Shown here in pieces: positions 1 to 64,000 of a stretch of DNA of 64,000 nt. A program made the position numbers and the translations under genes. Source of the stretch: Hymenopus coronatus (taxonomy: Eukaryota > Arthropoda > Insecta > Mantodea > Hymenopodidae); contig CM060892.1 in assembly GCA_030762935.1 (NCBI GenBank), positions 85,132,827 through 85,196,826 on the forward strand, in the 5' to 3' direction. The notes beneath the pieces were generated by a model, which saw only the letters and a list, made by a program, of their open reading frames with translations, had not been told where the DNA came from and ran no database searches. The stretch's first letter is position 1. The number at the start of each line of letters is the position of its first letter.

Positions 1-126
1 TCAATAAATCAATAGATTTTTACTTCAATTATGTCCCTTTTATTGCTTTTTTATTTTGGTTTAAATTATAGTACCTACAGGAAATCATGGACTTTTTTTA
101 AATGTTTAAATTCTCTCTTCATACAG

Positions 127-288
127 CACTGATGCAGTATTTCCTGAAGGAATGTTAGCCTGCTCAGAAGATGCTAATATGTCAGCTTATGCTAGCAACC
201 TAGACAGTGGCTATTCTCAGTCAAAATGGGTAGCAGAACAGCTTGTCTTGCGAGCTCGAGATAGAGGGCTGCCAGTAGCAATTTACAG
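127..288 (+). CDS. Fusion enzyme exon 1 of window: thioester reductase catalytic YxxxK
   Basis: Acceptor ctcttcatacag precedes base 127 and donor gtaatt follows base 288. The leading base completes a codon begun in an upstream exon outside the window. The peptide contains [14 protein letters not shown]. Its Tyr (212-214) and Lys (224-226) form the YxxxK catalytic pair of extended SDR/Lys2-type reductase domains. Acidic residues before it (SEDANMSAY) resemble the variable loop of the family. The Rossmann GxxGxxG segment is not present here and must lie upstream. Confidence 0.85.
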
Positions 289-3200
289 GTAATTGTTACG
301 TTAGATTTGTACACTAAAACTTTTTAAGCTGTAAAGAATATGAAACGCTACATATACTTGCACATGCACCCCCACACATACCATGTCTTCTATGCATGCA
401 TACATGTATGCACATTCATACACACAAACTGAGTTAAAGTGGTAGTCAATTCATTTTTAGAAGAGAGGGTCTGTGAGTTCAAATGAAACTGAGTTTTATA
501 TATGCATACTCTTTTAGCTACTGTGGTTCTCAAGACTCCCATTCTATATTAAAGATCATTTAATTTTGCTCAGAAGCCTCTGTCAGAGATACATTTCACC
601 ACTGGCTCTACTTTCCTTCCAAATGAAGTTCTCAAAAATGGCTCCAACAATTTTAATTAAAATATAATAAATATTTAAGATATTTACATGACAATAGAAT
701 GTATATGTTGAATTTTCTGAGACTAGCCTCTGAAGTTCTCTTTTGAAAGGAATTTGGCATGGTTTTGTATAATGGGTACACCATTAGAGGTAGACAAAGG
801 CTTACTCACAAACAATTTAGATTTGCTTAAATTATCCTGCTTATTTCATTCATGTTTTTTTGACATTGCTCATTCGATATGTCCATTATCATCAACACTA
901 CCAGTGTATAATTTATAGGAACAACAAAATTACTACTACTATTACTTCTAGGCATTTCTGAGGTAACATTGTTATTGATTTAATGCTTCTATACTTCAGC
1001 ATTCCTTTAAAGTGTTATCACTATTCAGTTGTTCTTTGTGATGTTATGGAAAGAATATGGAATTTAAAGGTAATTACATAGTGACCCAGTTTTAAATATT
1101 CAAATATCAATTTAGTTTCCTTTAACTCCCTATACTACAAGAACTGTGTAATGAAATTAACTTGATTAACATGAAGTAGATAGAAAAATAAGGTTTCACA
1201 AGAATAGTTTGTAGAAGCTGTATAAAAATAAATGACAGTAAGTAGAGAATGTCTTGTGACTTTAACACATCTGATTTTCTTTTAATTGTTTATTACTCAA
1301 GTAATACAGAAGATTGAGGTATTATACAAAGAAGCAGTAATGAAAATGAAGTTTTCATGTTATATATTTATGGACATCCAATCTTTACACTATTTCACTC
1401 AATCTTGATGGTGGTTGCCTGGACACATTTCGACAAATTCATCATTGTAATCTTCCAGTAGGTTTGCAGACGTCTGAATTGGGTGAACGTAATGCTTATG
1501 GCAAACTCTGAAGAGAATTTCACAGATTATTACATAAATTTGTGATGACATCTAAATTAATAGCAAGAGAAAACTGAAACAATGATTATATCCAAGAAGC
1601 CGGTAAGATGTAAGTTATAAATATAAGGAAAAGTCATTGAGCAAGTAATGAGGTTTCAATACTTGTGAGTGGATGTATTAAGTGATTGTAAAACATAAAG
1701 AAACTAGGGAGCAGGCCATAAAAGGAGCTTGCATATCAGGATACTTAAGATATGTAACCTGCGTAACAATGTTAAGACAGATCCTGATATACAAAGTGCA
1801 TTCAAGGTATAACACCTCCTACTTTTTTTCTCACAAAGTAATGACAAGAAAAATGTGAAACTAGTGTCACTTCTCAACGTAATCTCCCTCTAGCCGTACA
1901 CATTTTTCACATCAAAGCCATGATTCCATGGCTGCTGCGAACGCTTCTTTAGGAGAGTGTTTTGACCACTGGAAAATTGCTGAGGCAATAGCGGCACAAC
2001 TAGTGAATCTGTGACCACGGAGAGCGTCTTTCATCATGGGAAACAGCCAAAAGTCACTAGAAGCCAGGTCAAGTGAGTAGGGAGCATGAGCAATCACTTC
2101 AAAAGTGTTGTCACGAAAAAACTCCTGCATCGCTTTCGCTCGATGCGATGGTATGTTATCTTGATGAAAGATCACACGTCCAACCTTTTCTGCCCATTTT
2201 TCACGCAATGCTGGGAGGAGTTTATTCTTCAAAACATTTTGGTAGGATGCAGCTGTCACCTAGTGCCCTTTGGAATGCAATGAGCAAGGATTACACCATT
2301 GCTGTCCCAGAAGATGGCCACCATAATTTTGTCAGCATTGGCGCTCACCTGAAATGTTTTTGGTGGCGGTGAGTCTGTGAGCTTCCATTGAGCTGACTGG
2401 CGCTTCATTTCAGGGTTGAAAAAGGGCATCCACATCTCATCCATTGTCACAATCGATTGAAAGAAAGTTCCATTCATGCCATCATCACGCGTCAACTCGC
2501 CTGATAATTTGCCACGTGCGCAGCCTTGTGATCATCCGTCAGCATTCGTGGCACCACCTGGAAGACACTTTTCACATTTTCAGATCTTCATGCAGGATTG
2601 TGTGCACAGATCCTATGGAAATGTCAATTTTGGAGGCAACGTCTGCAACGCTCAATTGGTGATCCTCCAAAACAACGTTCTCCACTCGCTGGATCATGTC
2701 GCCAGATCGGCTGGTGCGAGGCCGTGTCTGTCTTGGTTTGTTGTCACACGATGATCTGCCTTCATTGACATGTTGCACCCAGGAGCGCACATTAGACACA
2801 TTCATGGTACCATCACCACATGTTTCACTCAACTGGCGATGAATTTCAATTGGTGTCACACCATGAAAATGGAGAAAACGAATGATTACACGCTGTTCTT
2901 GCAATGAAAACGACGCCATTTTAAGTATCAAAAACAGTCCTAACTCTCGTCGCTGCCACTAGAGTTCTATGCACTGTACAGTTCTGCCATCTCTGTCACG
3001 CATTCACAAAGAGTCCACGTGTATTTTGAAACAAACCAGAAATTCCTATCTGTCCCAGTCCTGAAGAAAAAAAAAGGAGGTGTTATAACTTGAACACACC
3101 TCATATGGAGCCAAAATCCAAGTTGTCACACAGAAAATAAAGAAATTATATCAAACAGTGGAAATAACTGTTTTAAGAATGATAATAGGAAAGACTAGAA

Positions 3201-4771
3201 GGGGTAGGAAATGAGGATATAAGGGACCAGTGTGAAATAGCAGATACAAGGATTATTAGAAAAGTATTGAGACATTGAATATTGACCATCCTTGGGGAAA
3301 GCATTGCTGCTGCTTCGAAATAGCTGACTCATTGGTAATGCAATAGTAGCAGGCATAGCATTGTAGCATCATTCATTTACCCTCATTTTATGTTTGAAGT
3401 CTGGAAAGTGTGAACATTCTTGCAAGTACAATGGAGATTCAGAGAGAACATTTTTGTGCAATGATCTTGCCCGACTTCAAATGTGACATAAATGAAACAC
3501 AGTCACTTGAGCATTTGAGGGGGGCTATTGGGGACTAGTCTCTACTGTGTTCTGCTGGTTCAGAGAATTTAAGAGGGGTAGTAATCTCTTAAAGATGAAG
3601 ATAAGAGTACTGCCACACCATGGCCAAGTGGTTAGATCACTGCCTCTCACCTAGTTGGCCTGGGTTCAATCCCAAGCGATGGCATGTGAGATTTGTGGTT
3701 GACAAAGTTTGCAGTGACAGGTTTTCTCTGGGTTTTCCAATTTCCCCTGCCATCACATACCACTGGTGTTCCATCTTCATTCCATGTATCATCAGTGTCA
3801 TTGCCTGCAGTGCCATAGTAGTAAAAGCGAGTGCTAAACACTATAAAAAAATGAAGAGTGGCAGACCAACAATATAGTGACTGAGATAAACATCACCACT
3901 GTCTAAACAATGATTAGATAAGATCAAAGATTAACCGACAAGGATATTGGGTTTGCATTAGTGATTAGTTCCCTGAGTATATCAGCCATCATTCATGAAT
4001 ATCTTTGTGTAAAAAAAAAAAAAAGCTTCAAGATGGGTACAGAAGCTCCATAGAGTGGAATGGTGTCAAATGCTGCTATAGAAAGTCTCGCTGTGTTTCA
4101 GATAGTGTTACGATGATGTAACATGGATATATCAATTTGACCCAGAAATAAAACTCAGTCCTCCATTTGGGTGTTCTCTGGTGACCAACCTTCTGTCTAG
4201 GTCAAGAGAGCCAGAAAGAAAATGCTGCTTTGAAATCTTCTCCAAAACTGATCACTTGGCAACAGTTGTGCTTGGAAATCAGAAAATATTACTGCAAAAT
4301 GGTACACAGAAGTGTGCTTTCAAAAAGTGTTTTAAAAAATATAAGAAAAACATCCAAAGACAGGTCTAAGGGGCATTTTGTTGCATCATGACAGTGCATC
4401 ATCTCATCCTGTTAGTGTAACAATGGAGTTTCTACAAGGAACTGAGGCAAACCTATTGACTCATCCACCCAGCCTCGCACCAACTGATTTCTTCCTGTTC
4501 CCTATGGTGAAGAATTGGCTTCAAGGTCACCAATTTTCAAGCCCTAAAAACGCTTTTGCAGCATATGAAGAGGAGTTATCTGGAGTGCCGGAAACTTAAT
4601 GGCATGGATGCCTTCAGAAGTGGTACCAGAGGATGGAATGCTGCATACAGTGACAGGGAGGATGCTTTGAGAGACTGGGATACATAAAATGTTTCTAGGA
4701 GTATTCATTATTTGCTATACTTATCTAGTGACCCTTGTATTAACAAATTTGTGAAAAGATGAAACAAAAAT

Positions 4772-4816
<45 letters not shown>

Positions 4817-7800
4817 TCTATGCACCTTTTCTTGGGCACTCGGCTTGGCTCCCTTGTCTTCATTTGGCAATTTTGGAAGCAGAGCGGGGTTGACAACATT
4901 GAGACATGAAGTATGCTATACACCCTGACATCTTGTGGCTTCAATACTAAGGTTTCATTCCATCTGTAGATCCCAGAGTTCACAAACATGCACCTACGCT
5001 GTGTTTCATTTAATAATTCAACCAGTTTGAGATAAATTAGATAACCTATTCACCATAATTGCTAAGGGCCCCAAAGAAAGAAACTTCTTTGGTTGACAAG
5101 ATTGCGGAAAGACAGGTGGGCAAGTGAATCTTTCTTCTCCAGCCCTCGTTACACCATAAAATGGCACTAAATAGCACTAAATTCTGTGCGGTGCTTTCAC
5201 GAAGACCTTTTTTTGTTGCCGATATCAACTTATTCACACAAGGAAAATTACTTCATACTTCTTCAGCAACATGTTGCAATGCATGGGCCAAGCAGGTGAA
5301 GTAAAGTACATTTGGGTAGAAAACCTTAAGAGCAGTAGCAGCTTAATCATATATGCTCCAGCATCTGAATACATAATTAAAATCTTTTCCGCACACATAC
5401 ACCCTCTGGCTAAGGAATTTTCTTCATATCATTATGAATCTTACAATTGTAGAATAATTTGTTTGTTCTAACACCTTGCAACAGATCAGAAATGGTTTTG
5501 CTGGACTTTCAGAATCTAATTTTTCTACTATTAAATTTGCTATGTACTGACCCATGTGATCTGTAGTTTCATCAACAGCAAAACAAATACAGGAGTCTCC
5601 AATTTCATTCCGTATATGAGCAACTACTTCTTCATAACACATGAAGACACTTTTTCCTCAGAGTAGATTCATCAGGAATAACCTTCTTGCAATATTTTTC
5701 TAGAAAGGAGTATTACAACTTAAAGAATATACTAACATCTGATTGCCTCCATGGTGTGTCGTGGCCCAAAGGGATGTTTGGCTAGAAGCAATGAACTATT
5801 ATATCATAAAGTTATCAATGGCTTTGATAGCAAGAGGGTGCCATCAGAACCAATAAAATAGCTTATCTCCTGAGACAGAAGTTTGAAAATATTTTTATAT
5901 CATACAGAACTTCACAGGGATAGAAGAAAACATCAATATTCTAGACACCTCCAATGTTGAAATATGTCTTGCTGTAGATGCTGTGCAAAACTTGGTTCAG
6001 GTTATTAACAGAGGTGCAAATGACCCTATTAGCATAAGGGTAAAACTTAATTGAAGTAGGTTTCTAAAAAGAATCCTAAATATTCTCTACTTTGTGATGC
6101 ACATATTATTTTATACAGTAAAAGGGCCTAATATCAAAAAGATACAGGATCTCAATGTCAACTACTTCAACTTTTCAATTGCTTCTTGCAATAGGTTGAA
6201 AAGAGAAGCAATTACTTAACATTAAATACCATTATTTGAAATTGCATTTAAAAATGGGGTAAACTATAATTTTTAAAGAATGTTTGTGAATAATCAGTAT
6301 ACATTGAAACATCTCACATTAGATAATTTCTTCCCAATCTTAGGTTAGTCTTTCATTTTCACCAAATGTCTTTGTGCAATAGTTAAGAGTTTTCATTTCT
6401 GCTTTCAAATATGCCCCAATAACTTTCTATGACATGAAATGATCCTTGTCTCATATAAGAATTACCTAAATAATAACCAAAGGAGTTTAAATGTACACTG
6501 TAATAAAATTGAACACTTAACACTTCCATTTCAGTAGTCAGTTCAGGGATTATTTATTATACTACATATCATAACAGATGTTCTGCACTGTAAGCAGCAT
6601 TTACATATTATTGTGCATTTTTTCTTGGGCACTCAGCTCCCTAGTCTTCATTTGGTAGGTTTCGCACAATTTTGGAAGAAGACCAAGGCGACCACATTGA
6701 GGTATGAAGTTTGCTGACACCTATACACTGCTTACAGTTCTCAACAAATGAAACATTTTATGCTAAATTTTTACAATATGAAATTTATGCATATTACAGT
6801 AGCTATTATGAATAAATGAAAGAATTTATTTATTTGTACAAAACTTACATTGTAGGTAATTATAATCATCTCTGTACATGTACAAATTTTTTGCTGACCC
6901 TAATAGTATTGTTATCTCAGTTTGCCTGGCTACCTGACCTTTTAGCTTAATTGGTTAATTTTCTTAAACTCTATTTCCCTCCTTATTATTTCCCTGTAAT
7001 CTTCTCTATTTCTTCTTTCCTTTACCTTCCTTATTCACTTTTCTTTCACCCTGCTCAAAATTTACCTACACTCCTATTTCTAGATTCTTCTTTTCCTTAG
7101 CATTTTTATTGTTACTATTTTTGTGTTCATTTCCCCCCCCCCCTTATTTCTTCCCATCAACTTGTTATTAGTGACTATTATAATGCAATCATTATGACTA
7201 TATATTTTCTGCAGCTAAAGCAATAATTAAGTCACAAAAAGAGACCCCCAAAATCTGGAATTGTCCAAAACAGATGCAAAAATAAACAAGCAAATAAAAG
7301 GTAAAATTAAGACACTGGAATTTATATAAATTAAAACTTATATAGAATAAAAAATCATTCTCCAATATATTTAAAATCTGAAAAATCCTCATATTCATCA
7401 TCTAAGGCAAAGAGCTTCTCAAGTACATACTCACTTTTGTCTCTAGCTGCAGCATAGTTGTTCGATTCTTTAGCCTGTTCTATACTTTTAACTTGAAGGC
7501 TTGCTTCATATTTCCTTTTTTTTCATGATTAAGCCCACCCTTTACAAAGTTTACACTGATTACACATACAGTGCCAACAGTTTGAATACACAGCACAATC
7601 TACAAGACTTGTTAGAGGTATATGCAAGTTCATGATTTGGCACATGCTTCCTAGGAATGCTGAAGGAGGCTTTTCCTTTATGTGTACAATCATTATATTT
7701 ACAATGCTTTTGATATTGTGCAACAATTGTAAGTAGTTGCAACATTATACTTGTGTCGTTGTGGTGCCTGGCTTGCAGCTATTGTATCATTAGCGTCTGG

Positions 7801-10800
7801 GATTCTATGATTCTATTCTGATTATTATTTACATACACATGATATACTGCTTCACATTATCACCAGATACAAGAAAATAAAATTTGTTCATTTACAAAAT
7901 CACCAATAGGACACATTCCCATATAAGTTATACAGAGTTATTATTCGGAAACTAAATTCATAAGCCATTGATAATTTTGGGGGTCTTATAGGACAGATAA
8001 TATGCTATAACTTTAATGAAAATGTACACCTCTTATGTGAAAGTCATCCTATCTACGGAAATATATAGTAATTTATGATTCATGATGCTAAGTATTCTCT
8101 TCTGGTGCAGATGTGGCAATGTTGGTGGTTCACAAGAAGAACCAAGTTGGAATCCTGCAGACTTTACACTACTCATGCTTCAGGGCTGCATTGCTACTCT
8201 TAAAGCCCCAGACGTCAATTGGCAAGTATGTTATCGTTAATATCTACTTTTAAAATAAATTATGTCCATGTCTATCTACACAAATTCATCTAATAATGTA
8301 CAATGGTAACAAAATTATTGACATCACATACAATAGTGATTAAAATAGAATGAATAATTTTAAGTAAAATCTTTGCACTGAAATCTAGGCTGAATATCTC
8401 CTTATTATATAAATCATTCATCTTGGAGTATGTGTAATATGTCATTATATGATTATGGAATACTTGAGCTGTTGTATTTCACAATTTCAAAAAATACAAG
8501 GGAAGATCAAATAAAAATGGGAATTTTAATGTAATTTTGAGAGGAGACTTTGACAGTATGTTGGGGGGGTATCTGGAGAGGGGGTATTGCATGCGCATGC
8601 ACCATAGTGAATGGGGCTGCGTCAGTACGCCATGAGTGAGCAAGGGGTACACATGTCTGTTGCTCAATGCATCATCATCATCATCATAATCATCATCAGA
8701 TTTCTTGTAAAAGAGGGCACCAAACCTTTGGAAATTTGAGATGGCTCCGTGCACACTTTGGGGAAGAAACACTTTCGAAGACTGGAGTGTGAGTAGGCTA
8801 AAATTTTTGTAGCAGGAAGAGAAGTTTGCAAAATGAACCTCATAGGAGGAGACCGCAGACAAGTATTACTGCAAACAATATTGTTGCCATTCATGACATT
8901 ATTGAAGAAGATCAGCACATAAAACTATCCGAAATTGTTTTTGTCCTAGGAATAAGTTACGGAAGTGTTCAAAAATCATCCATTACAGAAAATTGTCTGC
9001 TAGGTGAGTTCCTCATCTCCTCAACTAGGTACAAAAAATGTTATGCCAGGAAGTTTGTCAGAGACACCTGCATCGCTACGAGGAGGAGGGAGAAAATTTA
9101 TTGAATAACATTGTGACTTGTGATGAAACATGGGTGCATCATTACACCCCAGGGTCAAAGCAAGCAAGCATGGAGTGGTGGCAAGGAGATGAAGCAGGTC
9201 CGGTGAAGGTCAGAACACGTCCATCTGCTGGAAAGGTGCTTACAACCATTTTCTGGACTCTGCGGGCATTTTGCTGGTGGATTTTCTTCACGAACAAAGA
9301 ACAATTAATGCAGCCTATTACTGTCACATTTTGGATGAAGCAAAAGCTGCATATTGCAACAAGTGATGCCGGCAACCCATCCAAAACATCATTCTTCTCC
9401 ATGACAATGCGAAGTCATATACTGCTGCTTTAACGCGGGAAAAACTGAAGAAAATGCATTGGACACCACTGGAACACCCTCCTTACAGTCCAGATTTATC
9501 GCCCTGCAACTATCATTTGTTTGGATCACTCAAACAAAACCTTGGAGGTGATGATGAAGCAAGTGTAGAAGAATTCATGCGCAACTAGCTCCACACGTGT
9601 CCTCCTTCTTTCTATAAGAATGGCACCAAAAACTTGCCAATCTGATAGAGAAAATGTGTATCAAAGGCAGGACACTATGTAGAAAAGTAATCTATATATA
9701 AGTAGTTTTGTTTGTTGATGTAATAAATTTACAAAATAATTCCTGTTTATATTTGATCTGCCCTTGTACAAGATTCTTAACCAAATGTTATAGTTTAATA
9801 TAAAATTACCTATCTACTGACCTTTTTTTCCTGGTTTAAAAACCAAATTGTTCATGCTACTTACTAAAAATGCTTACATTGATTAACTGATGTTAATGAA
9901 GTAGAAGTGGGGTTAGTTATATCTTAACACTGACACCTTTTGGCTTTTTGTACAGAGTCTGGCAGAGGAACAGGTGATTTTACATTATGTTTTTTCTCCA
10001 TAACTTCAATAATATGAAAACTGTGTGCACATTTTGTCACTATGGCAATGCAATCAATAAAGATGCATCAGTGGACAGGACAACAATGTGCTTTTGCAGT
10101 GAAAAGATTTTATAGAAACAACAGTAGTTATGAGGCTGCTATGTGCCAATTTTGTTGTCATCTGTTGTTACCCATCAGCTCATCCCACAAAAATTTGGAT
10201 TAAGAACTTTGAGGAAAATGGTTTGACACTGAAGAAGAAGCCTTCAGGTAGCAGAAGGACCAAGCACACAGCACAGAATGTTGCTGCACTAAGAGTTGCT
10301 GTGTAGAGAAGTTCAATGTACTCAGTGGTGAAGCTTTCTGCTGCAATGAACTTATTGGAGAATATTGAATTTCATCTCATTTTTATCCTTACAACTTCAG
10401 TAGTGCATCAACTCTCATCCCTTGAGATTTTTCTCTCATGAATAACATTTCAAGATAGATTTAAATCAACAGAATGAAGATTAATTTATTAACAAACTGT
10501 GGCTTGAGATTTTTCTGTCATGAATAACATTTTATGAATAGATTTAAATCAACTGAATGAAGATTAATTTATTGACAAATTATGGATATCTGACGAATCG
10601 CAATTTTATCTGTCTGGGTTTATAAACAAACAAATTTAGATATTGGTGTCAAAACAATCCTCTTCAATTACATAAAAAACTATTAGTCAGTTAAAGAGTA
10701 ATTATTTGATGTGCCATGTCATCTTCTGGAACAACTGCATTTTTCTTTTTTAAGGATGAAGAAGGAAAAACAAAAACCATGAACTCAGCCAGGTATGTGG

Positions 10801-13147
10801 CATGATTGAAACATTTCTTACTAATGAAATTACAGTTTCCTGGTTTCAGCAAGATGTAGCCACTAGTCATACTGTGGGGACCTTCATGAATGCCATAAGG
10901 AGACCTTTCCTAAGCAAATTACCTTCATTAGAGGTGACATCACCTGGCCAGCAAGATCCTCAGATTTGATTGTGCATGATTTCTTCTTATGAGGATATTT
11001 GAAGATTACCCACAAAATATTGAAAGGTTAAAGACCAATATTCGTTTTGAAATCACCAATGTTCCATGTTGGACATGTTGCATTGCTGTATGCACAGCTT
11101 GTGGCTGAGGTTTGAAGAATGTCTGCAAGTAAATGGTTGTTGCCTGAGAGATGTTATTTTCAAGAAATTAATGGCATATAATGTTGGTTAAGAACCACAT
11201 ATTATACTTGTGAAAAAATGTTTTCTTGTATAGAATAAACATAATTTAAAATTGCCCATTTATCTGCTGGACCCTATACTTTTCATACTTTCATTTTTCT
11301 TATGCAAACAGTCTGGTTCCTTGAATAAGTTTTAGTAATTCCTTTACTAAGTTTTTCATTTGAGAGATTTCCTTTGAATGGGTGCAGTCTAAGAGTTCTT
11401 GTATGCCTTTGGCTTGCTTACTCCTATTTGCTTACATGATAGGCATATTATAAAATAAATACTTAATTATCTGAATACATATTCAGTATCTGATTAATCT
11501 AATTGTTCCATTTATACCCTGTCTTTAACTGCAATAGTCATATTGGCAGCCTTTATTACCTTTGAAACATATTTTCTCTCAACAATGGCATTAGCTTGTA
11601 TACAGCTGAAATTGGATTTTGTTTGTTTTTTATTTTATACATTAGATCACAACTCATTCACACTTCTAGACTCTGGGAAAGATAGGGAGTAATCTTGACT
11701 AGAGAAAAATGTTCGTCCTCTAAACCGGAATTGAACCTGGAACCTCTCACAGCAGGCAGGTGCTCAATCGACTGAGCACTGGACCAGCCAAATAATATTT
11801 CAAATTATTAATAAAACATTAGTTCCTTGTCCTATAAGCTACTTTAGAATTACAAGGCAAAAACAAAGAAACAAACAAACATACACTCTTTTTCTAGAAA
11901 AACAATCTGTATGGTTTAGCTCTAATGGGAGAAAATGATATTCATGTAAAATAATAGAAATAAACAAGATATTTAAGGTATTGTTAAATGCATTGTTTTA
12001 TTCATGTTAACAGATAGAACTTACTCCAGTAGATTTTGTTAGCCGTGTTATTGTGGGCATGTCACAAGATATCTTGCATTCCATAGGCAAGATTTTCCAT
12101 TTAATCAACACTGAAACTATGGACTGCCAGTAAGTATTAATTTATTACAGCACTAACTCTCAATGTAAATTACTTTGTACCTCTGTAAAGCTATGACATA
12201 GTGGTAATAACAACAACAAAACTGTTACAGTCATTTGTGGCAGCTGCTACGGGTTCAGGGTTATCCAGTGGAAGTAGTACCATATACTGAGTGGTATAGA
12301 AAGGTGCAGGAAGCCTCACAACAAGAGACTGAGTACAAAGGAACATTAATCAGTTTATTGTATCTTCTGGATGCTCTTGTAAGGTATTATAGTCAGCATA
12401 ATGATTATCAAAAGCATGTTGATAATGTGTTTACTCTTACTATTTTAATATTTTGCATAGTTATTCTTCCTCTACTTCTTTCATTATTTATCCTCTTCAT
12501 ATAGAGGACTTACACTCCCCAGGACTTACAAGCCAGCGGCTACAGTCAAATGTCTGTTGAAGAGCAGACAGCCTGCTGGATCAGAGAGAGTAGCCAGGAT
12601 GACTCACAAGTGCCTGGTATGAGAGTGAGGAAGCTGATGATGTGAAATGACAGTGAAATGAATGATAGAAAAGGTAATGATGTAGCAATTGGTGCAATGA
12701 ATGGCAAGGGAAACCTGAATAAAACCCCCAGATGCTACTTTATGCATCACAAATCACACATGCAGCCCCCTGGGATCAAACCTTGGCCACCTTGGTGAAT
12801 GTTTTAACCCACTAGTTTTAGCTTATTTGCTTAGAGTGATTGATTGATTGATTGATTGATTAATTAATTAATTTGTTAGTTTATTTCAATTGAACAAGCA
12901 CATGTTATGGGACAGATGAAATATATGCATATAAATCTAAAAATTAGAAAAGAAGCAGTAATTAAATACAATATTTACAATAAACAAGCAGACAAGATGT
13001 CTTGATTTGTAAATATTAATAGGAATATTTTAGCATATGTAAAAATTACTCTTCAGTTGGAGATCTGGCAATTACTATGAAGAAATTAACCATGATTGTT
13101 TGTACAGATGGTTTAAAGATGATGAATTTCTTCTTCTTCTTCTTCTT

Positions 13148-13228
<81 letters not shown>

Positions 13229-16200
13229 AATATCACGGAACCAAATGAATAAAGCACACACTAATAGAAAGAATAAAATATAAATGGTAGAGTGGTTCAT
13301 TTAACATTATGAAAAGGGGGGCTCTTAACCTCATAAATGACAAAAAAATAAAAATATGCTGTGAATAAACTAGCCAAATACATGGTCATCAAGCCAATGA
13401 ATTGCATCCATATCATTTCCACTTCAACATCATGTAAATAATGTGAACAGAAGTGAAGGGCTAGGTCACAGAATGTAACAAAACATATATTTTGGCAGAA
13501 GTAAAATGTCTCACAAGGGAACAAATATAGGTAGGGTTACCACCTGCCTGGGACTACTCCGGACAGTCTGGGTAAGCAGAAATTTGTCCAGAGTTCGGAC
13601 TCAGGCTTAATATTTCCAGGAATCTGATTTATTTTTCCACCATGATAACTCTCAATAATTTGCTATTCATATATTTTAAAAAATTGGAGTAAGCCTTTAC
13701 ATAATAGAGGGCAGCAATAATCAGTTAGTACCAGCAGCACATAATTGTTATCACATTCCCACGTGAATGCACTTCAACACAAGTGTTTGAAAAATTCGAG
13801 AATTTATTAAATGAACTCAGAGACTGTGTGATGGCTTCTAAGGCTATAAAGTTTCTTTGTGTCTTAGAAACCTTCCTGCTCAGAAAATACAACAGTTGGA
13901 ATCAAAATTGAACAAATTTTATGAGTGTGCTATTGGTTATTTACAAAAATGGTTTGATTTTAGTAAGAATAACCCATTTCAAAATCTCAAAGCCTTCAGC
14001 CTCACATAAGATATAAAATGGAATGACTTTCAAAATGCCATAATTCAACTTGGCTTGTGTGATCTTATGGACATGAATGCCCTTTATTCAGAATACTGCC
14101 TTGTAAAGGAAGTTCTTCCTGAATTTATTTCAAAACATAATTCATGTGCTTCAAGTGGAGCTTCTTGTTTGCAAAAACCGTAGTTGACTACTTACCAAAT
14201 TTGTTTGTAATTGTTCAGTATGTACTTTCTATTCCTGTAAGTAATGCACTTACAGAACTAGTGTTTTCGATAATGGGAAATGTTTGGACTGACAATTGTA
14301 ATAGGCTGGATGTAGATGTGGTCAAAGCAGAAATTCAATGTAAATCAACTTTGAATCAATGAAATGTACTATCTAAACCCTTACTTGTTAAGACTGTAAA
14401 ATTAAACAAGAGGTGTACATTTAAGTTTGAATGATCAAAGAGACAGTTGATTGTACTTAATAATATGCAGTATAAGAGACAAATTTGTAAATGTAAGACA
14501 TGTACTCTATGTAATAATTAAACCAATTTTAATATTATAACACTAAGCTTATATTTTATCCCCTAAGTAGTGTACAAAAAATATTTCTTCCATGCACATT
14601 CTGACCAACCCCTTTCCACAAAAAAAAAAAAAAAAAAAAAAAAAAAGTGATAACCCCAAATATAGAGAAGTGACATCTGTGGAGGAGTGCTAATAAATGG
14701 TTATTAACAGTTCAGTCAACCATCATTTTATGACTAATAAAGGGGTGAACCTGAAATATTGAATATTTTGTGAGTTTAGGTGTTTTTCTTTCACACAATC
14801 TTGTTCTTTTACCACATACCTATATCTCTTATTTATTGAGCATTATATATTTATTTGCTACATAAATATATAATGCAAATATTTATGTAGAATGAGAATA
14901 AGCAGTCATGTAGGCATCATTATGCCTAAAAGCATGAAGGGGGCAACACTGGTAATTATCACGTGGAATTTCAAAACTCTGGAGCTGGCCCTGAAAGCGG
15001 TACAAGTTGCATGTTTTTTTTTTGTTTTTTTGTTTTTTTTTGTTTTTTTTTTTGTTTTTTTTTTCTCTCCCTGATTAAGAAAGTATGGACTATAGCCACT
15101 ATCTGGTTCTATCTCTGCTCATATAATGAAAAGTTTCTTATGTTATCTATAGTTCATAACTCCAAATTCCACAAAGGAGCATGAACTAATCTACACAGGA
15201 GTAATAATGAGTTGTGTTTGCTGAAAATATAGAATTCTATAAGCAGTGTTAACCGTCTGTGTATTATGATACAATTAGGGTGTATACCTCCAAGAACTTA
15301 CAAGCCAATACTTGTAATAGTGTATGATTTTCAGCAGATGCTTATTTCGTTTGATAAGTTCAATTCTAATGGTTTCTCAATTAATGTATTCAAATCAGCT
15401 GTGTTAAATAATAACCGTATAATATTCTAAATCAGTGCTATTAAACTAACAAAAACTTAAAAAATATAAAAAATAATTTATTTTGTTTAAGTGCATTATT
15501 TTCTGTCACTTAGCCTTATTTTCCATTAGCTTATCTTTGACTATACTAGAAATTATGAGAATTTTGGGACAGTGATGTATACTATGAATCAAGCATTCGT
15601 TTGAATCAATTGTAATAATTTTATTCATAATGATACGTAAAGTTTTGTTGCAAATAATGAATTATGGTATTAACATTTACACTTTACATTTTAATTACTA
15701 AGGACATGTTTTGGAGGCGCTGTCGCTTCCATTATCAACTTTTCTTGTTAGTGGTGAAAATGTGTTACAATTGACGTATACTCAATTTGAGTATACTGTT
15801 TCATGATAATAATACATTGAAATATTATGGATTTAGTATTATTATTATTAAATGAACCTCTTGGTTTGGAAATTAACAACTAATGAAAATGTGTCTTACA
15901 TATATTCTTTTATTTTTCTAGAGAACCAAGCTATTTCAGCCATATGAGCACTTATACTAAGAACAACTTAGAAATATCGTTAAAGGCTCAAGGCCTGAAA
16001 TATCCTCCTGTTGATGCAGAGCTCATGAGGAAATATCTAAGACACCTTGCTCAGATAGGATTTATTCCAAGACCCAACAGGAGACGTCGTGATAGTAAGT
16101 ACTACATTTTATGTTCATTATAGCATTTAACTAATATGGAGCAACTCAGTCAGAAAATGTTGTATCCTACTAGTTTGCCCAGAATGTTATTGTAATCATT

Positions 16201-19200
16201 GATATAGGGTCATATTAATTATAAGATCCCTGTCATGGCCTCTCTCCACTGTGTGAGAGATCCGAGAGTCTCCGGCAAAGGCACACTAAAATGCATATGT
16301 TAAGATCAATTATGGAAATGTTGACCTTCTGCTCACATACAGGCAGCACAATTTGTGAAAATATTCATGCTTACTCATCTAAGCTTAGCAGCAGGAATTC
16401 TTGTGATTTCTTGCATGATTCAAAATCTTCTCGGGCTTCTAGCCAGGTAAAAACTTGGCTTGGTGTCAAACCAAGTTTTTACCTGGCTAGAAGCCCGAGA
16501 AGATTTTGAATTAACATGTCGCCAGGAAAGCTTCAGTTCTTATTCTTGCATGATGTTATCACTAAGTTTCTGTAGATTACACGGATTTCTGCTGCTGAGC
16601 TTAGGTGAATGTTTGGGAGCAGATGGTCAATATTTTCAGTATTTATTTAAGCTGCATCTTTTCCAGCACCACATTCCCAGCGACTCACAGATATCTCATG
16701 CAGTGGAGAGAGGCCATGAGAGGGGTTACCATGTAATTTAATGACCCTATAGCTTTAGATACAGCAAAAAATAAACTGATAAAATTGTTAATTGTTTAGA
16801 GTTTTTCTCTTAGGTATTTCATAAATGAACTGACTGACACCAACAATAATGGACTATCCTTTTTGGTTACACTACCCAGACTATGTTTCTTGGGACAGTT
16901 TGAAAATTCAAATTGCTCTCAAGTCTGTGGTTCTCTGATTCTTGGCTATGGAATCCACCCGGGTTCAATTCCATTCATGTGGGTCAGGATTTTAAGTCCC
17001 GGGTATGGACCAGTGCCCACTCAGTATTGTGATAAAAGTGAGAAGCTGTGGCTGGGGCCTAGCTTATGCTATCCACACCACTGTTGCATATCAGTTGGAT
17101 GATCATCCACCTCTGCTAAGCATAAATGGGTGCGAGGCTGGCAGTTGGGTTGGAAGCCCCAGGCTTGTAATAACTATAGCAGTATGTTTTTTTTTTTTTT
17201 TTTTCTTTTTTTTTTTTTTTAAGTCACGTCCTTTAACCTGGTTGGTCATGTCGGACAATGAATGAAATTGGTGAAATGATGCTCTAATGATCTTGGGGTC
17301 CATAGAGCTTAAAGTTATTAAACATTCGTCTTCTCAGGATAAAGGAAAACCCTGAAAAAACCTTATCTGAGTAACTCATCCTAAGAGAGATTCGAAATCA
17401 TGGCCTTTTGAATGTAAGGAAGACGTGCTACCACCACACTACCCAGGTGGGCTTATGGGTTGTTGTTATTATTATATTACTTACTTTTAGTTTGACATAT
17501 AGAGGTTGTCCAAAAAGTATAGATTTGTCTATATCCCAAGTAACACTGAGGTAAGAGTAATCTAGCAATCTGATTTTCTTAGTCCCTAGTAAGTCAATGC
17601 CTTCGATTGATAGGTCAATATATAGGGTTGGAACAAAATATCATTAGTAATAGTATACAGATGAACTTACTTATTAGGAAATAAAAATAAAAACAGTAAA
17701 AGTATAGTTTAAAAATGAATTCAATATAAGAAAGTTATATACTCTAAAATATCTTCCTCTGCTCATAACTTTTAACAGGTTAGGTGAGTTTCAGAATCTG
17801 TTTTCCCTCTACATTGATAATATCATCAACTGGAGTGAACAATAAATATTCTTTTGTCCCTGATGGGTACAGTTCCACATAAATTAGTAGTACAACTAAA
17901 AAGCCAATAAATGTTTTTCTTTTGCTCCCTATTCCTTTCATTATAAATGATTTAACAACATTACTAACATGTAGATGTATGTTAATTCTGAGTTCATTAG
18001 AACCTGAATGTGCAGCCTCATTGTTTCTTCAGCATCATCTTCATCCTGACACACTTCTACAGCAAAACTCAAAATCCTCTTCTCCCTTGTATCATGAAGT
18101 GTGATACACTCATCAGTTTCAGTATCAGAAATTGTATCACTGCTTTGTGTTTCTTGTTTTATTCTGAACCACAGAATTGAAATTATTGGTGCCAGGAATG
18201 TTGCATACTTTGAAGTAGGAAAGCATGCATTTTTAGCAATTTCTTATATGCAAGCTGCTGTAGAAAGTTACACTGTCTGAAGTAAGCCAAAGTTTCTGTA
18301 TCTTCTTTTCTTTTGGAAGTAACTTCTGAAGTTTGGTTTTCCTTCGACTACCTTCAGCTTCAGAACCTGCTGGGCACGGATGATAAAACTTTCTCAGAAT
18401 TTTATTTTCAAATTCTCTTTTGGCATTCTACAGTTAGGCACATACTTAGTGTTTACTCTTCCATTTTTCGTCACTCAGATTTCAAGGGTGTGAAGAAAGC
18501 TAGGTCTAGGGTTGGGGGAGACTTGACAGATTATCTCTAATAATTGCTTTCATTATCTCTTCCAAACTCTTTAGGTAAGGCAAAGCTAATGTTTGAAACC
18601 ATCCTCAAAATGAGCCCTTCAAACCTCTCACTACGAAAGTTTTGAGATACACAAAAACTAAACTGAATAAAATCACTTTGACTGCTGAAGCTTTTCAAAG
18701 TATTCACCACTTTCTCATTCTCATTCTCTCAAACCACTTTTGAAAACACTCCTGCCATTCATCTTCATGTGGATATAAAAGTTCACCTTCCAATGCTGCA
18801 AAAGGTTCTTCAGGGCTCGAAAACCTTGTTCCATGCATGTGATTTTTCACAGTGGGGAACAAAAAGAAATCACATGGAGCCAAATCTGGATTGTAGGGGG
18901 GGATGAGTCATAAGTTTCACTTCTGTGGACTCCAGAAACTGGATCGTTGCATTGACTGTGTGTACAAAGGTGTTGTGGTGAAGCAGGATTCCTCACAGAC
19001 CTGTTCTTGGCCACAATTCACGAAGCTTTACAAAACCATGTGGTAAGCAAAATGTTGTGTACCAGTGCACAGCAACTGTCTTTTGTTCCTCAAGTGGAAT
19101 GGTAGCCACATGATGAGATTTAGAGAAGAAAGTGGCCACCATTTTCTTCCTGATGCTGCGCAGCCGCTTCACTTTCACTGGAAGATCCATACAGCCAACT

Positions 19201-22200
19201 GTCGCTTAGTCTCAGGGTCAAACTGGTAAATCCAAGTTTCATCGCCAGTGACAATGCCAGAAACCTGTCAAGAATTGGCTCCATCAAATCACCTTTGGAT
19301 CACCACACCTTCCTCATGCAAAGATAGTCGTGCAATATTTTCGAAACTGCTGGCGATTCAATCTGCATACTTGCCTCAATTTCCTTAAATGTCACACGAT
19401 TGTTTTTGCAGACCATTCTTTCCACAGCAGCTATGTTTTCTACAGTCACTGCCGTAGATGAACAACCACTCCTAACCTCACCCTTTAATAAGTTTGTTTG
19501 GCCTCTTTTAAATTCTTGAAACCACCGAAAAACTATGGCACAGGACAGAACAAGGTCCCCTAAAGCCTGCTGTAAGCGCTCAAGACTTTGCATGATTTTA
19601 AAATGGGTTTAAATGAGACCCAAAGTCATTGCACGAAAGTGCTCTCTTTCCACCTCCATGCCGGCAAACAACTGATGTCACATTAGAGGTTGTTAACCTT
19701 GCATTGTAGACTGCAAGGGGAAACGGAGGATGCAACATGTTACAGGTTTACACTCGCAAAGCATGTGGCTATCCAATGGTGCAATCCGTTTAAATTGATC
19801 AACCTTAATTTACACGTATCTCAAAACTTTAGTAGTGACCCTCATATCTTGCTACTAATATCCTATTTCCATCCAGATTAGATAGAGTTATTTTGATCTA
19901 TACAATATAAAGATTCAGAAACTTTTCACTTGCTGTAACTGAAATAGATATTTGATTATGTAGAGTCAACTACAAATTCAGGAAGTTTGCATGCTTTACA
20001 AACCATTACCTTATTCTTCCACATATTGGTCTCCTCATAATTTATAATGGCCTTAGGGGGTATATTATGCATACATTTGTATTGGTTCTCTAATAACATA
20101 AGTACTGGCTTGTTTAATAGTTTTAGGTGACTTTAATTTGTTCCTGCTTCTCTTTAGAAATTATTTCTCCCTGTCAGTATTAGAATCTGAATTCCTTCAA
20201 AGCTATTTTCTCAAGGTATTTGCTTTTACTATTACTCAAATGTAAACATCCAGTAACCCAAATCCCTATTCAGAGTTAATGGAAAAAGCTTGTCAATTTC
20301 TGCTGAAACTATATAGTTCACATTTTAAGAATAATGTTTGAAAAAATTTACTTTTTGGTACCCCAGACTTCTCCAAATCTTTTCTCATTGTGATATACTG
20401 CTTTTTAACAGCATCCAATTTGTGCTACAAATCAGAAATTGCAAATCTCTCGGCTTCTGGCTCAGGAAGTTACTGTCATGGTATGATATTCTGCCTGAAA
20501 AAAAAAATATTTACATTACTAATAATGGAGTGTAACTCAGGATAGGATTCTAAGTAACTCCAAAATGATAGTTTACAGAATTAGTAAATTTTACATGAGG
20601 AGTTGGCACTACAAGAAATTGCCATGTTGTGCATATATAATTGTCTTAAAAGTGAGGTTATACAATTACTAAAAGTTTTATTCTATATATTGCTTCTTCA
20701 GATGTTGTAGGGAAAACTTTCATGTATGTTTTTCTGAAAATTGCATAGAACATTAATATTCAATACATCATATGGATTTTTACAAATTCATCTACAAATT
20801 GAGAAACTATAAAGACTAGGTACTTCTCATAATTCATATCTACCAATAGTCTTCCAACATATTGTTATAGTGACTCAACATGGTGACAAGACTAGGCAAT
20901 TGTAGCCATCTCCAGTGGAATTTTGCAATGGTTTTAAAAAAAAAAATGCATGGTGACAAGACTAGGCAATTGTAGCCATCTCCAGTGGAATTTTGCAATG
21001 GTTTTAAAAAAAAAAATGCAGTTTGGGAATTTTTATCCTGAAAACGTGATTTCTGGGTGATTAATCTCTATTGCATGCTATTTCTATTTTTTTTTTTTTT
21101 TTGTGCAATTGAAACCTTTATACATTTAAATTTCAGCAAGGATAATCTGAGACAATGCCCTATATTAAAAATATCTGTATTCTTTCACTGTTTTACCCTC
21201 TCAGTGCCTCACAATAATGAGCTCTGTAACATGATTTCATCATTGAGCACCTATTATCAACAATGCCAATGCCCATCCAAACTTAAAGAAAATAATGGTG
21301 ATCAGCTCCTTTTATTATAATTTGTAAAATGTATATCATTGTACCTTTCAATAATATGTAGAAGAGAGGAGTGTTACAATTATAATAGAATAGCTTATAT
21401 GTTGGCAGAAACATAGTGAATATTACCCGGATAATAATGTACTTACGATTGTTGATTGAACCGGGTAAAAACACACATGATCAGTTGGAGGATTGAATGC
21501 TATACCAGCGGATTGTCACAGTAGCTCAATGGTTAGAGCAACTGTACAGAGAGCAGGAGAACCATGTTAAATGCCCAGCTGTGGCGTTGAATTTTTCAAC
21601 TGGTCCAACCAACTAATTGTATATCATTGTACCTTTTAATAATATGTAGGAGAGAGGAGTGTTACAGCCATAATAATATATATATAATTTTTTTTTTTAG
21701 CTTAATGTCCTTTAACCTGGTTGGTCATATTGGACAATGAATGAAATTGGTGAAATGATTCTCAAATGATCTTGAGGTCCATGGAGCTTAAAATTACTTG
21801 ACATTCATCTTTTCAGGATAAGAGAAAACCCCGAAAAACACTTTATCCAGTAACTCACTCTAAGCAAAATTCGAACTCGTGACCTATTGAATTTGAGGCA
21901 GACATGCTACCCCCATGCTACCCAGGCAGGCTAAAATAAATATTGTTTCACAAAGGGTAACTGGCAAAGCAATAATATTTCTGCATTATGAGCAGTGTTG
22001 CAAGCATACCACAATTTTATAGCATTCCCATTATGGTAACATAATTTTGTTACTTCGTTTATTTAAAATTTTCACTGTCTGATAAAAAAGGTGTAAAACT
22101 ATGTTACCCCAATAACTGAATTGATGTATGCTGCATGTCTCTTTTTGCCCCCAAAAGCATGTGTGCTCTTTCTCACTGTGCTTTAAAGAAAAGAAAGAGG

Positions 22201-25200
22201 AGGAACATTGCCTTTTCTTTTCCAGACAAGTTCCTCTTGTTCAAATATTTACCTTTTGTATCTGATCACAGATCTAAGATAGTGTGATTCTAACATTTTG
22301 TCATTAATTGTGCTGTCATAATTATTTAGTTACAAGGAGGAGAAAATAATATGGAAATTCAGAAATTGGCAACATTGGGCAGCAGTAGCTACTCAAGGTG
22401 ACAACTTGGCATATTAGCAATCTGGCAGTGCCTCAAGTTGGCCTAGAGTCCCAAGTAATCCAAAGCAATGGTCAAATGTTGTCGATTTAAAGGATTAAAC
22501 CACACAAAGATTTTCTAATCTGATCACAAGTGATAAATATTAATTAAAGAGATAAACATAACAAATTTAGATAAGTGTTTTTTAAGCTTATACAAAATTG
22601 TATGTGTTTTTTTTCTGAGAGTAGTAAATATTTCAAACTTCCAATCATACATTAATATAACAGTAATATCAAAATGATTATTTTTAAAATTATAACATTT
22701 TAAGTGAGTTGTCTTACTGAAAGAAAAAGAATTAATGTTCTGAAAACTTTACATTTTGTAAGATTAAATTCAGTGAAAACATCCCTCTGAATGTAACTAA
22801 TAGATAAAAATGTTTAACTTGGTTTGCTAGCTGCACAGCTGTTGCACAGCAAGGTTGCTTTGGTAACTGGCGCCTCTTCTGGTATTGGAGCAGCTATTGC
22901 AGAACATTTAGCCCTAGCAGGAGCCAAGGTGGCATTGGCTGCACGTAGAACTGAACGACTTAAGGAAATACAAACTCAGATAGAGCGCCAGGGTGGCTCT
23001 GCTATTACTGTCACAATGGATGTAGTAGACGAGAAACAGGTGAGTATTCCCTAATTGAAGAAGAAAAATTGTAATGTTTGAAAAAATAAAGGAATAAGCT
23101 AGAAATTTAGGATTGAATTGACTTAACAATCCTAGGTTTCACTCATTGGAGGAACATGTTTTCGTAAGCTCTGGCTCACATCATCAGCAGCTGGTTTGAA
23201 TATCTGGGTTCCTTGTTGATTGAAAGAGTTCTTTTGATGGTGAGGTTTTAACCATTTAATGAAATTCATTTACATGGAAGTTTCAATGTCCATTAATAAG
23301 TCTTCATGTTTTTTGATAAGAATTTTCTTCTACATTTCTAACTCTTTTTTATCCCTGGTAGTATTTTAACAACTTTATGCCAAAGCTTATATATGTTATT
23401 GTTTCAAAAATGGTAGGCCACAGCTAATTTTATATTTGCTTGAATTTAATGTTAGTGCGAGTAAAATGATCTTTCATCCTGACATAATCTTTTTGTTTCA
23501 CCAATGTATATTTGGCCACAATCCAAACTGTTGATTTAGTATATACCAGGTTTGTCCTTAGATGTGATATTTTCCATTTTATTTTATTTTAACAAGTGTT
23601 AAGCAGAAAACCCATTTTGAGAAGCCAAAATGATGTTGTGTTTTTTGAAAATCTTCTGAAACTGTTCCTTAGCTGTAGGGTGGCATAATTTCCTGTGGAA
23701 AATGTTAGGTTTGTCTTCCTGTAGAGGGGTTGGATCTCCCAAGTGCTTGTCCTTTTTAACCTTTTGGATTCTTTTGTTCATCAGGTGTTCATCAAAGCCA
23801 CTTAATTCAGCTTTTTAATAAGTTGCTCTCTTTTCCTATGATATTCACTTTGGTTCATGATGACACTAACCAATCTATGAGCCAAACTACTGAAGAAAAC
23901 ATAAATAAATATTATGTTTGTTGATGACACTATTGCCAGGATTATATCATCCATACCAATGTGTCGGAATTTTGTGCTGCAGTCAGAAATCTGTGATATG
24001 GGGCTGTTACTTTTAAGCACTGGTCTGGGCCAGGTTTGAACCTGTGACTTTTGGATCTGAAGGCCAGTGCATAACCAATTGAACTACCCACACTGACTAT
24101 TGAAAATCACATGTTTATGTTACTGGGGGTATAGTTTGGCATATTTGTGTGCTTCCTGAAAATGCTGAGTTCAAATATGTCCATGTTTTTGTGAAGTTTA
24201 TATCCAAAAAAGCAAAATTTCATTTCCCTGGTGAAGTTTGTGGTTGTTACTTTGAAATTTTGAAATTTAAAAGTTAAATGGAATCTTATTGTAATTTTTT
24301 CTTTATGGCCGCAACAATATTTACTACAGAAATTAACTTCTGCTCCAAATAGATAAACCATCAGAAAACTTCTGCCAATTGAGTGACCTGGATATTCAAA
24401 CCAGATAGCAGCATCTGATGATGTGAACAACAATTTAAAAAATCATGTTCCTGCAGTAAATGTGGTGAAATAAGTGAAAAACCCAATAATCCTAAATTTC
24501 CATTCATGTTGGTTTCACTGTATAAGTTGCTTCAAGAAGTTGAAAACTTTTGGTTTTAATTGCATCATATTGTAAACTTTCTCTATGGATTATTTAATGA
24601 ATTAATCAGCCAGGGGCATATGCAGGAGCGGGGGGGGGGGGGGGGGTGGCTCACCTAGAATACATGCAAAAATGTAAATGCAATTTGTGCATTCTCGTTG
24701 TTTTTCTATAGCTCTTTTATATTTACGGATTTAGTACACCACATTATACCTGTTATTAAACAGGTACAAAAATACTATATCAGTACATTAAAGCAGTGGT
24801 GAATATTGGGACATGACAAAGAATTTAATCTGTTCTTTTGTAAAATCATAATTCCATACCTTGGTTGGCAAAAATGATTAAATGCCTCACTCTGTTCATG
24901 TTACTATCCACACACGATTAGTCTCAGGAGTTGGTGCTGGATACAGAGTACCTCCTGTAGATGTAGTGAAGTGAGAGGGTCTGCCCATAGTCTAGTGATT
25001 AACACATCTGAAAAGCATGAGAACTCTATGAACTCCTGCATACCTTTTGGTTTCATAAATACTTAAAAGATTTGTTGCTCATGCTGACCCATTAAATCCT
25101 TTATTTAGTCAACATTCTTTGACCATGGTTCAGTTGGCATCCCCCCCATTTGGATAAATCCCTAAAAGTCACTATGAAATGACTGACATCATTTGCTAGA

Positions 25201-26049
25201 ATCATTTCTGTTTGTCCTCCTCAAATGCACTCTCTGCCTTCGCTCCTAAATTCAGGCTTTGGTTAAGTTAGTCTAACTGTAATTTATGGGTTTCAGTAGA
25301 ATTAGATGCATTCAGTGATAAAAAAGAATCTAATGTGCTACAATCATATGATTTTCTCTAGCTGTTCTTCAAATAAACTTCTTATAAAAGATTATTCTTC
25401 TTTCTACACCATGCTAATTGTGATAAGCTTTAAAAGAATGTCTTATTACTTAACTCCTTATAAGTAGAAGGGAACTAAAGGAATGCACTAAGCTAAAGCG
25501 ATAATCAGATGATTTGAAAGCTGTCACTATGTGCTTGTCATTGAAATTTGCATCTTTACATTATCAGGAGTAAAACAAAAGAAACATGGGAGACTTCCTG
25601 TCTGACAAAAGTATAAATATTTTTAAATCAATAACCAGGAATATCTGCAAATGGTTACCTCAGCAATAAAAATGTAAAGGACATAAATTGTGTGTTTTCA
25701 TGAGATCTACATGTTTTGTGTAGAAAGTATTTGTCTATCTCTTACTTAATCAGTTATGCTAAAGTCTTTTAGAATAAAGAGGACTTCACAGGAAATTCAA
25801 GACATACATTTTATTTGTCATGTAAATGTCTTTAATATACAGTATTTTAATCAAAGTTGTTGGAGCCATTTTTGAGAAAATCAACATTTTCGAAAATTTC
25901 TCCATGTAAAGGAAAATTAGGGGTGGGGGGATTTTCTTGAAAATCATGTTGCAACCTTGGGAGATACTGAACTTAAATACCAAGTTTGGTTTTAACAGAT
26001 TTTTTTTTATTTTTAGTTATTTTGTCCACACACACACACAAGCACACAT

Positions 26050-26088
<39 letters not shown>

Positions 26089-28546
26089 ACACACACACAC
26101 ACACAGACTTTTTTTCTAAAAATTTTTTATTCAGGGGGCCTCAAAACATATATTTTGGTGAAATCTGGATACCAAATCTTTGGGTGGAATACAATACATT
26201 CTCCATTCACTATATATGCTGCATACATATACAAGAGAAAGTAATAATCTAATCTAGACACCAGTTATTTGCAATTTCTAAAAATTAAAACTTGGGTTAC
26301 AACTTGTCAGGAAAAAGTTACCTACATACATAATTTACATCTATATATAAACTTAAAAGGTGGCACCATAGCTGAGTGGTTAGGTTAGAATGCTCACCTC
26401 CCACCTAGGCAGCCTGGATTCAATCCCAAGCGCCCCCATGTGGGATTTATGGTGGTCGAAGCAGCATCTGGATGGGTTTTCTCCAGGTCTTCCAGTTTCC
26501 CCTGCCACTCATTCCACCAACTGCTCCATCATCATTTTTCCTATCATCCATTTTGCTTGCATTTATATCATTTACTTCCGCATTCTCATGCCTGGTTAGA
26601 GGTTCTCCATTCTGTGGTTTCATGTCATTGGCTTCCTGACAGGCTTCTGACACCTAGTATCCGCTTGTAAGTCCTAGAGAGGATGTCAGTCCTAAATATG
26701 GGGAGGGTAAGCTGATTATGAAAATTTAAACTTAAAGAAAGTGAATTTCATGCTATTAGTAACTTTCAATATTTTCATGTATGTATTATGTTTATAAAAT
26801 TGGTTTATGCAGAAAGTTCAGTACAGTTATTATTTTTGCAATTACTTATAGTAGGCATGGGAAGCAATGTGTTTCACCCAAAAATTTGATACCAAGATTT
26901 CACTGGAAATACACATTTTGAGACTCCCTGAATCCAGAAAAAGCATTTTAGAAAAAGGCCTGTGATGTACCTGCCCATATGAGAGTTGGTAAAGTCCATA
27001 ACTCAAAAGCAAAAAGTCAGATAAATACCAAACATGGTATTTAAGTTCAGTATCTTCCAAAGTTGCATCACAAAAATGTTAAAAAAAACTGCCCATTGCA
27101 AACTATACATGGAAGATTTTCCAACATTTTCTCAAAAATGGTTCTAACAATTTTGATAAAAATTTTATTATTCTAAATAATATACTTTAAAATATTAAAA
27201 ATATTTATATTGCAATTTTTCTGAGAATAGCCAGCAAAATCCTTTTGATTCCAAAGAATTTTGTATAATCTTGTATAACCAGTAAATTTTATGCGATAGA
27301 CAAACAATACAGAATATACAATTTATTCTATGTAAAATAAGCCATCTTCGATATATGTGATATTAATGGTGATAATTGTTTGATTAAAATCTTTTCCATA
27401 TTCATATGTTTCTCGAAATTGCATGGAAACAACAAATAATGTTATTATTTCAGAGACCTGGCCCTCTCATACTAAAATATCCAATAAAATTAAAGATAGA
27501 AACCAACCTGGTTTATGCCGGTTTAAACTCAGATCATGTAAGATTTTAAAGGTCGAACCGACCTAGTTTAAGTGCAGTAATTCCAACTGATCAAATAAAT
27601 AAAGGTATTTGGGCTTGAGTTATATAAATTGGAATGCTAGAGATATGGTTTTTAAACATTTGCAATCACTATTTATTTAGATCTATAATGAAATGTAAAG
27701 GTAGCTATTTCTGCAAAGATTTTTCTCAATTCAAATTAAGTAGATGGAAAAACAAACTTTCTAAAGAATACTTTGTATACACACTAACAAATGATTAGTG
27801 GATAGAGAAAGTTATGTGAGTGTAACATCAGATTCTTTTTACCTGATATTCTTCATCATATGCAAGGTGTGAATGAACAGTGGTGGTGGTGATTATGATT
27901 ATTATTATTTTTATTATTATTATTATTATTATTTATGGTCTGTATATTTGATTATGTAAATTTAAAGCATTGTCATAGATAACACATGCATAATTTAATA
28001 TTCTGTACAAGCATTTAAATGTATTAATTTACAACTGTCAAATTTCTATTTACAACTTATCGGGTGTACACATTTCTCATTACACATACATTTTATTTAT
28101 TGTTAATATGAAATTATATAATTAGATGAGAAGTGGTTATGATGCATAATAATTTATGGTATTAAATAAGATTAATATAATTGAAAAGAATGAAAATAAT
28201 AAAAATAAATTTAAAGGTATTATTTATGGAATAAAGAAGTATAATTTATTAATAATTTTAATATGACATATTAATGTTATTTTTAACTAACTTCTTTACT
28301 TCAAATGACATATCTATTTTACGCTATTGGTATTGTAGATAAATTCAATTCAGTTTGACTATTAAACTCATTATCTTATTTAAATTTAATGTATGAATGC
28401 AGTAATCCATACTGAATCATTCCCAGAACTAGAGACCCATGCTGCTAATAAGCTATGGGCTAGCTCTATGTTTTACTTGATAAATTATATTTACATTTTT
28501 CTTCTTGATTTAATGAAAGTTATAAGAATGTAAATATTTTCAATGA

Positions 28547-28604
<58 letters not shown>

Positions 28605-30386
28605 TAATTGTAATTACTTATTAATAAAAAATAATGAGCTCCATTTAATTTTGAAATTTATTAACTTTTGATTCCTTTTCTATTAGGCAAATTAAGAATC
28701 CCTATTCCAATACTTAAGATCACTAGGCTGGCTATTCTAACTGCTTCAGCTGTCCTCGAGACTTATTGGTTATGCTTTGCATAGCAAATGAATGCATGAG
28801 GTGTATTCTTTTGCAACCTTCCCCTTCATGTCTCATCCTGAAAATATGCCTACTATACCCCATCTATCCACATACTACTTCTGCCTGAGAAGACAGGCTA
28901 CATTACATTGTGAAAAGAATCAAGTTTTATCACAAGTAGCCAATTTTAGGTTGTAACAATAGGCTAAAATGCAAACAGCCAACAGATTGAAGGGGCATAG
29001 TTAACACTGAAATAATTATACTAATGCTTAACTAAACTCTCTATTAATAACTCAGTTTTATTATTCAATTCAAGCTCCACCTTTAGAGTGGTTTCTTGAC
29101 CAGAGAATTTTTAGTCCGAAAGTTCAGCATTATGTATACATGGTGATGAAGGATTAACTCATTCCTCTAGATAGCTACATAGGATGAAATCATGACTTTT
29201 GGATGTGAAACATGGCGAATTTAGCACAGGGACCTTTTCTTTCAAGATTTGGGATTCTTTTATGTGTAAATAAACATTACACGAATCAGCTGCTTTACTT
29301 CCCTTCTGAAGCAAAACATGCTAAGGATTTTTACATCCAAAATCAATACATCAACCTTCACCAGGTTTGAACGCACAATCTTGGTCCTTAGAAACTAGCT
29401 TGCTAACCACTACACCACAGAGGGCCACTTAGTTATATTAGGGAATAAATAAATTAATATGCATTATAGGTTTGTAGCATAACAAACAGTGCTTATAAAT
29501 CACTATCATCACCATTAAATATGTGTATATGTTCTTTTTTGTTGTAATTTTAATAGCTACCCATTTTTGGACTCATTAGCATGCCCCATTACAGAGTAAT
29601 ATTGTATGCATGTGCATCTGCATTTTTTCTAAAAATGCTTTTATTGGATTCAGGGGGCCTTAAAACATGTATTTGGAGTGAAATCTCAATATCAAATTTT
29701 CTGATGGAATTTGATACTTCTCTACCTTCTATGTACATGGTAAAGAAACAAATATTTCAAATTTATCCACTTAGAAAGTTTCGTAATAATGAAGCTATCT
29801 TTATTTCATTTTCTCAGCAACTAATTTTCATCTTTATTCTTATTGTTATTGCTAGAACAAATTATGATCAGCTTAAAATATAAAGAAGAGCTGAAGCTTT
29901 CCTGATATGCAATTCTGAACTTTCATGTTATCAGTTTACCCTAAAGACGAAGATGATGCACATCTTCAGAACGTTGGAGTCAATCTATGCACTTACCTGG
30001 CTAGAAGCCCAAAAACACTTAGAGCTTAAAATATTTTGGTATGTCATCACTATTTTGTACATTACGCGTTATACGCATTATACGCGTGTGGTTTATTCAT
30101 TGTAATGCATTGTCATGTATTCCCACTTAGGTGCAACAAGGTGTGCAGCACATTGAATCTATGCTTGGTCCAGTAGACATCCTTGTAAACAATGCAGGTG
30201 TTATGTATTACACATTCATGAAGAATTTATGTGTGGATCAGTGGCATAAAACAGTTGATGTCAATGTTAAAGGTGTGCTCAACTCAACTGCTGCTGTTTT
30301 AGATCAGATGGTTAAAAACAAACAAGGTCACATAATTAACATAACATCAGATGCCGGTCGAAGGGTAAGATAATTGTTTTAACATA

Positions 30387-30425
<39 letters not shown>

Positions 30426-33400
30426 AGTAGTAGTAGTAGTAGTAGTAGTTTTATTCGTTCTGTGGATCATAATTACATGATATAGAACACGTCAAAATAT
30501 TACAAAAAAAATTTACAGAAAATTACAGAAAAAAAATATATTCACTATATATAATATTTATATATGTTTAACTCTAAAAAATTTTATAATGATATATCTA
30601 GAGGCAATAATTTTAGTACAATTAGTTACGCAAATGATACCACTGCACTAAGTTGAACTAATACTATCAAATCCAGTACTCATTCATTAATACAGAGTAT
30701 TTTGAGTTGAATAAACTGAAAGTAAATGCTGAAAAAAAACAAAACAAAGTTATGTTATTTGAAGAAATGAAATGAAAGAAATTAATTCTCCTAAGGTTAA
30801 GCAGACTCCAACATATCCTTATTAGGGTTAACAATAGACAGTAGGCTATCCTGGCCCATACATACTAATAATGTTTATAATAAAGTTAGTCCATATATCT
30901 ATTCTATTTAAACACGTCAAAAGTTTTACAAGTATTTCCAGTTTGTCAATGTTTATAAATAATATATACACATGTGATATAAATTAAAGATTAAGCTATT
31001 ACATAAGAATATTATATAAAACATATTAAACATACATATAAAAATATTCATAAATTTCTTAAAAATATAAGAATATTATATAAAACATATTAAACATACA
31101 TATAAAAACATATAAAAATATTCATAAATTTCTTAAAAATTAATTTTTAAAACATTCATGATATTCTTTTATATTATAGAAACAATGCAATAAAAGAAAT
31201 TTTTTAAGAGAAATTTTAAATGTGTGCAGTGCAGGTATTTGCTTAAGGTAATTAGGTAATTTAAGGTATAGTCTTAAAATTTTCATTGTAGCCAATTTAG
31301 GATATATGCAGAGGATGATACCCATTAAAAATGAAAACTATTGAACCAGTGAAGTTTTCTGTACTGGTTAACTAATTATTCATGATGGTGTGAATGTCTG
31401 CAGTTGCTTCCAGTCTAATTGAAAAGTTTGAACATACTGATTAGCTTTAAATCTCATTATCTTTATACATCTTTGTTGTAAGGCAGATCTGAAGTTAGAA
31501 AATCTCCCAATCTGTGTGGCCATAATGCAGCTTCCTTCTGGATGCTCTAGAAGTATTCGTTAAGATCATGATTGCCATGTTAGCTTGGTTGGTAGAGTAA
31601 CAATATGGAAAACTGAAGATGTGTGGTTCAAATTCTCGTTGTGGCATGGAGTTTTTTAGTTGGATTCTACGAAATATCTTGCCAAATGTTTTTTCAACTG
31701 TTTTCTCCTATGGTAGACCATTTTCCTCAAGTTTCAGATTTGAGTGTGTAACTGTTTAAAAATCTGCATTTAGAACATTTGAAGGCCTTTTACATAAATA
31801 CTACTATTATCTATCTCCTGTTAGGGTGGGTCTGGATATCAACATTATGTCACTGCAAATCTCTTGGCATGAATGGAAATAGTTTGTTATTACATTGCAT
31901 ATATTATCACTTATTTGATACATTTAAATGATGAATAGGCTGAATAAGCATTACAATTCAATTTCTAAAACATTTAAACATGAGCTTAAATATTTTACTT
32001 CTATTTATTGCCACTTGGTGGTTGGTACTTCCCCAACTGCATTGTTTATTGCAGTGAAGAATGTTCTGGCATCCATCCTATTGGTAATGTGTGTGCTCCT
32101 GCAGTGCAGTCATAATGGCGGAGTGTGCAGATTCTAATAGTAGTGTAGAGAAACATAAAAGTGTGGCAAGCCTGTAAAAAGTGGTAAAAAGGCAATTATA
32201 TTAAATAACTTTTTTTTAAACGTTATGACACCTTGGCTGTGAAAGATGAACCAAATTGATGTCAGAAGCAACTGGTGTATCTGTGAGCTGTTTTTCCAAT
32301 ATGAGAGTGGAAATAAAAAAAGAAAAAGAAAAGGGAATTGCTTTAGATCCTGAGCTGGGTATCGTGTCTCCATCTGACAACTCAAATTAAAATGTTTTCA
32401 CTCACAAAATTATATTTCATAAATTTTCTTCACCCAGTCCCCGAATTAGTTAAAATTTATTTAGTATGACCTCAGTGCAATTCCAACACCCTACTGTTGC
32501 AGTGAAAGATAGCATGTTGTTATGGTAGCCAAGGCTGAGACGTAAATAGCTGAACAGAAGGCTATCTTCATGCAGCTGATAGCGGTGAACAGCACTATGT
32601 GTTTGTTGGTGGAGTAATACAATCAGCCATGTTTATGTCAGGATTCACTCTAAGCCCGGGAGGAACAATACATATAAATAATTACAGTGAAATATTCATC
32701 AAAGGCTATATCTTCAGCTCTCATATATTCATTATCTCATTGCTCTTTAGCACCTCAAATATTGGCTTTTCTTCCTACCAGTTTAATATAAGAAACCACT
32801 CCTGCCTGTTAAGAGCTTCTTAATAAGAAGTACCAAAAGATATTTTGTAAGTGTACATAACTGCATGTGGAGCTAATATATAATGACCATTGTTAAATAT
32901 AAGCAGGAAATGAGCTTTAGCAGAACTAGGAAAAAAAGAAGAAATGGAAAACTATTGAAAAACATTTACAATTCTGTTTTAGATGTTCAGTAAAACATCA
33001 ATGACTTTTGGAATACATAGTAGATGAGAAGACATAAGACAGAAGACAGAAGCTTGGAAAACAAAAATTCACTATAGACCCTCCGTGGTCGAGTGGTCAG
33101 CGAGCTGACTTCTCACCCAGGGATCCCGGGTTTGATTCCCGGTTGGGGTGGGGAATTTTTCTTTAGCCAGAATTATTCCCTATCCCCCACAGAGTCTGGA
33201 GTTTTGTATGTGAGTGTGCTTGTTTGATTAACACAAAATGATTTAAACCAATGTAAAAAGTACCTACAGACGAGTTGTTTCAAGTGGAAAGCCCCCAATA
33301 TGACCTTAGATGTTAAAGGGGGCTATATAAAAAAAAAAAATTCACTATAGTTCTTAGGTTATTAAAAGCTTGAGCATGTCCGGTTAAAAATATTGGGGCA

Positions 33401-36400
33401 GGGAGGGGTGCAGTCCTGTGATTTTCAAAAGCCAAGTGGGAGGGAAAATGTATTATTACCATTGGTAAATTTATTATAGTATATTTTATTTAAATAGGAT
33501 AAAAAAAATAATATTAAAATACTGCTGCCATGAAAAAGAAAAAAAAAGGCGTAACTCACAGGGGGTCATTATAAAATTGATGTTACTGATCATTATGGAA
33601 TCTTTTTTTATAAAATTAGATCACATTTAAAAATACCCTATCTTGGCTTCTTTCCCATAAGGCAAAGTTTAACAAAGAGAAAATTATTTACAAATTAGAA
33701 TAATCCAATGATATTATCTAATTCCTTTCATATATTAGTGTTTGATAATTGTTAAACCTAGTAAATGTGAAAATCATTTCTCATGTGGCACCCATTACTG
33801 GGGAAAAAATTAAACATAATTGTGGCACAAGGTCTTTGCACGAAGATGCTTGTAGACTCAGTGCAGGTGAAGTTCATTATCAGTAGTTCACATGCTACAA
33901 TGCAGCTGATTGTTGGGCAGCAGACAGATCTAGTCAGCTATTATAACTTAAAATATTATTATTTTTTCTGCTGGTTGGAAAAGCTATGGAGGAATCCGAC
34001 AGTTCTAGGTTATCACATTCAGATTAATTACAATTTGAAAACATGAATTATTTGTTCACAAAATCTAATGCTATTCTGTGGAGTTGAGACAAATTTTGTC
34101 TTGGTCAGGTTTGAAAACTAGTTTAGTTCTTAGGCATATCATCACATAAACAGATTAACTAGGTTATGGAATGATGTTCCAAACTGCCATGCTCATGTTC
34201 AACAATCTCAATTCATCTTACTGTAAACAGGTAAAATGCTGCAGAAAAAATTTTAAGGAGAAATTATTGGCTTAATTTAGTTGGCCGCAATCTCTAACAA
34301 CAATTTTCTTGGAGTTTTGAGGGGCACATTGCGATTTATGATAATAAATTCATTCATTCATCAAACATCCTTATTTGTAAACAGCCAGAAGTAAAGCATA
34401 TTTGTTATTTAAGTTTGTATCTCAACTCATGAGTTGCAGCTTACATATTGAAAAGGTTATAAAAAAGGTGGCTCCTATCATTTTATCTAGGCAAAGATCT
34501 TTGAATCTTGTGCTACTCATTTTAAAAAGTGTCTTCTGTGCTCTGATACATTCACACATCGATTAGATGAGCCTTATATGGCAAAGCAAGCTCAATTAAT
34601 CTTACAAAACCATTCTATAAACATTCTTTTTAATTTAGATTACTTAATACTAACAAAAATTATCATCAAATTACAGATATGATTCCAATTAGTCACTATA
34701 AGTTTAAGCTTCGTTAAGTTCATATATGAGTGTTTACATGATCTAAACCAAACCAATATTATACTGCTACTGAATAAGCATGTCCATAATTTTGGCACTA
34801 AAAAGTCATTAAACTTATGGAAACTGTGTGTTGGAACAACAAAATATGGACTCAGGAGTATAGTGTGTCTCTGTAAAACATATAATAATACAAAATGTAA
34901 TAACTTGAGAAGGAATTGAGATTTTTTTGGCAGTTTGTTTCTACAATATTTTCTGTATTTTCTTGCAGCAGTTGGTACCATGTGCATAACTGCCCTGTTA
35001 ATTAAAATGTGTGTCAGTAACCACATGGACTCAACAACAGCAGGTGTTCTATGTGCTTTCTCTTGCAGAGTTAAAATCTATTACACTGGTACAATGTTGT
35101 TTTCGGCAAGAGTAAGGACTGTAACCAACTGACAATGTTCCAACTTTTCGATGTTGGCCTACCACACTAAGCATGCAGTTCCAGAGGCTACTACTGTTGA
35201 ATTAATTTGTACATCCTTCCAGCAGAGCTCTTGTAGGTCAATCCAACAAGCTAGTAGGCAGTTATATATAGTCTTATTTGACAGACATGATGTCATCCAA
35301 AAAACGAGCATATAAACAGCACCTTCATCATAAAATTAAAACTGGGTACAGGTGATGATGGAAGGCATTTGCAGAAACAATTCTGGCAAAAATTGATGAA
35401 AATGAGACATTTTTTGATTTGATTTGTTTCTTGGACAAGGCTACATTCCACTTTAGGCATGGAAAACATACACAATTGCCACAAATGGAGAACTGAATGC
35501 CCCCATGTAGTGATAGTCCAGGAGTGTGACTCTCCGAATCTGAATGTGTGATTTGGATTGTTGAAGGACAGAGTTATGGTCCAATCTTCTTTGTGAAGTC
35601 TACAATTAATACAGCAAGGTACTTAAGACATGTTGGTGATATATGCTTTGCCAAAACTTCCTTGTGATGTGATCTTTCAACAAAAGGCACCTCATGCCAT
35701 TTTGTGGAAATTGTGGGAGATTTTGGATCATGAGTTCCCAGATCACTGAATTGGAAGAGGTAGTCCATCAATTGCTTGGTCTCCTAAAAACCCAGAAATT
35801 ATGGCACTTGAGTTTTGTTTGTGGAAGGTTTGTCAAGAATCAAGATACCAGATCTGCACCTTACATTTGTGCAGCTATCATGAGTATTATGCCTGCAATG
35901 CTGCAAAATACTTGGAGAGAAGTGAAATACAGATTAGATGTCTGTATATATTGAGGTATGCAAGGTGTGTACAACAGGATTTTGAGTTACTCTACTTTTA
36001 GAAACAAACTACCAATAAATAGCTCAATTATTTCACGAGTTATTAAAGCTTATATTATTATGTGTTTTAACCTGGAAACACTGTATAATACAATAGCTAC
36101 TATAGCATTTAATAAACTACCTAATGACATAAGGGATCTAACAATATTATCTAGTTTTTTGTCTCAAGCAAAGAACTTATTAAAGGAATACCATTGTACT
36201 TTTTCTTAAGCTGTTAAAATTGCAAGAAACTTCTTTAAGTGTTTTTATGCAAGCATATTTTGTTTGTAGTTGTTCCCAACTATTTATCATTATTATATTA
36301 CTGATGACTGAATCTTTCACAAGATAGATTTATTTTTGTATATATTGAGAATTATTAGTTACTCTATGGCTTTCTTCATATCCAAACCCTAAATATGTGT

Positions 36401-39400
36401 TAATACCAATACTATAGTTTTCAGAGATATAGTTAAATAAATTGCATGCATAATGTTTATACTGCTGCCATAAGATTGTGATATTTAATCTACTGTCCTT
36501 ATACTAAGCTGCTGGCTCTTTAGGACATTTTCAATTTAAATTTGTTCCATTCACATAACTTTCTCTAACTTACTGTAAGCAAACTATTCTTACAAGAATA
36601 TTCTTTTATTTACATATGCTAATCAAGATACAATTACCAGAAATGGTTTTATTACTTAGCTCCTTATAGTAGAAGGGAAATAATACTCTGGTTTAAAGCA
36701 ACTCAGCTTTTTTAAAGGCTGTTGCTATGGGATTGTCATTGAAATTTGGTTTTCTTTCCATGACCAGGAGTAAAACAAAAGCGATATGAAATGGATGAGG
36801 GCTTCCTTTTTGACAAAAGTTTATATATTTTAAAATTAAAACCAATAATATCAAATATCTTAGAAATGGTTAACTCAAAAAAAAAAAAAAAAAACAACAA
36901 CAACAACAACAACATGACATTTATGTGTGTGTTAACAAGACTTGCATTTTTTGTCTTTTATGGTTTCCCAGATATGCAGAAGTCATTCAGAATTAAGAGA
37001 ATTTCAGTGGCTATTACCAAGAAATTAAAGATGTACATTTTATTTGTCATGAAAGCTTTTAATATACAAACATTACAGCCATTTTTAGAAATTTTTTTTT
37101 AAACATGTTCCATGTTAAGGCTAGTCTGGACACACACAATTTCTTTAAAATACTCTGTTTATTCAGTGGCCCTCAAAATATGTATTTCCAGTGAAATCTC
37201 AGTATAAATATTTTGGTTGGAATACAAACCTTCTCTACCTACTATGTACATGTGCTAGAGAAAATGAAAATCCATTCCCTCACAAGGCAATCCAGTGTGT
37301 AAGTAAATGTGTTATTGCTAGAAAATCACTGCTTTGTTCATTTACCCTCTTAATGCACAGTATTTCCAGCAAATTCATATTCACAAATATATTGTCTAGT
37401 ATTAAAATTTTCACCTTGAAATTTTAATTTTGCAGAAATGTGTTATGTGTAAATGAAAATGTAATTTGTGTTGTTGCATCATTGCAAATCTTATGACAGG
37501 GTTTTGCTGGCCTAGCAGTATATTCTGGTACCAAATTCTTTGTTGAGGGAATGAGTCAGGCTATGAGGCAAGAACTTGCAGAGTATGGCATCCGTGTGAC
37601 CTGCATCCAACCTGGAGATGTCACAACTGAACTGGCAGAGTATTCCACTGATGCCGAGGTAATTCAAACAGGATAATAGTAAAATAAGAGATTTCCTAGT
37701 AATATGTAAATGTTTTTGGGCTTCAATCAGATGAATTGTTGGCAGAACTCTTTGGTATTTTGGGAGTGTGCCTCTTTCCCATTTTCAGGATGGATGGATG
37801 GATGCCGAATAAGTTAAAAGATGCATTTGTATAGTGTTTCACTGATATTAAATAAAATTAATTATGATGGAAACTTTAGGCATAATTAATACTGCACCAA
37901 TTTTAGCTGCCCATAGTGGCAATTATACATGTTGGTGACCCTTACCAGATAGTGGTGTAATAGTGAATAGGGCACGGAACACAGGTATAACATAATGAGT
38001 ATTCTATTCCATTTAGCTGCACGTATCTATTATTAATCATGTTTGTGGGTCTAGTGTGGAAATCTGATAAAACACAAACGTAAATAGTATGTACATACAG
38101 TTGTGCAAGTGGGTGTTGAGCAACTCGAATCTTCCATATTCTAGATAACAATGTGTATATTTCTGCAGGCTTCCACGATTATAGTTCACTGGAGGTTGCA
38201 ACTTACACCGGAAGCCAAAGCAACCCTAATGTGCATATTGTTGTTTACACTTGTGTTTAAGAGATTTCTACACAAAGATCCATAAACATGTTTAATAATA
38301 GGTACATACAGCTAAATGGAATAGAATACTCATATTATTTCTGTGCTTCCTGCCCTATTCATTCTTATGCCATAATCTATAAGGCTCACCAACATATATT
38401 ATTAACGTATGGGCAGTTAAAATTGGTGCAGTAAGGGCTGATTACATCTGATGTTTCCATTGCAATTAATTTTATTTCAAAATTGATGAGACACTTTGCG
38501 AATGTGCCTGTCAGGCATTTTGTTTTTATTTCGGGGTGGCTCCACATCCATGCCCACAATTGCAATCATCTCCAGAAGCTACATCATCTCTACATGCACA
38601 TACACATCAGAGGATGGGTTAGAGGGTTACATTGAATCTTCCATACTGATATGATGTTTTTAAACAAGTCCTGCATTAACACCCTAGTTAATATAATGAA
38701 GAAGCATTGTGTATTATTAAGTACATTAATTTCTAAGTATAATTATGTTAGTCACATTGTACTGATCATAGGACTTAGGCAGGGAAGCTGGCTCATATTT
38801 ATACCGAGAAGCTGCTTTGGCAGCTATCATTCTATCTTGGTAATTTTGAAATGTTACCATTGATACAAGGGTTATTAAAAAGTTTTGAGAATGGGCAATA
38901 ATGAGTTGTAAACCAAAGCAGCTTTACGTAACTTCAGATTAAATTTTAGATAGCAACATGTGCAAGTCTAGGCATGCTCCAACAATGCCCATCGTCAGCA
39001 TCACATGTATATGTATTGTTTTGCCTTATGCTAAGATGGATCTCAAGTGAGAGAATTTCTGTGCTATGATTTTCTATGACTTTAAAGTCTGTTTAAGGGG
39101 GAGGTAATGCCTTGCCAAACTGCATTGTTCTTTTGGAGTTCTATGCCCTTTGCAATCCACCATTTATCAATGCGCATATGGTCAGGTTCAAGAAGTCCTA
39201 AACATTGGATCAGCAGCAAAGAAAATACTCCTGATAGAAAAACTTGACATCAGGAAGCTCTGCAATCGTTGGATCCCACTTCAACTCACAAATGAGCAGA
39301 AACTAACCATCTGCAACAGTGCCAGGAAATGAATGAAAAATTCAATGGAGGAAGGCCCAAAATCATATTAATAGTTATGTTGACAGAAGCTGGGTTTACT

Positions 39401-40175
39401 ATAATAATCCAGCAACTTAATTTTAGTCATAGGTCTGGGTCTTCCCAGAAGAAAATCCCCCAACAAAAGTGAAGCGAACAGGGAGTGTTGGAAAAATGAC
39501 CCGTTCCTTCTTCTCAGCAAGTGGCCAAATTGGGATGATTCTGCTTGAGGGGCACTGTCAGATAGTACAACACAAAATGTCTGCCACAAGTGTTGATGAA
39601 CTATGAAAAAAGTATCCTAAGACTGTTCTGTGTGGAACTGTTGCACCATAACAATCCCTCTGCCTATGCTGCACAAGAAACAACCAAATTTCTGCAGGAG
39701 TCAGATATTTGTTCCATTCTCCATATAGTCCAGATGGCCCCATGCAACATTTTTCTATTCCCCAAAATAAAAGAAAAAGTTTAAGGTCATCTGAAGCCAC
39801 AGAGCTGCTTACAAAAATGTATTTGCACTCTTTCCAAAGATGGCATTTAGCATTGAAAAATGGTTTGAAAGCATGAGACAGTACATAAAATGGGATGGAG
39901 AAGATTTTGATATGCAACGATCAGATCTATATTTCTATTATTTTATTGCATCCATTCTCAAAATTTTTGGAGTGACCTTATATTATGAAATTTGCTGTAT
40001 TATAAAACACAAAACAAAATTCTTTTTGCAGGCTGTTGAAAAATGCAACATGGCAGGAAAGATGAAATTCCTGGAGCCTGCAGACATAGCTCAAGCAGTC
40101 ATTTATGCAGTGACACAACCAGAATATTGTGCAGTGAATGAAATATTAGTGGAACCAAGAGAAGCACCAATATAA
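127..40175 (+). CDS. Thioester reductase-SDR fusion enzyme (A-T-R-R type), 3' part of gene, nine exons
   Basis: Whole-gene entry; exons are 127-288, 8111-8225, 12014-12129, 12231-12383, 15922-16094, 22831-23039, 30131-30364, 37500-37658 and 40032-40175. Joined, they give one open frame of 487 residues ending in TAA, and every junction keeps phase with GT/AG borders. Residues 1-239 are the C-terminal half of a Lys2-like NAD(P)-dependent thioester-reductase domain. In this family the domain releases a carrier-bound acyl group as an aldehyde. Residues about 240-487 are a full-length classical SDR, which would reduce the aldehyde to an alcohol. The two are joined by a single codon split across the 16094/22831 intron. 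The adenylation and carrier domains expected in this family would lie left of the window. Known comparison: fungal ATRR, which reduces glycine betaine to choline. The substrate here is unknown. Alternative: two adjacent genes, but there is no stop after the reductase and no start before the SDR. Confidence 0.85.
289..1809. other. Intron with repeat fragments
   Basis: Part of the 7.8 kb first intron of the fusion gene. About 430-600 resembles the body of the S2-type SINE (compare 47515-47600 and 62560-62830). About 610-780 is a partial copy of the dispersed repeat also seen at 26850-27330 and 41640-42090. The rest is AT-rich with no recognisable feature. Confidence 0.5.
1810..3085 (-). mobile_element. 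Full-length but inactive mariner element
   Basis: Terminal inverted repeats of the form taacacctcct lie at 1810-1820 and 3075-3085, flanked by TA duplications (1808-1809, 3086-3087). Length is 1276 bp, normal for mariner. The - strand transposase is split into three pieces: 2931-2572 (N-terminal helix-turn-helix region), 2495-2256 (first Asp in TMDEMW) and 2259-1912 (second Asp in HQDN, third Asp in ASSDFW). The second and third Asp are exactly 34 residues apart, so this is DD34D mariner. At least two frameshifts break the frame. Confidence 0.92.
3247..4737 (+). mobile_element. Decayed mariner element carrying a nested SINE
   Basis: Ends resemble each other as inverted repeats (left caaggattattagaaaagta; right, reversed, caagggtcactagataagta) with TA on both outer sides. 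The transposase C-terminal region survives at 4378-4599 ([32 protein letters not shown]). The middle is full of stops. A SINE of about 260 bp sits at 3612-3875; without it the element is about 1.2 kb. Same family as the copy at 38866-39930, judged by ends. Confidence 0.8.
3612..3875 (+). repeat. tRNA-derived SINE (S1 type), nested in mariner
   Basis: It begins with a tRNA-like head: A-box-like tggccaagtggttagatcac and B-box-like gggttcaatccc. The body has ttttctctgggttttcc and cccctgccatcacat, shared with copies at 26358-26720 (+), 12500-12830 (-) and 52690-52995 (-). Confidence 0.75.
4773..4816. repeat. (AAT)n microsatellite
   Basis: About 14 perfect ATA/AAT units follow directly on the end of the mariner copy. 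Confidence 0.95.
4817..4990. repeat. Dispersed repeat, copy 1
   Basis: Shares an ordered series of words with 6612-6735 (ttttcttgggcactc, gtcttcatttgg, caattttggaag, caacattgaggtatgaag-like). The two copies are about 1.8 kb apart in the same orientation. Family unknown. Confidence 0.6.
5040..5770 (-). mobile_element. hAT-type transposase remnant
   Basis: The - strand peptide at 5642-5424 ([14 protein letters not shown], then [20 protein letters not shown] and [15 protein letters not shown]) matches the catalytic core region of hAT transposases of the DUF659/CGGBP-like kind. The VDETTD block is characteristic. Further - strand pieces on both sides are frameshifted. No terminal repeats were identified. 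Confidence 0.7.
5771..8110. other. Intron, mostly unassigned
   Basis: It holds the second copy of the 4817-4990 repeat at 6612-6735, a pyrimidine-rich tract at about 6965-7130, and a C homopolymer near 7133-7143. On the - strand at 7745-7530 there is a Cys-rich peptide ([13 protein letters not shown]) that could be a piggyBac C-terminal remnant, but this is weak. Otherwise nothing recognisable. Confidence 0.45.
8111..8225 (+). CDS. Fusion enzyme exon 2: thioester reductase
   Basis: Acceptor ctggtgcag and donor gtatgt. Phase joins from the previous exon to complete Arg (AIYR). It then reads [18 protein letters not shown], the conserved stretch after the catalytic Tyr/Lys in Lys2-type reductases, usually written RPGxISG...WNPADF. 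The residue after Arg is Cys rather than the usual Pro, as YRCGNVGG. It continues to [16 protein letters not shown], also typical of this domain. Phase 0 at its end. Confidence 0.85.
8497..9766 (+). mobile_element. Full-length inactive mariner element
   Basis: Inverted ends begin caagggaagatcaaataaaa at the left and match the reversed right end, with TA on both sides (8495-8496, 9767-9768). Length is 1270 bp. Transposase pieces are on the + strand: 8826-9104, then 9038 on in another frame ([15 protein letters not shown]), then from 9391 in a third frame ([11 protein letters not shown] ... [16 protein letters not shown]). The second Asp (codon 9403) and the position normally holding the third Asp (codon 9508, here AAC, Asn) are 34 residues apart. 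So it is DD34D mariner with a D-to-N change plus frameshifts. Confidence 0.92.
9953..11274 (+). mobile_element. Decayed Tc1/mariner-superfamily element
   Basis: Weak inverted ends (agagtctggcagaggaa; reversed right end gggtccagcagataaatg) are flanked by TA. + strand fragments read [13 protein letters not shown] and [20 protein letters not shown], then [20 protein letters not shown] and a late [16 protein letters not shown] end. These fit the long-tailed mariner-like transposases often labelled DUF4817/DDE_3. An 82 bp segment is tandemly duplicated inside (10421-10584). Confidence 0.7.
10421..10584. repeat. 82 bp tandem duplication
   Basis: cttgagatttttct starts at 10421 and again at 10503, and the two units agree with only a few differences across their length. 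It duplicates part of the transposase coding remnant. Confidence 0.85.
11695..11795 (-). repeat. tRNA-like SINE head
   Basis: Read on the - strand, a tRNA-like A-box (tggtccagtgctcagtcg) is followed about 35 bases later by a B-box-like ggttcaattcc. The short promoter-like head and lack of a clean cloverleaf suggest a SINE fragment rather than a tRNA gene. Confidence 0.55.
12014..12129 (+). CDS. Fusion enzyme exon 3: thioester reductase
   Basis: Acceptor catgttaacag and donor gtaagt. It begins [15 protein letters not shown], the diagnostic 'ELTPVDFVS' segment of the thioester-reductase fold, and runs to [11 protein letters not shown]. It ends two bases into a His codon completed by the next exon, across an intron of only 101 bp, much the shortest in the gene. 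Confidence 0.85.
12231..12383 (+). CDS. Fusion enzyme exon 4: thioester reductase C-terminal part
   Basis: Acceptor aaactgttacag. The frame reads [20 protein letters not shown], matching the late part of Lys2-type reductase domains ('[12 protein letters not shown]'). Two donors are possible, after 12378 or after 12383. Only the second (gtatta) keeps the next exon open, giving ...LLDALVR. The first would put a stop 13 codons into the next exon. The donor used is non-optimal at its later positions. Confidence 0.8.
12500..12830 (-). repeat. SINE, S1 type, in the intron
   Basis: Contains ccccaggacttacaagccag and ggatcaaaccttggccacc (B-box-like on the - strand). The arrangement is the same as 52690-52995 and the mirror image of 26358-26720. 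Confidence 0.75.
12836..12873. repeat. (TTGA)n / (TTAA)n microsatellite
   Basis: Six gattgatt-type units grade into taattaatt. They immediately follow the SINE. Confidence 0.9.
13128..13226. repeat. Compound (TTC)n(TTA)n microsatellite
   Basis: About 16 TTC units switch abruptly to about 16 TTA units. Confidence 0.97.
13530..14620 (+). mobile_element. hAT-family transposon remnant
   Basis: The left end starts near 13530 with gtagggttaccacctgcctg, typical of hAT ends. The + strand peptide at 14150-14362 ([20 protein letters not shown], then [20 protein letters not shown] and VKAEIQCK) is the C-terminal hAT dimerisation domain. Upstream frames are broken. The right end was not defined; an A homopolymer follows at 14621-14646. 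Confidence 0.75.
14650..15921. other. Intron, no gene
   Basis: It contains a T-rich tract punctuated by single G at 15013-15064 and otherwise AT-rich sequence. Nothing else recognised. Confidence 0.5.
15922..16094 (+). CDS. Fusion enzyme exon 5: end of thioester reductase and linker
   Basis: Acceptor tatttttctag and donor gtaagt. The peptide is [16 protein letters not shown] followed by [18 protein letters not shown] and [13 protein letters not shown]. The 'KY...L..IGF.P.P' ending is the normal C-terminus of this reductase family. No stop codon follows: the exon ends one base into a codon and splices on to the SDR exon. The linker is basic and very short, so the two catalytic domains would sit almost directly in tandem. 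Confidence 0.82.
16203..16745. mobile_element. Foldback element with a perfect 40 bp internal hairpin
   Basis: The outer ends are inverted: left atagggtcatattaattata and the reverse of the right end atagggtcattaaattacat, followed on both sides by catggcctctctccact. Similarity continues inward in pieces. At the centre 16419-16458 and 16471-16510 are perfect 40 bp inverted arms around a 12-base loop. A half copy of the same ends is at 50600-50735. No transposase is encoded, so it is non-autonomous. Confidence 0.8.
16885..17185 (+). repeat. tRNA-derived SINE
   Basis: A B-box-like gggttcaattcc is at about 16962-16973. The body runs through ccagtgcccactcagtattg and aagctgtggctggggcctag to aagccccaggcttgtaataa. 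The poly-T tract that follows marks the next element. Confidence 0.6.
17186..17455 (-). repeat. SINE, S3 type
   Basis: Poly-T (reversed poly-A tail) at 17186-17220 is followed by gtcctttaacctggttggtc and, at the right end, a reversed tRNA-like head (cgaaatcatggcc ... ctacccaggtgggc). A second copy in the same orientation is at 21685-21935. Confidence 0.75.
17456..18605. other. Intron, unassigned
   Basis: On the - strand between 18540 and 17930 there are broken peptide-like stretches, but I could not assign them to a family. No splice-flanked exon in phase with the fusion gene was found here. Confidence 0.4.
18610..19844 (-). mobile_element. Decayed mariner element
   Basis: Inverted ends share agttttgagatac next to cactac. 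- strand transposase pieces: 19593-19300 (HTH region, [30 protein letters not shown]), 19190-18993 ([18 protein letters not shown]) and, further down, [15 protein letters not shown]. At the second catalytic site the frame reads LLHHNTFVH where the family has HHDN, so one Asp codon is missing. Confidence 0.85.
19850..21320. other. Intron, no gene
   Basis: Apart from the tandem duplication at 20879-21018 and a T run near 21087-21102 I see only AT-rich sequence. Confidence 0.5.
20879..21018. repeat. Identical 70 bp tandem duplication
   Basis: The unit catggtgacaagactaggc... occurs at 20879 and again at 20949 with no differences, including an A-run near its end. A very recent duplication, or an assembly artefact. 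Confidence 0.95.
21331..21680. repeat. SINE bounded by ~62 bp direct repeats
   Basis: 21331-21392 and 21618-21679 are near-identical (gtatatcattgtaccttt ... gagaggagtgttaca). Between them is a tRNA-like SINE (S4 type, ctcaatggttagagcaactg, ending in gaatttttcaactggtccaa). The direct repeats are too long for a normal target-site duplication. Confidence 0.65.
21685..21935 (-). repeat. SINE, S3 type, second copy
   Basis: Shares tttaacctggttggtcat, ggacaatgaatgaaattggt and ctacccaggcaggc with 17186-17455, in the same - orientation. Confidence 0.78.
21940..22830. other. Intron end, no gene
   Basis: No repeat or coding feature recognised before the SDR exon acceptor. Confidence 0.5.
22831..23039 (+). 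CDS. Fusion enzyme exon 6: SDR cofactor-binding N-terminus
   Basis: Acceptor ggtttgctag and donor gtgagt. With the 'a' from exon 5 the junction codon is ACT (Thr). The SDR follows as [19 protein letters not shown], with the NADP-binding TGxxxGIG motif and the basic AARRTERL stretch that favours NADP(H). It continues to [10 protein letters not shown], where the Asp is the adenine-ring contact of classical SDRs. There is no in-frame ATG in the exon ahead of the Rossmann strand, which argues against a separate SDR gene starting here. Confidence 0.85.
23110..24480 (-). mobile_element. Penelope-like retroelement remnant with GIY-YIG region
   Basis: On the - strand, in order: 24433-24107 with [20 protein letters not shown], the late reverse-transcriptase 'FLD...YRKPT' region; 24020-23802; 23781-23599 with [16 protein letters not shown]; then about 23530 reading [11 protein letters not shown], the start of a Penelope-type GIY-YIG endonuclease. 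Frames are broken throughout, and a tRNA-like SINE head interrupts at 24010-24105. Confidence 0.65.
24010..24105 (-). repeat. tRNA-like SINE head inside Penelope-like element
   Basis: The reverse strand has an A-box-like tggttatgcactggcc and B-box ggttcaaacctgg. It splits the - strand reading of the Penelope-like remnant. Confidence 0.55.
24631..24647. repeat. G homopolymer
   Basis: A run of about 17 G follows ggggcatatgcaggagc. Such a junction often marks a repeat end, but no family was recognised. Confidence 0.9.
25380..26250 (-). repeat. Dispersed repeat 'D', long copy
   Basis: Shares an ordered set of blocks with 36600-37230, 40920-41340 (same orientation) and 26850-27330, 41640-42090, 55680-56110 (opposite). 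Blocks: tagaagggaa...aaaggaat, gtcattgaaatt, caggagtaaaacaaaa, catacattttatttgtcatg, gagatactgaacttaaatac, cagggggcctcaaaacata. Strand assigned arbitrarily. No coding frame; family unknown. It contains a CA microsatellite. Confidence 0.75.
26026..26105. repeat. (CA)n microsatellite
   Basis: About 35 CA units with a few interruptions, inside repeat D. Confidence 0.97.
26358..26720 (+). repeat. SINE, S1 type, long copy
   Basis: Head: tggcaccatagctgagtggt with B-box-like ggattcaatccc. Body: tctggatgggttttctcc and cccctgccactcattccacc. It ends near cttgtaagtcctagagagga. It is the longest copy and defines the orientation. Confidence 0.8.
26850..27330 (+). repeat. Dispersed repeat 'D', inverted copy
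   Basis: Reads tttcacccaaaaatttgata, ccaagatttcactggaaata and tgagactccctgaatccaga, the reverse of the blocks at 25780-26250. The two copies are separated by one SINE. Confidence 0.75.
27331..29090. other. Intron, AT-rich with microsatellites
   Basis: (ATT)n at 27895-27933 and (AAT)n at 28548-28604. No gene or transposase remnant seen. Confidence 0.6.
29195..29430 (-). repeat. SINE, S2 type
   Basis: tttacttcccttctgaagca and gctaaggatttttacat are followed by a reversed tRNA-like head (aggtttgaacgcacaatctt, ctaaccactacaccacagag). Related copies at 46495-46625, 53545-53735 and 62560-62830. Confidence 0.7.
29615..29730 (-). repeat. Dispersed repeat 'D', short fragment
   Basis: cagggggccttaaaacatgt and ggagtgaaatctcaatatca match the end blocks of repeat D. 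Confidence 0.65.
30131..30364 (+). CDS. Fusion enzyme exon 7: SDR NNAG and catalytic Ser region
   Basis: Acceptor tcccacttag and donor gtaaga, phase 0 at both ends. It contains [16 protein letters not shown], the conserved NNAG of classical SDRs, then [16 protein letters not shown] with the active-site Asn helix. It ends [13 protein letters not shown], which carries the catalytic Ser. Sequence style is closest to YdfG-like NADP-dependent alcohol dehydrogenases. Confidence 0.87.
30387..30449. repeat. (TAG)n microsatellite at a LINE-like 3' end
   Basis: About 20 TAG units with one slip. They are followed by ttttattcgttctgtggatc, which reads on the - strand as a LINE tail running into a trinucleotide repeat. 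Confidence 0.85.
30450..31480. mobile_element. Composite non-LTR retrotransposon remnants
   Basis: - strand: 31325-31140 ([36 protein letters not shown]) resembles the C-terminal tail of LINE ORF2 proteins. + strand: 30624-30870 reads [10 protein letters not shown] (a degraded YADD box), NKLKVNAEK and [14 protein letters not shown], typical reverse-transcriptase motifs. So pieces of two LINEs in opposite orientation are combined. Confidence 0.6.
31003..31140. repeat. 64 bp tandem duplication
   Basis: ataagaatattatataaaac occurs at 31003 and 31067. The second unit carries a ~10 base insertion (aacatataaa). Confidence 0.85.
31575..31700 (+). repeat. tRNA-like SINE head
   Basis: A-box-like tagcttggttggtagagtaa and B-box gtggttcaaattctcg, about 40 bases apart. 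No cloverleaf convincing enough for a tRNA gene. Confidence 0.5.
31701..33062. other. Intron, no gene
   Basis: No assignable coding segment. Nothing further recognised up to the SINE at 33078. Confidence 0.5.
33078..33335 (+). repeat. Intact SINE (S5 type) with target-site duplication
   Basis: Head accctccgtggtcgagtggt with B-box gggtttgattcccgg, a ~170 bp body and an A-rich tail. It is flanked by identical 15 bp copies of aaaaattcactatag (33063-33077 and 33336-33350), so it inserted by retrotransposition and is young. Confidence 0.92.
33351..34100. other. Intron, no gene
   Basis: AT-rich with short A/T runs. No feature recognised. Confidence 0.5.
34100..34375 (+). mobile_element. Possible LINE 3' end
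   Basis: A frame reading [18 protein letters not shown] resembles the ORF2 tail 'RLWNSLP...' of LINEs. The segment ends in ataataaattcattcattca, a short-repeat tail. Stops follow closely; the call rests on a short match. Confidence 0.4.
35110..35955 (+). mobile_element. Decayed Tc1/mariner-superfamily transposase
   Basis: + strand fragments in several frames: [10 protein letters not shown] near the start, and close to the end [15 protein letters not shown], the characteristic C-terminus of the long-tailed mariner-like (DUF4817/DDE_3) transposases. Many stops. Ends not identified. Confidence 0.55.
35958..36230 (+). mobile_element. LINE ORF2 C-terminal fragment
   Basis: [20 protein letters not shown] followed by [13 protein letters not shown] matches the usual end of LINE ORF2 ('YNKLP..I......F...LK..L'). 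The stop is at 36207-36209. It directly abuts the transposase remnant on the left. Confidence 0.6.
36600..37230 (-). repeat. Dispersed repeat 'D', long copy
   Basis: Has all the blocks of the 25380-26250 copy, in the same order and orientation. It contains an A-run plus (CAA)n at 36879-36914, in the place where the other copy has no such tract. Confidence 0.72.
37500..37658 (+). CDS. Fusion enzyme exon 8: SDR catalytic YxxxK
   Basis: Acceptor cttatgacag and donor gtaatt, phase 0. The peptide [20 protein letters not shown] carries the SDR Tyr/Lys pair (YSGTK). [16 protein letters not shown] follows, with the conserved PG loop that closes over the cofactor. All catalytic residues are present, so the domain looks functional. 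Confidence 0.87.
37815..38525. mobile_element. Large foldback (inverted-repeat) element
   Basis: Two imperfect arms of about 290 bp: left about 37815-38115 and right about 38225-38525 read as reverse complements with indels. Examples are gagtattctattccatttag against ctaaatggaatagaatactc, and ctgcaccaattttagctgcc against ggcagttaaaattggtgcag. The centre at 38169-38215 has its own ggcttcc/ggaagcc stem. No coding capacity. It sits in the last intron of the fusion gene, 160 bases after exon 8. Confidence 0.8.
38866..39930 (+). mobile_element. Decayed mariner element
   Basis: The left end acaagggttattaaaaagtt matches the end of the 3247-4737 element. The + strand coding remnant reads [20 protein letters not shown] and later [12 protein letters not shown], the transposase catalytic end region with the second Asp replaced (HHNN). 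The right end is not clear, and the boundary near the last exon of the fusion gene is approximate. Confidence 0.7.
40032..40175 (+). CDS. Fusion enzyme exon 9: SDR C-terminus and stop
   Basis: Acceptor ctttttgcag, phase 0. The peptide includes [19 protein letters not shown] and [13 protein letters not shown], then TAA at 40173-40175. The 'L.P.DIA.AV.YA..QP......NEI...P' pattern is the usual end of YdfG-like SDRs. Two polyadenylation hexamers follow, at 40186-40191 and 40461-40466. Confidence 0.87.
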   Translation, partial: AVEKCNMAGKMKFLEPADIAQAVIYAVTQPEYCAVNEILVEPREAPI

Positions 40176-40185
40176 CCATAAGTTT

Positions 40186-40466
40186 AATAAAGGATACTGA
40201 TGTAAAGCTTTGATACTATCTGAATATTGAAAGCACAAAACAAATGGGCTGTCAAATTACCTAACAAAGGAAACTGTGATTCATTGTATTAAGTTTAAAT
40301 GGAAACATTTGTTACATATTTTGGCTGTTATTTAAATATTGATAATGTTAAAGTGATGGATTATTTATGCAAATGCTAGACTTGCTTTATAAATTATGGT
40401 ACAGCAACATATTTAAAAATGTGAAGCATTTTGAATATTTCATGAAGACTGTGCTTGGTAAATAAA
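40186..40466 (+). terminator. 3' UTR with two AATAAA polyadenylation signals
   Basis: AATAAA occurs at 40186-40191, only 10 bases after the stop codon, and again at 40461-40466. The second, about 290 bases downstream, is the more usual spacing for an mRNA end. Which one is used cannot be read from sequence. Confidence 0.5.
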
Positions 40467-40919
40467 GCATATAAGACCTAATGACCAATGACAGCCTGGA
40501 TGGAAATTCACTCAATTCCTATCTGTCCTCGTCCTTTCTGTGCCTTAATATTTAAGCTGCCATACAGTAATATACCCAACACCACAATATGGATTACTTT
40601 AAATATTTTGTTGCAGAGTAGATAAAAAAAAAGAAAAGAAAGGAATTCTCTTAAGCACTGTAAATTAATTTGTATTTACTGTCTGCTGATCTATAAATTG
40701 TATAACAAATTGTATGCAAAAGCATTTAACAGCAAATACATGCGCTTTAAACAACTTTGTTTAAATTAGAATGGTTCATTTGTTTTGTCTCCTTAACTTC
40801 TAACACCAACATAATTTTTAGAGGTTAGTGCAGAAATTAACAACACAGTGAAGGAGGAATTTTGGTCTCTAAACAAAAAATCTGATGTGCTCCATTCACA
40901 CTTTCTCTACATATTTTTA

Positions 40920-41340
40920 ACAAATTATTGCTACAAAGCTCGTTCTTTTATCTATGTCACACTAATCGAGATAAACATTATTACTTGCTTCCTTGTAACC
41001 AGAAGGGAAATAAAAGGAATACACTAGGTTTAAACCAGTCAAATCTTTTGGAAGCCAGTTGCTATGTAATTGAAATTCATTTTTTCTACATGGCCAGGAG
41101 TAGACAAAGTCCTATATGAGCAAACTGAAACCAATAACAAGGAATATCTCAGAAATGGTCAACTCCACAAACAAAAATTACATGCCATAAATTGTATTTT
41201 AACGAGACCTACATTTTCTTGTGTATTAAATTTTTGTCCTTTTACGTTGATGACTTATGAAAAAATCATTCAGAATGAAGTCTTTAGAGGCTATTTCCAA
41301 AAAATATAAGATAAACATTTTGTCATGTAAACATCTTTAA
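40920..41340 (-). repeat. Dispersed repeat 'D'
   Basis: agaagggaaataaaaggaat, ggccaggagtagacaaagtc and gtcatgtaaacatctttaat match the copies at 25380 and 36600. It lies just past the 3' end of the fusion gene. Confidence 0.68.
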
Positions 41341-41639
41341 TATATGGTATTTTAATTCTTGTGAATGACTAGAATTACTTATTGAATTACCCCAGTGTCT
41401 GTGTTTTTCATATAAAATGAAATCTTTGATAATAACATTTTCAAGATATTAACTGTCATTGCTTTTCATTTGCCCATTGTAATATACGAGGAAACTTTAT
41501 ATTGCATATGCAGATACCTTTCATGTGCACCTTATTTCCTCAAACATACAATATGATGACTCTTGTGTCCAATGTCCTTTACTATTTTTTTTACTTTCTA
41601 TACGCGTAATATGTATATGGTGTATAGAGAAATTTGATA

Positions 41640-42170
41640 CTAAGATTTCACCAGAAATACATGTTTTGGGTCCCCCTGAATAAAAAAAAAAAAAAGCATT
41701 TTAGGAAAAAGGTCTCTGTGTGTGTCTGTGGACAGCATAGCTCAAAAACGAAAAGTTTGTTAAATACCAAACTTATTTAAGTTCAGTATTTTCCAAGGAT
41801 GTGACATGAAGATTTTCTTGAAAATCCCCCCCCCCCCCAACTACCCTTTACATGGAAAATTTTGATTTTCTCAAAAATGGGTCTAACAATTTTGATTAAA
41901 ATATTATTTATTAAAAGATATTTACCTGACTAATAAAATGTATATCTTGAATTTTCTGGGAATAGCCTCTGAAGACTACTTTATTCTGGACGAAGTTTAC
42001 AGAATTTTGCATAACTGGTAAACCGTCAGTAATAAGATTATTTCTGCTAATTTTTTCTCGATTAGCATGAAGTAAAAAGAAGCATAAGCTTTTAAACATT
42101 AATTTATTGCATAGATGCAGAGAAAGTCATGTGAATGGAACACATCAGATTATTTTTTTTCGAATGCTTC
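41640..42170 (+). repeat. Dispersed repeat 'D', opposite orientation
   Basis: aagatttcaccagaaataca, accaaacttatttaagttca and aagatatttacctgac mirror the previous copy about 300 bases to its left, making a loose inverted pair. Contains a C homopolymer at about 41828-41838. Confidence 0.7.
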
Positions 42171-42449
42171 CCTACTATATGATCTCTGAGCTTTAGGGGT
42201 AAACCTCATTCCACCAAGCCATGACTGGAACCATTTCTGAGGTTGGGTACCCAATGTGTGGAGTCCATTACCACTGGTGGTAGGGTGTATAAGTATGGCA
42301 ATGGAAAGCTAGGACCTAAAACTTTTACTGTAGACTCAACCATTTGAACCTTGGGAATACTTCACATGAGTGTTTTTTTTTTCCTCCGTTTGAGCCCATC
42401 TGCTGAAGCTCTGGTTGTGCTGCAGCCTAAAAGGCTTATTGTGCTAACC

Positions 42450-43450
42450 CTATAGTTATTTTAGCTCCAGTCCTCTAGTTCTGTGTCCCTTTACAGGTAC
42501 AGAGGCCTAAAAGTGTAATGGAGTGGTAGTCCTCTGGTTCCATGAATTCTCCAAAAACTTTATACCTCTGTGATGGAGATAACATGCAGTAGGTTATTTC
42601 AGTTTCACACCTGCACAATCTAGTCTTGTGTTGCCCTGAAACCTTTCTATTAAGGTGTATGCCCAATGAATAAACTGACTATGGTGTAACCGAACCTTGC
42701 TGAATCTGAGCAGCTTATCAACAATAGTTTTGCATGGTTATTTAGTAAACAATTTCCCGTGCCATATTCCTGGAACCTGTTCCAGGTCAAAAGAATTTTC
42801 CCAGAGGTGGATCTAGTGGTTTTTGAAGCTGTGTTGACCCTTGCTTCGCAAGTTCATGGGCTTTCTCATAGCCTTCAATTCATTTGTGCCTCAGGACCCA
42901 AAACAAAGAAACTTGGTCATTAAATTTAATTAAGACAATTTTTTAACACATCACTCACTATTCTCTTCACTAATTAAATTCAAAATTTAGAACACATTAC
43001 TGTCACAAAGTTCACCATATATTGTAATTTTAAAATTCAGATGAATACAAACCTTATGGATGGAGATTGCTATAAACAAACACATGATGCAAAGAAATAC
43101 AAGATGGATGCTAAGAAGGTAGGATCTATTTCATTTAAAGTATAGTAAATAAAGTAATATTACAAATATCAACTAATTAAATTCAATGATAAGAACACAC
43201 CATCTCATACTAAGTTACCATATATTGTAATAGGGGAGAACGGTTGTGTTCTACCTGGTTGATAAGGCAATAATACAACTATTAACCAGTGTTGAAGACA
43301 CTATAGGTCTGTTTAAAGTCTTTAGCACAGCCTGGCTATCTGAGAAAATGAAGATCTGTTTATTTTTATACTCTCTTCTAAGATTTTCTTTTGCACATTG
43401 TAAGATAGCAAATACTTTGGCCAGAAAAACCATGGTGTGCAGAGCCAGTG
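42450..43450 (-). mobile_element. LINE ORF2 RNase H remnant
   Basis: - strand 43433-43251 reads FLAKVFAILQCAKENLRREY and IFIFSDSQAVLKTLNRPIVS, the RNase H domain carried by R1/LOA-type LINEs. About 42900-42790 reads QVSLFWVLRHK and GYEKAHELAKQGS, the last RNase H block. 42666-42475 reads LCRCETEITYCML and RYKVFGEFMEPEDYHSI, the protein's C-terminal Cys region. About 300 bp at 42930-43240 interrupts it. Confidence 0.7.
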
Positions 43451-43459
43451 AGTTATCAA

Positions 43460-44678
43460 AACTGCTCCTGGATCTAATGGTGAAAACCCCTGATTTACAT
43501 GAGCTAGTCAGAAGTAGGGGAGCGGAAGGAGAGTGAGAAAGTCAACTTAAAATCACCACCTTAAAGCTCGGAATCAAAACACATTCCTCAGCATAGAGCC
43601 ATGAATAAAACCACTGAGCTACCCCAGTGCAGCATTATTAGTAGTAACATAATCCAGAACTTTTACAGGATCTGAAACTATCAGCTTAACAGAAGACAGA
43701 AACATTATGTATGCCTTTCAGGAATAAACCACATTATAAACACAAAGATAATGATGATATGCTATCCTGGTATAGACATACTTGGCCAAATCATGAAATC
43801 CAAAAAACCTTTACAATATATTGAGAGGAACCTTCTTATTGTGTACAGGTCATTAGAAACATGAGAATGGAAAGGCCAAATTTGCTATACCTCATTGAAT
43901 GTGGACATCAAGGCCTGAACAAGCTCAGTACCTGAGGGTGGCTAGTAAATACTTGCTGTCTATTAATTAACTCAGGTGCAAACAAGATTATTTGTTATAA
44001 CAGTATAGAAGATATTAAATTTATATAAACAAATATATAAGTTTTATTCACTCAAATCAAGACTTCACACATTTCTGATTACAACACTATTGCCATAAAT
44101 CTTTGGAGTAAAACTCTATTTATTAAAGAAAATACTATATAATAACCATTATTAGTATTATTATTATTAAAAGTAATTGCTGCATTCAGATATGTGAATG
44201 CTCCGTGCTTATATTTTTTTCTGAAAACAATGTATCATTTACAATAATTTATTTAAGATACCAGCGTCCTGTTTTCTTTTTCTTTACAATGGTACATATA
44301 TTATGTATATACATTTAAATCTCTCTGGTAAATTAAATCTTGACATATAACCCCAATATGGGGCATTTTATTCATATAAAAAGATAAACAATTAGCAGCA
44401 AGAGATGAGATTTTAAACCTTTTTACCTCTATTTGTCAAATACGTTAAAAAAAGAATGTTTTTTCTAATATTAATCGTTACATCACTGGGGATGATTGAA
44501 AGCTGTAGTAGCATCTACGATGGGATCAAATGTACATAGACAGAAACTGCCTAGATTACAAAAACTTCAAATACACAGATTGTATTAAAACATCAATGCA
44601 CATGTCACATTCTATTGTAGTGCACAACTGAGCATATATGTTACATATATACTGGATAAATTAAGATATTAAGTCATT
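43460..44678. other. Intergenic gap between convergent genes; ING 3' UTR
   Basis: No coding signal. The right part is the 3' UTR of the - strand ING gene, with candidate polyadenylation hexamers (TTTATT on +) at 44367 and 44248. Confidence 0.45.
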
Positions 44679-45343
44679 TCAATTTTTTTCTTCCTTTTCC
44701 TTGTTATACCGCTCCAGTTCTTTGAGAAATTGGGCTTTTGGTTTCATCACATTAGGTCGATCTCCTCTACACTTAGGACAAAACCACTTACCCTTAGGTT
44801 TGGTTGCCAATGCAACACAAGAGAAATGAAACCACTCAATGGGACAGAGATCATTATCGCAAAGGATCATTTCACCATAAGATATCTGATCACAGAGGCA
44901 GTATGTTGGTTCATCAGGATCTATTGCTAGTTCATCTTCATGTGGAGGAGATTCTTCACGCTGTTGCTGCTGCTGCTGTTGTTGCTGAGTATGCTGCTGA
45001 GATTGGCGAGATTTGCGCTTTTTCTTCTTACCTCCGGTATTACCTCCCTTTTTACGTTCACTTCCACCTCCACCTCCCCCACCACTTCCAGTGCCTCCAC
45101 TAGTTGCTGTAGTACCAGAATTTGCTCCTCTACTTGGGGTAACCACTGCTTCAGGTGCAGGAAGCAACTCTGATGATGTATTTGTGTCAAGATTGCTTGA
45201 AAGGGTATCTGTCCTAGTTCGCCTTGCACGCTTGGACTGACGCTCTCCACCACCCGTTCCACTTCCTCCCCCTCCTGTATTCCCAACACCATGGTGGTGG
45301 TTCTCTCGATTAGGTTCTGTATTCTCTTGATCTTTTGTGAAAT
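44679..45343 (-). CDS. ING exon 3: linker, PHD finger, stop
   Basis: Acceptor aatatattttcag. The start is [19 protein letters not shown], so the real exon begins at 45343 and the open frame upstream of it is intron. The linker holds Gly runs, a KKKKRK basic cluster (likely nuclear localisation) and a nine-residue Gln run encoded by CAG/CAA repeats. The PHD finger is [20 protein letters not shown] followed by EWFHFSC and WFCPKC. It ends [13 protein letters not shown]. Candidate polyadenylation hexamers on the - strand lie at 44367-44372 and 44248-44253. Confidence 0.94.
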
Positions 45344-48300
45344 CTGAAAATATATTAAACAAATTGAAACAAATTATTAGTTTTGAAAAAGTTACAATTT
45401 GAGCAACAGATTTCTTCTTAAACATCTGCTTACATTTTAAAAATTTGCAAATATGCGAAGAAGCTTGTGACAGTGATGTGATTAATAATAAATGGAAAGA
45501 ATTTGAATCTTGGTTATTACTTGCACTTGTTTCCATTTTTAATCCTTAAGGAATTAAGGGTTGAAAATCAAAACAAGTATTTCTGAAACCAGTCCCAGTA
45601 AGTAATTACCAAGTGATTTTTAATGTTAGAAAAACCAAATCAAATTCTTTCCATTTAATATATACTTACATTCTAGTATAATAGCTAAGGGTTTTAGGGT
45701 CCACAAATTGAGCCTATAAGTTTATTGATCAGATATTGCAGAATGTTTAGTTTGTGGTTTCATATATCAAGATTTTTTTATAATAGTTTATGCTGCCACT
45801 TTACATATAAAATATTATTTAGATGACACCAATTTTACAAGTATTGGAAAGTTAGGTCTGTTTACAAAGATAATATATTGCTAAATTCCTTATCTTTAAC
45901 CTAAATAAAGATGGTACATAATTTATTTTTTGCATAATTAAATAAAATTGACAGCTTCAAGTTAAGAGGGAACAATTCATATTGATTTTAAAGGACACCA
46001 AGAAAACCAGAATAAATATAGCAAAAATAAAGAAGTATACATGTCCCACATTTAAAATGTCTTCTACCTAAAGCCATTTTTGAAGCTTATGTATCTTCTG
46101 ATCCTTAAGAAAAAATTAATATTCTAGGTTTAACAATCCCCTATTTTTGGGAACTGAATTATTACTCTTAGATTCAAGGCCAAACATAAGCTCATTCTTT
46201 TTGTGAATATCTCAGAATATGGCTTATTGCATTACCTATTTTTTTAAATTTTGTTCTCAACAGCTGTTATTGTTCAATTTATGAAATTGTAAATAACATC
46301 AGTTCAGTTATGAAGTTTTAGATCTTTCTTGTTCTGTGATAGAATCTCCACTTCCTACAACAGCAGAGCTATTTTAGGAAGTGATATCTTAATGCATCCT
46401 ATAAAGTAAGTTCTTTCTGTTTTTTGTAATGCATAGGTATAAAATCTAGATTTTTTTTCTTGTATGAGGTTTCTTTTCTTTTATGTTATCAGGAAGACAT
46501 AATTTTACTTCCAAAAGAAGCCATACTAAGGACTTTTACACCTGAAAAAAATCCATCACCCTCCATCAGGTTTGAACCCACAATCTAAGGAACCAGAAGT
46601 TAGTATGTTACCCCAGACAATGAAGGATGACACACTATTGTTTCAACAGACAACTGTTTATTGTCAGAAGGGAATTTTGCCATAGCATTTTTTAGATGTT
46701 TTAATCCGCAGACAAGAAACAGAGATTAGATGCAAAGAGATAATTCTCAGTTAATCCAAGGAAAATGGCAGTGGTATGTTTCATCAGGATGAGGTATACT
46801 AGAACCCCAATGGAACCAGCTCTATTTGATGAAAGAATATCTTATTCAACACAGGTCAAATATCTTGGCCTTTTATTGGCCAAAATTTGATTAGGAGAGA
46901 GCATTTAACCTATGTAGCTGCTTAAGTCTATAGGGTCTTTTGGACCTGTTAAAATATTGATTGGCAAAACTTGGTTCTGATATAATTTGGATATACATTA
47001 TGATTAGGCCCCTATTCTCTTATGCTGCACTAACACGTAATCAATAGTTGAATTAAAGAAATGCAAGCCTGAAGTTAGCAACTTACAAACTGTATTTTAC
47101 AATGTAATAATGGAGGCAATAAAAATAACCCCTACAGCCGTAGAAGTGCTGATAGGATTTGCTCCTCTACCCATGTGCATTCAGACTGAGAAATTTTTGG
47201 CATCTAAGCTACCAAGCAGAAGGCATTCAGATCATCTCAAGCTATTCTGGAATGATAAAGTGAACTGGGTACTCATGTGCATACAGTTCTGAAAACCAAG
47301 AATTATGTTTGATAAAATTCATGTTGCTTTTCCAATACAGTGAATCGGAAGGCCAGACAAAATCTGATTAAAAAGAAGAGCCATCTTATATATCAATGGT
47401 TCTAAAATTTTGAAGGTGTGTCAAAAAATTAAGTGAATTATTTTTTTCTGTTTACACATGCATATGTAAAAATTCACCAATCATGGTAATAGAGAAGTCT
47501 GACCTTGGGTTTAAATTAAATGGAAGGAGTTTTATTCATGGATGCTCTTTAACTGCTGTGGTTCTCAGCATCCCATTCTATTACAGAATTTTGTCTATAG
47601 GATTTGCTGATTTTTTCATTTTTTAGCTTATGCTTTATTGTTTACGAGTTTGAATTCTGGTTTTATGTTCTTCTGAAAAAATCAGAAACAGAAACACTGC
47701 AAATGATACAGGAAACATGTGGAGACCCAGCTTTATCAAAAACAAACATTTTTGAATGTGAAAAAATTTTAAGATGCAAAGGTGTACACAAGTGTAAGGA
47801 AAGTCATGCAGCTTGTGTTTATTGACAAAATGATCACATGGTTCCTAAACATACCACAATAGCTCAATACTACAATAACATCCTTAAAGGACCACCCAAG
47901 AGAAAAATGACAAAAGAAATCAGAACTTGCTGCCAATGAATGGATCCTCCACTAGGACAACACCCCTTCTCATTGAGACTTAGCAACACAAGCAACCATC
48001 ATTCACTTAGATATCAAAATTATACCCCACCCATCATATCCATCGTATCTAGCACCCTGTGATTTTAACCTGTTTCCAAGAGTGAACAAAATACTTAGTG
48101 GGCACCATTTTAATCCAATAGAGAACTAAATAGTGCAATTTTGGATATACTGAACAGGCTGTCAAACAAGGGCTTCTCCGAGCGTTTTGAAAAGTGGATA
48201 GAATGTTGGCATCAGTGTGTAGCCTCAGAAGGAGAGTATTTTGAAAGTTTGTAGTTAAATTCAAATGAAAAAAATAGTCTTCCTGTTATTTTTTGATACA

Positions 48301-51300
48301 CCCTCATAATTTAGGAACAGGTGCTGGACTAAAAGAGAATGGCATTGAGTTTTCATTTACCTTGGTCCAATTATCACTATCTTCCAGGCTAAAATATTTG
48401 CTGTACTAGCTAGTGTTTGGGAAAATCTAAGGTAGTGCTATCAATTTAGATGTATAATGATATTCTTGGACAGTTAAGCAAGTCTTAAGGCCCTTAACAG
48501 TTTCTTGTAAGATCAAAACTGGATGGAATGCCTGTGCTCCCTTATAGCATTGGATGGCTGAAATGGATGTCTGGACATACAGGGATTCTAAGTTATAAAA
48601 GGGCAAACCCAACAGAGGACAATAGATTTTTTGGGGTGTAAAAATGCTTAGCAGGGCTTTCTTTGGGACGAAAGTAAAGCCGTTGGTCCCATGTCATAGA
48701 TTTACAGCACGTAAAAGAACTTTAAGCCTGACACTGAAAAAGATATAATGGACCGTTACATCCTACCTCTCCTATAAGGAACCTGCTACATGAGCACCCA
48801 AATTTGGGCTTAACAGATAGAGAAACATGTTAGCAACATGTCAAAGAAAGATGGAGAGAAAGATTTTTGGAGTCAGTCTCCAAGACAGAATCTGCATTGA
48901 AGACCAATGAAAGATGACATGCATTAGAGATGCAATACCTATACCAAATGGAATAGAGTAGAGCCACGACATGAGGATGGACAAATGGGCACATAAAACA
49001 ACAAAGTGGGACCTAAGAACCTCTAACGGAACATAGGAATTCAGAAATGAAGATGGGCAAATGACTTAAAAAAAAAAAAAAACTTCTCTTTGAATCCAAA
49101 TGGACTACAACAGACAAGGAGTGATGCAAGTGGAGACTGACAGAAGCATCAACAAAAGAATGAGGATGTTTCCCAAAATGGCTGCACATGATTGCCAGAA
49201 CAGACACTTTGCTAGCCCCTTCTAAAGCTGGCTTCTTTGCAATGCTTATTTAGGGTACTGTAACTCTACAGAGGGTTCCAAACATTCTAAGGCAATGAAT
49301 CAAACAGCTTGATCAACACAGGCCACAGAGCTGTAAAATTAAGCACTAGATAATCAAAAAGCACTCTGTATTGAAACAATGTCCAAAACTCTAAGTGCTA
49401 AAATTAAATATTTTTGAAAGATTTCTGTTATATACTTCTAATATGGCTTGAGTGTTAAACTTGCAATCTTCTTTATTTGGACACTATGTCTGTCTCAGGC
49501 ATTTTATTCACTAAATACCTGAAGTTTGATGAAAAACCACCAGATAAATTACAGTTGATTAAAATTACACTACTGCTTAGGGCAACATAAAAAGGATGCT
49601 TATAATGGCCCAGTTCATTAATACTAATAATGCCCTTTAATAGTACTTGGATTTATTATGAATTTGTGTAATATGTAAGCATGCTTGTCAAATAATGCAA
49701 CTGTAGCATTATGTGACACTGTGGGCATTTGGTAGAATTCATACCAAAGCACCTAACTGGACTAGCTCCATGATTGCTAAAACAGGCTATACAAATGTAA
49801 ATTGCTCTGTATGCTTGGAGTTGAGGTTACTGAGCATTCACTTCCAGAATGCAGAAATCCTAGAATACCTCACCTATGTAATCTGACCTCACTGATCCCA
49901 TGAGGTTAGGCAGCAGGTATGCAACCTCTGGTCCACACTGGTGCCACAGGTACTGCAAGGAATTTTATCATGTAATTTTCTTAGCATATTTAAAAAGGCA
50001 TTAAGATATCAAGCATGTTCCATAGAGCCCACATCCACAATGACTACCGTACACAAAGAATGCTTGGAAAATGTTAACATTAAAAAAAGCCAAAAACATG
50101 CAATCATAAAAAAAACTGCTTATAATAAACAAACATTAGTTTGATGCTTGATACTTAAATAGTGGAAAAATAAGAACTGATTTATTAAATAGTGCACAAT
50201 GAAACAATAAATAATGATTAGTGATTTTCCTTCATACTGTGGTAACATATGACTGCCAAGGGCACATTTAATGAAATTAAGATGTGTGTGTTGTTATGGT
50301 TGGTTCCAACAAGATTGCACAATGGCACACGGTTACAAAATCATTAAATGAAATAAAGAGAGGTGTATCATGACAAAAATATGTGCTGATTTGTGGCACC
50401 ATCATTCTCCTGACCTAAATAGTTGTGAATTTTACTAATGGGGTTCTTTGAAAGAAAAAGTCTATCGTTTTAACCCTCATAATCTACAGGAGCTTAATGA
50501 TAACATAATGCAAGAAAACACAAGGATTCCTGTCCTAAGCATAGGCGAGCAAGAACATTTTTGCAAGATATGCTGCCTGTTTGAGAGCATTGCGATTCGA
50601 GCACCTACTATAAGGTAAGAATTTTAGTGTGCCTATGGCAGCATCACTTTCCCTATGCCTCTCAGTTCTCTCGCATAGCGGAGAGAGGCAACGACAGTGG
50701 TCATCTTATTATAATTTAATAACCCTATATCTGAAAGTTATGACTGAAAATGATTAGTCTGACATGCCATTCTCTTGCTTATTTTAGCTAATGGTGATAC
50801 ACGCATGAAAAGAAATTACAATAATGGAAAGCTTAGGCAAAGCCTATTATCTGGCTGAAAGTAAGCTCTCTGGAAAAGTGGAAATCACTGAACACTCGTG
50901 CAGCTGAAAGAAGAAACGTGAAATTGCTTTCTTTAATCCAAAAGACAGTACCATAGCAACATTTATAATATAAGAAATTTTAAAGTATCATGACAGATCT
51001 CCAAGTCAATATTTACATTTTTTCTGAACCACTTTAATTAGTTTACATGATGAGAGTTTAGAGAAGCTATCATGAGAGTCATATTTATAGAAAAACAATC
51101 TAACCATTGTTTATAGCTAAAACTGAAAAATGTTATGACATGGTGATTTTAGTGTTATTGGAAGAAGGGACATAAAGAGAGTGTTCTGCAACTTTGACTT
51201 TAAAAGGATGCTAAGACTACTTATCTGTAAACATCTCTGCCATGCGCATTGTACTATTAATTAATATTATCAATATACAGGTCATATTTTAAGAACCATT

Positions 51301-54300
51301 ATAATGAGGTATATGAAAACAAGGTCTTAAAGAAATCAGGCTTTTTCACTACCCTTATATGAAAATAAGAGGACAAAAATAATTACTATAAATAGTGTAA
51401 CCAGAGATGATAAAACTTAAAAAAAAAATTCTTCAGTGAACACACCAACTTTTTTATATATACAACACCACTTTGTTAATAGACAAACAAATATTTTGTT
51501 TAATTCTTTTCACAACACTCCATTTTATGTAAAATATGAATACATTTACTATCCACATAAAAATTATTAACCAAGAGTCAAGTAAAAACAATACAGTAAT
51601 TTTCAATAACAATTAAGGGAATGCGTCTATGATCTGTTGGTTAACATGCTAGTCTACAAAGATCCTAGGTCTGATTCCTGATTGGAGGATGAGAAGTTTT
51701 GCTCAGGATTATTCCCTTCCTCCCTAGAGCCTGGAAGTATGACAGTGTAAAGCCTGGTTTACAACAACCGATAATGGTAACAAGAACGAAAAATTGAAAT
51801 ACATTTATGGAGTGTTCACAATTGACAGCAAGCCTTCCTAGGCCCCGGGAGTGGGAAGCAAGTTGCCAAGTTTCAGGTTCTCATTACTGGCCATGGCATA
51901 TTAGATTCTTCAATGTAGAGAATATTCTAAGGGGTTGTGACATGAAACAACACACACTAGTTGCAATTCTTGATGTTGGCTAACCTTCATTATATCATCT
52001 GAATTGGAGACAAAACGTATATCACCATTCAGTTAAAAACAAGTGAAATTGCAATGTGCAAAATTGACCAGGAAAAAAAAGAAAAATTCATTCCATTCTT
52101 AGTTTCAGGATTGGTAAAGTGAGACCTCCTCCGAGTCCTTTTTGTACACTTAAAGAAGATATGGATGGAGACCAACTACTCCACTGCCCAACCTTTAGTC
52201 AACATGATAATGTAACATAAAAAACAAGAGAGCGAATGGCTTCACTGCCAACTGCTCAACATTAGATACCAACCAATCATTCTTAGTTTCATTCTGGTTA
52301 CCATTCTTGGGTTATTGTGAACGAGCCTTAAATGTGTGTATGATATTAAGGTTCAAACAGCTGACATGACCTTAGATGTTAAAGGTAGCATAAAAAATAA
52401 AAGGAAATACATTAAAAATTAAGGATACATGGATGCAAATGCATGCTAAATGATGATTATGCTCTTATTGTTAATAGCAGTAATACTGATTTTTTTAATG
52501 TACTGATTATATTAATGTTTATATTAAAACAAAAATAATTTTTATTAATTGTGGTGTAATTTAGGCACAAGTTTTACAAACAGCATGCCAATTTAAACTA
52601 CTGTGCAAAATGTTTATTTATATATTTAGTACAAATATGATTTCTTAGTTGTGGTCTGTCAACTGGATATTTTTATTCTTTTTCTATTTACCCTCTGCAT
52701 ATCCAGAACTCACACCCCCAGGACTTACAAGCCAGCGCCTATGGTCAGACGCTGTTGAGGAGCAGAGGCTCTTGATCAGAATGGATGATCAGATGATGCC
52801 TGGTATGAAACTGAGGACATATGTGAAATGGATGAAACAAAAGATTCATGGAGCATTAATGGAATGAATGGTGGGGGAAACCTGAAAAAACCTGCAGATG
52901 CTCTTTGTCCTCCATGAATCCCACATGTATTCCATTGGGATCAAATTCTGGCCACCTAGATGAGAGGCAAGTGATCTAACCACATGGGATACCTCAATAT
53001 TTTTATTGTGTGTAATAATTCCTATGTGTCAACATTTTCTGATGATATTTTCCCATTTTCTCATAGAAACTGCACGTACCTCTGTATTGTAACTATTATC
53101 AAATCATCCCACATACAATGTTTGAATGCATAAGCTTCAATCAGCTTATTTCACCGATAGTCAATCATGTTTCCAAAGTCCCTTTTCATTTTCTTATGCC
53201 TTGCGGATGCTGCTTTTCCATTTAGAATTGCAAAAATATTAAACTTGGCTCAACACTTATAATTCTTCTAATTTGAGTTTAGAGTCCATGACAGCTTCTC
53301 ACAGAAATGCTTACATGCAAGAGTCTTTCAAAAGATGGCAGTCTGCTAAAATCTCTACAGATTGTCACTGTGAAAACATAGCATTAGCCTTTAAAGTTGT
53401 GACATATATTATCCAAATTTATCCCATTTATTTCATGTAAACGAAAACCACATCATTATTCCATAGTTGACCAGTTTTCAAAGAGTTGGATTTTAATATA
53501 ATACATCAATTCAAGTTCTGCAAACGTGAAAAATGGTAAATTCAGTCCAGAGACCTTTTCTTTCACATGGAAATAAACATTACACAGGACCAATGCTTTA
53601 CTTCCCCACTGAAGGAAGCCATACTAAGGATTTTATGTCCACAAATAAATCCATCACTCTCTGGTGTGTTTGAACCTGCAATCTTGGATATTAGAGGCTA
53701 ACATGCTAACCACTAACACCATGGAGGACAACCCTAAACACATCAAGTGAGTTTAAAACTGAAGATATGCACTCTCTGAGTATAAAAATTGATGTTACTA
53801 ATGCATTCATTCTAGTATTGCCCATGAGTACTACCTGTGTATACAGAAAATCCTGTACTATGAAGTAGGTGCATATAAAGGATACAGTTTAAAAAGCAAA
53901 AAAACTAAACAATTAAAAACAATATGCACATGTGAAAGATTTTGGGGAAATTATTGTGCAGTTGAGAATATGAGACACTGTTTATTACTATTTTTTGGTG
54001 GTATTTCCAAATTTTATTATTATTATTGTTGTTATTTACAAACTCTAAGAATTAACTTAACTCTTTACAGTTAGTATATAAATATATCTGTATGTTGTCC
54101 TTCATGCAGTAAAATAGTGTGACTCACCAAGATTTCTATAATCTAGGTCAAGCTGTCTGGCCTTATTTTCAATGAGATCTTGGATTGTCTGTATTATTTG
54201 GAGCTTTTCATCCCCTACTTCCTGAGCAGCAATAAGAGTCTGTTGAATTCTTAGTAAAAGTCGTCGCCTTGCAGCTGTATCCATATCTCGCCGAGTTGCT

Positions 54301-57300
54301 TCCTGATGCTGTTCTACTTCTTTTAAAAACGCTGTGGGTTAAAAAGACAGTAATTATATAGTTACTGCAAAAATTTGGGATATTCAATTTGAATTTCCAG
54401 TGTCATCCACTACCTTTTAATTGCATTAAAAAAATGCAACTGAAAACGGATGGACACATGTAACAGGCAAATAAATAATAGCATTATATTCCTTCATTTC
54501 ACTGATTATAGTTTCCTCAATTTCATTCCTAAAATGCCTCATCCAAATATACATAAATGATAAATGTATAAATAAAATTAATGATAAATTTCATTACAAA
54601 ATGTTTTATTTTACTTTACACATGCAGGTTACTGTTAATGTGCAAGCTAACTTAAAAACTGAGTTAAAGTTGACAGCCTTTTTTACATGATTTTCTCTCA
54701 ACTTAAGTCTATTTATTAAAATTGGTTTCTGGGAAGATGCTTAAAGAAATCTAGCCTATTAGCTGTGATGACTTTCTCTACTCTATTCTTCATTGATGTC
54801 TATACAAACTGTCTTCACAAAAGCTAATTCTATCTACTTCAATTTATTTGAGATAGACCTTTGCAGAAATAGCTACATTTATTATAGATACAAAGAAACA
54901 GTCAAATGATTATGAACTGGTACACCATATGTGGACCTTTAGAAACAGCAGAAAATCGACAGCACAAGAGGCATTCTGTACTTAAGATACTAAACATAAA
55001 TACTAAATTTGGTTATTTACTTACAATTTTTCATTTTTAAGTTATGCTGATCTCTTTTTCTCTATATTCTCACATGCATGCACACACACAAAAACTCCTT
55101 TTTCTAAATTTTATCTTTTTTTCAGAGGGCTCAACACAATTTCTGGTGAAATCTCTGTATTGCATTACAAATTATTGGGTGGAATGCAATACTTCTCTAC
55201 CTATTATGTAAGTAGGAGAAAGTAATACATGTTTGACGTACTCCAACACTAAGTTATGATACTCCACTGTTTGAAATACTTATTATTATTATATTATTTA
55301 TATGAAACTACCTGCTTCTTTTGATTTTAATACAATCCTTGCTACAAATGATAATACAGTGAGAAGTAATTACACCACAGAATACAATATTGGTAGCCTG
55401 TCATTGACACACATTACTTCAACTTAATGAATTTATAAACAGTCATATATTTGCCAAAAATATCCTATTTAATTAACAGTCACTGTGCTAGCAAAACCTC
55501 CAAAATGTTTTTTATTCCATTCTCTGATGATAACCACATGGCTGCACATTGCACATCCATGTTCAGTAAATTCAATTATATATTGGAAACAATGGATCCA
55601 AATACACTTATGTGACACATCTTTCTATACTGGCTATAATTTTTACTTTTTCTACTACAAACAGTAAACAGGAGAAGTATTATATTTCACCCAAAAATTA
55701 GATATCAAGATTTCACCAGATATACTATTTTGAGACTCCCGGAATCCAAAAAAAAATGTGTTTCTAGGTAAGGATCTGTGCATCTGTGAATGGTATAACT
55801 CAGGGAAAAAAAAAAGTGTTACATACCAAATTTAGTATTAAAGTTTAGTATCTTCCAAAGAGCCAAGACAAAAGATTTTCAACAAAATCCCCTCACCCAA
55901 AACTAATCTCTATATGGAAGATATTTTGAAATATTTGCTTTTTTTTGAAAAATAGTTCTAATGATTTTGTTTAAAATAGCACATATTAAACATATTTACA
56001 TGACAAATAAAATTTCTCTCTTTAATTTTAAAAGGATAGCCTGTGAAGCCTTCATTTAAAAGGAATTTTGTATAATCTTGTATAACTGATAAATGTTAAG
56101 CAATAAACAAAAACATTCTACACATAAACTAGATCTTATTAAAACACAAAATGCATTTTAAATTAATTGTTTTATGCTGTATGCTATGTCTATCTATGGA
56201 ATATATGTAAATAATTTCAAGATAGTGTGAATATTTGGTTGCAAAGCATGACAGTAGTAGCAACCTGGTTTGGATTAATGCTTTTAAACTTTCAAATAAA
56301 TTCAGTATTAATTTTAATTAGAGACAACAATTTGTCTTGTTTAATAAGAAATATTAATTTTATAATCTTATAGAACCTTACGTGAAGATTATAAAACTTG
56401 AGTATAAAAAACACCATAAAAGCATGTTATATGACCGACATTAAAGTTCAGCCTTTCTAATCACTATAAAATAAGTGGCCAGTAACATCATAAAGGCCAT
56501 ACTGAAATATAAATGTTTGCAGAAGTAGTGTTGTTACACATTTCATTGTAGATATAAGGGGGATATACGAGGCTCAAGCAATCTATAAAAAGCAGGTTTC
56601 TGTACTGGCACTGAAATGCTATACACTTTACATCACACGAGAAACAAATGAATGGCAACAGCACAAAGTATTTAAATTCTGTTATTTGTTATAAATTTTA
56701 TAATAAATTATTTTTATTTATAATTCTTATGTTATTAATTATATTATATTTTACTTTTTGTAGATTAAATATAATTTTTTTTAATTTTTTTTTTGAAGGT
56801 AGTAATTCAAATCAATAACCATGAATTTCAAGGAAATGGCTGATGCCATAAAAATGGATATTTTAAAAGAGATCCACAATTTTTGTTTAGTGGGATTTTA
56901 ACTGTCTCTTAAGTATTAGAACCATTTTTGACAAAATAACAAATGGGTATTTTACATCTTAAAGTTTTAAATTTTAAATTATTTCCCATAAAACCACCTA
57001 TCTTGGGATTATTTCTGCCACGGTAGGGGTAGGTGAATAAATCTTACTTTTTTTCCCTGTATCGACATATATAAACATTTCAAACATATGAATGCAGTCG
57101 CATAAAATCAGGTAATATAGCTAGACTGAGTTCTAGTGCAAAAGCAAACATGCTGATGCTTACTTAGCAAGTTTAATGGAAGTTTTGATAGATTTCACAT
57201 TTCTAGGCTTCTTTAAATTTTATCTATCTGTGCACACCCTAAGATATATTGGAATGAAATTTATTTATAAGTCTAGTATTTTAATATTTTTCCACAGAAA

Positions 57301-58410
57301 TTCTGTTATTAATCTGTATAAAACTGGGCACCAGTTCTCCAAATTATTTTATCAGTGAAGAATGAAATTTAATGATTAGTTTCTAATTTTGGAAGAAAAA
57401 TGACAATATCACTTCTTGTTAACATAGAATCATGAGCTTTGATGTTTCAGACAAATATTTTTAAATAAATTATGACATAATGTTTAGCTACTAATAAAAG
57501 ATGTGTAGATGTTTAAATAAACACACAATATGTGCATATTTAATGTTGGTATAATGAATTATATGTATATATGCACAATTAGCAGCCATGTTCCTAGTGG
57601 GCCTCGAGTGGCACACATTCATACTTGTCATTTTTTCAATTTATTTTTAGAATGGATTTTAAATTTGATTACAATGGGGTCAGGGAATTTGTTGGGCCAC
57701 TAGTCATAAAGTTTTTTACTCAAATTTATTTTTATTTACTACTAACTATATTGTTACAAAAAATGCATTGTTCTTTAAATAATTTTACACCAACAGCTTA
57801 CAGATTTATCTTGAACTGGTTTAGTATACTATGCTATGAAATTAGACTGTAAAGCTGCACGAGGTAAGTATTCAATAATCAATTTGATTAAGAAAGCTCC
57901 AAAAAGGGCACAACTACTATGCTATCACCAACACCAACTCCGCAGTTTCGGATATTCTCCGATACTTTTCGCAATTTTTTTGCGTGTACTTAAGGTTTAC
58001 CACGATATTGAAAGCCCTAAGCCTAACCCGGGGATGATTTTTAAGAGATGAATGGAGCAGTTGCAGACTTGTGCGGAATGACGACAAAGCGCAGTTGGAG
58101 GGTCAATCCAATCTAGGACCCCAATCATACGCGTGACAACTGAGACAAACTGCAGTTTTTAACAGAAAAATGAATGGATTTATCACATTACATTGTGCAG
58201 AAAATGTAAATGCGCATCACATATTCTTTTTTTTTTTTTAACATAAACACTAATTTTTATATATATGTACTTACCTTGATATGTTACATCTAATTCCCTC
58301 ATTCGTGATAGGTGTCTTTGTAAATCATCGGGAAGATTTTCAACACAATCTAAATAATTTTCCACGTAAGTGGCCGAATATAAGGCTTCAACAGCAGCTT
58401 GATTTAACAT
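44679..58410 (-). CDS. ING1/ING2-type inhibitor of growth protein, three exons, complete
   Basis: Whole-gene entry; coding exons on the - strand are 58410-58275, 54331-54128 and 45343-44679, giving 334 residues with phases conserved. ING proteins are nuclear subunits of histone acetyltransferase or deacetylase complexes that read H3K4me3. Residues 1-113 form the N-terminal ING helical domain. Residues about 115-250 are a low-complexity Gly/Ser/Lys/Gln linker. The PHD finger (about 261-305) has the C4HC3 ligands and the aromatic cage positions (SYGEM, EWFHF, KGKW). A basic tail follows. The [10 protein letters not shown] and GDEKLQIIQ signatures place it with ING1/2 rather than ING3, 4 or 5. 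Human ING1 and ING2 are about 280 residues; the extra length is in the linker. Introns are 3.9 and 8.8 kb. Confidence 0.93.
45344..46490. other. ING intron 2, left end
   Basis: Upstream of the acceptor the frame stays open for 64 codons, but the ING phase and family match begin only at 45343, so it is treated as intron. The rest is AT-rich with no feature. Confidence 0.6.
46495..46625 (-). repeat. SINE fragment, S2 type
   Basis: agccatactaaggactttta and caggtttgaacccacaatct match the S2 copies at 53545-53735 and 62560-62830. Confidence 0.65.
46640..48610 (+). mobile_element. LINE ORF2 remnant interrupted by a mariner
   Basis: + strand: [11 protein letters not shown] and [16 protein letters not shown] (reverse-transcriptase thumb side), then [20 protein letters not shown] (conserved region between RT and RNase H). 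After the mariner at 47411-48306 it continues [17 protein letters not shown], the RNase H start. The order is normal for an R1/LOA-like LINE, so the mariner inserted into it. Confidence 0.7.
47411..48306 (+). mobile_element. Shortened mariner nested in a LINE
   Basis: Ends: left gaaggtgtgtcaaaaaatta; right, reversed, gagggtgtatcaaaaaataa. The N-terminal transposase region reads [33 protein letters not shown]. The C-terminal part ([10 protein letters not shown], later [12 protein letters not shown]) is in other frames with stops. At about 0.9 kb it has lost the centre. A short S2-like piece lies at 47515-47600. Confidence 0.7.
48610..48735 (+). repeat. SINE fragment, S2 type
   Basis: aacagaggacaatagatttt, gctttctttgggacgaaagt and gccgttggtcccatgtcat are the + orientation of the family; compare 60700-60865. 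Confidence 0.65.
48740..50275. other. ING intron 2, unassigned
   Basis: A-rich stretch near 49066-49082. No family recognised and no ING exon found in it. Confidence 0.45.
50280..50600 (+). mobile_element. Tc1/mariner-superfamily transposase C-terminal remnant
   Basis: [15 protein letters not shown], then [12 protein letters not shown] and [20 protein letters not shown] match the DDE_3-type transposase end ('FQQDGA.AH', 'SPDL.PCDFYLWG.LK..VY...P....EL'). The third Asp is changed (SCEF). Confidence 0.7.
50600..50735. mobile_element. Half copy of the 16203-16745 foldback family
   Basis: Contains ttttagtgtgccta and, towards its right end, gcggagagaggcaacgacag and taatttaataaccctat. These match one arm of the 16203-16745 element in the same order. 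Confidence 0.65.
50740..51615. other. ING intron 2, no feature
   Basis: AT-rich; nothing recognised. Confidence 0.5.
51618..52405 (+). repeat. SINE (S5 type) split by a MITE
   Basis: Left part 51618-51747: tRNA-like head with ggtctgattcctgattg and body ttgctcaggattattccctt, as in the intact copy at 33078-33335. Right part 52332-52405: cagctgacatgaccttagat and gttaaaggtagcata, its 3' end. The insert between is at 51751-52328. Confidence 0.75.
51751..52328. mobile_element. PIF/Harbinger-like MITE with TAA target site
   Basis: 578 bp. Inverted ends: left agcctggtttacaacaaccg...aatggtaac; right, reversed, aggctcgttcacaataaccc...aatggtaac. TAA flanks it on both sides (51748-51750, 52329-52331). 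A 3 bp TWA duplication with such ends is usual for PIF/Harbinger. No transposase frame. Confidence 0.75.
52690..52995 (-). repeat. SINE, S1 type
   Basis: cacccccaggacttacaagc, gaatggtgggggaaacctga and gggatcaaattctggccacc match the 12500-12830 copy in the same orientation. Confidence 0.78.
53545..53735 (-). repeat. SINE, S2 type
   Basis: gagaccttttctttcacatg, gaagccatactaaggatttt and gtttgaacctgcaatcttgg, ending in ctaaccactaacaccatgga. Orientation as at 29195-29430. Confidence 0.75.
53740..54127. other. ING intron 2, right end
   Basis: AT-rich with a short (ATT)n near 54015; nothing else seen before the exon 2 donor. Confidence 0.5.
54128..54331 (-). CDS. ING exon 2: second helix of ING domain
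   Basis: Acceptor tttttaacccacag and donor gtgagt on the - strand. The peptide runs [20 protein letters not shown], then [20 protein letters not shown] and [20 protein letters not shown], ending YRNLG. This matches the second half of the ING dimerisation/helical domain of ING1/2. Phase 1 at the end. Confidence 0.92.
54332..55050. other. ING intron 1, no feature
   Basis: No coding or repeat family recognised. Confidence 0.5.
55060..55230 (-). repeat. Dispersed repeat 'D', fragment
   Basis: cagagggctcaacacaattt, ggtgaaatctctgtattgca and gggtggaatgcaatacttct match the end blocks of repeat D near a short CA tract, as at 26020-26210. Confidence 0.62.
55675..56110 (+). repeat. Dispersed repeat 'D'
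   Basis: tatttcacccaaaaattaga, atcaagatttcaccagatat, gagactcccggaatcc and the later tttacatgacaaataaaatt give the same block order as 26850-27330. Confidence 0.72.
56111..58270. other. ING intron 1, right part
   Basis: AT-rich. A stretch around 57840-58140 is less AT-rich but I recognise no protein or RNA family in it. Confidence 0.45.
58275..58410 (-). CDS. ING exon 1: N-terminal ING domain
   Basis: It starts [20 protein letters not shown] and includes [18 protein letters not shown], the hallmark of the ING family. In the reading frame just upstream of the ATG there is a TAA five codons away, so this is the first possible start. Donor gtaagt follows, and the exon ends one base into an Ala codon. 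Confidence 0.93.
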
Positions 58411-58946
58411 CTTGATCTTTAGCGATTACCCCTAAATATTTTGAAATTCAAATGAAGGTACTCATTCTAGATATATGCAATCTAAAAAAATAGCCTTTCT
58501 AAGCTTGAATTCACCCGTTAAATTTAAAATAACCTGTAAAAACGTCACGCACACCATCATACTGAAGCTAAGACATGTTTGTTGATTTGTTGCTATGTTA
58601 TAATAGCGCTACCTATGGATAAAGTTTTAAACGCTTTTAAAGTTTTGTTTGTCATTTGTTATTTTACAGCTTACATAAATTTAAAGAAATTGATAACTAT
58701 TTGTTATTTAAAGATAAGAAATATTTTTATTTTGTTTTTAATTTCTTTAATAGCATCGTAAATTTCCAAATACAGGCTACAAAATTCCTGCACCTGTGTG
58801 ATGTGCGGGCGATCAACCAATAGGCTGCTGTGTACGACATTCAACTTGTATATTTGCCGCCTTTTTTGACGGTATAAGAAAACAGAGCAGAAAGAAGCGT
58901 TGTAAGTTGAGATTCCTCGCTGTTAATAACTAAATATTTAACAACA
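58411..58946. promoter_or_regulatory. Likely bidirectional promoter between ING and the next gene
   Basis: The two start codons face away from each other across 536 bp. The right half has a higher G+C content and contains a CCAAT box (58817-58821) and a TATA-like tataa (58873-58877), about 70 bases before the + strand ATG. No clear TATA box is visible on the ING side. Promoter function is inferred from position and motifs only. Confidence 0.45.
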
Positions 58947-59002
58947 ATGACTTCTACAAGTTTCAACGTTGGTATTGGAGGAGTAGACAAGAATACAAGC
59001 AA
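58947..59002 (+). CDS. First coding exon of a Jupiter/HN1-like gene (tentative)
   Basis: ATG at 58947 opens MTSTSFNVGIGGVDKNTS followed by two bases and a consensus donor gtaagt. The context caacaATGa fits an insect start. The short Thr/Ser-rich start ending in 'KNTS-' just before a splice site resembles the first exon of Jupiter/HN1 microtubule-associated proteins, where an 'RVLRPPGGG' exon follows. That next exon is not found in the remaining 5 kb. Only 18 complete codons support the call, so another gene with a similar start is possible. Confidence 0.45.
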
Positions 59003-60695
59003 GTAAGTAATGCCGAACCGTACTTTTTGCGGGCATTGTTGTAGCAATAATAGTTCGGGTGGGGTCAATGAGTTTGATTTTGTATGCAGGGATTCTTGTT
59101 ACCTATCCTTGGTTTAGAGTGCACGTTTCTGAATTATCAATCCTTGAATAAATCACTATGTACTGAAGTGCACACTCCTTTATGTTCAATTCAGAATTAT
59201 AGCAGAAATTGCTTTTATCGCTCATAGAAATATTGTGTCTGCAGGTTATGTACTTCAAGGTTAGAGTTCATATAAAGGTTTCTTTTTGTTCTAGTAGTAA
59301 GAGTACAGTTTGTTTATAATTAAAATCTCTTATGGTAATCACGGTTTTCGCGCCCACCTTTCTTACACCCTTACGATGTTTGTAAGTTCCATTTTATAAG
59401 AATGTTTAAGAGGACAAACTGGTTTTAGAGGCTCTACAATTTTCACACATATACACATACCAAAGTACATTTATGGGTCAATAGTTCTCGAGAGTATCTC
59501 AAATTATAGCTAGCCCACGTGTGTATTTCACTTCAGTCTTTTGTGTGCCTGAATACAAGAAATCAGTAAATAGGCAGAATAGAATGCTTCTACTCTATAT
59601 GTGTATTATGAACTTAATTTTGTCACTAAATTATTATATTTGTTTGCATATAACCCCCAGCAATAGGTTTGTCTTAGGCATTGAATTACAAATAGAAGCT
59701 AAAAAGTAGTTCATAATTTTTTGTTGCTAACCAATAAGTGTATATTGCACTTTAGAGTAATGAGTGTAATCCATTATTTGTAGAATCCAATAGAGGTGCC
59801 ATCTGGAAAGCTATGCAGTGCTGATTTTTTGGGGAAAAATAATGGGGCCCAGGTGTTGATCATGATCGAAATTCTCACCCTGAATATTATATAACTTTGT
59901 TTTCCATTTGTACATTGTTTCAAACATTTGTATATATGTGTGTTTTCTGTACCTACTGAAAAAACAGGAGTTATTTTCATATATAAGGTGCATTACAAAT
60001 GCTGGGAATTTGTTAAAATTATCTGTTTTGATAAATGTGAGGTACCATTAAAATCTTTCTCTTGTGTTTGTTGTATCATTGTGAGTTTCCTTTATTCCCC
60101 TTTCTAGCTCTCCAATTATTTTGTGCCTCTTGCTATCTTTTTATCAAATTTAAGCCTATGCTTTCTACCCTAGCCCTACTTAAGTCTTTCTTTGACTTTC
60201 AATTTTCTTTTTCTTAATTTTTGGTATCTAATACTTTTTACTTACACTTCCGTTTCTCTTTACCTTACTCGTGCAGCACTTATCTTGATTAAACCCTATT
60301 TTACTTTTGTCTTTACTCTTCTTTTGACCCTCCCTATTCTCCTATCTGTACTGTTCTATCTTTTCTCTGTCTAGTCACATACCCTCTTATGTCTGATTCT
60401 ACACCGCTTCTTGTTCTCATGTCTCTTGTCCTCCCTATTTGTATGTCATTGGCCTGGCATTTTGTCCTTGCATACCTGCATCTCATTTTCACTCTACTTT
60501 CTCACCCTTTTCTTTCTGCCCAACAATCCATTGTATTGCTTTTCTCTTTGTGCACCCATTTATAGCTCCCAATCTTTATTTTGTCTTCATTTCTTGCCCA
60601 TTTTCAGCTATTTTATGTACTGCTCCTTTTCCCCTGTTTTTATTTGTTTACCTCTTTTCCACTTTCTGTTACTGCCGTTGTCCTCCGGGTCTGGG
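59003..60695. other. First intron of the third gene, pyrimidine-rich part
   Basis: Opens with the gtaagt donor. About 60060-60680 is strongly C/T-rich on the + strand, producing long but meaningless open frames. No second exon recognised. Confidence 0.5.
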
Positions 60696-60699
60696 GAAT

Positions 60700-60865
60700 A
60701 CATGCTAACTTCTGGTTCCCAAGGTTGAAGTTCAGAGTTGGCAGAGGGCAATGGATTTTTTTGGCTGTAAAAATCCCTAGCATGGCTTCCTTATGGAAGA
60801 GAGGTAAAGCTATTGGTTGTGTAGTACATTTATGGTACATAAAAGAATGGGGTCCTGAGAACATT
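60700..60865 (+). repeat. SINE, S2 type, + orientation
   Basis: catgctaacttctggttccc, gcagagggcaatggattttt and catggcttccttatggaaga are the reverse complement of the 62560-62830 blocks. Confidence 0.72.
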
Positions 60866-61329
60866 AGCAGTTAAAGATTGTTTACCTCCTGTACATCCTG
60901 TTTGATGCTCTTCCTGATGTTTTTACCTTTGTCATCATTTCTGTTCTTTGCTTCACTACTGCATATATACTTCTGTTGTGTTACCATTGGTCCATAATTA
61001 AAATTAATTTTAAAATACTTTCTATTTTAATATATAATAATAACATATAGCTTATCTTAAATTGAACTTCTATGGTTTGTTATGTGCTGCATTTAAACAT
61101 CTGATTTTACATTTTCTATGTGTAGCATGTTGTTAATGAATTTAAAACAAATGCTGTTAGAAAATGTTCAAATAAAAACCGGACACATAGACTTGATTAT
61201 ATTTTGTTCTTCATTGTTGACATATTTAAGGCATTATAAAATGAAAGAATATTTATTTAAACAAGTGATTGTTTTATTCAGAAGCTTAAATTACACTGAA
61301 TTACAACAATAGAAGTAAAAGTTTGGTGC

Positions 61330-62340
61330 TGGTGAGAAATCTTGAAAGGATGTAAAACAATAAAACTTTTATGAGGAGATTTTTAGATGCTTAAAACATA
61401 AAAAATGCACTTTAATAAGGTGCGTTACCTCTTCTTGCTTGAATGAATGAATTCATACATCTTGGCATGCTTTCTATCAGGTTAGTAATGGCTTCGTGAG
61501 GAATATGCTCCCATTCTTCAAGAAGTGTTCACCTCAACTCCTGTAAGGTTTCTGGTCACTGCAGTCTTGTTTTACATACCATTCCTACATTTTACGTATA
61601 TGTTCAATAGGATTCAAGTCGGGACTCCGTGCTGGTCATGGTAAAACATGGATTCCCACTTCCTGGAGATAATTTCTGACAGCATGAGCAATATGTCTGT
61701 GTTCATTGTCGTGCATTAAAAGAAAATTATTGCCAATAAATGGGCCAAATGATACACCTGGGTAGGCAAACATTCATTTATGTACCTTGAGCTGTTAGAT
61801 TTCCAGTTTCTACAAAACTAACCATTACGAGCATCCAAACCATCACTACACCACCTTCACATGGTAACTTTTGGGAAATGTAGCATTGTGCAAATCATTC
61901 TCCACTCTATCTCCAAACCCTTTCACATCCATCAGGTGTGTACAGTTTGAAATGGGGCCAACCTGTGAACAGAACACAGCTCTACTATTCATTTCTCAAA
62001 TCCCTATGATCATTTGCAAAACCCAATTGCTTGTTTATTGGATATCAGTTCACTTGCTTTCAACCTTTATCTAACTGTTTTGACTCAAATCGGGTGTTCA
62101 TGCATGTTAACAAATTGCTGAGCTACAGTTGTAATTGGCAGTTTGCATTTCCAAAGAACTGTCAACACCATATACCGTCTTAATTTTGATTTGTGGCTCT
62201 CGGATCCTGAACTTGGTCTTCTGGTATATTCTTATGTCTCTCTAAACTGTTTTATAGCGTCATAGATTGTGCTTCTAGCTATATTCATCATATTTGCAAT
62301 GTTTTTAAGATAAAATATGACATCCCTACTTACCTCACAT
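61330..62340 (-). mobile_element. Decayed Tc1-type transposon
   Basis: On the - strand: ALRNRH-like NANCQLQLQLSNLL at about 62150-62110 (second helix-turn-helix region), and near the end of the protein LQELR, LLEEWEHIPHEAITNLIESM and PRCMNSFIQARRGN at about 61550-61420. These are diagnostic for Tc1-family transposases, which end '...LIESMPRRC...GG.T.Y'. The catalytic middle is broken by stops. Confidence 0.75.
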
Positions 62341-62559
62341 GTAAAGATAAAGAAATAATGATAATGAAGCATAGAATTATTAACACAAATTTTCTTTTCC
62401 TGAGAATTTCTATATTTAACTGCAATAATTACACATGTTTGACTCTTGTTTGTAAATTAAAAAACATTTAGCATTAGCCTATACATCTCCGTGATGACAA
62501 GCATGCACATGATATTTTTAATAGGCTAACATATTATGAAATGTAAATGGCGTGTTATT

Positions 62560-62830
62560 TATGGATGCTCTTTAACTACTCTGGTTTTCGGCGTCCCATT
62601 CTAAATTAGGTGTGAAAGACCACTTAATTTTGCTCAGAGGCCTCTATCAGGCTTGAGGTGCTTTTGCATGCCGTAAATTTACGACACAGGACCAATGGCT
62701 TTACTTCCCTTCCAAAGGAAGCCATGCTAAGGATTTTTACACCCGAAAAAAATCCATTGTCCTCCGCCGGGTTGGAACCTGCAATCTTGGGTATATGAAG
62801 TTAGCATGGTAACCATTACACCACATAGGG
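62560..62830 (-). repeat. SINE, S2 type, longest copy
   Basis: tttatggatgctctttaact, gaccaatggctttacttccc and gaagccatgctaaggatttt, then a reversed tRNA-like head (gttggaacctgcaatcttgg, ggtaaccattacaccacata). Confidence 0.8.
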
Positions 62831-62876
62831 CGACAAACATATTACAAGGCAAATATAAAAGTATTGGATTAATTGT

Positions 62877-63046
62877 TTTTTCACACAAGCCATGTGTAGG
62901 GCAGGAGTTGGATAGGTAGAGTCAGTCTGAAAAATTCAATGCCATAGCTGGGATTTGAACCACAAACCAAATCCCGGCTATGGCATTGAATTTTTCAGTC
63001 TGACTACCTATCCAAATCCTGTCCTACACACAACTTGTGAAAAAAC
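62877..63046. repeat. SINE-derived hairpin (two S4 heads in inverted orientation)
   Basis: Arms 62877-62957 and 62968-63046 are near-perfect inverted copies (gaaaaattcaatgccatagc against gctatggcattgaatttttc) around a 10 base loop. Each arm is the tRNA-like SINE body also present singly at 63220-63325. Confidence 0.85.
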
Positions 63047-63219
63047 AATACAATACCAATTGACCATAATAGTTGGCTATACTACGAATCCTGGGACTTA
63101 AGTACTTGCAATTGTAAGTCGCCATTGGGGTTGTCATCTCAAAATAATTTGAGAACACCTTGTGGTTTACCAGGAACATTACGAGTCAGTTGAGAAATTC
63201 AATGTTATGCCAGCATGTT

Positions 63220-63325
63220 GTCATGGTGGCTCAGTGGCAGAGCAGTTAGCTAGAGATTGGGAGATCTGTGGTTCAAATCTGGCTATGGGATTGAATTTTT
63301 CAGTCTGACTCTACCTATCCAAATA
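63220..63325 (+). repeat. tRNA-derived SINE, S4 type
   Basis: Head tggtggctcagtggcagagc, B-box tggttcaaatctgg, then gaatttttcagtctgactct. Related to 21510-21615. Confidence 0.7.
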
Positions 63326-63329
63326 TAAA

Positions 63330-64000
63330 AGAGTCCCTGAGTTTAGTTAAAAAGTTCAGCCACTAGTGCACTGCTCTTTTGTTCTGCAACTATTACAGGA
63401 TGTTTAGAAATAGAGACCAATTCATATTTTTTTTTTTTTTTTTTTGCAGTTTTTTTACTCTTTCTGCCATTTTAAAATAAGTAATTAATACTTGTTAAAT
63501 TGTTGATTTGACAACCTTGTAATCACACTTTTGCCCTCATCTTTTGCATATGTGTAATGGTCCAGTTGCTAATAACTGGCTGTAATGCAAATCAGGTGGT
63601 GAAACCATGAACAGCATATCTGTCACTCCGAATCTCTGCTCATAGTTGCTGTGCATTCTCCCGAGTGGTTATGGCATCCATATCACAGAAATCATTCCAT
63701 ATTTCTGGTCTGTTTTGTAGCAGCTCTCCATATCTTCTTGTATTTGGGAAAAGTGGATCAAATCAGAGCTCAATGTAGAATTTCCCTTTGACAAGTATAT
63801 ACATACACCAGGCAGTTTGGGATGAATTTTGAGAGATATTTGTTGAAATAAATATGTAGAATCTCTCTTTTACAAGTGTATACATACAACAGACGGTTTG
63901 GCATGAATTTTGAGAGGTATACCTAGTACTTCGTTGAGATAGTTTTAGATATACATTTTATTGCCTTGTAAATATTTTTTATGTGATATTTTGATCAAAG
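63330..64000. other. Right edge, unassigned, possible transposon end
   Basis: acaggatgtttagaaataga near 63398 looks like a mariner-type end, but no partner end is in the window. A - strand frame at about 63760-63610 (RPEIWNDFCDMDAITTRENA) was not recognised. Confidence 0.35.

Follow-up and report, generated by a model that had tools for sequence, protein, structure and literature searches.

The locus considered here lies in a 64,000-nt stretch of Hymenopus coronatus DNA (the window), and the question it raises is whether the reductase exons seen there belong to a single A-T-R-R enzyme and what such an enzyme would do. An initial annotation had joined nine exons (positions 127-40175, plus strand) into one frame of 487 residues. 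All nine were found in phase, with an AG acceptor at every exon, a GT donor at all except the last and matching phases at every junction. For the region left of the window, 119,988 bases were examined by motif scans and frame reading, and the scans revealed the motifs A3 (YSSGTTGKPK) and A7 (YRTGD) as well as an exon that encodes carrier and reductase sequence (TGVTGYVG). Thirteen further exons (CM060892.1, 85092352 to 85131133) are in phase with the first exon of the window, and they hold both the adenylation (A) and the carrier (T) domain on whose presence the annotation had staked its reading. The ATRR gene begins ~40.5 kb left of the window and comprises in total 22 exons joined in phase, spanning 80,650 bases (80.65 kb) with 3,873 coding bases for 1,290 residues; the sole stop in this frame is at its end. 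The first ATG directly follows an AG, so that a further upstream exon is possible, and the N-termini of relatives vary in the alignment; the start codon is uncertain.

Within the window, all on the plus strand, the thioester reductase domain (R1) is encoded by exons 14 to 18. Exon 14 (127-288) carries the catalytic Tyr and Lys (YSQSK) and gave a NAD_binding_4 match. Exon 15 (8111-8225), with the RCGNVGG...NPADF part, was recognised only through scoring against short hand-typed probes; it joins in phase and is collinear with Anabrus, Gryllus and Schistocerca. In-phase joins and alignment with relatives place exon 16 (12014-12129, a part with a 10-residue stretch), exon 17 (12231-12383, the C-terminal subdomain) and exon 18 (15922-16094), which holds the end of R1 with a 12-residue stretch and the seam to the SDR. 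The SDR domain (R2) starts in exon 19 (22831-23039) with the cofactor motif TGASSGIG and continues through exon 20 (30131-30364; NNAG, catalytic Asn and Ser) and exon 21 (37500-37658; catalytic YSGTK and the PG motif), each with a Pfam match. Exon 22 (40032-40175), supported by an in-phase join and by alignment with relatives, encodes the C-terminus and ends in the stop codon TAA (40173-40175). A possible polyadenylation signal AATAAA follows at 40186-40191 on the same strand, with others at 40461 and 41009.

Pfam analysis of the 1,290-residue protein revealed AMP-binding, PP-binding, NAD_binding_4 and adh_short domains, all over their cut-offs. The A domain matched PF00501 over residues 30-383 (2e-69, 234.7 bits, cut-off 29.9), narrowly missing the NCBIfam A-domain model TIGR01733 (314.7 vs 317.4 bits). 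The T domain matched PF00550 over residues 549-612 (6e-18, 65.3 bits) and carries the phosphopantetheine site FFELGGHS with Ser 576, a Ser present in 121/121 aligned sequences. With the upstream exons included, R1 matched PF07993 over residues 667-908 (2.5e-60, 204.2 bits) and reached 291.1 bits against the thioester-reductase model TIGR01746 (cut-off 213.35); its catalytic residues are Tyr 832 and Lys 836. R2 matched PF00106 over residues 1050-1242 of the full protein (1.7e-61, 207.6 bits), and the window part alone, with one exon entered as X, gave 4.4e-62. Its classical SDR residues are N1157, S1185, Y1198 and K1202, with YSGTK and PG present. The claim of a YxxxK thioester reductase followed by a full SDR is thereby borne out, as is that of intact visible catalytic residues: the set of eight (S/S-Y-K/N-S-Y-K) is complete in the window protein, in 59/59 named fungi and, the window protein included, in 88 of 94 animal-side sequences. 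Of the other six, two carry one changed residue each and four have gaps, alone or combined with a change. In the PDB, the A-T-R part matched NRPS chains best, with the reductase-domain chains 4u7w and 8v1x over R1, and the closest match of the SDR was clavaldehyde dehydrogenase 2jah. The four domains, their catalytic residues and an open frame are present in one gene.

Closest among 120 listed of 1,753 matches were Anabrus simplex (72%), Gryllus longicercus (70%) and Schistocerca nitens (67%). The names in this list represent at least 13 animal phyla: Arthropoda (Orthoptera, Phasmatodea, Blattodea, Hemiptera), Mollusca, Annelida, Nemertea, Brachiopoda, Platyhelminthes, Nematoda, Echinodermata, Hemichordata, tunicate Chordata, Cnidaria, Placozoa and Acoela. 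At least two of the 120 are named glycine betaine reductase ATRR. Further searches, started from two relatives (best 120 of 2,347 and of 3,305), added fungi and more protists. Among the 120 matches listed of 1,753, many of these 120 being nameless or incompletely named, no Holometabola, crustacean, chelicerate or vertebrate name was seen; absence from these groups is a lead only.

A FastTree phylogeny was built from 222 of 246 proteins (1,140-1,450 residues; 24 shorter or longer ones were left out) together with the window protein. It holds no outgroup family. Its root is poor, and it was used for its splits only, the deep order not being resolved. One split (support 1.0) separates 95 tips, including 59/59 fungus-named proteins, from 128 others. 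The window protein falls in a 96-tip clade (0.998) with 95 others, all drawn from the animal end of the match lists and some of them nameless, and inside it in a 27-tip clade (1.0) with the insect-named sequences kept, five members being nameless. It stood beside Orthoptera in one tree and with cockroaches and termites in two others (0.969, 0.951), the latter placement contrasting with its best identity, among the matches listed, to Anabrus.

To compare the adenylation pocket with that of ATRR, as the initial annotation had proposed, we took the pocket sites to be those of the GrsA numbering and used the A4-A5 motifs to map them by hand. The ten-position code of the window protein is VFWSWCLDIK, its first positions being an ungapped reading by hand, since the PDB alignment has a five-residue gap beside them. 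This code resembles the fungal pocket VFWTWNCEIK, found in eight Aspergillus and one Penicilliopsis sequence, at 6/10 identical positions; the differences are S/T, C/N, L/C and D/E. Only three codes occur over the 59 named fungi. Position 235 is usually an Asp that holds the amino group. Here it is V or I in 93/94 animal-side sequences (one gap) and V in 59/59 named fungi. F236 and W239 are each kept in 93/94 animal-side sequences (one gap) and in all 59 named fungi, and position 330 is D in 94/94 of the former and E in 59/59 of the latter. Position 299, by contrast, is Trp in only 63/94 animal-side sequences and varies among W, I, L, V, H and M. At these hand-mapped sites the pocket thus has the features of a fungal ATRR, namely no Asp at 235, aromatics and an acid, a combination that may well fit a trimethylammonium acid. 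The Nilaparvata lugens sequence P0115 (VLWSWHLDVK, 91% query coverage) is off at two usually fixed positions, so that either its gene model is faulty or the planthopper enzyme has changed.

We propose that the product of the gene, an intact enzyme with the four domains A-T-R1-R2, is most likely, and in our judgement quite probably, a glycine betaine reductase. Its A domain would use ATP to activate glycine betaine and attach it to the phosphopantetheine arm of T, R1 would use NAD(P)H to reduce the thioester and release glycine betaine aldehyde, and R2, the fused SDR, would reduce the aldehyde to choline. Substrate, product and cofactor are predictions, and so is the physiological role of recovering choline from betaine. 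The suggestion of an animal NRPS-like carboxylate reductase of A-T-R-R type, perhaps turning betaine into choline, gains support from the four domains and the fungal-like pocket, with the substrate as its conditional part. To our knowledge, no insect ATRR has been assayed.

A reading of the locus as an A-T-R gene followed by a separate SDR gene, with two transcripts that only seemingly join, could point to the 6.7-kb intron at the seam (16094/22831) and to relatives annotated without an SDR, such as P0010 (1,054 residues). Against it, the phase is continuous over the seam as it is across all 22 exons, and Anabrus, Gryllus and Schistocerca align collinearly with the window protein across the junctions, this one included, with small length differences. 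Full-length relatives have all four domains in a single protein, and in 133 of 141 long sequences (preselected by length, the window's included) 14-32 residues separate the R1 and SDR motifs. A 5,107-base contig, P0004, encodes a 1,278-residue relative with the four domains in one frame, as expected of an mRNA given the many introns in the gene. These observations point to a single polypeptide; two separate genes are unlikely, and two transcripts that merely appear joined seem very improbable. Still less credible is a recent fungal transfer or a contaminant. The family has been reported mostly from fungi (PMC11050029), but the 22 exons lie inside a 187-Mb contig, relatives with Polyneoptera names stand at 55-72% among the matches listed, and the tree splits speak strongly against a recent fungal transfer. 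An animal clade apart from all 59 named fungi instead favours an old animal gene that probably descended vertically from an early animal.

More weight is due to the possibility that the same A-T-R-R chemistry acts on another small acid without a free alpha-amino group, for instance another betaine (beta-alanine betaine, gamma-butyrobetaine or carnitine), and yields a different amino-alcohol serving as an osmolyte, signal or cuticle compound. The four of ten pocket positions that differ from the Aspergillus-type code and the variable position 299 would agree with this. However, animals and fungi alike keep the aromatic and acidic positions best suited to a trimethylammonium group, and a nematode enzyme of the same kind of architecture, MiATRR, affects betaine tolerance in yeast, allowing growth on inhibitory betaine (PMC11050029). 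In the same paper, RNAi of MiATRR harms the parasite, betaine worsening and choline easing the effect. We regard another acid as an unlikely substrate and glycine betaine as the more probable one.

The fungal ATRR is an NRPS-like glycine betaine reductase (Hai, Huang and Tang 2019, as cited in PMC11050029). It has the A-T-R-R order and the eight catalytic residues in common with the window protein, and the fungal P0136 is identical to the latter at 45% in A, 30% in T, 37% in R1 and 50% in R2. The comparison was made with fungal sequences other than the assayed A. nidulans protein, and the fungi lie outside the animal clade. The nematode MiATRR and its relatives, which PMC11050029 links to plant parasitism, share the architecture; the Heterodera relative P0102 is 46% identical over 96%, with a pocket (VFWSHCLDVK) unlike that of the window at two positions, including His at 299. 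Two relatives bear the record name 'glycine betaine reductase ATRR(-like)': P0028 of Haliotis rufescens (52% over 99%; pocket IFWSWCLDVK) and P0076 of Nematostella (54% over 83%; pocket VFWSWCLDVK). Both names come from the source records, and we know of no assay for either protein.

Three other multidomain or reductase families were also considered and were discarded because of their domain content and the model scores. Lys2 (L-aminoadipate reductase) has A-T-R chemistry and an R domain, which the window protein shares, but no SDR, and the equivalog model TIGR03443 gave 442.8 bits vs a cut-off of 1030.1. Fatty acyl-CoA reductases (FAR) have NAD_binding_4 followed by a FAR C-terminal (Sterile) domain; no Sterile domain was found among the 13 Pfam families tested on the full protein. 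In Ebony, A-T is followed by an atypical condensation domain in place of reductases, and in the window protein the R and SDR domains come after T.

Since animal ATRRs have been published (PMC11050029) and are named in source records, the family itself is not novel and the window gene adds one more member to a family already described. That paper knows ATRR from fungi, mentions invertebrates and reports the nematode enzyme tested in yeast; beyond it, no paper about animal ATRR was found among the literature matches listed. A review on plants and nematodes mentions ATRR once (PMC11479011). The words 'betaine' and 'NRPS-like' are absent from the main text, as far as it was available, of the survey 'Nonribosomal Peptide Synthetases in Animals', which appears to have left the ATRR branch out (PMC10531068). 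ATRR appears to be an older and more widely distributed animal enzyme than this small literature suggests.

The remaining interest is physiological and evolutionary. According to PMC8877510, insects are unable to make choline and animals obtain betaine from choline oxidation; the present gene would be an apparently ancient enzyme that reverses choline oxidation in insects said there to need choline. Tentatively, betaine-to-choline reduction may be ancestral in animals, with orthopteroid and hemipteran insects and many marine invertebrate phyla retaining the pathway and Holometabola and vertebrates having lost it, a possibility that we put somewhat below even. If true, such insects could regain choline from dietary or stored betaine, and two general rules would not hold for them: that in animals choline is only ever oxidised to betaine, and that insects depend on choline in the diet. 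A working ATRR would mean two-way choline/betaine traffic in many invertebrates. The listed relatives include pest kinds (grasshoppers, aphids, planthoppers and whiteflies), and the question of choline recovery is directly testable.

Several minor observations concern the surroundings of the gene. Pieces of an ING-family gene lie on the minus strand at 44679-45545 and 58183-58425; the ING domain of its N-terminus scored 39.6 bits and its PHD finger 24.3 bits (cut-off 24), and it is a convergent neighbour of the ATRR gene. Within ATRR introns, mariner-like transposase fragments were seen by eye at 1912-2958 on the minus strand, one piece of which was tested and gave no Pfam match, and a frame at CM060892.1 ~85112700-85113083 looks by eye like the GIY-YIG endonuclease of a Penelope-like element. 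A search of the 3.13-Gb genome with PF07993 gave 74 matches, among them dense arrays of FAR-like exons on CM060892.1 at ~108-110 Mb and on a second contig at ~113 Mb; these lie apart from the ATRR gene and have the appearance of a FAR expansion.
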